From contig JAENWU010000006.1 of NCBI GenBank assembly GCA_016649905.1, positions 1-44,735 of the forward strand: DNA of 44,735 bases, given 5' to 3'. The stretch comes from Thermoleophilia bacterium (lineage in GTDB: Bacteria; Actinomycetota; Thermoleophilia; Solirubrobacterales; 70-9). Below the pieces are notes generated by a model. The model was not told where the DNA came from, did not search any database, and was given only the letters and a program-made list of their open reading frames with translations. The first letter of the stretch is position 1; each line of letters begins with the position of its first letter. This document shows, one piece after another, positions 1-44,735 of this stretch. The position numbers and the translations under genes were made by a program.

Positions 1-1315
1 AACGGAGCACCCGCCCGCAGCGGCAGCGGGGGCGCCGGGCGCGGTCGCCAGGCCGAGGGCGGCGACGAGGACCGCGTCCGCCTGCGCCCGAACGCCTTCG
101 CTCTGGGCCTCGATCTGGGCCGGCGAGAAGCCGAGCGAGCCGTAGCGCTCGGCGACCTCGCGGTAGGCCTCGACCGGCGAGCGACCCGACTCGGCGATCT
201 GCTCGAAGGGGAAGGCGAGCGGCGACTGGCCGCCGAGAATGATCGACTCAGCCCCGACCGTCGGCACCTCGAAGTAGGGCCTGGTCGCCGCCCGCTCCTG
301 GACGGCGAAGCGGTTGCGAAGGTCGCCGCTGGCCTGGTCCAGGAGGTAGGCGTTGGTCCCCAGCCCGGCGACGGCGAGCGCCAGCAGCGCCAGCAGTGGG
401 CCACGGCTCCAGCGCACCCCGTGGGCCGCCTCGGCGGCGACCAGCAGCACCGCGATCGCGCCGGGCATCAGGTACCTGGCGTTGTCCGGGGAACGGAACT
501 CGTTCGCGGTCAACGCCCCCAGCACCCAGAGCGTGAGGGGGACGGCCGCGACGGCGCAGAGCCCGCGCGGGAGCGGCCGGCCGCGCAGGCTCAGGGACTG
601 GAAGCTCCAGGCCGGGACCAGGAGGGCGTTCCCGGCGCTCGCCGTCGAGTCGGAGTCGATGTCGAGCTGCCGCGCCCACACCCACCAGGCGAGGTAGAGA
701 GCGGCCGGAATCGCCGCCACCCAGATCCGCCGCCGGCGGTCGTCGCCCAGGAGGATCGCGACGGCGACCGCGACGAGGAAGGCGAGCGCCACGGTGTAGG
801 TGAGGATCCCGAGGCAGAGCAGGCCGCAGGCCGCCAGCCGGCCGCGGCGGTCGTCGCGCTCGAAGGCCGCCAGGGCGCCGATGCCGCAGGCGAGTGCGAG
901 GTCGACGGTGAAGGCGTTGTCGACCAGCACGTGCAGCATGTCGGCGCCGAAGAAGAGGAGGACGACGCAGGGGAGGAGGGCAACGAAGGCCGGCACGCGG
1001 CGGCTGGCGTAGGCGAAGGGCGAGGACCGCCGACCACAGGGCGGCGAGACTGAGTAGCCGCAGCGGCAGGTAGGCGCTGCCGAAGATCTCCAGCGCCACC
1101 TTGTAGACGAGGTGGGGAACGAAGACCAGATGCCCCTCGTGCGGGCGCAGCGCCGTTTCGAGGTCGAGTTCCGGGCTCTGGAGGACCCAGGTGAGCCCAT
1201 CGATCCAGTACGTCGTCCCCCGGTTGAGCCAGAGGATCGTCGCTCCGGAGACGAGCATCGCCAAGCCCAGCAAGAGCCGGGGGACACGCGTGCCGGGACC
1301 GCATGGGACTTGCAC
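1..1315 (-). pseudogene. GT-C-like integral membrane protein, frameshifted and cut by the left edge
   Basis: This is the first of three paralogous multi-pass membrane proteins in the window. The N-terminal frame (GTG at 1315 to about 1021) reads a first TM helix, then an acidic loop with IDGLTW and the EGHLVFVPHLVYK motif. The remainder, from about 1020 to 1, continues in another frame with FAYASRRVPAFVALL, several TM helices and ERYGSLGFSPAQIEAQ. Both halves align end to end with the intact paralogue at 1373-3052, so this is one gene with one surplus base in the gccc run at about 1018-1021. It may be a true pseudogene or an assembly error. The 3' end lies outside the window. A TAGCCT -10 element sits 7 nt before the GTG. 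The catalytic role as a GT-C glycosyltransferase is inferred from topology only. Confidence 0.72.
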
Positions 1316-1322
1316 CAAGGCG

Positions 1323-1328
1323 AGGCTA
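1323..1328 (-). promoter_or_regulatory. -10 element TAGCCT, leaderless geometry
   Basis: TAGCCT on the minus strand ends 7 nt before the GTG at 1315. Transcription would start at or next to the start codon. It lies back to back with the promoter of the divergent gene at 1373. Confidence 0.5.
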
Positions 1329-1357
1329 TCTGACCGATCGCACCCCACCGCGAACGG

Positions 1358-1363
1358 TAGGCT
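1358..1363 (+). promoter_or_regulatory. -10 element TAGGCT, leaderless geometry
   Basis: TAGGCT ends 9 nt before the GTG at 1373. There is no Shine-Dalgarno sequence between hexamer and start, which supports both the start choice and a leaderless mRNA. Confidence 0.55.
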
Positions 1364-1372
1364 GCCGCGATC

Positions 1373-3052
1373 GTGCCCGACTCGCCAGGCAAGGAGCGGA
1401 CTCTTGGCTGGCTCTTGCTCGGTGCGGCGATGGCGGTCGCGGTGGCCCTCCTCTTCTGGCTGCAGCGCGACCTCGCCTATGCCGACGACGGCTTCAACTG
1501 GTTGGCGCTGAGCGGGCTCGGCTCCGACGAAGTCCTGCTCCAACCCTACGGCGGCCACCTGATCTTCACGCCGCTGCTGCTGTTCAAAGCGGTGCTGGAG
1601 ATCGCCGGCACCGACTACGCGGCCTTCGGCGCCGTCCAGGTCGCTCTGCTGCTCACGCTCAGCGGCCTCCTCTACGTCTACGGCCGGCGCCGGGTCGGGC
1701 CGCTCCTGGCGCTGGCGCCGGCGCTGCTGGTGCTCTTCCTCGGCGCCTCCTGGAACGTGATGCTGCAGCCGACCCTGGGGATCCAGTTCCTCTGCGCCCT
1801 CACGCCCGGGCTGGCCGGGCTGGTCGTCCTCGAGCGCGACGACCGCAAGGGCGACATCGCCGCCTGCCTGCTGTTCGTCCTTGCCTGCTGGGGCTTCGAG
1901 ATGGGCTTCGGCTTCGTCGTCGGGGCGGCGGTGACGATCCTCTGGCGGGACGACCGCTGGCGGCGGATCTGGATCGTCGCGATCCCCTTCGTCATCTACG
2001 GCATCTGGAAACTCTGGGCGACGAAGTTCGAGGGCAGCGCCGGCCTGGAGCCGGCGAACCTGCTCTGGGCGCCGGCCTATTTCGTCGACTCTTTCGGCGT
2101 CATCTCGGTCTCCCTCTTCGGCCTTTCCGGCTGGGTCGGGCACGGCCAGCTGACCGCCCTGAAGCTGACCGGCTTCGACGCCAACCACTTCACCGAGGGC
2201 ATCGTCATCCTCATCCTCGGCGGGCTCGCCGTCTTCTTCGCGGTGCGGCGCCTGCGGCGGCGGGGGCCGCTCCCCGCCAGCTTCTGGGCCGCCGTGGCGG
2301 TGCTGGCGACGATCTGGCTCGAGCAGGCGCTGGCGCTCTCACTTGACCGCACCCCGGGCGAGACCCGCTACATCTTCCCCGGCACCGTCGCCTTTCTGCT
2401 CGTCGTCCTCGAGCTTGCCCGCGGTGTGCGCGTCACCCGCCTCGCCCTCGTCGTCGGCGCCGCGCTCCTGGCGGCGGCCCTGGTCGGGAACGCCAGCCGC
2501 TTCCAGGAAGGCCGCGACCTGCTCGCCCGCTACTCGGGGCCCGCCAACGCGGCGATCGCTGCGATCGTGCTGGGTGGCGACTCCTACCCGCCCGGGTTCA
2601 ACTCGGCACTGGAAGCGCCGGAAGCCTTCCCCCCCGGCCTGCCTGCCTATGTCGGCGCCGGCTCGATCCAGGCGATTGCGGTGAAGTACGGAAACCCCGG
2701 CTTCTCGGTCGCCGAGCTGGAAGCACAGCCCGAGGAGGTGCGCCGCGCCGCCGACATCGTCGCCGCGCACGGCCTCGGCGTGCACACGGCTCCAGCGGGG
2801 TCCGCGGGAGCTTCCTGTCGCCCCGCCGCAGGCGCCGGTGACTCGGTCACCCTGCCGAGCGGCGGCGCGATCCTCGCCTCCCCGCGCCCATCGCCACTGC
2901 TGGCGCGGCGCTTCGCCGACGAGTTCGTAATCGAAGTCGGCGAAGTGGCCCCGGGTCAGCCGACGGCCCTGGCGATCCCCAGCGACTCCACCGCGCGGCC
3001 CTGGGTCGTGCAGGCGCCCGACTCCGGCGGCCTCACCGCCTGCCCCTTGTAG
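1373..3052 (+). CDS. GT-C-like polytopic membrane protein with C-terminal extracytoplasmic domain
   Basis: 559 aa. One N-terminal TM helix (about residues 12-30) is followed by an acidic loop (YADDGFNW) and the conserved PYGGHLIFTPLLLFK motif. A run of TM helices extends to about residue 380, and a soluble C-terminal domain carries VKYGNPGFSVAELEAQ. An acidic first loop followed by many helices fits a GT-C fold, the type that uses polyprenyl-phosphate sugars, but no named family was recognised. It is paralogous to 1-1315 and 11836-13554. It is followed 28 nt later by a GT2 that could make a lipid-linked sugar donor for it (inference). Start GTG is chosen by the promoter at 1358-1363. Confidence 0.8.
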   Translation: MPDSPGKERTLGWLLLGAAMAVAVALLFWLQRDLAYADDGFNWLALSGLGSDEVLLQPYGGHLIFTPLLLFKAVLEIAGTDYAAFGAVQVALLLTLSGLLYVYGRRRVGPLLALAPALLVLFLGASWNVMLQPTLGIQFLCALTPGLAGLVVLERDDRKGDIAACLLFVLACWGFEMGFGFVVGAAVTILWRDDRWRRIWIVAIPFVIYGIWKLWATKFEGSAGLEPANLLWAPAYFVDSFGVISVSLFGLSGWVGHGQLTALKLTGFDANHFTEGIVILILGGLAVFFAVRRLRRRGPLPASFWAAVAVLATIWLEQALALSLDRTPGETRYIFPGTVAFLLVVLELARGVRVTRLALVVGAALLAAALVGNASRFQEGRDLLARYSGPANAAIAAIVLGGDSYPPGFNSALEAPEAFPPGLPAYVGAGSIQAIAVKYGNPGFSVAELEAQPEEVRRAADIVAAHGLGVHTAPAGSAGASCRPAAGAGDSVTLPSGGAILASPRPSPLLARRFADEFVIEVGEVAPGQPTALAIPSDSTARPWVVQAPDSGGLTACPL

Positions 3053-3064
3053 ATGGCGGCTAGC

Positions 3065-3070
3065 TAGACT
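3065..3070 (+). promoter_or_regulatory. -10 element TAGACT, leaderless geometry
   Basis: TAGACT ends 10 nt before the ATG at 3081. It lies in the 28-nt gap after the upstream stop, giving the GT2 its own promoter. Confidence 0.5.
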
Positions 3071-3080
3071 GCCCCGCTCG

Positions 3081-3890
3081 ATGCCGGACGAGGCGCTGAC
3101 CACAGAGCCGCAGGTCACCGATCCGCCTGCGGCGGGCGAGCACGGGGACCGTCCCGAGGGGAAGGTGATCGTGGTGATGCCCGCGATGAACGCCGCCAAG
3201 ACGCTCGAGCAGACCTACCGCTCGATTCCAATGAACTGGGTCGATGAGGTGATCCTGGTCGACGACGCCTCGCGCGACGAGACGGTCGAGCTGGCCAAGC
3301 GGCTGCCGCTGCACGTCGTCTGGCATCCCCACAACGTCGGCTACGGCGCCAACCAGAAGACCTGTTACTTGGAGGCGCTGCAGCGCGAAGCCGACGCTGT
3401 GGTGATGCTGCACCCCGACGGTCAGTACCCGCCGGAGCTGATCCCGGACATGGTCAAGCCGATCCTCAACGGAGAAGCAGACCTCGTCCTCGGCTCGCGC
3501 CTCGCCGTGCCCGGCATGGCCCTGGCCAACGGCATGCCGCGCTGGAAGTACGTCGCCAACCGCTTCCTGACCACGATCGAGAACCGCGTGATGGGCACCG
3601 AACTGACCGAGGCCCACACCGGCTACCGCGCTTACTCGCGGCAGATGCTGCTGACGATCCCCTTCCTGCGCAACGCCTCCGACTTCAGCTTCGACTCCGA
3701 GGTGCTGATGCAGGCCGCCCACTTCCAGATGCGGATCGCCGAGGTGCCGGCGCCGGGCAAGTACTTCGACGACGCCTCCTCGGTCGACTTCTCGACCGGC
3801 GTCGTCTACGGGCTGAAAACGCTCTGGGCGGGTGCCAGGCTGGCCCTGCACCGCTCCGGGCTGGTGCCCTCGAAGAAGTTCAAGGCCTAG
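3081..3890 (+). CDS. GT2 family glycosyltransferase (polyprenyl-phosphate hexose synthase type)
   Basis: 269 aa. GT-A signatures are in order: VVMPAMNAAKTLEQTY near residue 30, ILVDDASRDET near 55, the MLHPDGQYPP metal and acceptor region near 115, and HTGYRAYSRQ near 180. This arrangement resembles dolichyl/undecaprenyl-phosphate glucose or mannose synthases, which move a sugar from NDP-sugar to a polyprenyl phosphate on the cytoplasmic face. No TM helices follow the catalytic domain, so it should be soluble or peripheral. Its position right after the GT-C-like membrane protein suggests donor supply for that enzyme (inference). The exact sugar cannot be read from the sequence. Confidence 0.85.
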   Translation: MPDEALTTEPQVTDPPAAGEHGDRPEGKVIVVMPAMNAAKTLEQTYRSIPMNWVDEVILVDDASRDETVELAKRLPLHVVWHPHNVGYGANQKTCYLEALQREADAVVMLHPDGQYPPELIPDMVKPILNGEADLVLGSRLAVPGMALANGMPRWKYVANRFLTTIENRVMGTELTEAHTGYRAYSRQMLLTIPFLRNASDFSFDSEVLMQAAHFQMRIAEVPAPGKYFDDASSVDFSTGVVYGLKTLWAGARLALHRSGLVPSKKFKA

Positions 3891-3892
3891 GC

Positions 3893-3909
3893 GCGGCGGA
3901 ACGCGCCGC
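3893..3909. terminator. Weak hairpin between convergent genes
   Basis: A 6-bp stem GCGGCG/CGCCGC encloses a 5-nt loop in the gap between the stops at 3890 and 3910. There is no U-tract on either side, so termination is only a possibility. Confidence 0.25.
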
Positions 3910-5043
3910 TCAGCCGGCCTGGCCGCCGGTGAACTTCACGTAGGCGCTCCAGGCCGGCTTCGGGGTGAAGCCCGGACCGAAGAGGCCGCTGCCGTCGCAG
4001 AAGTTGCAGGCGCCGGGCTGGTCGTCGACCGAGAACCAGTAGGCCCGTTCGATCCGCCATTTGGCCCGTTGGGCGCGCAGCAGGTTGAAGGCGCCCTTCA
4101 GTTGCTGTGCCTGGCCCTGCGGTCCCTTGGCGAAGGAGTTGCCCGCGGATTTTGGCCCCGAGCTCCAGCCGAGCTCGGTGATCCAGAGCGGCACGGAGGC
4201 GTCGCCGCTGGCCTCGAGGGCCTCACGGACTTCTTCAATCTGCGGCGTCAGCGACTGGTAGATGCTGGTGTACGGATGCAGGGCGACCGCCTCGAAGCGC
4301 GACTTGATCCCCGGCGTCGCCCTGTACATCCGCTGCAGGAAGTCGGCGGCGTAATAGGCCTTCAGCGGTTTCACTTTCGAGCGGGCCTGCTTGGGCCAAG
4401 CGAAGAGCCCTCCGAGGACGATCTTGGCCGCCGGGTCGACCGCCGAGATCGCGGTGTCGGAGATCTTCACCAATTTGCCGTAGTCGGCCGGGTTGGGACG
4501 GGCGACGAAGTAGAAGAAGTTCTGCTCGTTCCAGATCTGCCAGCTGTGAACGGGGCGGACCGGGAGCGTCGGGTTCTCGGCCCAGAAGGTACCGCCGGGG
4601 CCGTAGCGTTCGACCGCCTGGGTCAGGAACGAGGTCCAGGCCACCCGCTGGGCGGCGGTCTTGACCGGCAGGGTCATCGGCGGCTGGCTGGACACCGTCT
4701 TGTCGGTGGCCACCGCCCACGGCGGTGCACCGGAGATGAAGGGCAGGACGTCGATTCCCACGGTCGCGGCCGCCCCGACCAGGGCGTCGACGGTGGACCA
4801 GTCCGGAGTACCTTCCTTGGTCTGGATCGCGCTCCAGGGCACCGGGATCCGGATCGCGCCGACGCGCCCGCGCTGCAGGCGCTGGAACTGCTCGGCGGTC
4901 GGCGTCGCCTGGGGCACCACGCCCCAGAAGGTCTTCGGCAGGGCCTGGGCCGAGGCGGCCGTGGCCGCCAGCATGGCGACGGTCAGCGCCGCCGCCATCC
5001 AGGCACGCACCCGCCCGATTCCTCGAATCCGGTGGCTTTGCAT
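3910..5043 (-). CDS. Secreted glycoside hydrolase-like protein (clan A type TIM barrel)
   Basis: 377 aa. A cationic N-terminus and hydrophobic stretch ending in ASAQA (about residue 34) form a signal peptide. The barrel carries WQIWNEQNFF with the presumed acid/base Glu173 and LWITELGWSS with the presumed nucleophile Glu290, the usual spacing for GH5/GH39-like retaining glycosidases. Near the C-terminus is the unusual CNFCDGSGLF motif, shared with the paralogue at 33678-34793. The ATG at 5043 is 4 nt after the stop of the upstream surface protein, so the two form an operon. A GTG at 5079 is an alternative start. The likely role is trimming or remodelling of the exported polysaccharide; the substrate is unknown. 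Confidence 0.8.
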   Translation of the reverse strand: MQSHRIRGIGRVRAWMAAALTVAMLAATAASAQALPKTFWGVVPQATPTAEQFQRLQRGRVGAIRIPVPWSAIQTKEGTPDWSTVDALVGAAATVGIDVLPFISGAPPWAVATDKTVSSQPPMTLPVKTAAQRVAWTSFLTQAVERYGPGGTFWAENPTLPVRPVHSWQIWNEQNFFYFVARPNPADYGKLVKISDTAISAVDPAAKIVLGGLFAWPKQARSKVKPLKAYYAADFLQRMYRATPGIKSRFEAVALHPYTSIYQSLTPQIEEVREALEASGDASVPLWITELGWSSGPKSAGNSFAKGPQGQAQQLKGAFNLLRAQRAKWRIERAYWFSVDDQPGACNFCDGSGLFGPGFTPKPAWSAYVKFTGGQAG

Positions 5044-5047
5044 GCGC

Positions 5048-5629
5048 TCAGCTGGCCTCAGGCGAAAACGGGGCGCCACTATCGCCCTCGTGCTGCTTGC
5101 GCCGCCGCATCACGACCACCCCGATCGAGATCGCCGCCAGCACCGCGATCGCGATCGCGATCGGAACTACCGGCGAGGATCCGCCGTCGTCGCTCTGCGA
5201 GGAGGCCTGGGTGGCGGTCGGCTGCGAGTTCTGCTGCTTGCCACCGTCGGCCGCCGCGTTCTTCGAGCCGTTGTCTGGGCTACCCTGCGGCTTGTTGCCG
5301 CCGTTGCCCTTGTCTCCTCCACTGGGAGTGCCACCCGAAGTTGAGCCTTCAGATTCCCCAGGATCTTCAGTCGTCACTTCCGGACTCGAGCTCGAGTCCG
5401 GAGTCTTGGGGCTGCCCGAGGTCGTCGCGTCGCCGGTCGGGTCCTTGGCCGGCGGATTGGTTTTCGGCGTGCCGGTAGCCGTGGGCGGGGCGTCCGAGTA
5501 CTGGATACCGCTCGAATCGGCCTGAACCAGGGTTGGAAACGAAACGAATGCGACCAGAGCTGACACTGAAAGAAGCGCCAAGTAAAGGCGGGCCGGACCC
5601 GGGCGCCGGGGGAAAGACGTCCTACGCAT
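5048..5629 (-). CDS. Ser/Thr/Gly/Pro-rich surface-anchored protein
   Basis: 193 aa. An Arg-rich N-terminus and hydrophobic segment ending in TLVQADSSG act as a signal peptide. A low-complexity stretch rich in S, T, G, P, D and N follows (about residues 40-140), then one TM helix (VVPIAIAIAVLAAISIGVVV) and a basic MRRRKQ stop-transfer sequence. The layout is that of a membrane-anchored wall-spanning stalk, plausibly heavily O-glycosylated. No LPXTG motif and no recognised domain were seen. It is cotranscribed with the glycosidase-like gene downstream. The ATG at 5629 is supported by TAGTCT 8 nt upstream, but it makes the CDS overlap the 5' end of the divergent ligase gene. Confidence 0.7.
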   Translation of the reverse strand: MRRTSFPRRPGPARLYLALLSVSALVAFVSFPTLVQADSSGIQYSDAPPTATGTPKTNPPAKDPTGDATTSGSPKTPDSSSSPEVTTEDPGESEGSTSGGTPSGGDKGNGGNKPQGSPDNGSKNAAADGGKQQNSQPTATQASSQSDDGGSSPVVPIAIAIAVLAAISIGVVVMRRRKQHEGDSGAPFSPEAS

Positions 5630-7548
5630 TCCGCGGAAGACTAGACCAACTGGCGGCGTTCGGCGCTCCAGTCGCCCTGATCCTCGGGCTGGCCCTGACC
5701 GGCGGTGGCTTCGACGTGAGCTCGCGACATGTCGCTGGGCTTGCAGTTTGGTTCGTAGTGGTCGGCCTGCTGGTCTTTGGCGCGACCGCGCGGACGACTG
5801 TCGGGCGTCCCCTCTACTGGGCGTGCGGGCTGATCGGTGGCCTGGCGATTTTGTCTGCACTGTCATCCCTCTGGTCGGGTTCGGTTGAGCTCAGCGTGAT
5901 CGAGGCGGACCGAGTACTGGTCTATCTGGGGTTCTTCCTTGCCGCCTTCCTGATCGCCCAAACCACCGAAAGGCGCCAACGTTTCGGCGAAGGCCTGGCT
6001 ATCGCCATAACTCTGGTCTGCCTGCTCGGCCTCGGCAGCCGTCTGCTGCCGCACGTTTTCGAGCTCGAGGACGCGCTTGGGGTCGGCCCGCGGCTGCGCT
6101 ACCCGCTCGGCTACTGGAACGCCAACGGCGCGGTTTGCGGGATCGCGATCGCGATGCTGCTCTGGTCGAGCCGCCGCGCCGGCTGGATCGCGCTGCGCTG
6201 GATCTCGGTCGCGCTGATGCCAGCAGTCTTGCTCTGCCTCTACTTCACCTACTCGCGCGGTGGCGTGCTGTCGCTCCTCGTCGCCGCCGGGATCCTGATG
6301 ATCCTCTCGCGCGAGCGCCTCTGGCTGCTGGCGACCGCCGCGATCGCCCTGCTGGCGACCCTCCCCGCGGTTCTCGCGGTGCAGTCGCGCGGCGCCCTCG
6401 CCGACAATCTGCCGGCCCCGGAGATCACCGACCAGGGCCTCACCGTGCTGGCGATCCTGCTCGGCGGCATCGCCGTCTCGCTGCTGCTCTTCGCCGGCCT
6501 GCGGCGGCTGGAGAGCCGCGCTGGCCGACTGACCGGGCGCGCGGTGACGATGTCGCAGAACCCGACCCTGCTCAAACGCCTTGCGATCGTCGCGTCCGTG
6601 GTCGCGATCGGGCTGGCGATCGCCGTCGGCGGCCGCGCCTGGGACCAGTTCTCGAGCTCGGACATCCAGTTCCCCAAAGACCCCCAGGCGCACTTCGGCG
6701 AGCTCTCCGGCGCCGGTCGCCACGACTTCTGGCGGGTGGCGCTGAAGGGCCTCGGCGAAGAGCCGCTGCTCGGCCACGGCGCCGGCACCTACGAGTTCAC
6801 CTGGGAGCAGCACCGCTCGATCGACATGCCGGTGCACGACGCGCACTCGCTCTACCTCGAGGCCTTCGACGAGCTCGGCGTGGTGGGCGGCCTCCTCGTC
6901 CTCGTCCTGGTCGGCGCCCTGCTCTGGTTCGGTTTCGCCGCCTGGCGCGCTGCGGCCGGCAACGAGCGCGAGCTCTGCGCGGTCCTCTTTGCCGCGATGG
7001 TCGCCTTCGCGATCGGCGCCGCCTTCGACTGGTTCTGGGAGATCGCCGCGATGGGGGCGATCTTCTTCCTCGCCGCCGGTGTCGTGGTAAGTGTGAGGTG
7101 TGCGCAGCTGGCCAAGGAGCGGCCGGCCTCCCGGGTAGACGGGCGGCGCTTCGGCCTCGCCCTGGGCGGGCTCGCCGCCGCCTGGATCACTGCCGTCGCC
7201 CTGGTCGGCCCGCTGCTGGTCGACCGCGAGATCAAGGCCAGCCAAAGCGCCGCCGCCGAGGGCGACATCTCGAGCGCCATCAGCCACGCTGAAACCGCCC
7301 GCTCGATCGAGCCCTGGGCGGCCAGCCCCTACGTCCAGCTCGGCCTGCTCGCCGAGCTGCAGGGAAACTTTCCGAACGCCGCGGCGCGGCTGACCCAGGC
7401 GATCGAGCGCGAGGATCGCAACTGGCAGCTCTACTACCTGCGCGCAAGAGTCCGCGGTGAGTCTGGCGACGCGGCAGCGGCCGAGGCCGACCTCGAACGT
7501 GCCCGGCAGCTGAACCCCCGCGCGCCGGAGCTGCAGGTGACCGAATGA
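5548..7548 (+). CDS. O-antigen ligase/polymerase family membrane protein with C-terminal TPR
   Basis: About 666 aa. There are roughly a dozen TM helices, and a large extracytoplasmic loop near residue 410 holds the Wzy_C-type signature (GAGTYEFTWEQH, then DAHSLYLEAFDELG). After the last helix (about residue 560) comes a helical region with AARSIEPWAASPYVQL and similar units, typical of TPR repeats seen in this family. The protein would polymerise or ligate undecaprenyl-linked glycan outside the membrane. It overlaps the next gene, the initiating transferase, by ATGA. The start is uncertain: ATG 5548 (used here) and TTG 5533 both overlap the divergent gene, and GTG 5716 would lose the first helix. 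Confidence 0.83.
   Translation: MRPELTLKEAPSKGGPDPGAGGKTSYAFRGRLDQLAAFGAPVALILGLALTGGGFDVSSRHVAGLAVWFVVVGLLVFGATARTTVGRPLYWACGLIGGLAILSALSSLWSGSVELSVIEADRVLVYLGFFLAAFLIAQTTERRQRFGEGLAIAITLVCLLGLGSRLLPHVFELEDALGVGPRLRYPLGYWNANGAVCGIAIAMLLWSSRRAGWIALRWISVALMPAVLLCLYFTYSRGGVLSLLVAAGILMILSRERLWLLATAAIALLATLPAVLAVQSRGALADNLPAPEITDQGLTVLAILLGGIAVSLLLFAGLRRLESRAGRLTGRAVTMSQNPTLLKRLAIVASVVAIGLAIAVGGRAWDQFSSSDIQFPKDPQAHFGELSGAGRHDFWRVALKGLGEEPLLGHGAGTYEFTWEQHRSIDMPVHDAHSLYLEAFDELGVVGGLLVLVLVGALLWFGFAAWRAAAGNERELCAVLFAAMVAFAIGAAFDWFWEIAAMGAIFFLAAGVVVSVRCAQLAKERPASRVDGRRFGLALGGLAAAWITAVALVGPLLVDREIKASQSAAAEGDISSAISHAETARSIEPWAASPYVQLGLLAELQGNFPNAAARLTQAIEREDRNWQLYYLRARVRGESGDAAAAEADLERARQLNPRAPELQVTE
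5638..5643 (-). promoter_or_regulatory. -10 element TAGTCT, leaderless geometry
   Basis: TAGTCT ends 8 nt before the ATG at 5629. It lies inside the reading frame of the divergent gene that starts near 5548. Confidence 0.5.
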
Positions 7549-9044
7549 GTCCACACGCTCAGGAAACCTCCCCGGGCAGCACGGAGACCTCGCGCCCGAT
7601 CCCGCCCGAGCCGCCGCGCAAGCCGAACGCCGTGACCCGGCTGGGTCTGACCAGCCCCAACGCCCTGCAGCGGCGCGGCGCCCTGCTGCGGCGGCTGCTC
7701 GCGATCGGCGACTGGCTGGCGCTGGCCGGGGCGCTCTGCATCGCCACCGCGGCGACCTCGACCACCGACGTCGGCACCCTGTTCTGGGCGGTGCTGCTGA
7801 GCCCCGTCTGGATCCTGGTGATGAAGCTGCACGGGCTCTACGACAACGACCATCGGCGGATCCGCCACAGCACCCTCGACGAGCTCGCCAGCCTGCTCTC
7901 CGCCTGCACGATCGGGACCCTCGCCCTCGACGGCCTGCTCGCGTTCAGCCCGGCCGGACCGCTGGCGCCGGCGAGCGCGATCCTGGTCGGGGTCGGCTCG
8001 CTGATCGGCACCTTCGTCCTCCGCGCCGTGGTCCGATTCGTCTGGCACCACACGGCAGGCGCCGCGATCGGGATCGTGATCGGACCGGCGGCCGCGGCGG
8101 AGATGGTCTCCCGCCGCGTCGCCACCCACCCCGAGGCGCGGCTGCGGCTGGTCGGCTTCCTCGCCAACGAGCAAGCGACCAAGGAGACGCCCGGCGGCCT
8201 GCCCCGGCTCGGCTCGATCGCCGACGTCGAGCGGGTCGCCCGGGAGCGCCAGATCGAGCGCGTCGTCGTCACCGTGCAGGAGATGAGCGAGGAGGCGGCA
8301 GAGCACCTGATCGAGCAGTGCAAGGCGGCGGGCTTGGGGCTGACTTTCCTGCCCCAGCACTTCGGCCTGCTCGGCCCCGGAATCGAGCTCAACCGCCTCG
8401 CCGAGCTGCCCGTCCTCGACTTCCGCTTCTCCGACCCGCCGGCCTCCACGCTGCTGCTGAAGCGGACGCTCGACATCGTCGTCTCGGCGACGCTGCTGGT
8501 CCTGCTCTCACCGCTGCTGCTGGCCCTGGCGATCTACATCCTGATCGACGACGGCCGCCCGGTCTTCTTCCGCCAGAAGCGCGCCGGCAAGGACGGCGTC
8601 CCCTTCCTGATGACCAAGTTCCGCACGATGGTCGCCGACGCCGAGGACCGGCTCGGCGAGGTGGTCGACCTCAGCAAGCTCGACGAACCGGCGTTCAAGA
8701 TCCAGAACGACCCGCGGATCACCCGCGCCGGGCGGCTTCTGCGGCGGACCAGCCTCGACGAGGTGCCGCAGTTCTTCAACGTCCTGAAGGGCGAGATGTC
8801 GCTGGTCGGTCCGCGGCCCGAGGAGGAGGCGGTCGTCGCCCTCTACGACGAGCGCCAGCGGGCCCGGCTCGCGATCAAGCCGGGCCTGACCGGGCCGATG
8901 CAGGTCTACGGCCGCGGCGATCTCACCTTCGAGGAGCGGCTGGCGATGGAGCGCGACTACCTCGACAACCTCTCGGTGACCGGCGACCTGGCGATCCTGC
9001 TGCGGACGCCGAGCGCGATCCTGCGCGGCGACGGCGCTTACTGA
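7545..9044 (+). CDS. Polyprenyl glycosylphosphotransferase (initiating sugar transferase, WbaP type)
   Basis: 499 aa. An N-terminal membrane domain of about four to five TM helices is followed by a central Rossmann-like region (residues about 165-290). The C-terminal bacterial sugar transferase domain has the membrane re-entrant helix KRTLDIVVSATLL, FFRQKRAGKDG, MTKFRTM, RTSLDEVPQFFNVLKGEMS and LVGPRPEE. The family transfers a hexose-1-phosphate from NDP-sugar to undecaprenyl phosphate, the first step of repeat-unit assembly. It is coupled to the ligase gene by ATGA and is the only initiating transferase seen in the window. The identity of the sugar (Glc, Gal or other) cannot be told. Confidence 0.92.
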   Translation: MSPHAQETSPGSTETSRPIPPEPPRKPNAVTRLGLTSPNALQRRGALLRRLLAIGDWLALAGALCIATAATSTTDVGTLFWAVLLSPVWILVMKLHGLYDNDHRRIRHSTLDELASLLSACTIGTLALDGLLAFSPAGPLAPASAILVGVGSLIGTFVLRAVVRFVWHHTAGAAIGIVIGPAAAAEMVSRRVATHPEARLRLVGFLANEQATKETPGGLPRLGSIADVERVARERQIERVVVTVQEMSEEAAEHLIEQCKAAGLGLTFLPQHFGLLGPGIELNRLAELPVLDFRFSDPPASTLLLKRTLDIVVSATLLVLLSPLLLALAIYILIDDGRPVFFRQKRAGKDGVPFLMTKFRTMVADAEDRLGEVVDLSKLDEPAFKIQNDPRITRAGRLLRRTSLDEVPQFFNVLKGEMSLVGPRPEEEAVVALYDERQRARLAIKPGLTGPMQVYGRGDLTFEERLAMERDYLDNLSVTGDLAILLRTPSAILRGDGAY

Positions 9045-9055
9045 TGGCCAAGTGA
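9044..9055 (+). other. Three-codon mini-ORF bridging two genes (MAK)
   Basis: ATG GCC AAG TGA starts inside the stop of the transferase (TGATG) and ends overlapping the GTG start of the next gene (GTGA). It could hand ribosomes from one gene to the next. Nothing shows that it is translated. Confidence 0.25.
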
Positions 9056-9942
9056 CCGGCGCCCAAGGCGACCAGGCCCACCAACCCGAGCTGCACGGCA
9101 CCGGCAGGCTCTCCGGCTGGGTCCGCAGCACGATCGACCGCATCGCGCCCCTGCGTAGCGTGGTCAAGTCGCCGCTGGTACAGAACCTGATCTACACCGC
9201 GCGGGTCTCGCGCCAGGTCGAGCGACCGCTCGCCTTCGTCGCGGGCGAGCTGCGGGGCGAGGGGACCGAAGCGGTCGTCCTCCGCCGCAGCGGGCTGACC
9301 GCCAACCTGCGCCGCGGCTCCGGCGACCTGGTGATGCTGCACCAGATCATCGGCCGCGACGTCTACCGCCCGCCGGTCGAGGTCAGCGAGCGCCTCGGCC
9401 GGGTCGAGGGACCGCTGCGGATCGCCGACCTCGGGGCGAACGTCGGCTTCTTCACCCTGCGCCAGCTCGAGTCCTACCCCGGCTGCGAGATCGTCGCGGT
9501 CGAGGCCGATCCCGGCAACGCCGCGCTGCTCGCCCGCACGCTGGCGGCGAACCGGCTCGAGCCCCGGGTCGAGCTGGTCGAGGCGGCCGCCTCCAACGCC
9601 CCCGGCAGCGTCGAGTTCGCCGCCGGCAACTTCTTCGAGAGCCACGTCGTCGAGGGCGACGGTGGCGACGGCACGATCGAGGTGCGGATGATCGACGCCC
9701 TGCCGCTGCTCGCGGGCCGGCACCTGGTCAAGATCGACATCGAGGGCAGCGAGTGGCCGATCCTCGCCGACCCTCGCTTCCGCGAGCTCGAGGCGGTCGC
9801 CCTGACGCTCGAGTGGCACATCCAGGGCTGCCCCGGCTCGGAGCCGCGGCAGGCGGCGGAGGACGCGCTGGCGGCGGCAGGGTACACCGTCCGTCACGAC
9901 CATTCCGAGCCCGGCTGCGGCACGCTCTGGGCCTGGCGCTGA
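9052..9942 (+). CDS. FkbM family methyltransferase
   Basis: 296 aa. The SAM-binding motif IADLGANVGFFTL begins near residue 123, and EADPGNAALL marks the acidic end of strand 2. KIDIEGSEWPIL near residue 226 is the family signature. FkbM proteins are SAM-dependent O-methyltransferases, and many cluster members methylate sugars. Its position in the polymer operon suggests methylation of a repeat-unit sugar or chain end (inference). The GTG start overlaps the stop of a three-codon mini-ORF, and no Shine-Dalgarno is visible. The gene stops 1 nt short of the convergent GT2 stop. Confidence 0.85.
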   Translation: MTGAQGDQAHQPELHGTGRLSGWVRSTIDRIAPLRSVVKSPLVQNLIYTARVSRQVERPLAFVAGELRGEGTEAVVLRRSGLTANLRRGSGDLVMLHQIIGRDVYRPPVEVSERLGRVEGPLRIADLGANVGFFTLRQLESYPGCEIVAVEADPGNAALLARTLAANRLEPRVELVEAAASNAPGSVEFAAGNFFESHVVEGDGGDGTIEVRMIDALPLLAGRHLVKIDIEGSEWPILADPRFRELEAVALTLEWHIQGCPGSEPRQAAEDALAAAGYTVRHDHSEPGCGTLWAWR

Positions 9943-9943
9943 G

Positions 9944-10909
9944 TTAGTCGCCGGGGCGTTTGTCGCGGCGCTCGTAGGTGCCGACCGCGTAACCGATCAT
10001 CTTGGCGACGTCTCCGACCGTGACGATCAACGGCACCCGAGCGAAGGCACCGAGCCGCTCCAGCGGGTTCTCAGAGGCCGGGATGCGGACCAGGCGGCGG
10101 AGGAATTTGCCCTGGTAGCCGAGCCAGCCGGCGAGGAGGGCGAGGGTCAGCCCGCGGCGGCGCGGCCGGCTGAGGAGGAGGAGGCCGACGGCGTAGGCGC
10201 CGTAGCGAAGCGCGTGGCGCTTGGGCCAGAGGTTGGCGTGGCCATCGCCGCGGGCGTAGTTGAAGTACTGGCGGGCATAGGAGCGCAGGTCGGGGCGGGC
10301 GTCCCAGACGACGATCGCCTCAGGGACAAAGACGGTGGAGGCGCCGGCGGCGCGCATATCGAGGTCGAAGACGAGATCCTCGCAGTGGTTCAACCACTCC
10401 GGATAGCCCCCGGCCCGCTCCCACCAGGTCCGCCGGAAGGCGACCGAGCGGCTCGAGGGCAGGAAGGCCTCGGGGTCGATCTCCTCGCGCTGGGGGGTGA
10501 TCGCGATCGCCAGGTTGCGCTGGCGCCAGTCCTCGCCGCCGGGCAGGAAGAAGCCGGCGGCGACGCCGGCTTCCGGGTCGGACTCGAGCGGGGCGACCAG
10601 CTTCTCGAGCCAATCGGGGCGGGGCCTGGTGCCGGCGTCGGTGACCGCGATCAGCTCGTGGCTGGCCGCGGCGATCGCCAGGTTGCGGCCCGTGGAGATG
10701 TTGGCGCCGGGCGCCTCGAGCAGGCGGATTGGCACCGGCGAGCCCGAGCGCGCCGCTTCGATCGCCTCGACCGTGCCGTCGGTCGAGCCGCCGTCGACGA
10801 CGACGATCTCCTCGGGCGGCCGCGTCTGGGCGAGCAGGCCGTCGAGGAAGGGGCCGATCGAGGCGGCCTCGTTCCAGACGGTTGATATCAGGCTGACGGA
10901 GGCGGCCAA
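9944..10909 (-). CDS. GT2 family glycosyltransferase
   Basis: 321 aa. SLISTVWNEAASIGPFLDGL opens the GT-A domain, followed by IVVVDGGSTDGT and AVTDAGTRPRPDW in the DXD position, then CEDLVFDLDMRAAG. The C-terminal 100 residues hold a basic, partly hydrophobic segment (AVGLLLLSRPRRRG) likely to touch the membrane. It would add one sugar to a lipid-linked intermediate on the cytoplasmic face. The TTG start is chosen because TACTCT lies 8 nt upstream, and the in-frame sequence farther upstream is not protein-like. It is divergent from the GT2 at 10971. Confidence 0.82.
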   Translation of the reverse strand: MAASVSLISTVWNEAASIGPFLDGLLAQTRPPEEIVVVDGGSTDGTVEAIEAARSGSPVPIRLLEAPGANISTGRNLAIAAASHELIAVTDAGTRPRPDWLEKLVAPLESDPEAGVAAGFFLPGGEDWRQRNLAIAITPQREEIDPEAFLPSSRSVAFRRTWWERAGGYPEWLNHCEDLVFDLDMRAAGASTVFVPEAIVVWDARPDLRSYARQYFNYARGDGHANLWPKRHALRYGAYAVGLLLLSRPRRRGLTLALLAGWLGYQGKFLRRLVRIPASENPLERLGAFARVPLIVTVGDVAKMIGYAVGTYERRDKRPGD

Positions 10910-10917
10910 GGCCGGTG

Positions 10918-10923
10918 AGAGTA
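10918..10923 (-). promoter_or_regulatory. -10 element TACTCT, leaderless geometry
   Basis: TACTCT ends 8 nt before the TTG start at 10909 and decides that start codon. Confidence 0.45.
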
Positions 10924-10953
10924 CCGAGCGCCTGCGGCGCACCCCGGCGCGGC

Positions 10954-10959
10954 TACAGT
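10954..10959 (+). promoter_or_regulatory. -10 element TACAGT, leaderless geometry
   Basis: TACAGT ends 11 nt before the ATG at 10971. Together with the minus-strand hexamer at 10918-10923 it forms a compact divergent promoter pair. Confidence 0.5.
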
Positions 10960-10970
10960 TCGCGACGCGA

Positions 10971-11846
10971 ATGGATCTCGAGGTGATTATCGTCAGCCAT
11001 GGCGCCGAAGCGCTGCTGCGCAACTGCCTGCGATCGCTCGAGCGGCTCCCGGCGAGCGGTGAGATGAAGGTGACCGTGGTCGACAGCGGCAGCCCCGACG
11101 GCACGCCCGACATGGTCGAGCGGGAGTTCCCCGCCGTTGATCTGGTCCGGCGCGAGAACATCGGCTTCTCGGCCGCCAACAACATCGCCCTGCGCGAGTC
11201 GCCGGCCGACGCGGTGCTGCTGCTCAACCCCGACACCGAGGTCTACGAGGGGACCCTCGACGCCTCGCTGGCCCGGCTGCGCTCGGATCCGCGGATCGGC
11301 ATGGTCGGCTGCAAGCTCGTGACCGCGTCGGGCGAGCTCGACCATGCCTGCAAGCGCTCCTTCCCCACCCCGCTCAGCGCGCTCGCCCACTTCACCGGCA
11401 TCGGCCGCTCCGACGACGCCAGCGAGTCGCTCGGCCAGTACCGCGCCACCCACCTCGATGACGACGAGCCCGGCGAGATCGACGCCGTCAACGGCGCCTT
11501 CATGCTCTGTCGCGCCGAGGCGGTGCGCGAGGTCGGCCTGCTCGACGAGGGCTACTGGCTCTACATGGAGGACCTCGACTGGTGCCACCGCTTCTGGGAC
11601 GCAAGTTGGAAGGTGTTCTACGAGCCCGCCGGCGTCGCCCTCCACGTCAAGGGCGCCTCCAGCGGCGGCCGGCGGAGGCCGAAACAGGAGATCGCCTTCC
11701 ACCGCGGCATGGGCCGCTTCTACCGCCGCTTCGACGCCCCCGAGCACAACCCCCTGCTGAACCTCGCGGTCTACGCCGGGATCGGCGCCAAACTCGGCGT
11801 CAGCCTGACGCGGACCGCGGCCGCGCGCGCCGGCCTCAGCCGGTAG
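10971..11846 (+). CDS. GT2 family glycosyltransferase (rhamnosyltransferase-like)
   Basis: 291 aa. EVIIVSHGAEALLRNCLRSL, VVDSGSPDGT, ENIGFSAANNIAL, LLNPDTEVYEG and VNGAFMLCRAEAV are followed by WLYMEDLDWCHRFW. This set, with the ENxGFaaanN and ED.D motifs, is typical of WbbL-like enzymes that often use dTDP-rhamnose. Rhamnose genes lie 2 kb downstream on the other strand, which agrees with such a role, but donor specificity cannot be proved from sequence. The 3' end overlaps the convergent membrane protein by 11 nt. Confidence 0.87.
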   Translation: MDLEVIIVSHGAEALLRNCLRSLERLPASGEMKVTVVDSGSPDGTPDMVEREFPAVDLVRRENIGFSAANNIALRESPADAVLLLNPDTEVYEGTLDASLARLRSDPRIGMVGCKLVTASGELDHACKRSFPTPLSALAHFTGIGRSDDASESLGQYRATHLDDDEPGEIDAVNGAFMLCRAEAVREVGLLDEGYWLYMEDLDWCHRFWDASWKVFYEPAGVALHVKGASSGGRRRPKQEIAFHRGMGRFYRRFDAPEHNPLLNLAVYAGIGAKLGVSLTRTAAARAGLSR

Positions 11847-13554
11847 GGCAGATCTCGGCGCCGCGGCTGCCGAGCAGCCGCATCGACCAAGGCTCGCCGC
11901 TGGCGTCGGTGGGGATCGCCAGCGCCGCGGCCTGGCCACCGCCGAGCGCGCCGAGGTCGATTGGGAAGCCGTCGGCCCAGCGTCCGAGGGCCACCGCCGA
12001 GTAGTCGTTGGGTCGCAGCACGACCCCGCCGCGGGGCAACTCGAAGCCCGCCGCGGCGGCGCTGCCGGTCAGGGTTCGGCAGCCGCTCGCCGGGGCCGAG
12101 GAGACCGGCTCCAACCACAGGTGCAGCGACCTGGCGGCGACCAGGTCTGCCTCGGCGCGGACTTGGTCGGACTGCGCCCGCAGCTGCGCCAGAGAGTATG
12201 AAGGCGATCCGTAGCGTTCGGCGACCAGCAGCCAGGGGCCCGAGTTGAGCTGGAAAGCGCCGGAGATCACGCCGGGCATTTCGACGTTGGGGGTGAAGGC
12301 CTGGTCGCCCTTCTTGCCGGCGAGCTCGATCACCGCCATGTCGGCGCGAGCGTGGTGCTGGTAGTCGTCGAGCAGCTCGCGGGCGTCCTGGAAGCGGGCG
12401 GCGTTGCCGGCCAAGGCGGCGGCGGTGAGGGCGAGCATTACGACGATCGAGACGCGCGTCGTCCTCACCCCGCGGGCGAGCTCGAGCCCGACCATCATGA
12501 CCAGCAGCACGCCGGCGTAGAGATAGCGCGGCTCGGCCGCGGTCCGTCCCGGTATCAGGATCACTCCGAGCTCGACGAAGAGCACCGCCAGCATCGCCAG
12601 CGCCGGCCACAGCGATCGCGGGATGGCGCCGACCCGGCGGCGCAGCGCCCAGACCGCGGCGACGACCGCGAGCAGCTCGAAGACGAGGTAGACGACCCCT
12701 TCGGCGACGTAGTTGAAGGCGAAGCCGTTGAGCCGCAGCAGGGTCCAGGGGCCCGGGCCGACGAAGCCGACCATGCCGAAGATCGCGGTCGAGAAGACCG
12801 CCAGGGCGTCGACGAAGTAGGCCAGCAGCAGGGGGATGTTCGAGCCGACGATCCCGGACGGTTCGTCGAACTGGCTCGCGTAGTGCCGCCAGTAGCCGTA
12901 GGCGAGGATCGGCACCGCCAGGACCCAGACGCGGCGCTTCCAGTTGGGGCTGAGGGCGACGGCGACGACCGCGCCGGCGAGGAAGATCAAACCCTGGCTG
13001 AAGCCGGCGACCGAGAGTGTCAGCAGGGCGCACGCGGCGATGTCACCCGGGAGGTCTTCGCGCTCGAGGACGACGATCGCCGCCAGGCCGGGGACCAGCG
13101 CGGCGAGGAACTGGATCCCGATCAGCGGCTCGAGCAGGACCGGGTAGGAGCCGCCGAGGAAGAGCAGCACGATCGCCGGGCCGAGCGCCAGGATCGGCCC
13201 GACCCGCCGCCTGCCGTACACGTAGAGGAGCGCCCCCATCGCGCTGAGGCCGACCACCTGGATCACCGAGAAGGCGGTGAAGGAGTTGCCGAACAGCTCC
13301 AGCGTGGCGCGGAAGACGTAGTAGGGGACGACGATCAGGTGGCCGCCGTAAGGGTGCCAGAACTGTTCGAGCGGCGAGAGGCCGCCGATCTCCACCCAGG
13401 GCAGTTCGTCGAAGGCATAGGTGCCGTCGCGCTCCAGCCAGAAGACCAGGGCCGCGGCGACCGCAATCGCCCCGCCCAGCAGCAACCAGCCGGCGAACTC
13501 GGGATTACGCAGGCGCCTGCTCAAGGGTGGGCGGGGCTCATTTGGACGTTTCAA
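11836..13554 (-). CDS. GT-C-like polytopic membrane protein with C-terminal extracytoplasmic domain
   Basis: 572 aa and the third member of the paralogous set. The first TM helix (about residues 20-40) is followed by YAFDELPWVEIGG and PYGGHLIVVPYYVFR, then many TM helices. A soluble C-terminal domain has ERYGSPSYSLAQLRAQ and ends in ICPTG. As with its paralogues, the topology suggests a GT-C transferase using a lipid-linked sugar, without a recognised named family. The TTG at 13554 lies 12 nt beyond the rmlC stop and 8 nt after TAGGCC, a weak -10-like hexamer made from that stop. A TTG at 13524 is an alternative. Confidence 0.78.
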   Translation of the reverse strand: MKRPNEPRPPLSRRLRNPEFAGWLLLGGAIAVAAALVFWLERDGTYAFDELPWVEIGGLSPLEQFWHPYGGHLIVVPYYVFRATLELFGNSFTAFSVIQVVGLSAMGALLYVYGRRRVGPILALGPAIVLLFLGGSYPVLLEPLIGIQFLAALVPGLAAIVVLEREDLPGDIAACALLTLSVAGFSQGLIFLAGAVVAVALSPNWKRRVWVLAVPILAYGYWRHYASQFDEPSGIVGSNIPLLLAYFVDALAVFSTAIFGMVGFVGPGPWTLLRLNGFAFNYVAEGVVYLVFELLAVVAAVWALRRRVGAIPRSLWPALAMLAVLFVELGVILIPGRTAAEPRYLYAGVLLVMMVGLELARGVRTTRVSIVVMLALTAAALAGNAARFQDARELLDDYQHHARADMAVIELAGKKGDQAFTPNVEMPGVISGAFQLNSGPWLLVAERYGSPSYSLAQLRAQSDQVRAEADLVAARSLHLWLEPVSSAPASGCRTLTGSAAAAGFELPRGGVVLRPNDYSAVALGRWADGFPIDLGALGGGQAAALAIPTDASGEPWSMRLLGSRGAEICPTG

Positions 13555-13565
13555 GGCCCATCGGC

Positions 13566-14114
13566 CTACCAGGGCAGCGAGTCGGCGATCTCGGCCAGCT
13601 TCGGCGCGGTCTTGTCGCGCTCGGAGAGCAGCGGCTCGCTGACCTGCCAGTCGACGCCGACGTCGGGGTCGTCCCAGGCGATCCCGCGCTCGGTGTCCGG
13701 GTCGTAGAGGCTGGAGACGAGGTAGGCGACGTCGGCCACCTCGCTGAGCACGACGAAGCCGTGGGCGAAGCCGACCGGGACGAAGAGCTGGCGGTGGCGC
13801 TCGTCGTCGAGCACGTGCCCCTCCCATTCGCCGTAGGTCGGCGAGCCGCGGCGCAGGTCGACGGCGACGTCGAGGATCGCGCCGCGCGGGCAGCGCAGCA
13901 GCTTCGCCTGCCCGGGCTCGGTCTGGAAGTGGAGCCCGCGCAGGGTGTCCCGCGCCGAGCGCGAGTGGTTGTGCTGGACGAACTCGGCGTCGACGCCGAG
14001 CTCGGCCCAGGCGTCGCGGCTGAAGGTCTCGACGAAGAAGCCGCGCTCGTCGCCGTGCACGGCCGGCTCGACCAGGACGACGCCGTCGAGCTTCGTCGGC
14101 AGGCTCGCCGGCAT
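13566..14114 (-). CDS. rmlC: dTDP-4-dehydrorhamnose 3,5-epimerase
   Basis: 182 aa, the usual length. The cupin core includes RGFFVETFSRDAW, RDTLRGLHFQTEPGQAKL with the catalytic His, VAVDLRRGSPTYGEWEG and VGFAHGFVVLSE. It converts dTDP-4-dehydro-6-deoxyglucose to the L-lyxo isomer in dTDP-L-rhamnose synthesis. It starts with an ATG inside the rmlB stop (TGATG), so translation is coupled to rmlB. Confidence 0.95.
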   Translation of the reverse strand: MPASLPTKLDGVVLVEPAVHGDERGFFVETFSRDAWAELGVDAEFVQHNHSRSARDTLRGLHFQTEPGQAKLLRCPRGAILDVAVDLRRGSPTYGEWEGHVLDDERHRQLFVPVGFAHGFVVLSEVADVAYLVSSLYDPDTERGIAWDDPDVGVDWQVSEPLLSERDKTAPKLAEIADSLPW

Positions 14115-15100
14115 CAGGCGCCGAGCTTGCGCCCGTACTGCTTTTCGTAGTACTCGCGGTACTCGCCGGAGCGGATCGGGCCCCACCACTCCTCGTTGTC
14201 GCGGTACCAGGCGACGGTCTTCTCGAGGCCCTCGGCGAAGTGGACCTGGGCCTGCCAGCCGAGCTCGTCGCGCAGCTTGTCGGAGGCGAGCGAGTAGCGA
14301 CGGTCGTGGCCGGGGCGGTCGGTGACGTACTCGATCAGCGACTCGTCGGCGCCGGTCAGCTCGATCACCCGCTTCACCACCTCGATGTTCTCGCACTCGT
14401 CGGGGCCGCCGACGTTGTAGGCCTCGCCGGGGCGGCCGTTCATCAGCACCGTGTGGATGCCGCGGCAGAAGTCCTCGACGTAGAGCCAGTTACGAACCTG
14501 GCGGCCGTCGCCATATACGGGCAGCGAGTCGCCATGCAACGCGTTCAGGGTTATCAACGGGATCAACTTCTCTGGATACTGGCGCGGACCGTAGTTGTTG
14601 GAGCCGCGGACGATCGAGGCCTCGGTGCCGTAGGTGTGGAAGTGGGCGGAGACGAGCAGGTCGCCGGCGGCCTTGGTCGCCGAGTAGGGCGAGGAGGGAT
14701 CCAAGGGCGAGGTCTCGGTGAACGAGCCGGACTCGATCGAGCCATAGACCTCGTCGGTGGAGACCTGCAGGTAGCGCTCGACGCCGAGCTCGCGGGCGGC
14801 GTCGAGTAGGGTGCCGGTGCCGATCACGTGGGTGCGGGCGAAGGCGTCCTGGTCGTCGATCGAGCGGTCGACGTGGGACTCGGCGGCGAAGTTGACGACC
14901 GCGTCGGCCCCCTCCATCGCTTCGCGCACGACCGCGGGATCCTCGATCCCGCCGACCACGAGCTCGGTCCCCTCGGGCAGGTTCTCCTTGCGGCCGGCGT
15001 AGGTGAGCTTGTCGAGGACGACGATCTCGTGCTCGGCGCCGGCGATGCGGACGTAGGTGGAGCCGATGAATCCGGCGGCGCCGGTGACCAGCAGCTTCAC
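14114..15100 (-). CDS. rmlB: dTDP-glucose 4,6-dehydratase
   Basis: 328 aa. The SDR NAD-binding motif GAAGFIGSTYV begins near residue 7. STDEVYGSIESG carries the Asp-Glu pair used in dehydration, YSATKAAGD has the YxxxK catalytic pair, and RGSNNYGPRQYPEKLIP is the family signature. It makes dTDP-4-dehydro-6-deoxy-D-glucose from dTDP-glucose. The GTG start is overlapped by the stop of a 13-codon mini-ORF (GTGA), and no Shine-Dalgarno lies at the right distance. It forms an operon with rmlC and the downstream membrane protein. Confidence 0.95.
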   Translation of the reverse strand: MKLLVTGAAGFIGSTYVRIAGAEHEIVVLDKLTYAGRKENLPEGTELVVGGIEDPAVVREAMEGADAVVNFAAESHVDRSIDDQDAFARTHVIGTGTLLDAARELGVERYLQVSTDEVYGSIESGSFTETSPLDPSSPYSATKAAGDLLVSAHFHTYGTEASIVRGSNNYGPRQYPEKLIPLITLNALHGDSLPVYGDGRQVRNWLYVEDFCRGIHTVLMNGRPGEAYNVGGPDECENIEVVKRVIELTGADESLIEYVTDRPGHDRRYSLASDKLRDELGWQAQVHFAEGLEKTVAWYRDNEEWWGPIRSGEYREYYEKQYGRKLGA

Positions 15101-15138
15101 GGGCGGCGCCCGCGGATCGGGTTCGGTGCTCCTCTCAC
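15097..15138 (-). CDS. 13-codon leader mini-ORF preceding rmlB
   Basis: GTG AGA GGA GCA encodes the start of VRGAPNPIRGRRP. The ORF begins 7 nt after the hexamer TAGATT, so it would be the first thing translated on a leaderless mRNA. Its TGA overlaps the rmlB GTG start as GTGA. The simplest role is to deliver ribosomes to rmlB by termination-reinitiation. Its Arg/Pro content could allow attenuation, but no competing stem-loops were identified. Translation is unproven. Confidence 0.4.
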   Translation of the reverse strand: MRGAPNPIRGRRP

Positions 15139-15145
15139 AGGCCGG

Positions 15146-15151
15146 AATCTA
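15146..15151 (-). promoter_or_regulatory. -10 element TAGATT for rmlB, embedded in the upstream stop codon
   Basis: TAGATT ends 7 nt before the mini-ORF GTG at 15138. Its first three bases are the TAG stop (15151-15149) of the upstream GT2. Confidence 0.55.
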
Positions 15152-16099
15152 ACCGAGCGGGGGGTCCACCCCCACCGTCCCCCCTGCTGGTGGCGAGCAG
15201 GCGAGGCGCGCCACCGTGGCGTAGGCGCGGGAGCGGGCGGGGTCGAACGGCCGCCAGTAGAGCGCCCGGACCGCCGCCAGCAGGGCGACGCCGGCGCGCA
15301 GGGCGACCCGCTCGGCGCGGGGCCGGTGCTTGTCGAAGTAGCGGAGCAGGCTGCGGTGGCGGGTGACGATCGCCTCCGGCCGGCTCCAGCTGGCGAAGCT
15401 GGCGCCGCCGACATGCTCGAAGCGAGCCTCGGCGACGTAGGCGATCCGGCCGCGCCCGCGCAGCCGCCAAACCAGGTCGACGTCCTCGAACCAGTAGTAG
15501 AAGCCCTCGTCGAAGCCGCCCAGGGACTCGAAGTCGGCGCGGCGGCAGAGCAGGCAGGCGCCGGCGACCTGCTCGGCGTCCTGACTGCGATCGTGGTCGA
15601 AGTCGAGCATCAGCTGCCGCCGCGAGATCGGGTTGGTGGGCCAGAATCGCTCCAGGCCGGCAAGCAGCGCCAGCTGGCGGGCGAGCGTCGGGAAGCCGCG
15701 GACGGTGAAGCCCACCTGGGGGCTGTCGGTGCCGACGTCGACCAGGCAGCCGCCCGCGGCGGCGTGCGCAGGGCTGGCGGCCAGGGCCTCGACCAGGCGG
15801 GCGATCGCCCCCGGGCGGGCGATCACGTCGCTGTTGAGGAACAGCAGGTACTCGCCGGGGCCCGCAGCCGCCGCCTGGTTGCAAGCCTTGGCGAAGCTCT
15901 CGTTGGCGTCGTTGCGGATCAGGGTCGTGCCCGGGAAGCGCTCGCGGATCGCCGCCTCGGTCCCGTCGGAGGAGGCGTTGTCGACGACCACGCAGGCGAA
16001 CTCGAGCCCCGCGGCCGAGGCCTGCACCGCTTCCAGGCAGCGCAGGGTCAGCTCGCGGGTGTCGCGGGTCGCAATCAGCACGTCGACGCTCCTCGCCAA
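15149..16099 (-). CDS. GT2 family glycosyltransferase
   Basis: 316 aa. DVLIATRDTRELTLRCLEA, VVDNASSDGT, NDANESFAKACNQAA, LFLNSDVIARPGAI and GGFDEGFYYWFEDVDLVWRL give the full GT-A pattern of the rhamnosyltransferase-like GT2 group. The C-terminal part is basic. TTG at 16099 is chosen because GAGGGG, one of the few clear Shine-Dalgarno sequences here, lies between the previous stop (16108-16110) and this codon. It is third in a three-gene unit with the GT2 at 16108 and the methyltransferase at 17103. Confidence 0.85.
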   Translation of the reverse strand: MARSVDVLIATRDTRELTLRCLEAVQASAAGLEFACVVVDNASSDGTEAAIRERFPGTTLIRNDANESFAKACNQAAAAGPGEYLLFLNSDVIARPGAIARLVEALAASPAHAAAGGCLVDVGTDSPQVGFTVRGFPTLARQLALLAGLERFWPTNPISRRQLMLDFDHDRSQDAEQVAGACLLCRRADFESLGGFDEGFYYWFEDVDLVWRLRGRGRIAYVAEARFEHVGGASFASWSRPEAIVTRHRSLLRYFDKHRPRAERVALRAGVALLAAVRALYWRPFDPARSRAYATVARLACSPPAGGTVGVDPPLG

Positions 16100-16107
16100 C
16101 GCCCCTC

Positions 16108-17106
16108 CTACGGCGATCCCGCCGCGCCGACCCGGCGCTCGCCCTGACCGCGTCGGCGCAGGCGGGCGCGGCGGCGGGCGCGGGCGGCGAGCGTACGCGC
16201 CAGCTCCCAGGGGCGGGACTCGAGCCCGATCCCGGCCGGGAACTCGGCCTCGGGCCTGCCGGTCCGATAGCCCCGCAAGCGGCCGCGCAGGCCAGTCAGG
16301 TTGCGGTCGAGGACCGCCTGCCCGGCGCAGATCACGAGCTCGCGGGCGAGCGCGGGAAGGGCCCGCCTGGCGTTCAGCACGCGCCACTTGCGCAGGACGT
16401 AGCCGCGCCCGAACCCCATCAGGTAGTTCTTCCGCGCCGAGCCCGAGCCGAGGGTGGCCGAGTGCTCGTGGGTGCCGCGGGCCTCGGGCACCAGCACGCA
16501 GCGCCCGCCGGCGCGGCGCAGCCGGATCACCAGGTCGACGTCCTCCCAGTAGGCGAAGAGGCGCTCGTCGAATCCGCCGACGGCGAGGAAGGCGGCGCGG
16601 TCGAAGGCGGCGGCCGCGGCCGAGGGGCCAACCGGGTCTCTGACCCCCCCGTCGAGCACGCCCAACGGCTCGCCGTTCAGGTAGTCGAAGACCAGCAGGG
16701 TGCGGTCGAGGCGCATCCCGGCGCTGTCGATCAGGTCCGGCTGGGCCGGATCCCGCATCACCGAAGCCGCCATCGTCACGTCGGCCGCCGGGTCCACCGC
16801 GGCTGCGAGCGCGGCGACGAAACCCGGATCGCAGACGCAGTCGTCGTTGACCAGGATCAGCACCTCACCCGTGGCCTGCGCGGCGGCGAGGTTGACCGCA
16901 CGCGAGAAGCCGACGTTGCGCTCGAGCCGCAGCACGCGCGTGTTGGGGAGCTCGGCGGGGATGGCGGCGAGGGCCGGATCCGGCGAGGCGTTGTCGACGA
17001 CGATCAGCTCGTTGCCGGCGAGCTGGCCGCGCAGCGAGTCGAGCAGCGGGCGGATCCGCGTCGCGTCGCTCATCGTCGGGACGACGATCGTGGCGGAGGT
17101 GCTCAT
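16108..17106 (-). CDS. GT2 family glycosyltransferase
   Basis: 332 aa. TIVVPTMSDATRIRPLLDSL, IVVDNASPDPAL, ERNVGFSRAVNLAAA, ILVNDDCVCDPGF in the DXD position, and GGFDERLFAYWEDVDLVIRL mark a GT-A GT2 enzyme closely related in layout to the next gene. The ATG overlaps the stop of the upstream methyltransferase as ATGA. It probably adds a further sugar to the repeat unit; donor and linkage are unknown. Confidence 0.86.
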   Translation of the reverse strand: MSTSATIVVPTMSDATRIRPLLDSLRGQLAGNELIVVDNASPDPALAAIPAELPNTRVLRLERNVGFSRAVNLAAAQATGEVLILVNDDCVCDPGFVAALAAAVDPAADVTMAASVMRDPAQPDLIDSAGMRLDRTLLVFDYLNGEPLGVLDGGVRDPVGPSAAAAAFDRAAFLAVGGFDERLFAYWEDVDLVIRLRRAGGRCVLVPEARGTHEHSATLGSGSARKNYLMGFGRGYVLRKWRVLNARRALPALARELVICAGQAVLDRNLTGLRGRLRGYRTGRPEAEFPAGIGLESRPWELARTLAARARRRARLRRRGQGERRVGAAGSP

Positions 17107-18077
17107 CGACCGGTACGGGTGGCCTCGACGATGATCGTGCCACCCCGCTGGGTGAGGCCCGCGAACAGCTCGAGGATGAGCGCGACCGGCACCAGGATCG
17201 GGCCCACGAGGAGGGTGATCAGCAGGTCGCGGCCGATGCCCGGCCCGCGCAGGGTGGGGTCGCGTTTGAGCATGCGGAAGGCGACGTCGCGCCGGTCGGT
17301 GAGTCGGTTGAGCAGCGTCTGCCACATTCCCAACGGGTTGTGTTCGAGCAGGACGTGGCGAACCCGCCGTGGGCCGAACCCCTGGCGCTCGAGCAGCCGT
17401 AACAGGCCACTTTCGGCGAAGTGCGTGCGGTGGCGGGGCACGTCCTGGTGGAACCAGCGGTCCTCACCGATCCTCGCCTGCACGCTCGAGATGTTCGGCA
17501 CCGCGACGATCAGCCTGCCGCCCAGCACGAGCCACTCGTGGGCCGCCGCTAGGGCCGCCGCCGGATCGTCGAGATGCTCGAGGACGTGCCACATCATCAC
17601 CACGTCCTGGCTGCGCGCCGGCAGCTCGACCTGATCGAGGGGGATCCGCTCGATCGCGTCGTCGCCGGGCCTGGCGTGGGGCTCGATGCCGGTCGCCCGG
17701 TAGCCCTCGCCGCGTAGATGGGCGATGTAGGAGCCGTCGCCGGCCCCGATCTCGAAGAGCTTGGCCCCGGCCGCGACGCCGTCGAGGGAGCGATCGCGCT
17801 CGCGCAGCATGATCTGGCGGATCGGCTCGATCAGACGGTCGAGCAGGGGATGGGGCGGGGAGTAGAACCCGCTCGCGTAGAGCGGCGCGAGGGTTGCCGG
17901 GTCCTGTAAGGGTCGGGTCGAGGCGGTCCCGCAGTGGGGGCAACGGGTCAGCCAGAACTCATCGTTCAGGCTCGGATCGGAGGGGCTCGCCGGCCGCCAG
18001 CGAGAGTGACCGCTGCGGGCGCACGCCGGGCAAAGCGAATCGCTCGGAGCGGCGGAAGGGGATGGACTCGCGAGCAC
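17103..18077 (-). CDS. Zinc-ribbon class I SAM methyltransferase with C-terminal membrane segment
   Basis: 324 aa. Two CxxC pairs (C16/C19 and C46/C49) form an N-terminal zinc ribbon. KLFEIGAGDGSYIAHL (about 106-121) is the SAM site, MMWHVLEHLDDP follows the usual motif II position, and VPNISSVQAR comes later. A hydrophobic segment near the end (LLITLLVGPILVPVALIL) suggests membrane association. The layout resembles methyltransferases of sugar-modification loci. It is a paralogue of 32758-33681. GTG at 18077 lies 8 nt after TAGTAT. An IS element has landed 26 nt upstream of that hexamer. Confidence 0.84.
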   Translation of the reverse strand: MLASPSPSAAPSDSLCPACARSGHSRWRPASPSDPSLNDEFWLTRCPHCGTASTRPLQDPATLAPLYASGFYSPPHPLLDRLIEPIRQIMLRERDRSLDGVAAGAKLFEIGAGDGSYIAHLRGEGYRATGIEPHARPGDDAIERIPLDQVELPARSQDVVMMWHVLEHLDDPAAALAAAHEWLVLGGRLIVAVPNISSVQARIGEDRWFHQDVPRHRTHFAESGLLRLLERQGFGPRRVRHVLLEHNPLGMWQTLLNRLTDRRDVAFRMLKRDPTLRGPGIGRDLLITLLVGPILVPVALILELFAGLTQRGGTIIVEATRTGR

Positions 18078-18085
18078 TCCTCGCC

Positions 18086-18091
18086 ATACTA
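18086..18091 (-). promoter_or_regulatory. -10 element TAGTAT, leaderless geometry, next to an IS end
   Basis: TAGTAT ends 8 nt before the GTG at 18077. The IS boundary and its putative target duplication (18113-18116) lie where the -35 region would be. Confidence 0.55.
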
Positions 18092-18116
18092 ACGGGATTA
18101 TTCAGCAGCTCTATAG

Positions 18117-18127
18117 TAGTGCTTTGG
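18117..18127. repeat. Left terminal inverted repeat of the IS
   Basis: TAGTGCTTTGG matches the complement of 19573-19583 without mismatch. The extended transposase frame stops 8 bp inside it. Confidence 0.8.
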
Positions 18128-18259
18128 GTAGGTGTTACTGATCTGGTCGTGGCAGGTGGAGAGCGAGATGGTCGAGGTCGACGTGCCGCCGGCAGGTCTG
18201 GCAGCGGCCGCCCCAGCACTTGAAGAGCGGCTGCAGCAGCAGCACGGCCTTCGGCAGTG

Positions 18260-19498
18260 TCAGGCCGGCCGCCGGGCTTTTGGGTCAAGCCGCTCCAGGG
18301 TGAGGAAGCCGTGAGCGGCGCTGACCAGCGCGGTGTGGTGGTGCCAGCCCAGCCAGGAGCGGCCCTCGTAGTGATCGAGGCCGAGCTCGCCCTTCAGCTG
18401 GCGGTAGTCGAGCTCGATCTTCCAGCGCAGCCGCGCCAACCGTGCCAGGCGCTCCGGCTCGGTGTCGGCGGGTAGGTTCGAGAGCCAGTAGTCGGTGGGT
18501 CCCTCAGCGCCCTCGGGCCACTCGGCGATCAGCCACTCCTCGGGTGGGGGAGAAGATCGCTTCTGCCACTCGTGGGAGGCGCTCACCCGCGCGAATACGA
18601 AGCGCGAGCTGACCGGCTCGCCATTGGGGCCGTCGCGAAAGGCGACGGTCTGGGCCTGGCTCGGCCCGATCCGCTCGATCAGCGCACCGATCGACTCGGG
18701 CGCTCGGTCGGGCTGGGGACGAGTGCGTGGCCGGCCCGTCTTGCCTTTGCGCTCGGGCACCTCAAAGGAGGTCTCGGCCTCAAACACCGCGACCTGCGGG
18801 CTGACCGAGAGCACGTACTCGCTGTCCGCAGCGTGCAGGCGCCGGCGAAGGTCGGTGTTCTCCCCGTAGGCGCAATCGCCCAGCAGCGGCGCGGCGGGAA
18901 TCCCCCAGCCCGCCGCCCGCTCGACCAGCTCGACCCCCAGCTCGGGCTTCGTCTTAAAGGTGACGTGCTCGGGAATCTTCGCCCCGGCGCGCCGCTCGGG
19001 GTCCTCGCACCACTCCTGCGGCAGGTAAAGCGCCCAGCCCAAAGGCACCGTCCCCTTGGCGCCGACCGCGTGCACCGACACCCCGATCTGGCAGTTGCCG
19101 ATCTTCCCCAGCGTCCCGGAGTACTGGCGTTTGACCCCCGGCGAGCGCTTGCCGTCCTTGGGAAAGCCGGTGTCGTCGAGCACCCACGCCTCAACCTCGA
19201 TCTCAGGCGCCACCCGCTCGGCGCTCGCGCGCACCACCGACGCCGGGTCCCACGGGCTCACCGCGAGGAAGTTCTGCAAGCTCTCGTAGTCCGCCTCCCC
19301 ACCGAGCCGCGCGACCATCGGCTCAAGGGACTTGCGAGCGCCCTGCTCGATCAACCCACGCAGATACAGCCCGCCGTTGAGGAGCTGGACCGGGCGGTTC
19401 ACCGCCTCCGACAGCACCTCCGAGGCGAACGCCTCAAGGCGCTCTCGCACCGCCGCCGGCCCGTCCACATCTACGTCCACTGCCGCCATCACCGCCAT
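18260..19498 (-). CDS. IS701-family DDE transposase, with possible -1 frameshift extension to 18135
   Basis: 412 aa in the main frame. WVLDDTGFPKDG (about 105-116) gives the first catalytic Asp, followed by the family signature RQYSGTLGKIGNCQIG. GDCAYGENTDLR near 208 gives the second Asp, and the KIELDYRQLKGELG to HYEGRSW block (about 360-382) holds the Glu. ATG 19498 follows GGAGGG at 5-nt spacing. Near the end, the codons read C CCA AAA at 18278-18284, a canonical -1 slippery heptamer. The -1 frame then runs 47 codons to a TAA at 18135, carrying KCWGGRCQTCRRH, and stops 8 bp from the terminal repeat. The element may use frameshifting or may have lost one base. Confidence 0.9.
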   Translation of the reverse strand: MAVMAAVDVDVDGPAAVRERLEAFASEVLSEAVNRPVQLLNGGLYLRGLIEQGARKSLEPMVARLGGEADYESLQNFLAVSPWDPASVVRASAERVAPEIEVEAWVLDDTGFPKDGKRSPGVKRQYSGTLGKIGNCQIGVSVHAVGAKGTVPLGWALYLPQEWCEDPERRAGAKIPEHVTFKTKPELGVELVERAAGWGIPAAPLLGDCAYGENTDLRRRLHAADSEYVLSVSPQVAVFEAETSFEVPERKGKTGRPRTRPQPDRAPESIGALIERIGPSQAQTVAFRDGPNGEPVSSRFVFARVSASHEWQKRSSPPPEEWLIAEWPEGAEGPTDYWLSNLPADTEPERLARLARLRWKIELDYRQLKGELGLDHYEGRSWLGWHHHTALVSAAHGFLTLERLDPKARRPA

Positions 19499-19572
19499 GA
19501 TCCCTCCCTGCGTCGACAACCCGAATGCAGAGAGGGTCCGCCGGCCAGTTGAGGAACCCTACGGTAGAGCTA

Positions 19573-19583
19573 CCAAAGCACTA
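19573..19583. repeat. Right terminal inverted repeat of the IS
   Basis: CCAAAGCACTA is the complement of the left repeat. Confidence 0.8.
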
Positions 19584-19601
19584 AATAGCCGCGGGCCCGG
19601 A

Positions 19602-20540
19602 TCAGAATCGGCGCAGCGCCCGCTTGACCGCCAGCATCGTCCGCGGGAAGAGCCTGGTCACCCAGAACGAGACACGATGGCGGGCGAAGAGGGACGGCAT
19701 GAACCGCAGGCCGGTCGCCGCCGCGCTGGAGGCGTCGCGGAATCTGCGATCGCGCAGAGCGGCCTCGATCTCGTCGACGATCGCGTAGCGGCCGGCCAGC
19801 GCGAGCGCCGCCCCGGCCTGCTGGAACATCCCATGCTTGAGGTAGATCTGGTGGCGCTCGAAGGCGATCTCCGACTTGGGGACCTCGCCGCTCTTGGTCC
19901 CGTCGTAGATCTCCAGCAGCGCCAGCGCCCGAGGGGTGTACCGGGAGGGGACGCCGGCCTTGAGCAGCCTGATCGAGAGGTCGAGGTCCATCTCCATGTT
20001 GAGGTCCTCGTCGATCCGCCCGATCCGCTCCAAGGCCCAGCGAGCGAACATGGTTCCCGGGGCGATCAGACCGACGTTGTTGAAGTCGAGCTCCCTGAGC
20101 GAAGCCTGGCTGGGCGGACGGATGACGTGCCGGTGGCCCCGCCGGTCGACATCGAGGTTCCCGTACACCCAGCCGAGCTCGGGTTGCTCGCGGAAGAGCC
20201 CGACGGCGTGCTCGACCGACTCCGGGTAAAGGACGTCGTCGGCGTTGAGCCAGACGATCAGCTCGCCCTGCGATCGATCGAACATACCCTTGTTCACCGC
20301 GTTGGACTGTCCACGGTCGGGCTCCGACCTCCACGAGACCGAGGGGTGGTCGGCGAGCAGGTCGAGACTGCCGTTGGTCGACCCGCCGTCCACCAGCACG
20401 TGCTCGATCCGTGGGTAGGACTGCCGCTCGACGCTCTCGATGCAGCGGGCGAGCTTCTCCAGCGGGGGATCGAGCGCGGCCGTGACGACCGAGACCAGAG
20501 GTTGCCCGTAGTCGGCGAGGGGCCTTGGCGACGGGCTCAC
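19602..20540 (-). CDS. GT2 family glycosyltransferase
   Basis: 312 aa. SVVTAALDPPLEKLARCIES, EHVLVDGGSTNGS, EPDRGQSNAVNKGM and LIVWLNADDVLYPESV give the GT-A fold with the metal-binding NADD. IDEDLNMEMDLDLSIRLLKAG and a basic helical C-terminus follow. Enzymes with the DRGQSNAvNKG motif usually add a hexose or deoxyhexose to a lipid-linked glycan. The GTG start at 20540 has neither a clear -10 nor a Shine-Dalgarno directly before it. It is divergent from gmd and lies upstream of the IS insertion. Confidence 0.84.
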   Translation of the reverse strand: MSPSPRPLADYGQPLVSVVTAALDPPLEKLARCIESVERQSYPRIEHVLVDGGSTNGSLDLLADHPSVSWRSEPDRGQSNAVNKGMFDRSQGELIVWLNADDVLYPESVEHAVGLFREQPELGWVYGNLDVDRRGHRHVIRPPSQASLRELDFNNVGLIAPGTMFARWALERIGRIDEDLNMEMDLDLSIRLLKAGVPSRYTPRALALLEIYDGTKSGEVPKSEIAFERHQIYLKHGMFQQAGAALALAGRYAIVDEIEAALRDRRFRDASSAAATGLRFMPSLFARHRVSFWVTRLFPRTMLAVKRALRRF

Positions 20541-20652
20541 CTAGGCCCGATCAGCGCCGGTTCGAACTCATCGCGACCATCGGGGCGGGATCATGCCACT
20601 GTCGACGGGGCCGGTGTTCGAAAGCACCGCGACGTGCAAGGATTCCCCCCGC

Positions 20653-21669
20653 ATGGCCGCCGATACGACTAAACGAGCCCTGCTGACCGGGCTGACCGGC
20701 CAGGACGGCTCCTATCTGGCCGAGCTGCTGCTGGACAAGGGCTACGAGGTCCACGGCATCATCCGCCGCTCGTCGAGCTTCAACACCGGCCGCATCGAGC
20801 ACCTCTACCGCGACCCGCACGAACCTGGCACGCGCCTGTTCTCGCACTACGGCGACCTCTCCGACCCGGTGGCGCTGACCAGGCTGATCTACGAGCTGGC
20901 ACCGCAGGAGATCTACAACCTCGGCGCCCAGAGCCACGTCCGCGTCTCCTTCGACATCCCGCAGTACACCTTCGACGTCACCGGCGGCGGAGCCCTGCGG
21001 CTGCTCGAGGCGATTCGCGAGTCCGAGGTGCAGACCCGCTTCTACCAGGCCTCCTCCTCAGAGATCTTCGGCTCCTCGCCGCCGCCGCAGAACGAGACGA
21101 CGCCCTTCCATCCCCGCAGCCCCTACGCGGTGGCCAAGCTCAGCGCCTACTGGTCCACCGTCAACTACCGCGAGGCCTACGGGATGTTCGCCGTCAACGG
21201 GATCCTCTTCAACCACGAGTCGCCGCGGCGCGGGGAGACGTTCGTCACCCGCAAGATCAGCCGGGCGGTCGTCCGGATCAAGGCCGGCATCCAGGACAAG
21301 CTCTACATGGGGAACCTCGACGCCGAGCGCGACTGGGGCTACGCGCCGGACTTCGTCGAAGCGATGTGGCTGATGCTACAGGCGGACGAGCCCGACGACT
21401 ACGTCGTCGCGACCGGCGAGAAGCACTCCGTGCGCGAGGCGCTCGATGTCGCCTTCGCCCACGCCGGGCTCGATCCCGACGGTCACGTCGAGGTCGATCC
21501 GCGCTACTTCCGGCCGGCGGAGGTCGACTCGCTGCTCGGGGACGCGAGCAAGGCCCGCGAGAAGCTCGGCTGGGAGCCGAGGATGCGGTTTCGCGAGCTG
21601 ATCCAGGCGATGGTCGACGCCGACATCGCCGCCCTCGACGAACAATTGTCCGGCAGGTCGGCGCGATGA
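20653..21669 (+). CDS. gmd: GDP-mannose 4,6-dehydratase
   Basis: 338 aa. The cofactor motif [16 protein letters not shown] begins near residue 11. [25 protein letters not shown] with the catalytic Ser/Glu, [10 protein letters not shown] with YxxxK, and [16 protein letters not shown] are family hallmarks. It converts GDP-D-mannose to GDP-4-dehydro-6-deoxy-D-mannose, the first committed step to GDP-L-fucose. It overlaps fcl by ATGA. ATG 20653 matches the normal family N-terminus; longer in-frame starts (GTG 20614, ATG 20593) add non-conserved sequence. No GDP-mannose-forming genes are in the window. Confidence 0.94.
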
Positions 21670-22628
21670 GCGCCGACCTGCTCGCCCCCGATCCCACCTA
21701 CTGGGGGGGCAAGAGCGTGGTCGTCACCGGCGGCGCCGGGTTCCTCGGCAAGCCCACCGTGAGGATGCTGACCGAGCTCGGCGCCGAGGTGCGGGTGCCG
21801 CGCTCCGCCGAACACGATCTCACCGACCCACGGGCCTGCCTCGACGCGCTGGCCGGAGCCGAGGTGGTGGTGCACTTGGCGGCCAACGTCGGCGGCATCG
21901 GGTTCAACCGCCGCAACCCGGGTCCGCTCGTGCGGGACAACATGGCGATGGGCCTCAACGTCTTCGAGGCCTGCCGGCAGCACGGGGTCGCGAAGCTCGT
22001 CGCTGCCTGCTCAGTCTGCGCCTACCCCAAGCACACCCCGACGCCGTTCAGCGAGGATCGCCTCTGGGACGGCTTCCCGGAGGAGTCCAACGCCCCCTAC
22101 GGGCTCGCCAAGAAGATGCTGATCGTCCTCTCCGACGCCTACCGGCGCCAGTACGACCTCGATTCCTGCGTCCCGGTGATCGCCAACCTCTACGGGCCGG
22201 AGGACAACTTCGACCTCGAGGACTCCCACGTGATCGCCGCGATGGTGCACCGCTACGTCATCGCGACCGAGAACGGGGACCCCGAGGTCGTCCTCTGGGG
22301 AACCGGCGAGCCATCGCGCGAGTTCCTCTACGTCGACGACGCCGCTCGCGCGATGATCCTCGCCGCCGAGCACCGCGACTCCTCGCAACCGTTCAACATC
22401 GGCACCGGGGTCGAGACGAAGATCCGCGATCTCGCCGCGCTGGTCGCGCGGGCGACCGGCTATCGCGGCGCCACCGCCTGGGACACCTCCCTCCCCGACG
22501 GCCAGCCGGTCCGCTACCTCGACGTGACCAGAGCCGCAGAGGAGATCGGGTTCCAGGCCGAGGTACCGCTCGAGCAGGGGCTGGCATTGACCGTGGAATC
22601 GTTCAGGTCCTCGCTCTCGCGAACCTGA
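21666..22628 (+). CDS. fcl: GDP-L-fucose synthase (GDP-4-keto-6-deoxymannose epimerase/reductase)
   Basis: 320 aa. The SDR motif [14 protein letters not shown] lies near residue 20. [30 protein letters not shown] and APYGLAKKM carry the catalytic Ser, Tyr and Lys, and [11 protein letters not shown] and [15 protein letters not shown] follow. The block after the active-site Ser is typical of GMER enzymes, which act directly after Gmd. Tight coupling to gmd (ATGA) supports GDP-L-fucose as the product. A related 6-deoxyhexose cannot be excluded. Confidence 0.9.
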
Positions 22629-22629
22629 G

Positions 22630-23556
22630 ATGGACACTCAGGCCCGCCTGTCCGTGATCATCCCGACCAGGGACCGCGGCTCCGTCCTCGCGGCCACCCT
22701 GGCCGATCTCGCTGGCCAGCGGGACTTCGACGGAGGCTACGAGGTCGTCGTCGTCGACAACGGCTCGAGCGACGGCACCCGCGAGGTCCTCGCTCGGGCA
22801 CCCGCGACGATGGGCGAGAGGCTGGTGACGGTCGAGCAGCCACGGGGAGGCCCCGCGGCTGCTCGCAACGCCGCCATCGGGGCAGCCCGCGGCGAGATCC
22901 TGCTGTTGCTCGGCGACGACACCGCGCCCGCCGCCGCGGACCTGCTCGCCGCCCACGCGGCGCTGCACCGAGAGCACCCCGAGAGCACCTACGCCTGCCT
23001 GGGCAGGATCGAGTGGACGCCGCGCGCGCCGGCGACCGAGTTCATGCGCTGGCTGGATAACGGCGGGCCCCAGTTCCACTACTGGGAGATCGCCCCGGGG
23101 CCGGTGCGGATCGAGGACTACTTCTACAGCTCGCACGTCTCCCTGAAGCGCAGCGCGTTCGACGCGGCGGGCGGCTTCGACGTCCGCTTTCCCTACGCGG
23201 CGCTGGAGGACGCGGACCTCGGTCGCCGTCTGGCCGAGAACCTGGTCAGCCTCGACTACCACCCCGAGCTGGTGGTCTGGCACGACCATGCCACCACGAT
23301 CGAGCAGTCGCTGGCGAGGACGGTTCGGGTTGGGCGCTGCGCCGCCCTCTACAACGAGATCTGCCCCGAACGCCCGCACCCGCGGATCCAGCGGCCCGCT
23401 CGCCTGGCCGAGCTGACCGGCGCGGCGGCCTCGCCGGCTCTGGCCGCGATCTCCTGGTCCCCGGCGCCACCGGCCGTGCGCCGGCGGATCTGGTCGCTGG
23501 CGCACCGGGCCGCCTACGCGAGGGGCTACCGCCTCGGCCCGCCCGAGGCCCGATGA
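22630..23556 (+). CDS. GT2 family glycosyltransferase
   Basis: 308 aa. LSVIIPTRDRGSVLAATLAD, VVVDNGSSDGT, PRGGPAAARNAAI, LLLGDDTAPAAADLL and AGGFDVRFPYAALEDADLG give a complete GT-A domain. It starts 1 nt after the fcl stop and is coupled by ATGA to the Wzy-like gene, so it is a candidate fucosyltransferase of this unit (inference from context). No TM segment was seen. Confidence 0.85.
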   Translation: MDTQARLSVIIPTRDRGSVLAATLADLAGQRDFDGGYEVVVVDNGSSDGTREVLARAPATMGERLVTVEQPRGGPAAARNAAIGAARGEILLLLGDDTAPAAADLLAAHAALHREHPESTYACLGRIEWTPRAPATEFMRWLDNGGPQFHYWEIAPGPVRIEDYFYSSHVSLKRSAFDAAGGFDVRFPYAALEDADLGRRLAENLVSLDYHPELVVWHDHATTIEQSLARTVRVGRCAALYNEICPERPHPRIQRPARLAELTGAAASPALAAISWSPAPPAVRRRIWSLAHRAAYARGYRLGPPEAR

Positions 23557-25805
23557 GGGAGTTCGGCCGACTCAACCAGTCCCTGCTCTCGCCCCTGGTT
23601 GCCTTCTGCGCGGCCTGGCTGCTCGGGGCGGTGGTCAGCCAATACCACCTGCTCGCGGCCCAGTCCGACTGGTCGGACGACATGCTGATGGTCGTGCTCG
23701 CGGTGCCGATCGCCTTCTTCGCCGGCGGCCTGATCGGCGAGGGCGCTGCCCTGCGGCTCGCCGGGACGAAGGCCGAGCCCGCGGAGCTCGCGCCCTCGAC
23801 GCTGCTGCTGCGCCGGATCCTCGTCGTCTTCCTCGTCCTCGGCCTACTCGAGCTCGCCCACCAGTTCGTCAAGATCGGTGGGATCCCGCTGCTCTCGCCC
23901 GAGGGCAACACCCTGCGGTTCGACCAGGGCGGGCCGACGATCGTCCTCACCGACCTGCTCACCGTCGCCGCCATCGTCGCCCTGGTCAAGCCGCGCAACC
24001 CGCTCGCGCGGGAATCCCGGTTCGAGCTGGCGGTCGCGGTCATCGCCCTGACCGGGTTCGCGCTGCAGGCGGGCCGCGGCAGCATCATCCTGCCGGTGGT
24101 GGTCGCCACGGCCGCCCGCTGGCTCTACTGGGGACGGCCCAGGGCCCCGGTCCTCAGCGCCGCCGCCCTGCTCACCTTCCTCGCGGTCGTCTTCGGCTTC
24201 TACCTGCGAACCCGGCAGAACCCCTACAACCCGTTCGAGGCCGAACTGTACGGCGAAGTCCTGCCCGACATCCCGTTCTTCCTGCAGCCCCTCGTGCCCC
24301 TGCACCTGGCGATCTCGACCAACTTCCTCGCCCTGCAGGGGCTGGTCAGCTACTTCCCGACCTCGGCGCCGTTCGCCGGCGGGGCGTTCGACGCGGTCGG
24401 GCTGAACAACATCTTCAGCGGCGCCCGCAACGTCTCCGACGTATCGGCGGGGCTGACGCCCCCGTGGGTGACGAGCACGGTGGCGGGACCTCTCTGGGCG
24501 GATGGCGGGTTCGCCGCCCTGGTGCCCGGCGTGGCGATGACCGGGTTTGCCTCCGCCGGCGCCTTCGCGATGTCGAGGCGGACCCGCTCGCTGCGCTGGA
24601 GCATGATCGCTGGCTACCTCCTGTTCCTGGCTCTGTTCGGGATCTACACGAATCTCTGGACCCAGCAGATCGACTGGCTGTTGGTGGTCCCGCTGCTCCT
24701 CGCGGTGGGCGCGATCGCCGAAGACCCCGCCTCGCCGCCGGGCTTGACGGGCTGGGCATGGGTGAGAATCAGGCGGATGATCGGCCGCGGTGACAACAAC
24801 CCCGAGCGAGCCGAGCGGAGTCGGCGGCCACTCGGGAGAAAGAGCCGGCTGGCGATCGGCCTGGCCTCGATCGGGCTCGGCATCCTGGTGGTGCTGGCGG
24901 TTTCCGGGCTCGCCATCCAAAGGCTGATCCCGGAGCCGTACCCGCTGTTCTCGACGATCCGCCTGCCCGACTCGGTCGAGGGTGCGGCCGCGATCCTGAC
25001 CGACAGCGACCTGCCGCAGGACAACGAACAGCTGCGCTGGGTCGTGCCCGCGGCGGGATCGGTCCACGTCTACAGCCTTCAGCCCGCGGCGGCGGCGAAA
25101 ACCACCCGGCGATCCCCGGCGATCGCGGATCCCGGAGCACCCGGGACGACCGCGTACGACGTCGGCAAACGGGCGGATTGGCGATCGATGGCGCTGTTCG
25201 CCTTCCAGGAACGCGGATCCTCGCTCTCGATCAGGATCAGCCCGACGGCGGTCGGGGAGGCCCCGCCGGTCGACGTCCTGGTGCCCAACTCCGCTGCTCC
25301 GACCGGGGCGACGAGGGACCTGATGGTCGCGACCTGGAACGGGACCGTGCCCGACCTCTTCGTCCTCACCCGCGGGAGGCCGAACTCGCGGCCGGTGCTC
25401 GAGATCCGCTCCGGGGAGTCAGACTTCAGGGCGCAGCTGTTCATCACCCGGCTGCCGTTCCGCGGCCTGGAAACCGAGCAGTGGTCGGTCGACGTCGGCC
25501 AGATCTCGACCCTCCCGCGCGACAGCGACGGTCGCACCGTCAAGGGGACCCGTCCCGACCTGCTGCTCGTTCACCACGACCCGGCCAAGGAGCACAGCGA
25601 CGTGCACGTGCTGCTCGGCGAGTCCGGTTTCCAGTGGGAAGCCTTCCAGCGCGACCTCGACGGCCCCGGCTCCGTGCCGGCGGGCACCGCCTTCGTCCTC
25701 GGGTCCACCCTCGGCGCCACCGCCGTCTACGAAGTGCAGCGCCAGGGCCCGAGCGGACCGCAGCTGAAGGTGTTCGGACTGACGAGCCCAGCGGGATTCA
25801 GATAG
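23553..25805 (+). CDS. Oligosaccharide repeat-unit polymerase-like membrane protein with large C-terminal ectodomain
   Basis: 750 aa. There are about ten to twelve TM helices to residue 400. FALQAGRGSIILPVVVAT near residue 170 and AGPLWADGGFAALVPGVAMT near residue 312 resemble the Arg-rich and late acidic-loop motifs of Wzy-like repeat-unit polymerases. After a basic linker, one more helix (about 433-455) leads to a soluble region of about 295 residues. That region contains two similar units, VPDLFVLTRGRPNSRPVLEI (about 600) and RPDLLLVHHDPAKEHSDVHV (about 667), each followed by GESxF, reminiscent of FG-GAP/VCBS propeller blades. Polymerases of this type normally lack such an ectodomain. It is coupled to the GT2 upstream and the flippase downstream. 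Confidence 0.7.
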   Translation: MREFGRLNQSLLSPLVAFCAAWLLGAVVSQYHLLAAQSDWSDDMLMVVLAVPIAFFAGGLIGEGAALRLAGTKAEPAELAPSTLLLRRILVVFLVLGLLELAHQFVKIGGIPLLSPEGNTLRFDQGGPTIVLTDLLTVAAIVALVKPRNPLARESRFELAVAVIALTGFALQAGRGSIILPVVVATAARWLYWGRPRAPVLSAAALLTFLAVVFGFYLRTRQNPYNPFEAELYGEVLPDIPFFLQPLVPLHLAISTNFLALQGLVSYFPTSAPFAGGAFDAVGLNNIFSGARNVSDVSAGLTPPWVTSTVAGPLWADGGFAALVPGVAMTGFASAGAFAMSRRTRSLRWSMIAGYLLFLALFGIYTNLWTQQIDWLLVVPLLLAVGAIAEDPASPPGLTGWAWVRIRRMIGRGDNNPERAERSRRPLGRKSRLAIGLASIGLGILVVLAVSGLAIQRLIPEPYPLFSTIRLPDSVEGAAAILTDSDLPQDNEQLRWVVPAAGSVHVYSLQPAAAAKTTRRSPAIADPGAPGTTAYDVGKRADWRSMALFAFQERGSSLSIRISPTAVGEAPPVDVLVPNSAAPTGATRDLMVATWNGTVPDLFVLTRGRPNSRPVLEIRSGESDFRAQLFITRLPFRGLETEQWSVDVGQISTLPRDSDGRTVKGTRPDLLLVHHDPAKEHSDVHVLLGESGFQWEAFQRDLDGPGSVPAGTAFVLGSTLGATAVYEVQRQGPSGPQLKVFGLTSPAGFR

Positions 25806-27289
25806 CCGGTCCCGACCCCCAGCTGGAGCAGTTCGAGGCCGCCGCCCTCCCCGAGGTCGGCGGGCTGGGGGAATCGACGGCGCGCGGCGTCTCGCTGCTG
25901 GTCGGCCGGACCCTCGGCTTTCAGCTGCTGACGATCGGGGTCACGCTGGTCCTGGCGCGACTGCTCACCCCGGCGGACTACGGCCTGTTCGCGATCGCGC
26001 TCTCGGTCCAGCTGGTCGGTCAGAACGTCGCCGAGCTCGGCCTTCCCGCCGCTCTCGTACGGTTGCCCAGCACTCCATCGCAGAGCCTGCAGAGCTCGAC
26101 GATCGGCTTCCTCCTGGTCGTCACCGTGGCCGTCGCCGCCGGGCTCTGCGCGATCGTCTTTGTGCTGGTTCCGCTGCTCGGCGGTTCGAGCGAGGTCCTG
26201 CGCGTGATCGCCATCACCCTGCTGGCGCTGCCGCTATACGCGGTCCGCGCGGTGCCGATGGCGATGATGGACAGGGAGATGAGCTTCGGCCGGGTCGCGG
26301 CCGTCGAGGCGGCCGACACGATCGGCTTCAACCTCTTCGCGCTGGCGGCGGCGGTGGCGGGGCTCGGCGTCTTCAGCCTTGCCGGCGCGGTCCCCTTCGG
26401 CGCCGCGCTCGGCGTCTGCATGGCGTGGTCGATCCAGCCCTCGGCGCGGCGGCCCAGCTTTCACTTCGCGCCGGTCCGGCGGCTGATCGGCTTCGGCAGC
26501 AAGGTCAGCGTGCTGGGCGTCCTCTACCTCGGCCGCGACCTCGGCTTCGTCACGATCATCGGCGCCGTCGCCGGCGCCCCCGTCGCCGGCTTCTACGCGA
26601 TGGCCAAGCGCCTCTTCTCGTTCCCGACGGCGCTGGCCGCCGCCGTTTCCCGGGTCACCTTCCCCGCCCTCAGCCAGTCCGATGAAGAGCGGCCCGAGCG
26701 GACCGCGCGAATCATCGCCGAGATCGGGTTCGTCTGCGGCCTGCCGCTCGCCTTGGTCGCCGGCGCGGTTCAGCCCCTGATCATGGTGATCCTGGGGAGC
26801 GAGTGGCTGCCGGCCGCCGACATAGTCCTCTTCGGCTCGCTCTCACTGATGCTGTCGGCGGCGCTGGCTTCGCCGATCAACAGCTTCTTCCTGTCGGAGG
26901 GAAGGCCCAACGCCGCGATCGTCGCGATCGGCCTCGAGCTGACGATCAGCTTCCTGCTCGTAGCGGCCCTGCTCGGCAGCCTTGACGAGACGGGCGTCGG
27001 CATCGCGATGTCGGTCGGCTCGCTGGCGGCGGTCGCGGTCCTGCTCGCGACCACCCACCCAACCGTGCGCGCCGGCGCCGCCGGGGTCGTCCAGACCAGC
27101 GCGATCGCATTCGTCGCCGCCGCGGCCGGGCAGCTTCTGCCGGTTTCGGACGATCTCGTCGGCCTGATCGCGTCGCTGCTGGTCGTCGGCGCGGTCTGGA
27201 CCGTGCTGGCGGCGATCTTCGCCAGGCGGGAGATGACTCAGGTGGCAGGGATGATGCGCAGCCTGGTCTCCTCCTGGCGGGCCGGCTAG
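25802..27289 (+). CDS. MOP-superfamily polysaccharide flippase (Wzx-like), no canonical start codon
   Basis: About 495 aa with twelve to fourteen TM helices. ARGVSLLVGRTLGFQLLTIG opens the first helix, LTPADYGLFAIALSVQLVGQ is a typical motif after it, and FYAMAKRLFSFPTALAAAVS lies in the middle. The protein would flip undecaprenyl-linked repeat units across the membrane. The reading frame has no ATG, GTG or TTG between the upstream stop and about 26060, past the first helices. The only candidate fitting the operon's overlap style is ATA at 25802, which overlaps the upstream TAG as ATAG. ATT at 25796 and CTG in the next few codons are alternatives, and a base error is possible. The 3' end shares CTAG with rmlD. 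Confidence 0.85.
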   Translation: MAGPDPQLEQFEAAALPEVGGLGESTARGVSLLVGRTLGFQLLTIGVTLVLARLLTPADYGLFAIALSVQLVGQNVAELGLPAALVRLPSTPSQSLQSSTIGFLLVVTVAVAAGLCAIVFVLVPLLGGSSEVLRVIAITLLALPLYAVRAVPMAMMDREMSFGRVAAVEAADTIGFNLFALAAAVAGLGVFSLAGAVPFGAALGVCMAWSIQPSARRPSFHFAPVRRLIGFGSKVSVLGVLYLGRDLGFVTIIGAVAGAPVAGFYAMAKRLFSFPTALAAAVSRVTFPALSQSDEERPERTARIIAEIGFVCGLPLALVAGAVQPLIMVILGSEWLPAADIVLFGSLSLMLSAALASPINSFFLSEGRPNAAIVAIGLELTISFLLVAALLGSLDETGVGIAMSVGSLAAVAVLLATTHPTVRAGAAGVVQTSAIAFVAAAAGQLLPVSDDLVGLIASLLVVGAVWTVLAAIFARREMTQVAGMMRSLVSSWRAG

Positions 27290-28137
27290 CCCGGCGACCT
27301 CTCCGCTTCGCGTTGGGCGAGGTAGCCGGCCAACCCGTCCTGCCAGGAGGGCAGCCGGATCGCGTGCTCGCGCTGGCTGGTCAGGGCCGAGAAGGCCGGG
27401 CGCGGCGCCGGGGCGGCGTATTCCTCGCTGGTGATCGAGAGCACGTGGCAATCGACCTTGGCCTGCTCGAAGATCTCGCGGGCGAACTCATACCAGGAGC
27501 ATTGCCCGGCGGCCGCCATGTGGTGGATGCCGTACTCGATCCCCTCGATCAGCCTGACGATCCCGTAGGCGAGGTGCCAGGTGTAGGTCGGCGAGCCGAT
27601 CTGGTCGCGGACCACCGTGACCTCGCTCTGACCCTCCGCCAGGCGCAGCATCGTCGCCACGAAGTTGCCGCCGCCGATCCCGAAGAGGCCGGCCGAGCGG
27701 ACCACGTAGTGGCGCTTGTTGGCGGCCGCGGTCGCCTCCTCGCCGGCCAGCTTGGTGCGGCCGTAGGCCGAGAGCGGCGCCGGCTGGTCGCTCTCCGCGT
27801 AGGGCGCGCCCTTGGCGCCGTCGAAGACGTAGTCGGTGGAGACGTAGACGACGCCGGCGCCGACCGCGGCGGCGGCCGCGGCGACATTGCCGGCGCCGGT
27901 CCCGTTGCAGGCGAAGGCCTCCTGCTCGGCCTGCTCGGCGCCGTCGACCTGGGTCCAGGCGGCACAGTTGATGACCATGTCGGGCCGCTCGAGATCGATC
28001 TTCTTGTCGACGGCGGCGGCGTTGGTGACGTCGAGCTCGGCGCGGCCGAAGCCGACCACGTCGTGACCGGCGTTGCCGGCGGCGAGCATCACGTCACGCC
28101 CGAGCATCCCGGCAGCGCCCGCTACCAACAGCTTCAA
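27286..28137 (-). CDS. rmlD: dTDP-4-dehydrorhamnose reductase
   Basis: 283 aa. The NAD(P)H-binding motif GAAGMLGRDVM is near residue 7. CAAWTQVDGAEQ, YVSTDYVFDGAKG, SAYGRTKLAGE with the Tyr/Lys pair, and RSAGLFGIGG are the family signatures. It performs the last step of dTDP-L-rhamnose synthesis. The TTG start at 28137 overlaps the stop of a five-codon mini-ORF that itself begins inside the rmlA stop. Its own stop shares the palindrome CTAG with the convergent flippase. Confidence 0.95.
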   Translation of the reverse strand: MKLLVAGAAGMLGRDVMLAAGNAGHDVVGFGRAELDVTNAAAVDKKIDLERPDMVINCAAWTQVDGAEQAEQEAFACNGTGAGNVAAAAAAVGAGVVYVSTDYVFDGAKGAPYAESDQPAPLSAYGRTKLAGEEATAAANKRHYVVRSAGLFGIGGGNFVATMLRLAEGQSEVTVVRDQIGSPTYTWHLAYGIVRLIEGIEYGIHHMAAAGQCSWYEFAREIFEQAKVDCHVLSITSEEYAAPAPRPAFSALTSQREHAIRLPSWQDGLAGYLAQREAERSPG

Positions 28138-28153
28138 AGTGCCCGCCCCATCA
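28134..28153 (-). other. Five-codon mini-ORF bridging rmlA and rmlD (MGRAL)
   Basis: The rmlA TGA (28153-28151) overlaps an ATG as TGATG. The following ATG GGG CGG GCA CTT TGA ends overlapping the rmlD TTG as TTGA. The geometry equals the mini-ORF at 9044-9055. Translation is not shown. Confidence 0.3.
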
Positions 28154-29227
28154 GACGATTTCGATCTCCGAGCGGTCGCCGACCAGGAGCCGCAGCGTCT
28201 TCGGCATCCCCTCGTGGCGGGTCAGCTTCACGTTGCGCCCGAGCAGGCTCGCCTCCAGCCGGGTGCCGAGGTCTTCGACGACGGAGCCGAAGAGGATGAT
28301 CGAGTGCTCGACCTCGGAGCGCCGCACGACGACCTCCTCTCCGATCGAGGTGTAGGGGCCGATGTAGGCGTCTTCGATGACGGCGCCGGCGGCGATCGCC
28401 GCGGGGCCGCGAACGACCGAGCGGATCAGCCTGGCGCCCGGCTCGAGCACGACCTTGCCCTCGACCCGCGACTCCTCGTCGATCTCCCCCTGCAGCCGCG
28501 TCTCCAGCTCCTGCAGCACCAGCCGGTTGGCGTCGAGCATGTCGGCGAGCTGGCCGGTGTCCTTCCACCAGCCGCGCACCACCTCCGACTGCACCCGCTG
28601 GCCGTCGTCGATCAGCTTCTGGATCGCCTCGGTGATCTCCAGCTCGCCGCGCCAGGAGGGCTCCAGCGAGCGCGCCGCGTCGAAGATCGAGGAGCTGAAC
28701 AGGTAGACGCCGACCAGGGCGAGGTTCGAGGGCGGGTCTTTCGGCTTCTCGATCAGCCGCACGATCCGCTCGCCGTCGAGCTCGGCGACCCCGTAGGAGC
28801 TCGGGTCCTCGACCGGGGTGAGCAGGATCAGCGCCTCCGGCCGGTCCTCACGGAAGGTCGAGACCAGGCCGCTGAGCCCGTCGCGGAGGAGGTTGTCGCC
28901 GAGGTACATGACGAAGGGGGAGTCGCCGATGAAGTCGGCCGCGGTCAGCACCGCGTGGGCCAGCCCGGCCGGCTCGTCCTGGACGATGTAGGTGATCTCG
29001 GCGCCGAACCGGGAGCCGTCGCCGGCCGCCTCGCGGATCTCCCCGCCGGTCTCCGGCGCGATGATGATCCCGATCTCGGTGACGCCGGCGGCGACCAGCG
29101 CCTCGATCCCGTAGAAGAGCACGGGTTTGTTGGCGACGGGAACCAGCTGCTTGGCGGACGTATGGGTGATCGGGCGTAGCCGGGTTCCGGCCCCGCCGGA
29201 GAGGATCAGCCCCTTGAGGTCTTGCAC
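28151..29227 (-). CDS. rmlA: Glucose-1-phosphate thymidylyltransferase, long form
   Basis: 358 aa. LILSGGAGTRLRPIT and SAKQLVPVANKP form the nucleotidyltransferase loop near the N-terminus. VMYLGDNLLRDGL holds the metal-binding Asp, and EKPKDPPSNLALVGVYLF follows. From about residue 245 the sequence turns into left-handed beta-helix hexapeptides (VVLEPGARLIRSVVRGPAAI, then GAVIEDAYIGPYTSIG). This extended architecture is that of the long RmlA type rather than the short enzyme of about 290 aa. It makes dTDP-glucose for rmlB. The GTG start is 8 nt after TAGCCT. Confidence 0.92.
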   Translation of the reverse strand: MQDLKGLILSGGAGTRLRPITHTSAKQLVPVANKPVLFYGIEALVAAGVTEIGIIIAPETGGEIREAAGDGSRFGAEITYIVQDEPAGLAHAVLTAADFIGDSPFVMYLGDNLLRDGLSGLVSTFREDRPEALILLTPVEDPSSYGVAELDGERIVRLIEKPKDPPSNLALVGVYLFSSSIFDAARSLEPSWRGELEITEAIQKLIDDGQRVQSEVVRGWWKDTGQLADMLDANRLVLQELETRLQGEIDEESRVEGKVVLEPGARLIRSVVRGPAAIAAGAVIEDAYIGPYTSIGEEVVVRRSEVEHSIILFGSVVEDLGTRLEASLLGRNVKLTRHEGMPKTLRLLVGDRSEIEIV

Positions 29228-29235
29228 AGCTCGCA

Positions 29236-29241
29236 AGGCTA
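29236..29241 (-). promoter_or_regulatory. -10 element TAGCCT for rmlA, embedded in the upstream stop codon
   Basis: TAGCCT ends 8 nt before the rmlA GTG at 29227. Its TAG is the stop codon of the upstream flippase (29241-29239), the same design as in front of rmlB. Confidence 0.55.
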
Positions 29242-30564
29242 TCGACGCCCCTCCGAGGTCGCTGTCTCCCCGGCCCGCTCGAACCAAGAACAGCGCCCGC
29301 GCGCGGCGAGGACGATCGGCGCCGCCACGCAAACGCCGACCACAACCCGTGCGGCCAGCTGACCGTAGGCGGGCGCCAACGCGCCCTTGTCGCGCAGCAG
29401 CAGGGTGACGATCGCCATCGTCGCGAACTCGAGCGCGGCGATCCCGAGCAGCAGCCGCTCGCGGCGCACCCGCAGGTAGATCTGGTAGACGACGAAGTAG
29501 AAGCCGTCGATCGCGAAGGCGATCAACAGGAGGATCAGCGAGGAGCGGGCGTCCTCGCCGACGTCGCCGAGCAGCAGCGGCCCGATCAGCGCGAGCAGCG
29601 GCAGCAGGATGAACCAGCCGAGCGTGACCAGGAGGCCGCGGCGGACCAGGTACTTGCTCTCCCACCAGGCGTCGGGAGCGGAGGCGATAAAGGGCAGGAT
29701 CGCGCTGGCGATCGCGGTGTTGATCAGCAGCAGCCCCGAGCTGAAGCGCCAGGCGGCGGTGTAGGCGGCGACCTCGTGCTCGCCGGAGAGCATCGTCAGC
29801 AGCAGCACGTCGCCGTTGATCACCAGCGCCGCGAAGACGCCGGTGACCGCCATCGTCCGCCGCCGTCCGATGTCGATCTCGGTGCTCGCCGGCCGCGGCC
29901 CGACCCCGGCCTCCGCCACCGCCGCGGCGGCGGGCGGCGCGTCCGCGTGGGGTCGCGGCGCTCGCGCGAAGAGGACGATGCCGCCGGCGATCGCAGTCAC
30001 CGCCGGCGCCAGGATCGCGTAGCCGACCATCATCTCCGCCGACTCGAGCCCGGCGATCGCGCAGCCGCCGACGAGGGCCAGGCGGAGTAGCCCCTGCAGG
30101 CTCTGCAACGAGCCGGCGCTGAAGAAGCGGCGCTCCCCCTGCAGCGACCAGATGAAGAAGAGGGCGAGGCTGCCGAGCAGCGCGCCGCCGGCGCCAACCG
30201 TCGCCGTCGCCCGGTAGGGCTCGAGCGAGGGCAGGAGGTAGACGACCGCGGTGACGGCGACGACGACCAGCACCGCCGTGCGCAGGCGGTGGCGGGCGAG
30301 CAGCCGCAGTTTCGCCCGCGCCGCCTGCGGATGGGCGGCGTCGGCGGTCTCGGCGATCGCGATCGTGCCGAGGCCGAAATCGGCGAACTGGACCGCGAGG
30401 CTGTTGACCGCGAGGCCGACGCCGAAGGCGGCGAACTGGTCGAGCGAAAGCGTGCGGGCGGCGACGATCGCCGCCAGGAACGCCGCGGCCGCTCCGAGGA
30501 CGTTGCCGCCGACGACGATCAGCCCCGCCCGCATCCGCGGCCGTGCGGCGAGGCGGCGCCTCAA
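29239..30564 (-). CDS. MOP-superfamily polysaccharide flippase (Wzx-like)
   Basis: 441 aa. LIVVGGNVLGAAAAFLAAIV opens a first helix, and TLSLDQFAAFGVGLAVNSLA is the conserved segment after it. FFIWSLQGERRFFSAG and about twelve TM helices in total follow, with a hydrophilic central loop rich in Ala/Pro (near residue 220). It is the second flippase of the window and probably serves a separate glycan with the Wzy-like gene just upstream. TTG 30564 overlaps the upstream stop as TTGA; an internal ATG at 30534 is possible. Confidence 0.85.
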   Translation of the reverse strand: MRRRLAARPRMRAGLIVVGGNVLGAAAAFLAAIVAARTLSLDQFAAFGVGLAVNSLAVQFADFGLGTIAIAETADAAHPQAARAKLRLLARHRLRTAVLVVVAVTAVVYLLPSLEPYRATATVGAGGALLGSLALFFIWSLQGERRFFSAGSLQSLQGLLRLALVGGCAIAGLESAEMMVGYAILAPAVTAIAGGIVLFARAPRPHADAPPAAAAVAEAGVGPRPASTEIDIGRRRTMAVTGVFAALVINGDVLLLTMLSGEHEVAAYTAAWRFSSGLLLINTAIASAILPFIASAPDAWWESKYLVRRGLLVTLGWFILLPLLALIGPLLLGDVGEDARSSLILLLIAFAIDGFYFVVYQIYLRVRRERLLLGIAALEFATMAIVTLLLRDKGALAPAYGQLAARVVVGVCVAAPIVLAARGRCSWFERAGETATSEGRR

Positions 30565-31934
30565 GGGCTGACTAGAACCCGATCGTGACCCGAGCCGTCT
30601 TGGGCGACGCTGCCGGCGCCCTCCTCCACCGCCGCCGCGTCTCCCTCGGCCTCCGAGCGCAGGCAGATCGCCAGCATCAGCCACCAAACAAGGGCAAGGA
30701 TCTGGGTTTCGAGAGCCGGGTAGATCGCGTTGTAGAGGGAGAGGCCGAGACCTGCCGCGGCGACACTCGCGATCCACGGTTTTCGTCGCAGCCAGAGCAC
30801 GCGGGCGAAGGTGTACGCGGCCCAGACCAGGAAGCCGCCGATCAGGATCACGCCGAAGACCCCGGTCTCGACCAGCAGCTTCAAGTAGTAGCTCTCCACC
30901 GCGAATACCTCGCCGTTGACGAGTTTACGGGCGTTGCCGGTCGATCCCAGGCCTTCGCCGAAGGCCTGGTGGACGACGGTGTTGTCGCGGAAGCGGTCGA
31001 TCCCCTCGCCGAAGGCTTCCGAGCGCAGCGAGTTGCCCTCGTCGCCGCTGGGGTCGAAGCCGGAGGTGACGCGATCTCCGGCGGCGCCGGGGGCTACGCC
31101 GCCGATCGTGCCGACGATCAAGGCGACGGCGGCGGCCGGGATCACCATCGAGAGGAAGGCGATGCGGCGCCCGCGCGCGTCGAGCAGCAGCAACGCGCAC
31201 ACGCCGATCAGGGCAATCACGATGCCGGAGCGGCTGAAGGTGAGGATCTGGCCGGAGAGGACCATGGCGAGGAGCGCCGTGCCGATCGCGCGGTCGCGCA
31301 GGGCCTGCAGCTTCAGCAGCTCGCCCATCACCAGCACCGAGATCACGCCGAGGAAAGCCGAGGTGTGCAGGTAGCTGCCGGTGACGCCGGCGTAGCGATT
31401 GGCGGCGAAGCCTTCGATCTGGGCGCTGGCCGCCTGGATGAAGCCGTGGACACCGGCGGCCTGCATCAACACGGTGGCCGCCACCACCAGCCCCATCGCG
31501 ATGAACAGGCGCGAGAGCTTGCGCAGGTCGCCCTCCTGGTACAACGGCCAGGCGGCGATCGCCAGGGTCGGGTAGACCAGATACTGCGCGAGGCCGACGC
31601 CGTAGAGCTTGAGGCCGACGTCCTGGACCGGCAGGTTGACCACGGCGACGAGCGCGATCAGCCCCCAGCCGACCAGCAGCAGCTTCGGCAGGTCGGCGAG
31701 CCGCGGTCGCAGCTTGAGGTAGACGCCGACCGCCAGCGCCGCCACCAGCGCCGGCACCAGCGCGTTGATCGCGAGACCGGAATCGGGCAGGCCGGCATCG
31801 TCGGCGAGCGCGAGCAGGCCGCCGCGCAGCGGCGCCACGACGATGGCCACGACGACAATCCACCGCAGTCCCCGCCGCTCCCAGTGAAGTCCAGCCCCAA
31901 GGGCCACGAGGAACACGACTATGGGGAGGATCAC
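30561..31934 (-). CDS. O-antigen ligase/Wzy-like polymerase membrane protein
   Basis: 457 aa with about twelve TM helices. GQILTFSRSGIVIALIGVCA is the characteristic Arg-containing helix, and a large extracytoplasmic loop (about 280-345) includes HQAFGEGLGSTGNARKLV, followed by ESYYLKLLVETGVFG, the typical Wzy_C/ligase region. It would polymerise or ligate repeat units flipped by the neighbouring transporter. The GTG start at 31934 lies 10-12 nt from the TATCTACT stretch at 31945-31952. The cytoplasmic C-terminus is acidic. Confidence 0.82.
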   Translation of the reverse strand: MILPIVVFLVALGAGLHWERRGLRWIVVVAIVVAPLRGGLLALADDAGLPDSGLAINALVPALVAALAVGVYLKLRPRLADLPKLLLVGWGLIALVAVVNLPVQDVGLKLYGVGLAQYLVYPTLAIAAWPLYQEGDLRKLSRLFIAMGLVVAATVLMQAAGVHGFIQAASAQIEGFAANRYAGVTGSYLHTSAFLGVISVLVMGELLKLQALRDRAIGTALLAMVLSGQILTFSRSGIVIALIGVCALLLLDARGRRIAFLSMVIPAAAVALIVGTIGGVAPGAAGDRVTSGFDPSGDEGNSLRSEAFGEGIDRFRDNTVVHQAFGEGLGSTGNARKLVNGEVFAVESYYLKLLVETGVFGVILIGGFLVWAAYTFARVLWLRRKPWIASVAAAGLGLSLYNAIYPALETQILALVWWLMLAICLRSEAEGDAAAVEEGAGSVAQDGSGHDRVLVSP

Positions 31935-31944
31935 TTCTTGCCCG

Positions 31945-31956
31945 AGTAGATAGCGT
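31945..31956. promoter_or_regulatory. Overlapping divergent -10 elements
   Basis: On the minus strand TATCTACT precedes the GTG at 31934 by 10-12 nt. On the plus strand TAGATAGCGT offers TAGCGT 17 nt before the ATG at 31974. The near-symmetric sequence suggests that the two promoters share one site and cannot fire together (inference). Confidence 0.4.
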
Positions 31957-31973
31957 CCACCAGGCCGCAGATC

Positions 31974-32765
31974 ATGCCAATGCTGAAGAGCTCACGCCTG
32001 CAGGGACCCTCTGCAGCAAAGATCGTTGTCGCCCGACTGGGCCCCGTGTACCGCTGGGCCAGGCGCCTGCGGGCGCTCTCCCGGTACCTTGCCCGCCGTC
32101 CCCACGATCCTGATTTCGCCGCTTTCGGGAGGATCGCCGGCGACGGCCTCTTCCTCGACGTCGGCGCCAGCATCGGGCAGTCGGCGCTGTCTTTCCGGAT
32201 CTTCAACAGGGCCTCGCCGATCCTCTCGCTGGAGCCGCTGCCGGGGCATCGCGGGGATCTCGAGTTCGTGGGGCGGGTGATCCGTGGGCACTCGTTCATG
32301 ATGGTCGGGGCGGCGGAGGAAAGCTGCCGGGCAACTCTCTACGTCCCCATGTTGGGATCCTATGAGCTTCCCGCCGAGTCCTCGCTGCGCCGCGAGGACT
32401 CGGTCGCCGTGCTCGACCGGCTCGAGCGCGAGGGGGTCGATCCGGGCCGGCTCGGCCTGGCCGAGGTCGAGGTCGAGCTGCGCCGCCTCGACGAGCTGGA
32501 GCTGGAGCCGAGCTTCGTCAAGATCGACGTCGAGGGGGCCGAGCTCGAGGTCCTGCATGGGCTGCGGGAGACGATCGAGCGCTCGCGCCCGGCGCTGATG
32601 CTGGAGCGCTCCGAGCGGTTCGACCAGGTGCTCGAGCTGCTCGTCGACGGCGCCGGCTACCGGGCCTACGTCTACGACGCGGCCGCCGCCGAGCTGCGGC
32701 CATACACGGCCGACGACAGCTTCAACGTCTTCTTCCTCCGGAAGGAGCACGGGCCAGTTGGGTGA
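31974..32765 (+). CDS. FkbM family methyltransferase
   Basis: 263 aa. LFLDVGASIGQSALSF near residue 58 is the SAM site, LSLEPLPGHRGDL is the strand-2 end, and VKIDVEGAELEVLHGL near residue 181 is the family signature. It is shorter than and only distantly similar to the FkbM at 9052. It probably O-methylates a glycan sugar. A second in-frame ATG at 31980 is equally possible as start. It overlaps the next methyltransferase by 8 nt. Confidence 0.85.
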   Translation: MPMLKSSRLQGPSAAKIVVARLGPVYRWARRLRALSRYLARRPHDPDFAAFGRIAGDGLFLDVGASIGQSALSFRIFNRASPILSLEPLPGHRGDLEFVGRVIRGHSFMMVGAAEESCRATLYVPMLGSYELPAESSLRREDSVAVLDRLEREGVDPGRLGLAEVEVELRRLDELELEPSFVKIDVEGAELEVLHGLRETIERSRPALMLERSERFDQVLELLVDGAGYRAYVYDAAAAELRPYTADDSFNVFFLRKEHGPVG

Positions 32766-33681
32766 GGCAGTAACCACCTGTCTCTGGTGCTGCGGGCCGG
32801 TCGACGATCCCCGGCTGCGACTGCGGGGCCGCGTCCGCTGCCCCGGCTGCGGCTCGCAGACCACCGACCCGATGCCGAGCGACGAGGAACTCGGCGCCGC
32901 CTACGGCGATTGGTACCGCCCCGACGTAGGCCGCTTCGCCGGCGTCGGCGACTCGCTCCTGAGGCGGCTAAGGGGTCGCAGCGCGATGCGCCTCGACGAG
33001 ATCGCTCCAGCCGGTGCGATCCTCGACGTCGGTTGTGGCGACGGCACCCTGATCGAGGCGCTACAGGCACGCGGGCGGCGGGCGATCGGGCTCGAGCGCC
33101 AGTCGGAGCGTGCCGATGTCCTCGACCTCGACATCTCCGAGGTGGAGGGCGAGTACGCGGCGGTGGTCTTCTGGCACTCGCTCGAGCACCTTCCCGATCC
33201 GCGTGGCGCCCTCGTCCACGCCCGCCGGCTACTGAAACCGGGTGGGGTTCTCGTCGTCGCCGTCCCCAACATCGCCAGCCTCCAGGCGCGCGCCTTTGGC
33301 GATCGCTGGTTCGCCCTCGACCTACCCCGCCACCTGGTCCACCTGTCCGACCGGGCGCTCGTCGGCGGCCTGCGGGACAGCGACCTCGTCGTCGAGCACG
33401 TCAGCCCGGTGCGCGGCGGACAGGTCGTCTTCGGCTGGCTCTTCGGCCTGGTCGGGCTGCTGCCTGGCAGGCCCAATCTCTACGAGGCGATCCGCCGCAA
33501 GGCGGCGCGAACCCGGCCGCTGACGCCGAGCCAGCGCCTGGCCACGCTGGCGGCCGCGGGGCTGCTCTTGCCCTTGGCGGCGCTGGCCGCGCTGCTCGAG
33601 AGCGCCGCCGGGCACGGCGGCACCGTCTACGCCGAGGCGCGGCGGCCGATCGCCGCCGCGCGGGTGACGACTTACCCCTAG
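32758..33681 (+). CDS. Zinc-ribbon class I SAM methyltransferase with C-terminal membrane segment
   Basis: 307 aa. CLWC (about 8-11) and CPGC (about 29-32) form a zinc ribbon. ILDVGCGDGTLIEAL near residue 88 binds SAM, and FWHSLEHLPDPRGAL and VAVPNIASLQARAFGDRWF follow in the same order as in the paralogue at 17103. A hydrophobic stretch of Ala and Leu (about 260-285) may insert in the membrane. TTG 32758 overlaps the upstream gene. The stop shares CTAG with the convergent glycosidase-like gene. Confidence 0.84.
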   Translation: MGEAVTTCLWCCGPVDDPRLRLRGRVRCPGCGSQTTDPMPSDEELGAAYGDWYRPDVGRFAGVGDSLLRRLRGRSAMRLDEIAPAGAILDVGCGDGTLIEALQARGRRAIGLERQSERADVLDLDISEVEGEYAAVVFWHSLEHLPDPRGALVHARRLLKPGGVLVVAVPNIASLQARAFGDRWFALDLPRHLVHLSDRALVGGLRDSDLVVEHVSPVRGGQVVFGWLFGLVGLLPGRPNLYEAIRRKAARTRPLTPSQRLATLAAAGLLLPLAALAALLESAAGHGGTVYAEARRPIAAARVTTYP

Positions 33682-34793
33682 GGCCGCGCGCGGCCGCCGG
33701 TGAAGGAGACGAACGTGTGCCAGGCCGGCTTGGCGCGGAACTTCTTGCCGGCTCGGAAGAGACCGACCGAGTCGCAGAAGTTGCAGGCGCCCGGGGCGTC
33801 CTTCCAGGAGAACCAGTAGGCGCCTTTGAGGCGCAGCCGCCGCTGGTTCTCGGTCAGGTAGCCGTAGGCGCCGCGCAGCTCCCGGACCTGGCCGCGAATG
33901 CCTTGCTCAAAGGCGACCTGCTTGAAATTGTTCTGCGAACCCCAGCCCAGCTCGGTGATGTAGAGGTCAGGACGGTCGTGCGCGGCCAGGGTGACTTCGT
34001 GGACGCCTTCGACCAGTTCCTCGAGGACTTCGGTGTCGACCGCGTAGGGGTGCAAGGCGACGCCGTCGAAACGGGCCTTGATCCCCGGGTAGCGGTATAG
34101 CGCCTCGAGGAAGGCCGAGGCGGGCATACCGCGCCTGCCACCGGCGGTTGGCTCGCCGAAGAGGCCGCCGAGGACCACCTTGGCGCCCGGATCGACGGCC
34201 TTAATCGCCTTGCTCGAGGCGGTCACCAGGCTGCCGTAGCTGGCCGGCGAGACCGGGAAGGCGAAGTAGAAGAAGTTGGCCTCATTCCAGATCTGCCAGG
34301 TGCGGATCGGCAGCGGTTTCGGGATCGCCGGCTCGTAGTTGACCCCTACGGACTCGTGCTCGTTCCAGAATTCGCCGCCGGGCCCGTAGCGGGCCACCGC
34401 CGCTTCGAGGAAGGTGTCCCAGGCGGCGCGCTGGGTCGCGTTCTTGACCGGCAGCGTCGTCTGCTTGGCGGCGAGCCAGCGCGGCGTGCCGTAGAGGAAG
34501 GGCAGCACCCGCAGGCCGGCGCGGCTGGTCACTTCCATCACCTGGTCGACCCCGCCCCAGGTGAAGCCCCCTTTGCGGGTCGGCTGCACCGTGCCCCAGG
34601 AGACCGGCAACCGCACGCTTTCGAGCCCGCCGGAGACCATGTAGCGGGCGTCCTCTTCGGTCAGCGTCGTCTGCGGCACGATCCCGAAGAAGCCCTGCGG
34701 CACCTGCGCAGGCGGTGCACCGATGCCGCTGTTCGCGGGCAGCAGGGTCGCCATGCAGGCGAGGGCAAGGGCGGCTGTAAGTCTGAGTCGCAT
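33678..34793 (-). CDS. Secreted glycoside hydrolase-like protein (clan A type TIM barrel)
   Basis: 371 aa, with a signal peptide of about 25 residues (MRLRLTAALALACMATLL). The barrel has RLPVSWGTVQPTRKGGFTW, WQIWNEANFFYF with presumed acid/base Glu171, and LYITELGWGS with presumed nucleophile Glu281. CNFCDSVGLF near the C-terminus is shared with the paralogue at 3910-5043. A purine-rich GGGAAGA precedes the ATG. The two paralogues flank the locus almost symmetrically, which suggests that each trims one polymer (inference). Confidence 0.8.
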   Translation of the reverse strand: MRLRLTAALALACMATLLPANSGIGAPPAQVPQGFFGIVPQTTLTEEDARYMVSGGLESVRLPVSWGTVQPTRKGGFTWGGVDQVMEVTSRAGLRVLPFLYGTPRWLAAKQTTLPVKNATQRAAWDTFLEAAVARYGPGGEFWNEHESVGVNYEPAIPKPLPIRTWQIWNEANFFYFAFPVSPASYGSLVTASSKAIKAVDPGAKVVLGGLFGEPTAGGRRGMPASAFLEALYRYPGIKARFDGVALHPYAVDTEVLEELVEGVHEVTLAAHDRPDLYITELGWGSQNNFKQVAFEQGIRGQVRELRGAYGYLTENQRRLRLKGAYWFSWKDAPGACNFCDSVGLFRAGKKFRAKPAWHTFVSFTGGRARP

Positions 34794-34882
34794 GACCGGG
34801 TCTTCCCGCCGCGTTGGGACCGCGCGGGGAACTCTTCTAACAAGACGGATCGAGGAATGTAGCGGAAGCGGCCCGGGGCGAT

Positions 34883-35611
34883 TCAACGATCGCGCCGCAG
34901 GCGCAGCAGCGGCACCCGCCAGACCGCCTCGGCGACGATCGCGGCGTTCATCTTCGACGCTCCGGCGAGGCGCTCGCTGAATTCGATCGGCACCTCGACC
35001 ACCCGGAAGCCAAGCCGGACCGCGCGGAAGCTGAGTTCGACCTGGAAGGCATAGCCCTTCGAGTCGACCGAGTCGAAGTCGATCGCTTCGAGAAGCTCGC
35101 GGCGAAAGCACTTGAAGCCGCTGGTGAGGTCCCGGACCTCGACTCCGAGCAGGCGCCGCGCGTAGGCGCTGCCGCCACGGCTGATCTGCCGCCGCAGGGG
35201 GCTCCAGTCGCGGATGCCACCGCCGGGCACGTAACGCGATCCGATCGCCAGATCGGCCCTCTCGCAGGCGGCGATCAGGGCCGGAAGGTCAGAGGGATCG
35301 TGGGAGAAGTCGGAGTCCATCTCCAGCACGAGGCCGGCGCCGCCCTCGAGCGCTACTCGGAAGCCGGCGATGTAGGCGGGGCCGAGGCCTTCCTTGCGCA
35401 GGCGGTGCAGGACCTCGAGCCCCCCGTGGGTGGCGGCGAGGCGGTCGGCGATCGCGCCGGTGCCGTCGGGGGAGGCATCGTCGACGATCAGGATCCGGGC
35501 GCCGGCGGGCAGATTGGCGCGCGCCGCCGTGACCAGCGACTCGATGTTGTCGGCCTCGTTGAAGGTCGGCAGGACGAGCCAGGCTGGGCCCCGCGTCTCG
35601 GTCTGTGACAT
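34883..35611 (-). CDS. Dpm1-like polyprenyl-phosphate sugar synthase (GT2)
   Basis: 242 aa. LVLPTFNEADNIESLV, ILIVDDASPDGTGAIAD, LVLEMDSDFSHDPSDL with the DXD, LAIGSRYVPGGG, and LTSGFKCFRRELLEAI are all in the expected order for dolichol-phosphate mannose synthases. It lacks the C-terminal TM pair found in some homologues, so it is of the short soluble type. It would make a polyprenyl-phosphate hexose that GT-C enzymes use outside the cell, a natural partner for the GT-C-like proteins here. The ATG follows TAGCAT by 8 nt. Confidence 0.9.
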   Translation of the reverse strand: MSQTETRGPAWLVLPTFNEADNIESLVTAARANLPAGARILIVDDASPDGTGAIADRLAATHGGLEVLHRLRKEGLGPAYIAGFRVALEGGAGLVLEMDSDFSHDPSDLPALIAACERADLAIGSRYVPGGGIRDWSPLRRQISRGGSAYARRLLGVEVRDLTSGFKCFRRELLEAIDFDSVDSKGYAFQVELSFRAVRLGFRVVEVPIEFSERLAGASKMNAAIVAEAVWRVPLLRLRRDR

Positions 35612-35619
35612 GGACGGCG

Positions 35620-35625
35620 ATGCTA
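35620..35625 (-). promoter_or_regulatory. -10 element TAGCAT, leaderless geometry
   Basis: TAGCAT ends 8 nt before the ATG at 35611, ruling out the longer upstream frame as the start. Confidence 0.55.
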
Positions 35626-35686
35626 TTCGTCGCCTCCAACAAGCGTGGAAGTTGTCTCGCAGGTGGGTTCGAGGTATTGCCTCGGC

Positions 35687-35692
35687 TAGTTT
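35687..35692 (+). promoter_or_regulatory. -10 element TAGTTT, leaderless geometry
   Basis: TAGTTT ends 7 nt before the GTG at 35700, which is also the codon that gives a clean signal peptide. Confidence 0.6.
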
Positions 35693-35699
35693 GCGAGGC

Positions 35700-37172
35700 G
35701 TGATTCGAATCGTGGCGGTGATCACGGGCCTGGTCGCGCTGGCGGGAGCGGCAAGCGCGCAGGGTGCGACCCTGCAGACGATCGGCGGCTTCAGCTCGCC
35801 GATGTACGTCACCTCTCCCCCAGCCGAACCGAACCGGCTGCTGATCGTCCAGCGCGGCGGACGGATCGAACAGGTTCGCGATGGGGCCGTCTCCAACTTT
35901 GCCGACCTCGAGGCCCAGGTCAAATGCTGCAACGGCGAGCAGGGGCTGCACTCGATCGCGCTCGCTCCCGACTTCACGGCGACCGGACGCTTCTACGTCG
36001 CCTACACCAATCTTGGCGACCAACTGGTCGTTGCCGAGATGCGTTCCTCGGGCGTCACCGCCTCGACGGCGACCCTGCGCGAGGTGGTCTCGATCCCCCA
36101 CCCGGTCAAAAACAATCACTACGGCGGCCAGCTCCAGTTCGGCCCCGAAGGGCTGCTCTACGTCTCCACCGGCGACGGCGGCGGCGAAGACGACGAGCTC
36201 CACAACGCCCAGAACCCGAGCTCCCTGCTCGGCAAGATGCTCCGCATCGACCCCCGCCAGAGCGGCGTCCTGCCCTACACCGTGCCGGCCGGCAACCCAA
36301 TCCCCGGCAGCCCGGTCTGGAGCCTCGGTATGCGCAACCCCTACCGCTTTTCCTTCGACGCGGCCGGTGGGCTCTGGATTGGCGACGTCGGCCAGAGCAA
36401 AGTCGAGGAGGTCGACTACGCCGCAGCGGGCGCTGCGGGCGGCGCCAACTACGGCTGGAACTGCTTCGAGGGAAGCCAAGCCGGGAAAGCAGACGACCCG
36501 GAGTGCGCGACCCCGCCACCCGGAGGCTACGTCGCGCCGGTCTTCGAGTATCCCCACGCCGACCCCGGCGGCGGCAAAGCCTTCGGCTGCGCGATCATCG
36601 GCGGCTTCGTCGTCCGCGACCACAGTCTCGGCGACCTCTTTGGCCGCTACGTCTACACCGACTACTGCAGCGGCGAGATCCGCTCCTTCGCCCCCGCCGC
36701 GCCGACCGGCAGCGACCGCTCTGAGGGCCTCTCGATCGATGAACCGACCAGCTTCGGCGAAGACTCCTGCGGGCGCCTCTACGTCGCTGGGCGCGAAGGC
36801 CTGGTTGCCCGCCTGGTCGGCGCCAGCCCGGTGGGCTGCGCGACCGCGGATGGGCCGAAAGGCAAGCCGACCTACGTCGGCGTCCGCGCCCAGAGCCGCA
36901 GGGTCAACCGCAACAAGCGCGCCTTGATCACCGCCTGGGTCTCTCCCTGCAAGGAACGCAAAGGCGACCCGGTCACCCTCTACCGCGGCCGGAAGGCGAT
37001 CGGCACGCGCCGCCTCGACCGCGCCTGCACCACCCGGTTCCGCCCGCGGATCTCACGCCGCTGGAACTTCCGCGCCACCGTTTCCGCCAGGTCCGGCTAC
37101 GAATCCGGTCTCTCGCGGAAGCTGACGATCAAGCCGCGGAGGAACAAGCCAAAGCAGCGCCGCGATCAGTAG
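35700..37172 (+). CDS. Secreted PQQ-dependent aldose sugar dehydrogenase-like protein
   Basis: 490 aa. The signal peptide VIRIVAVITGLVALAGAASA is cut before QGAT. A six-bladed propeller of the glucose/sorbosone dehydrogenase family follows, with EQGLHSIALAPDF, HYGGQLQFGPEGLLYVSTGD, MRNPYRFSFD and GDVGQSKVEEVD. The family oxidises aldoses with PQQ and calcium. The basic C-terminal 100 residues (Arg/Lys-rich, after AGREGLVARLVG) look like an added beta-domain. GTG 35700 is selected by the signal peptide and promoter. It overlaps the convergent oxidase gene by 7 nt. Confidence 0.87.
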   Translation: MIRIVAVITGLVALAGAASAQGATLQTIGGFSSPMYVTSPPAEPNRLLIVQRGGRIEQVRDGAVSNFADLEAQVKCCNGEQGLHSIALAPDFTATGRFYVAYTNLGDQLVVAEMRSSGVTASTATLREVVSIPHPVKNNHYGGQLQFGPEGLLYVSTGDGGGEDDELHNAQNPSSLLGKMLRIDPRQSGVLPYTVPAGNPIPGSPVWSLGMRNPYRFSFDAAGGLWIGDVGQSKVEEVDYAAAGAAGGANYGWNCFEGSQAGKADDPECATPPPGGYVAPVFEYPHADPGGGKAFGCAIIGGFVVRDHSLGDLFGRYVYTDYCSGEIRSFAPAAPTGSDRSEGLSIDEPTSFGEDSCGRLYVAGREGLVARLVGASPVGCATADGPKGKPTYVGVRAQSRRVNRNKRALITAWVSPCKERKGDPVTLYRGRKAIGTRRLDRACTTRFRPRISRRWNFRATVSARSGYESGLSRKLTIKPRRNKPKQRRDQ

Positions 37173-37633
37173 CTGCCACCGAGCTTGCGGTGGTCCCAGG
37201 TCGCGGTCCGCACGGCCTTGAACTGGATCGCCACGCGCTTGGGCGCCTGCGCTTCCAGCGCCGCTCGCGCATCCCCCTCGACCGCCGAGATCCCCTCCGC
37301 GTAGCGCAGCGTCAGCTCCTTGGCGAAGCCGATAACGGTCTCGAAGTCATGGTGGATCGTGGCCTCGGCCTCGATCATCACTCCCCGCAGCTCGCTGTAC
37401 TCGTGGCCGGTCTCGACCAGGACCGTCGCCCGCGGGTCGCGTTCGAGGTTTCGCACCTTCTGCGACTTCGCGTAGGTCCAGATCCAGACCTCGCCATCGC
37501 GGGCCACGAACCAGAGCGGCATCGAGTGCGGCCAGCCGCGGGGGCCGAGGCTGGAGACGATCGCCACCCGCTCGGCGTCCAGCAGCTCGCGCAGCTCCGC
37601 CTCGCTGAGGACGATCTGGTCGCGGCGGCTCAC
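37166..37633 (-). CDS. Pyridoxamine 5'-phosphate oxidase-fold (PPOX class) flavin/F420 protein
   Basis: 155 aa. The split-barrel pattern is LDAERVAIVSSLGPRGWPHS, MPLWFVARDGEVWIWTY, KSQKVRNLERDPRATVLVE. Members bind FMN or F420 and reduce small molecules; actinobacteria have many F420-using forms. The substrate is unknown. The GTG start lies 7 nt after TAGCGT. Confidence 0.85.
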   Translation of the reverse strand: MSRRDQIVLSEAELRELLDAERVAIVSSLGPRGWPHSMPLWFVARDGEVWIWTYAKSQKVRNLERDPRATVLVETGHEYSELRGVMIEAEATIHHDFETVIGFAKELTLRYAEGISAVEGDARAALEAQAPKRVAIQFKAVRTATWDHRKLGGSY

Positions 37634-37640
37634 CCGCCGA

Positions 37641-37646
37641 ACGCTA
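37641..37646 (-). promoter_or_regulatory. -10 element TAGCGT, leaderless geometry
   Basis: TAGCGT ends 7 nt before the GTG at 37633. Confidence 0.5.
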
Positions 37647-37657
37647 CCGCGCCGGGT

Positions 37658-38212
37658 CTACGCGACCGCGAACCCGGCGTGGCGGCTGCCGAAGTGGGCG
37701 ACGAGGTCGGGGTCCAGCCGCGTCCCGGCTTCCCGGTGCAGGATCTCCAGCGCCCGGGCGCGGCTTACCGCCCGCCGATAGGGGCGGTGGGACGTCAGCG
37801 CGTCGAAGGTGTCGACGACGGCGAGGATGCGGGCGCCGAGCGGGATCGCCGCCCCCGCCAGCCCGTCGGGATAGCCGTCGCCGTCGAAGCGCTCGTGGTG
37901 GTGGCGGACGAAGGCCGCCAGATCGGGATCGCCGAGATCGGAGACCATCGCCGCCCCGGTCGCGGGGTGCTGGCGCACGAGCCGCTCCTCCTGCGGGGTC
38001 AGCGGACCCGGCTTGTTGAGGATCGAGCCGGGTACGCAGGCCTTGCCGATGTCGTGGACGACGCCGGCCCGCGCCAGCCGTATCTCCTCCTCATGGGAGA
38101 GCCCGATGCCGCGCGCCAACTCGGCGGCATAGCCGGCCACCCGGCGCGAATGACCGGCGATCCCAGGGACCCTCCCCTCCAGCGCGACGGCGAGCCTTTC
38201 CAGCGCCTGCAT
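37658..38212 (-). CDS. Stand-alone HD-GYP domain protein (predicted cyclic-di-GMP phosphodiesterase)
   Basis: 184 aa made almost only of the HD-GYP domain. His21 lies in GHSRRVAGYAAELA, HD is at residues 53-54 in AGVVHDIGKACVPG, and HHERFDGDGYPDGL (about 105-118) carries the GYP signature. No sensor or receiver domain is present. Its action would lower cyclic-di-GMP, a messenger often tied to exopolysaccharide control, which would fit this locus (inference). GGAGG precedes the ATG at good spacing, so this is one of the few genes with a Shine-Dalgarno. Confidence 0.9.
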   Translation of the reverse strand: MQALERLAVALEGRVPGIAGHSRRVAGYAAELARGIGLSHEEEIRLARAGVVHDIGKACVPGSILNKPGPLTPQEERLVRQHPATGAAMVSDLGDPDLAAFVRHHHERFDGDGYPDGLAGAAIPLGARILAVVDTFDALTSHRPYRRAVSRARALEILHREAGTRLDPDLVAHFGSRHAGFAVA

Positions 38213-38243
38213 TCCCCCTCCGTTCCCGTGTACGTCTCATTTG

Positions 38244-38249
38244 TAACAT
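38244..38249 (+). promoter_or_regulatory. -10 element TAACAT, leaderless geometry
   Basis: TAACAT ends 9 nt before the ATG at 38259. It lies 32 nt upstream of the divergent HD-GYP start. Confidence 0.5.
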
Positions 38250-38258
38250 GGCTGCCCG

Positions 38259-38909
38259 ATGCGCGCTGCGATCCTGATCTTCGACGGCCTCACCGCGCTC
38301 GACGCGGTCGGCCCCTACGAGGTGCTGCGCTCGGTGCCCGGCTGGGAGGTCGAGTTCGTCGCCAAGTCGGCCGGCGAGGTGCGCACCGGCGATGGCGCCC
38401 TCGGTCTCAGCGCCGACAGGGCCCTCGACGAAGCCGGCGAGCCGGAGATCGTCCTCGTCCCCGGCGGCGCCGGCAACCGCGCCCTGCTCGAGGACGAGGA
38501 GGTGCTCGGCTGGCTGCGCGAGGTCGACGCGACGACCACCTGGACCAGCTCGGTCTGCACCGGCTCACTGGTGCTTGGCGCGGCCGGCCTGCTGGAGGGC
38601 AAGCGGGCGACCGGCCACTGGCTCTTCCTCGAGCCGCTGCGCGCCTACGGCGCCGACCCGGTCGGCGGCCGCTTCGTCGTCGACGGCAAGGTGATCACCG
38701 CCGCCGGCGTCTCGGCCGGGATCGACATGGCCCTGCACCTGGTCGGCCGCGAGGTCGGGCCCGAGGTCGCCGAAGCCGTGCAGCTGGCGATCGAGTACGA
38801 CCCCCAACCTCCCTACGACGCCGGCTCACCGGACAAGGCCCCGGCCGCGATCGTCGCCAAGCTCACCGCCGCCGCGGCGGCCAAAGACCGCCAGCCGAGC
38901 CGGGACTAG
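38259..38909 (+). CDS. DJ-1/PfpI family protein, isonitrile hydratase-like
   Basis: 216 aa. ILIFDGLTALDAVGPYEVL includes Asp15, EIVLVPGGAGNRALL precedes the elbow, and SSVCTGSLVLGAAGLL holds the nucleophile Cys100 and Thr101. The Asp/Cys/Thr set matches isonitrile hydratases rather than deglycases. The true substrate is unknown. Its promoter is TAACAT, and the gene stands alone. Confidence 0.85.
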   Translation: MRAAILIFDGLTALDAVGPYEVLRSVPGWEVEFVAKSAGEVRTGDGALGLSADRALDEAGEPEIVLVPGGAGNRALLEDEEVLGWLREVDATTTWTSSVCTGSLVLGAAGLLEGKRATGHWLFLEPLRAYGADPVGGRFVVDGKVITAAGVSAGIDMALHLVGREVGPEVAEAVQLAIEYDPQPPYDAGSPDKAPAAIVAKLTAAAAAKDRQPSRD

Positions 38910-39043
38910 GAGGGACCCCCCTCTCGCTTCTCAGTGGGCTTACGACAGCGGTCCGATCGCGCGACATCCCCAGTGCTGAGCGCGAAGCCGCGTCCCGGGT
39001 GGAGCGGGTTAGCCCAACGCTATGCGAGAGGGGGGGAGGGACC
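38909..39043. mobile_element. MITE-like element: 12-bp inverted repeat flanked by a 9-bp direct repeat
   Basis: CCCCCCTCTCGC (38916-38927) is perfectly complementary to 39024-39035. Seven nt inside each arm a second pairing occurs, TGGGCT (38935-38940) with AGCCCA (39011-39016), and deeper TCGCGC (38957-38962) with GCGCGA (38980-38985). GGAGGGACC flanks the structure at 38909-38917 and 39035-39043, overlapping the arms by 1-2 bp, as a target duplication would. It may be a miniature transposon or a structured RNA. No coding frame fits it. Confidence 0.5.
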
Positions 39044-39199
39044 AGCGAAAGCCGCGTTTGCGACTGGCGAGCGCCGGACCAAGCGGGGCAAGGACGCAGG
39101 GAGGGCGAATAGCAGCGCTCATGAGTATCCGGCTGACTCCGGTTCGCGCCATGTGGGCCATCGAGAGCTCGCCGGCTGTGCCATGCAGGCGCACGCCCA

Positions 39200-39237
39200 T
39201 CCGACTTTGACCCCACCCGGCTGTGGTCAAAGTCGGA
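39200..39237. repeat. Perfect 13-bp inverted repeat with 12-nt loop
   Basis: TCCGACTTTGACC (39200-39212) pairs with 39225-39237 without mismatch. There is no flanking T-tract. It could be an operator, a terminator stem or a transposon end. A near-identical 15-bp direct repeat (39145-39159 and 39268-39282) surrounds it. The gene-free stretch from 38910 to 39310 otherwise shows nothing recognisable. Confidence 0.55.
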
Positions 39238-39310
39238 CGCGGTGTGAGACGCCCGCTCTCGGCGCACCGCGCCATGTCGGCCGCCGCCAGGGGCGGGGTG
39301 GGGGGTTTCG

Positions 39311-39436
39311 CTAGTCCATCGTCTCCCCGGTCGCCTCCGGCCCCGAGCCGCCGAACCAGCCGAACGGCTTCTGGGCGCCGTGGGCGAAGAAGAGGGAGCC
39401 GATGAACAGGCGGGCGAGGAGGCGGCCGAGCTTCAT
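39311..39436 (-). pseudogene. Truncated DoxX-family protein (41 codons)
   Basis: The frame starts MKLGRLLARLFIGSLFF and continues with AHGAQKPFGWFGGSGP, the first helix and signature of DoxX membrane proteins. It stops after GETMD, where full-length members continue for about 90-100 more residues with three helices. No continuation is found in the next bases in any frame. It lies downstream of the acylase on the same strand, next to the repeat-rich gap, so a deletion or rearrangement probably removed its 3' part. Confidence 0.6.
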
Positions 39437-39470
39437 TGGCCGCCGGCTACCCGGGCAGCCGAACGGCGAA

Positions 39471-41855
39471 TCAGGACTGCGGTACTAGCTCCAGCTCGCT
39501 CCACGGCCCCTCGCCGCACATCGGTTGGGTGCGGCCCTCGAGCCAGTCGGGCTGGAGGTCGTCGTAGTGGGGGCTGGCGGGATGGCCGGACTGGCCGGTG
39601 AACATCTGCCAGCGCGAGCGGTCGGGGTCGTTGGGGTCGGCGATCATCCGCCAGCTCGGGCCCCAGACGGCGCGGTAGGGATCGTTGGGGTCGTAGGCGA
39701 TCTGGCTGACCGTCTCCTGGGCGCCACCGGCACGCAGGCGGCGGTTGAGGAAACGTCGCAGCAGCGGGTTGGCGTCGCCGAGCGGGTGCGGGAACTCCAT
39801 TTCGTGCACGCGGCCCCAGCGCCAAGCCTCAGGGTCGGCCCCGAAGCGCTCCTCGAGGTCATCGAGGGCGCCGGCCAGCGCCTCCAGCACGAGCGAGTGC
39901 CAGGAGCGGCCGATCAGCGTCTCGTCGCCTTCCTCCCAGAGGTCCATCAGGTGCGAGTGCCAGCGCCAGGGCGAGGTCGAGTGCGAGGTGAAGCCGTTGT
40001 CGGCGCGGTCGAGCCAGCGCTCGGCGAGGTCACGGTCGCCGATCGCCGCCCGCGCCGTCTCCCGCGCCAGCCGCAGCAGGAAGGCCTGGTAGATCGTGCC
40101 GGCGATCGTCTCCGGGTCCAGCCGCCCGTCCCAGCTGCGCAGCCGCTCCAGGGCGCTGCGCTCGCGCTGGCCCGGCGGCGAGAGGCGGCCGAGCCGGCGC
40201 GCCGCCTCGATCCCCGGCAGCGAGAGGTTGTCGGTCTGAATCGCCTCGAAGCTGTCGAGGTCGTGGCGCTCGCTCCCCTCCAGCAGTTCTTCGATCCGCT
40301 TGGCGCGGTAGCCGTCGAGCCACTCGCTGGTGATGTGGTGTGGGTAGTCGTCGCCGACGATGCGGTTGTTGGCGGTGATCAGGAAGCCGCTCTCGGGATC
40401 GACCACCTCGGGCAGCTCCTCGTAGGGGATCGTCCCCTCCCACTCGAACTCGCCCGTCCAGCCCGGCTTCGGCAGGTCTGGGCAGTTGCCCCGGCGCAGC
40501 GGCAGGCGGCCGATCAGCTTGTACCCGATCGAGCCCTGGCGGTCGGCCCAGATCATGTTCGAGGCCGGTGAGGTGTGCCCCTCGAAGCGGCGCACCAGCT
40601 CCGGGCCGGAGTCGATCTCGAGCTGCTCGAACATCGCCGCGAAGGCGGTCGGTTCGTCGAGCGTCTTCCAGCGCAGCGCCAGCGGCTCGGCCTCGTCGGC
40701 GCCGAGCGCCTCGTTGACGATCGGGCCGTGGTGGGTGCTGCGAACTACGAGCTCGACCGGCTCGGCGCCCTTGACGGGGATCTCCTCGCGCACCGTCTCC
40801 AGCGCCAACCAATCCTCCTCGAAGAGGTAGGTGTCGCCGTCGACGCGCTCGACGAAGAGGTCCTGGATGTCGCCCATCACGTTGGTGATCGTCCAGGCGA
40901 CGTCGTTGTTCTGGCCCATGTAGACGCCGGGCATCCCCGGCATCGAGGCGCCGCGGACGAAGCGCTCGCCGTGGCGCAGGCTGACCTCGTACCAGATGCC
41001 CGGCATGCTCGGGGGCAGGTGCGGGTCGCCGGCGATCAACGGCGTGCCGGTCGCCGAGCGGGCGCCGGAGACGGCCCAGTTGTTGGAGCCGCTGGCCTCG
41101 GCGGCGAGCCCCATCGAGCGCCGCACGGCGTCGATCTGGCCGACGATCGAGAGCCCGTCGCCGCTCCAGGCACCCTGGGTGACGACCGGGTTGTCGGCCG
41201 GGTAGGTCGGGTCGAGGCGGGCGGTCAGCTCGGGGCCGAGCTCGCGCAGCATGTCCGCCCGCAGCAGCTCCCGCTCCCAGTTGGTCGAGAGGCCGAAGGC
41301 GAGCAGCTTGCCGAGGCTGAGGATGTCGACCGGTCGCCACGGCTCGAACTCGAGCCCCAGCAGCCGCATCTCGAACGGCGGCGCCTTGGCCTGGGCCGCG
41401 GCGGCGTTGACGCCCTCGCAGAAGCGCTCCAGGTGCGCACGCAGGACCGGGTCTAGGGCCGCCTCCTCACGCTCGGCGACGCGGCGGATCCCCAGCGTCC
41501 GCAGCAGCCGGTCGACCGGCAGACCCTCGGCGCCGGCCATCTCGGCGACCCGGCCGCGGACGACACGGCGGTAGAAGTCCATCTGCCAGAGCCGGTCCTG
41601 CGCGTGGCAGAAGCCCTCCGCGAAGTAGAGGTCGTGGCGGGAGTCGGCGTCGATGTGGGGGACGCCCCAACGGTCGCGGCGGACCCGCACACTCCCCTCG
41701 AGCCCGTCCAACTTGATCTCGCCCCGCACCTTCGGCAGCGGCCGCCGCGCCATCAGGTGCCAGGCGGTCGCGGCGGAGGCGGCGGCGAGCCCGGTCCCGG
41801 CGACGCCGGCCAGCAATCCAACCCGTGCCGTCCGACTATCGCTCAAACGTCCCAT
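39471..41855 (-). CDS. Penicillin acylase family Ntn-hydrolase
   Basis: 794 aa. An N-terminal hydrophobic segment (about 11-34) is a signal or anchor. The alpha part has GVPHIDADSRHDLYFAEGF. GSNNWAVSG marks autocatalytic cleavage before Ser257, the nucleophile, followed by PLIAGDPHL and MGQNNDVAWTITN. The beta chain extends to the end. The family hydrolyses amides such as beta-lactams or N-acyl homoserine lactones; the substrate here is unknown. The ATG is 6 nt after TACACT, and a 16-bp palindrome lies over the -35 region. Confidence 0.92.
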   Translation of the reverse strand: MGRLSDSRTARVGLLAGVAGTGLAAASAATAWHLMARRPLPKVRGEIKLDGLEGSVRVRRDRWGVPHIDADSRHDLYFAEGFCHAQDRLWQMDFYRRVVRGRVAEMAGAEGLPVDRLLRTLGIRRVAEREEAALDPVLRAHLERFCEGVNAAAAQAKAPPFEMRLLGLEFEPWRPVDILSLGKLLAFGLSTNWERELLRADMLRELGPELTARLDPTYPADNPVVTQGAWSGDGLSIVGQIDAVRRSMGLAAEASGSNNWAVSGARSATGTPLIAGDPHLPPSMPGIWYEVSLRHGERFVRGASMPGMPGVYMGQNNDVAWTITNVMGDIQDLFVERVDGDTYLFEEDWLALETVREEIPVKGAEPVELVVRSTHHGPIVNEALGADEAEPLALRWKTLDEPTAFAAMFEQLEIDSGPELVRRFEGHTSPASNMIWADRQGSIGYKLIGRLPLRRGNCPDLPKPGWTGEFEWEGTIPYEELPEVVDPESGFLITANNRIVGDDYPHHITSEWLDGYRAKRIEELLEGSERHDLDSFEAIQTDNLSLPGIEAARRLGRLSPPGQRERSALERLRSWDGRLDPETIAGTIYQAFLLRLARETARAAIGDRDLAERWLDRADNGFTSHSTSPWRWHSHLMDLWEEGDETLIGRSWHSLVLEALAGALDDLEERFGADPEAWRWGRVHEMEFPHPLGDANPLLRRFLNRRLRAGGAQETVSQIAYDPNDPYRAVWGPSWRMIADPNDPDRSRWQMFTGQSGHPASPHYDDLQPDWLEGRTQPMCGEGPWSELELVPQS

Positions 41856-41861
41856 CTGAGG

Positions 41862-41867
41862 AGTGTA
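41862..41867 (-). promoter_or_regulatory. -10 element TACACT, leaderless geometry
   Basis: TACACT ends 6 nt before the ATG at 41855. Confidence 0.5.
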
Positions 41868-41874
41868 GCCAGGA

Positions 41875-41890
41875 CTGGCTGGCCAGCCAG
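41875..41890. promoter_or_regulatory. 16-bp perfect palindrome upstream of the acylase promoter
   Basis: CTGGCTGGCCAGCCAG lies 7 bp upstream of the -10 hexamer, covering the -35 position, and just after the HEPN gene stop at 41902. It may be a repressor operator or a terminator stem for the HEPN gene. Confidence 0.45.
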
Positions 41891-41901
41891 TTTGGCCAGA
41901 C

Positions 41902-42330
41902 TCAGCGGCTGAGCACTTCCGCCCCGAAGCTGACCAGCCGATCCGCCCGACGCATCACCTTGCGCACCTCCGGCACGGTCATCTTCAAGAATCCGTACTG
42001 GGCTTTGTCCTTCAAGTTCAGGAGCTCCCGCAGATCGCGCGCCGCTTCCTTGCCCCCTGGCGTGATCCGCGCCAGGAGTTGCTCGGCATCGTGGTGGTTC
42101 TCGGATCGCGAGCGCTCCTGCAGCGCCTTGCAACACGCTGCATCCGACGCGGCGATCCCGGCCAGCACGGCAAGCGCAGCCGCAGAGCTGGCATACACCG
42201 GCGACGCGTCCCGATCCTGCTCATCGACGACGAGCTCGGCGACTTCCAGGAACTCGCGGGCGCGAGCCATCCGGTCACGGGCCTGCTTTGCATCACATGG
42301 CCGTATCCGGCTCGCCCGTGCCACGTTCAA
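41902..42330 (-). CDS. HEPN domain protein (predicted toxin of a HEPN-MNT pair)
   Basis: 142 aa, nearly all helical. VYASSAAALAVLAGIAASDA is the central helix, and QERSRSENHHDAEQLL contains R-x5-H (R73 to H79), compatible with the Rx4-6H motif of HEPN RNases. HEPN toxins cleave RNA and are silenced by partner nucleotidyltransferases, in known pairs by adenylylation. TTG 42330 overlaps the antitoxin stop as TTGA, so the pair is translationally coupled with antitoxin first. The motif lacks the common RNxxxH form, so RNase activity is less certain. Confidence 0.75.
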   Translation of the reverse strand: MNVARASRIRPCDAKQARDRMARAREFLEVAELVVDEQDRDASPVYASSAAALAVLAGIAASDAACCKALQERSRSENHHDAEQLLARITPGGKEAARDLRELLNLKDKAQYGFLKMTVPEVRKVMRRADRLVSFGAEVLSR

Positions 42331-42944
42331 GCCCTCCCAAGCACTTCGTGGACCGGCCTTCCGAAGAGATCTATGGCGTCGGCTTTGATGCTCGAGACAA
42401 TGGCCGGCTGGTCATGCCGAAGGCGTTTGAGTTCCTGCTGGCCGAACTCCGCGATCCCGGCGTGATTTCCGGTCCACTCGAACACGCTATCCCCGAGCAC
42501 GTTGACCGCCCCTCGCCAAGCCGGGTCATCCTCCTCGACAGCGGCTCGGCGAACGAGGAAGATGTCGATGTCGCTCTCGATGTCGCCGTCCCCGCGCGCG
42601 GCTGAGCCGAAGACGGACGCGTGAAAGGGCCCAGGGCGCCATAGGCCGAGGTTCCACTTCAGGCGAGAGAAGAGCAACGACCTCAGATTCACTAGAGCGC
42701 TAATGGGATCCGCCGCGAGATGCTCCCTGTTAAGCGTGTAGATCCGCGAGCGCCCAGCGGCTTCTTGAGCGACGAGACCGTGCTCAACCAGGCGATCGAG
42801 GACACGCTGAGTAGCGGATTGCGATTTCTCGGCAAGCCTCGCGATCTCTCGGCCGGTCCGCGGTTTCGTGGTCTCCGCGAGAACGGAGAGAACCGCGCTG
42901 TCCACGGTCGGGAACATCGCCGGAAAGGGCTGTGAGAGGTCCAT
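42327..42944 (-). CDS. Winged-helix plus MNT nucleotidyltransferase (predicted antitoxin and autoregulator)
   Basis: 205 aa. Residues about 13-75 form a winged helix (GREIARLAEKSQSATQRVLD, then LVEHGLVAQEAAGRSRIYTL). From about 105 the minimal nucleotidyltransferase domain has FGSAARGDGDIESDIDIFLV with the GS motif and metal ligands D125 and D127. It is predicted to modify and neutralise the HEPN toxin and, through the winged helix, to bind the three repeats upstream of its start. The fusion of DNA-binding and MNT domains allows one protein to do both. ATG 42944 lies 18 nt from the first repeat. Confidence 0.82.
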   Translation of the reverse strand: MDLSQPFPAMFPTVDSAVLSVLAETTKPRTGREIARLAEKSQSATQRVLDRLVEHGLVAQEAAGRSRIYTLNREHLAADPISALVNLRSLLFSRLKWNLGLWRPGPFHASVFGSAARGDGDIESDIDIFLVRRAAVEEDDPAWRGAVNVLGDSVFEWTGNHAGIAEFGQQELKRLRHDQPAIVSSIKADAIDLFGRPVHEVLGRA

Positions 42945-42961
42945 CGCCGCCCAAAATGACA

Positions 42962-43018
42962 GAAATTCCGTTCATATGCGGGAAATTCCGTTCATATGAC
43001 CGATTTTTCACTCATATA
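42962..43018 (-). promoter_or_regulatory. Three 20-bp-spaced operator-like repeats upstream of the HEPN-MNT pair
   Basis: GAAATTCCGTTCATATG occurs at 42962-42978 and 42982-42998 with no mismatch. A degenerate third copy, 11 of 17 identical, is at 43002-43018. The spacing of exactly 20 bp puts all copies on one face of the helix. The stretch is strongly AT-rich against its surroundings. The third copy overlaps the 3' end of the MBL gene. Confidence 0.7.
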
Positions 43019-43742
43019 AATCTCCCGGCAGCCGCTCTTCTTCCCCGAGCTTTTCGAGGTGGGCCTCCATCGCCATCGCCGCCATCGGCAGCAGCTCGAC
43101 CGGAACGTCGTCCCAGACGGTGGTCAGCAGGGCGGCGCGGGAGCGCTCACCGGCCTCGAGCGCGGCGAGCAGGCGACGCTCGCGCAGCTCCCGGTGCTCG
43201 ACGTATTCGGCGAGCTTGGCCTCGGGCTCGGTGATCCAGGGCCCGTGGCCGGGAGCGATCAGGTCGATCTCCTCGCCCTGCAGCAGGCGCAGCGAGCTCA
43301 TGAAGGCCGCCAGCGAGCCGCCGCCCGGCGGCACAATCGTCGAGCCGAGCCCGAGCACGAGGTCACCGCTGAAGCAGACGCCCTCGGGCGAGAGGAAGGT
43401 GACGTGGTCGGCGGCGTGGCCGGGGGTGGCGATCGTCCGCAACCCGCCATGCTCCTCGCCGTCGCCCGGCTGCACGACCTCGGCGCCGAGCTGGTCGGCG
43501 CCGGCCGTGTGGTCGCCGTGGGAGTGGGTCAGCAGGACCACGCCGATGCCGCCGCGCTCGGCGGCGGCGGCGCGGATCGCGTCGAGGTGACCGGGGTCCT
43601 CGCTGCCGGGGTCGATCACCACACAGGGATCGGCCCCGTAGACGTAGGCGTTCGTCCCTTCCAGCGTCATCGGCCCCGGATTCGGGGCGACGATCCGAGC
43701 GACCTCCGGATGCCCTGGCCCCGCTTCAGCCGCTCGACGCAT
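43008..43742 (-). CDS. Metallo-beta-lactamase fold hydrolase (LACTB2/RNase Z-like MBL)
   Basis: 244 aa. LLTHSHGDHTAGADQL (about 70-85) is the HxHxDH zinc motif, TPGHAADHV provides the next ligand, and CFSGDLVLG and APGHGPWITEP provide the last ones. A C-terminal winged-helix-like region (RSRAALLTTVWDDVP) is typical of the LACTB2-like branch. The substrate may be a thioester, lactone or RNA and is not determined. The AT-rich last codons (DLYE) are part of the operator array of the HEPN-MNT unit. Confidence 0.85.
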   Translation of the reverse strand: MRRAAEAGPGHPEVARIVAPNPGPMTLEGTNAYVYGADPCVVIDPGSEDPGHLDAIRAAAAERGGIGVVLLTHSHGDHTAGADQLGAEVVQPGDGEEHGGLRTIATPGHAADHVTFLSPEGVCFSGDLVLGLGSTIVPPGGGSLAAFMSSLRLLQGEEIDLIAPGHGPWITEPEAKLAEYVEHRELRERRLLAALEAGERSRAALLTTVWDDVPVELLPMAAMAMEAHLEKLGEEERLPGDLYE

Positions 43743-43750
43743 TGAGCCGC

Positions 43751-43780
43751 CTACAGCCGGATCAACTCGTCGAGCGTCAA
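43751..43780 (-). other. Nine-codon mini-ORF after the WYL gene
   Basis: TTG overlaps the WYL stop as TTGA and reads LTLDELIRL to a TAG. It ends 8 nt before the MBL ATG. The geometry is similar to the other mini-ORFs but without overlap at the second gene. It may be chance. Confidence 0.2.
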
Positions 43781-44735
43781 CCGGCGATCTCTTTGGCGAT
43801 CGCCTCGCGGGCGTCCTTGGGCTCGAGCACGACAAGGTCGCCGGCGCCGCGCAGGATCTCCCGCACCAGCCAGGGCTTGCCGGCGTAGGGCAGCTCGACG
43901 ACGACGGCGCCGTCGGCCAGCTCCTCGACGACGGTGCGCTCCTCGCGCAGCCAGCGCGCCCGCTCCGGCGAAACCCAGACGCGGGCGACCTCGGCGGTCG
44001 GCACCTCGCCGTGGGTCATCCAGCCCTCGACCCCGGCGAACTCCTCGACTTCCGGCCGCGGCTCGAAGCGCTCCTCGGAGAGGATCGCCTCTTTGATCCG
44101 GTCGAGCTTGAAGTGGCGGACGCCCTCCTTGTTGAGGTCGTAGCACTCGACGTACCAGCCCTCGCGCCCGTTCTCGAGCCGGTAGGGCTCGACCCGGCGG
44201 TCGGTCAGCTGGTCCTCGTTCTCCTTGTAATAGGAGAGCTCGAGCACGCGGCTGCCGGCGATCGCGTCGTTGACCATCCGTGCCACGGCCGCGTCGCCGC
44301 CGCCGCTCGGCACGATCTCCAGCCCCTCCTTGGAGGGGTCGTGGCCGAGCGCCTTGACGATTTTCTGGCGGGCGCTCTGCAGGTCGGACTGCGGCAGGTG
44401 GTCGCCGAAGAGGTCGATCGCGGCGACCAGCGCCTTCGCCTCCAGCGGCAGCAGACGGGCCGGGCGGGCGAAGTTGTCGCCGTAGGGCTCGGAGTCGACC
44501 TCGATCTCGTCGCCGAGGAATTCCGCGTAGAGGACGTAGGTGCCGCCGCCGAAGTTGACGACGTTGAGCAGCTCGACGTCCTCGCGCAGCTCCTCGCCGG
44601 TCAGCTCGAGGCGCTGGCGCAGATCGGCGACCTGCAGCCGCTCGCCCTTTTTCGCCGCTTCGATCAGCATCCCGGCGAGGGTGACCAGGCGGGCGAAGCG
44701 CTCGGGCCTGATCGCCGCCTCGCCGCGGCCGTTGG
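43777..44735 (-). CDS. WYL-domain transcriptional regulator (PafB/PafC-like), 5' end beyond the window
   Basis: At least 319 aa; the frame stays open to the right edge. The N-terminal visible part (RPERFARLVTLAGMLIEAAK, LRQRLELTGEELREDVELL) is a helix-turn-helix-like region. The middle has SYYKENEDQLTDRRVEPYRL and GWYVECYDLNKEGVRHFKLD, a WYL-type ligand domain, and the C-terminus has the WCX extension (VVVELPYAGKPWLVREILRG). In actinobacteria PafB/PafC activate the RecA-independent DNA-damage response and lie near proteasome genes; that assignment here is inference. Confidence 0.85.
   Translation of the reverse strand, partial: NGRGEAAIRPERFARLVTLAGMLIEAAKKGERLQVADLRQRLELTGEELREDVELLNVVNFGGGTYVLYAEFLGDEIEVDSEPYGDNFARPARLLPLEAKALVAAIDLFGDHLPQSDLQSARQKIVKALGHDPSKEGLEIVPSGGGDAAVARMVNDAIAGSRVLELSYYKENEDQLTDRRVEPYRLENGREGWYVECYDLNKEGVRHFKLDRIKEAILSEERFEPRPEVEEFAGVEGWMTHGEVPTAEVARVWVSPERARWLREERTVVEELADGAVVVELPYAGKPWLVREILRGAGDLVVLEPKDAREAIAKEIAG

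What the first reader, a model, noticed from the sequence alone, without database searches (positions are those of the whole stretch)
1323..41867. Leaderless transcription appears to be the main initiation mode across the window
Fourteen start codons are preceded by TANNNT ending only 6-11 nt upstream: 1315, 1373, 3081, 5629, 10909, 10971, 15138, 18077, 29227, 35611, 35700, 37633, 38259 and 41855. In DNA of about 70% GC the pattern has a chance of about 0.003 per position, so this clustering is not expected. Shine-Dalgarno sequences are clear for only a few genes (the transposase, the HD-GYP gene, the GT2 at 16099). The pattern also decides several non-ATG starts.
Basis: partly seen in the sequence, partly recalled or inferred. 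Interest (0 to 1): 0.75.

Follow-up and report, generated by a model that had tools for sequence, protein, structure and literature searches.

The report
Promoters sitting directly on start codons
In this uncultured actinobacterium about a third of genes appear to have their promoter placed so that the message begins at, or a few letters before, the start codon; this is a known habit of actinobacteria, here seen in a little-studied class, and the genome also seems to clear that promoter motif out of places where it would fire by mistake.

Summary
The motif is real. All 14 TANNNT hexamers lie where stated, 6-11 nt before a start codon, and are 14 of only 49 TANNNT in the window. With starts chosen by coding signal alone, 9 of 36 window genes carry it (0.47 expected). 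In 41% of the genome 162 of 930 starts do, against 15 of 10,531 internal start codons. The organism is a Thermoleophilia MAG. A mixture model gives about 34% leaderless, 41% Shine-Dalgarno (a soft figure) and 26% neither, so "main mode" is not established; leaderless leads for genes with a divergent neighbour or a 30-100 nt tandem gap. Site 15138 is not a start of the gene there: it opens a 13-codon ORF overlapping rmlB's start. The rmlA motif is kept in 25 of 27 relatives. Best reading: -10-only sigma70 promoters giving leaderless or near-leaderless mRNAs, as in mycobacteria. Unexpectedly, TANNNT is depleted 2.4- to 2.9-fold in genes on both strands and on the antisense strand of intergenic DNA, and RbpA was not found in the own genome or eight other Thermoleophilia searched. 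No 5' ends were mapped: leaderlessness itself is inferred.

The parts
1323..1328 (-). -10 TAGCCT, d=7 before GTG 1315 (start of a membrane-protein-like ORF whose coding frame changes between about 1075 and 955)
1358..1363 (+). -10 TAGGCT, d=9 before GTG 1373 (559 aa, no Pfam match)
   Evidence: held-out L 0.95
3065..3070 (+). -10 TAGACT, d=10 before ATG 3081 (GT2)
   Evidence: held-out L 0.95
5638..5643 (-). -10 TAGTCT, d=8 before ATG 5629 (193-aa Ser/Gly/Pro-rich protein with C-terminal hydrophobic segment, 5629-5048)
   Evidence: not called by the coding model
10918..10923 (-). -10 TACTCT, d=8 before TTG 10909 (GT2)
   Evidence: held-out L 0.38 for this gene
10954..10959 (+). -10 TACAGT, d=11 before ATG 10971 (GT2)
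   Evidence: held-out L 0.39 for this gene
15146..15151 (-). -10 TAGATT, d=7 before GTG 15138
15097..15138 (-). 13-codon leaderless-type ORF whose TGA overlaps the GTG start (GTGA) of the rmlB-like gene 15100-14114
18086..18091 (-). -10 TAGTAT, d=8 before GTG 18077 (methyltransferase)
   Evidence: held-out L 0.92
29236..29241 (-). -10 TAGCCT, d=8 before GTG 29227 (rmlA-like nucleotidyltransferase); motif at d 5-13 in 25 of 27 usable relatives
   Evidence: held-out L 0.94
35620..35625 (-). -10 TAGCAT, d=8 before ATG 35611 (GT2)
   Evidence: held-out L 0.98
35687..35692 (+). -10 TAGTTT, d=7 before GTG 35700 (glucose/sorbosone dehydrogenase)
   Evidence: held-out L 0.88
37641..37646 (-). -10 TAGCGT, d=7 before GTG 37633 (PNPOx family); TANNNT at d 6-8 in all 5 same-genus relatives fetched (7 had a match)
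   Evidence: held-out L 0.95
38244..38249 (+). -10 TAACAT, d=9 before ATG 38259 (DJ-1/PfpI); no TANNNT or TANNNA found near the start in 8 relatives fetched
   Evidence: held-out L 0.95
41862..41867 (-). -10 TACACT, d=6 before ATG 41855 (penicillin amidase family); 5 of 5 same-genus relatives fetched have a hexamer at d=6, TANNNT in 2 and TANNNA in 3
   Evidence: held-out L 0.79

Best explanation
The hexamers are -10 elements of the housekeeping sigma70-type polymerase that mostly work without a recognisable -35 box. When a -10 ends 6-9 nt before the start codon, transcription begins at the A or G of ATG/GTG or 1-3 nt upstream, giving a leaderless or near-leaderless mRNA that the ribosome reads from its 5' end without a Shine-Dalgarno sequence. 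About a third of genes are built this way; the rest use Shine-Dalgarno or neither signal. Because a bare -10 suffices, stray TANNNT are removed by selection from genes (both strands) and from the non-promoter strand of intergenic DNA. Shown here: motif, position, enrichment, conservation at three window genes, depletion elsewhere. Inferred: sigma70 recognition, the 5' ends, SD-free translation, and selection as the cause of the depletion.
For: TANNNT at d 6-10: 162 of 930 coding-only starts, vs 15 of 10,531 internal in-frame and 10 of 3,793 out-of-frame start codons. Top of all 64 XYNNNZ motifs, 111 vs 9.7 expected at d 5-10 in 610 genes. Mixture model on 914 genes: 413-nat gain over a model without it, L 33.8%; seven column-permuted decoys take 4.6-13.7%. 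Fitted distance: d=6 32%, d=7 32%. Same signal in five Thermoleophilia samples (fitted 31-41%; with own matrix 25-40% vs decoys 2.7-12.5%). Negative controls with the own matrix: S. meliloti pSymB 5.9% (decoys 4.2-11.7%), Paenibacillus pool 5.7% (8.4-13.1%). Positive control D. deserti P1, annotated starts: 21 vs 4.2 expected of 150, peak at d=6. rmlA motif in 25 of 27 relatives while flanks differ; PNPOx gene 5 of 5 same-genus fetched; amidase 5 of 5 at d=6 if TANNNA is allowed. TANNNT depleted in own genes on both strands and in all phases (Markov ratio 0.39, other 63 motifs 0.92-1.13); tandem intergenic DNA 1.01 on the sense strand, 0.42 on the antisense strand, convergent 0.49, divergent 1.06.
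Against: No transcript 5' ends were available. No clear -35: TTGAC shows no peak, though TTG rises slightly at gaps 19-20 (6 and 5 of 162 sites, about 1.5 at other gaps). The PfpI promoter is absent in 8 of 8 relatives fetched, and the PNPOx motif in 3 of 10. Ortholog pairs: own L-class genes keep strict TANNNT in only 9 of 37 (3 of 54 for the other classes). Decoys absorb up to 14%, so 34% may be high. Two very GC-rich relatives show no depletion (1.30+-0.28 and 1.59+-0.30, on 27 and 36 sites). D. deserti run through my own caller gave only 7 vs 2.0 in 76 genes, and its L share (17.3%) was not above its decoys (8.7-28.1%).
Confidence: 0.88

Rival explanations
1. The pattern is a start-picking artefact: in GC-rich DNA a reader free to choose among many starts finds TANNNT somewhere.
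For: 15138 is not the start of the gene there.
Against: Starts chosen by coding signal alone give 9 of 36 in the window (0.47 expected) and 162 of 930 genome-wide, with a sharp distance peak; decoy motifs do not.
Confidence: 0.03
2. TANNNT near starts is a promoter, but many mRNAs begin a few nt upstream (short leaders) or also from a second upstream promoter, so translation is not strictly leaderless.
For: Seven of the 14 window sites have d of 8 or 9 and two have d of 10-11; 23 of the 25 rmlA relatives with the motif sit at d 8-12, which would give a leader of a few nt.
Against: Genome-wide 64% of the fitted weight lies at d 6-7. A leader of a few nt leaves no room for a Shine-Dalgarno sequence at working distance, so the class is much the same in practice (inference).
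Confidence: 0.3
3. For rmlB the TAGATT promoter drives a leaderless 13-codon ORF, and rmlB is translated by termination-reinitiation at the GTGA overlap rather than by its own signal.
For: GTG 15138 with d=7; its TGA overlaps the GTG of rmlB; little SD signal at 15100 (held-out S 0.15). In several relatives rmlB seems to follow the upstream gene with no gap or overlapping codons (my reading of the DNA printed). The RTGA-coupled leaderless small ORF is described in mycobacteria (PMC4633059, passages).
Against: Not seen in the relatives. Genome-wide 3 of 8 such ORFs end in RTGA vs 400 of 2,476 for other motifs, Fisher p 0.13; 5 of 8 end within -4..+5 vs 575 of 2,476.
Confidence: 0.5

Closest known systems
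Leaderless ('TA-led') genes of Actinobacteria, Zheng et al. 2011 (PMC3160421; abstract, sections 7 and 16 and passages seen)
   Same: TAnnnT about 10 bp before the start in high-GC genomes; mean 19.2% of genes in 86 of 89 actinobacterial genomes, range 2.3-29.8.
   Different: Estimate here about 34%, by another method with start re-selection, so not strictly comparable. 'thermoleophil', 'rubrobacter' and 'conexibacter' do not occur in its main text; which genomes its set held was not seen.
Leaderless transcriptomes of M. tuberculosis (PMC3898074, passages) and S. coelicolor (PMC4895711, passages)
   Same: TANNNT without a conserved -35 in M. tuberculosis; leaderless for 26% of genes with a primary TSS there and 21% of primary TSSs in S. 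coelicolor.
   Different: Those are measured 5' ends. Here no RbpA was found.
RTGA-coupled leaderless small ORFs, Shell et al. 2015 (PMC4633059, passages)
   Same: Leaderless short ORF whose TGA overlaps the next start: the 15138/15100 arrangement.
   Different: One case in the window; the excess in this genome is not significant.
Purging of spurious -10 motifs, Froula and Francino 2007 (PMC1939733; start of abstract in a listing, and passages)
   Same: Selection removes sigma70 -10 motifs from non-regulatory DNA.
   Different: Here TANNNT is down to 0.31-0.36 of expectation in genes of the own genome, one same-genus and one same-family genome, the lowest of 19 sets compared; its magnitudes were not compared with mine.

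Membership tests
Leaderless (TA-led) genes of bacteria | -10-like TA signal at a fixed short distance before the start codon | tested here: met
   162 of 930 coding-only starts, peak d 6-7; mixture model
Leaderless (TA-led) genes of bacteria | Signal not found at internal start codons or in controls outside the group | tested here: met
   15 of 10,531 internal starts; pSymB and Paenibacillus at or below decoy level
Leaderless (TA-led) genes of bacteria | Transcript 5' end at the start codon | not testable with these tools
   no RNA data
Leaderless (TA-led) genes of bacteria | Translation without Shine-Dalgarno | not testable with these tools
   sequence shows only that the nine well-supported window L genes have SD posteriors of at most 0.04
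Mycobacterial-type -10-only promoters | TANNNT without a conserved -35 | tested here: met
   no TTGAC peak among 162 sites; a slight rise of TTG at gaps 19-20, 11 of 162
Mycobacterial-type -10-only promoters | RbpA present (helps open-complex formation in mycobacteria) | tested here: not met
   0 matches in own genome; 0 of 9 genomes of the own class and 10 of 100 of the phylum sample; the MAG is 92% complete
Mycobacterial-type -10-only promoters | CarD present | tested here: inconclusive
   two PF02559 matches, one in a 1,525-aa frame and one in a 325-aa frame; neither was examined further
RTGA-coupled leaderless small ORF | Leaderless-type short ORF with TGA overlapping the next start codon | tested here: met
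   15138-15097 over 15100; expression not testable

The most novel reading that the evidence does not exclude
Thermoleophilia run a sigma70 promoter system in which the bare -10 hexamer, mostly without -35 and without RbpA, is enough to start transcription. Leaderless initiation is therefore the commonest way to begin a divergently placed transcription unit, and in this family selection has stripped some three fifths to two thirds of TANNNT from genes on both strands and about as much from the non-promoter strand between genes.
Probability: 0.45. Interest if true: 0.6.

Novelty: new member of a known kind. Interest (0 to 1): 0.45.

Why it matters
Thermoleophilia are common in soils and mostly uncultured (recalled), and the searches named below turned up no transcript-start data for them. 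If a third of their genes are leaderless, gene callers that ignore the signal will misplace starts: in the sampled 41% of the genome 39 in-frame upstream starts carry it that a coding-only choice missed, against 7-21 for ten decoy motifs; 41855 is one of them. The strand-specific depletion of TANNNT gives a simple genome-only measure of how far a bacterium relies on bare -10 promoters.

Tried and rejected
Tried and weak or rejected. -35 search: no TTGAC peak, a slight TTG rise at gaps 19-20. De novo single-motif EM from six random seeds: four ended on a blend of the -10 and SD signals (AggaT. or tAggaT), one on .GAgga, one on .gTcGa, none on clean TANNNT; the two-motif model was seeded with TANNNT and AGGAGG. 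SD decoys: the four column-permuted ones took 31-44% and the reverse complement 11% or 6%, so the SD share is soft. Leaderless micro-ORF coupling as a genome-wide rule: suggestive only. Synonymous codon shuffle for the depletion gave 0.21, but the same null gives about 0.58 for TA..T at the other in-frame spacings tested (6-18), so I dropped 0.21 and use the Markov ratio 0.39 and the spacing contrast 0.35. With free fitting, the control sets drifted to unrelated motifs, so the own matrix held fixed is the control used. C. metallidurans pMOL30 gave only 4 called genes and was dropped as an EM control. Rows left out: in rmlA, L185 (contig edge) and L208 (N run) of 29; in rmlB three of 30 loci lacked the anchor motif.

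Limits. The gene caller is home-made. The own sample is 1.196 Mb of 2.916 Mb: mostly the first 20 kb of contigs in numbering order, further stretches of some long contigs, C100 and the window, so not a random draw; it holds 13,180 N. Comparison genomes are samples of about 120-200 kb. The names rmlA, rmlB and rmlD are assigned by me from Pfam matches and conserved N-termini.

Literature. Searches: leaderless with TANNNT and Actinobacteria, Thermoleophilia, Solirubrobacter (two of three terms sufficed, 8 of 290 listed, none of the 8 with that word), Streptomyces, Deinococcus, coupling, Rubrobacter (5 papers, listing only), Acidimicrobi (0 papers), spurious promoters, RbpA/CarD (listing only). 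One paper held both leaderless and Thermoleophilia (PMC10783764, passages); its Thermoleophilia row lists an anti-SD type. S. meliloti leaderless numbers were seen in passages of PMC3616915. The role of RbpA and CarD in mycobacteria is from the start of the abstract of PMC5302886 in a listing and from recall.
Full report
What was checked. The window is contig 175 of a 2.92 Mb, 212-contig genome of estimated 92% completeness. The window is a polysaccharide-type cluster with many GT2 glycosyltransferases, rml-type sugar genes, polymerase-like and flippase-like genes.

The observation. All 14 hexamers lie at the stated places with d = 6 to 11 nt between the last T and the start codon. To avoid circular choice of starts I wrote a gene caller that uses coding signal only. 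In the window 9 of 36 genes have TANNNT at d 6-11 by that choice, 0.47 expected.

The genome. In 1.196 Mb (91 pieces, 985 genes, 930 with clean upstream) the counts by distance are 3 at d=5, 55 at 6, 52 at 7, 20 at 8, 27 at 9, 8 at 10, against about 2 per position far upstream. At d 6-10 the share is 162 of 930 starts (17.4%), against 0.14% of internal in-frame and 0.26% of internal out-of-frame start codons. Of 64 XYNNNZ motifs TANNNT is 11.4-fold up and the next is 2.0-fold (610 genes). A two-motif mixture model that also chooses the start gives leaderless 33.8%, SD 40.5%, neither 25.7% of 914 genes. For the leaderless motif seven permuted decoys take 4.6-13.7%. For the SD motif the reverse complement takes 5.7% or 11.4% (smaller sample), but four purine-rich column permutations take 31, 31, 36 and 44%, so the SD share is soft. 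At posterior over 0.8 there are 206 leaderless, 202 SD and 59 neither. By neighbourhood the leaderless and SD shares are 43 and 35% (divergent, n=323), 44 and 35% (tandem gap 30-100, n=134), 29 and 40% (tandem gap over 100, n=157), 22 and 51% (gap under 30, n=291). Leaderless is thus a large minority mode. The motif is TAgnnT; there is no TTGAC peak, only a slight rise of TTG at gaps 19-20.

The 14 sites one by one. A model trained without the window gives leaderless class posteriors of 0.79-0.98 for nine of the 14 starts: 1373, 3081, 18077, 29227, 35611, 35700, 37633, 38259 and 41855. The genes of 10909 and 10971 get 0.38 and 0.39. 1315 and 5629 were not called with those starts: 1315 opens a membrane-like N-terminus, but the GC-richest codon position moves to another frame between about 1075 and 955; 5629 opens a 193-aa low-complexity protein with a hydrophobic C-terminal segment. 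15138 is out of frame with the epimerase. It opens a 13-codon ORF ending in TGA that overlaps the GTG at 15100, where the protein begins VKLLVTGAAGF. In several relatives rmlB seems to follow its upstream gene with no gap or overlapping codons (my reading of the DNA printed), so the mini-ORF may stand in for that coupling; this is inference.

Conservation. Upstream of rmlA the hexamer (TAGGGT, TAGGCT, TAGCCT, TATGCT and others) is present at d 5-13 in 25 of 27 usable relatives from genus to order, while TANNNT averages 0.04 per sequence in the 55 hexamer positions from -90 to -30 of the anchor. The two exceptions are L210 and L212. For the PNPOx gene I fetched 10 of the 25 relatives with a match: 5 of 5 same-genus and 7 of 10 overall have TANNNT, at d 6-12. 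For the amidase I fetched 5 of the 16 relatives with a match, each of the same genus: 5 of 5 have a hexamer at d=6, TANNNT in two and TANNNA in three. For PfpI I fetched 8 of 17: 0 of 8. In an ortholog test over three genomes, L-class genes keep strict TANNNT at the nearest start in 9 of 37, other classes in 3 of 54. The signal is thus conserved as a system, and gene by gene at some loci only.

Relatives and controls. The same signal appears in G002 (genus), G014 (family), G040 (order), G066 and G068 (class): 17 vs 1.5, 35 vs 1.8, 15 vs 0.7, 12 vs 1.3 and 14 vs 0.7 expected, in 163, 178, 114, 102 and 80 genes. Negative controls: S. meliloti pSymB 2 vs 2.3, Paenibacillus pool 0 vs 8.0. A pool of Streptomyces, Planobispora, Actinomadura and Streptosporangiaceae: 5 vs 1.7, own-matrix L 21% vs decoys 5-11%. 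Positive: D. deserti P1 annotated starts 21 vs 4.2; with my caller 7 vs 2.0, and its L share of 17% is not above its decoys of 9-28%. Streptomyces SAP1 annotated starts 2 vs 0.7 of 45, too few to judge.

Depletion. Within own genes TANNNT is rare on both strands and in all phases: 395 observed vs 1,006 by phase-specific maximal-order Markov, ratio 0.39, while the other 63 motifs lie at 0.92-1.13. Against the same letters at spacings 6-18 the ratio is 0.35+-0.02; it is 0.36 in G002, 0.31 in G014, 0.61 in G068, 0.61-0.76 in four other actinobacterial sets (one partly Solirubrobacterales), 0.63 in Thermus, 0.80-0.85 in D. deserti, pMOL30 and E. coli, and 0.97-1.09 in pSymB, M. extorquens, Paenibacillus, Lachnospiraceae and a small Chloroflexota set. 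Against this reading, G040 (1.30+-0.28) and G066 (1.59+-0.30), at 75-77% GC, show no depletion, on 27 and 36 sites. In intergenic DNA between tandem genes the ratio is 1.01 on the sense strand and 0.42 on the antisense strand of the same DNA, 0.49 between convergent and 1.06 between divergent genes; the ATNNNT control is 0.85-0.92. A strand-specific loss is hard to explain by base composition or codon use and fits removal of stray promoters, a known kind of selection (PMC1939733).

Mechanism. Sigma70-type polymerase binds TANNNT, mostly without a -35; start sites 6-7 nt past the hexamer fall on the A or G of the start codon (d=6 or 7) or 1-3 nt before it (d=8, 9). Ribosomes then start on a 5'-terminal AUG or GUG. 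These steps are inferred. In mycobacteria RbpA and CarD help open promoters (recall and abstract start in a listing). Here RbpA is not found in the own genome nor in any of 9 genomes of its class (own included), and in 10 of 100 of the phylum sample, while two PF02559 (CarD/TRCF family) matches exist.

Verdict. The motif and its excess are real. Leaderless or near-leaderless initiation for about a third of genes is the best reading (0.88). 'Main mode' is not established. The kind is known; the class is new to it only as far as the searches named in Tried and rejected show. The depletion and the lack of RbpA are the parts most worth following.

Noticed in passing
whole own sample; coding and intergenic: TANNNT is depleted 2.4- to 2.9-fold in genes on both strands and on the antisense strand of tandem intergenic DNA, but not on the sense strand.
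   Followed up: partly
G000 and class-level genomes: RbpA (PF13397) not detected in own genome nor in the 8 other Thermoleophilia searched; 10 of 100 genomes of the phylum sample have it.
   Followed up: partly
window 955-1315 (-): The coding frame changes between about 1075 and 955 in the gene that starts at 1315: an assembly error or a broken gene.
   Followed up: no
window 5048-5629 (-): 193-aa protein rich in Ser, Gly and Pro with an N-terminal and a C-terminal hydrophobic segment; overlaps the called start of the O-antigen-ligase-like gene on the other strand.
   Followed up: no
window 14114-15138 (-): rmlB-like gene far from the window's rmlD-like gene (27286-28107), with a 13-codon ORF overlapping its start; in several relatives a gene that reads like rmlD ends just before rmlB (my reading).
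   Followed up: partly
own sample: Distance counts 55, 52, 20, 27 at d 6, 7, 8, 9: a dip at 8 and small rise at 9, possibly noise.
   Followed up: no
own sample, 162 TANNNT sites at d 6-10: TTG rises slightly at 19-20 nt before the hexamer (11 of 162 sites), perhaps a -35 remnant in a few promoters.
   Followed up: no
G040 and G066 samples (75-77% GC): Leaderless signal present but no depletion of TANNNT in genes; the motif is already very rare there.
   Followed up: no
window 37658-38212 (-): HD-domain gene with a strong SD (held-out S 0.96) lies between the PNPOx and PfpI genes; in three relatives (G002, G005, G010) those two are close divergent neighbours without room for it.
   Followed up: no
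window 18260-19450 (-): DDE-superfamily transposase inside the polysaccharide cluster.
   Followed up: no
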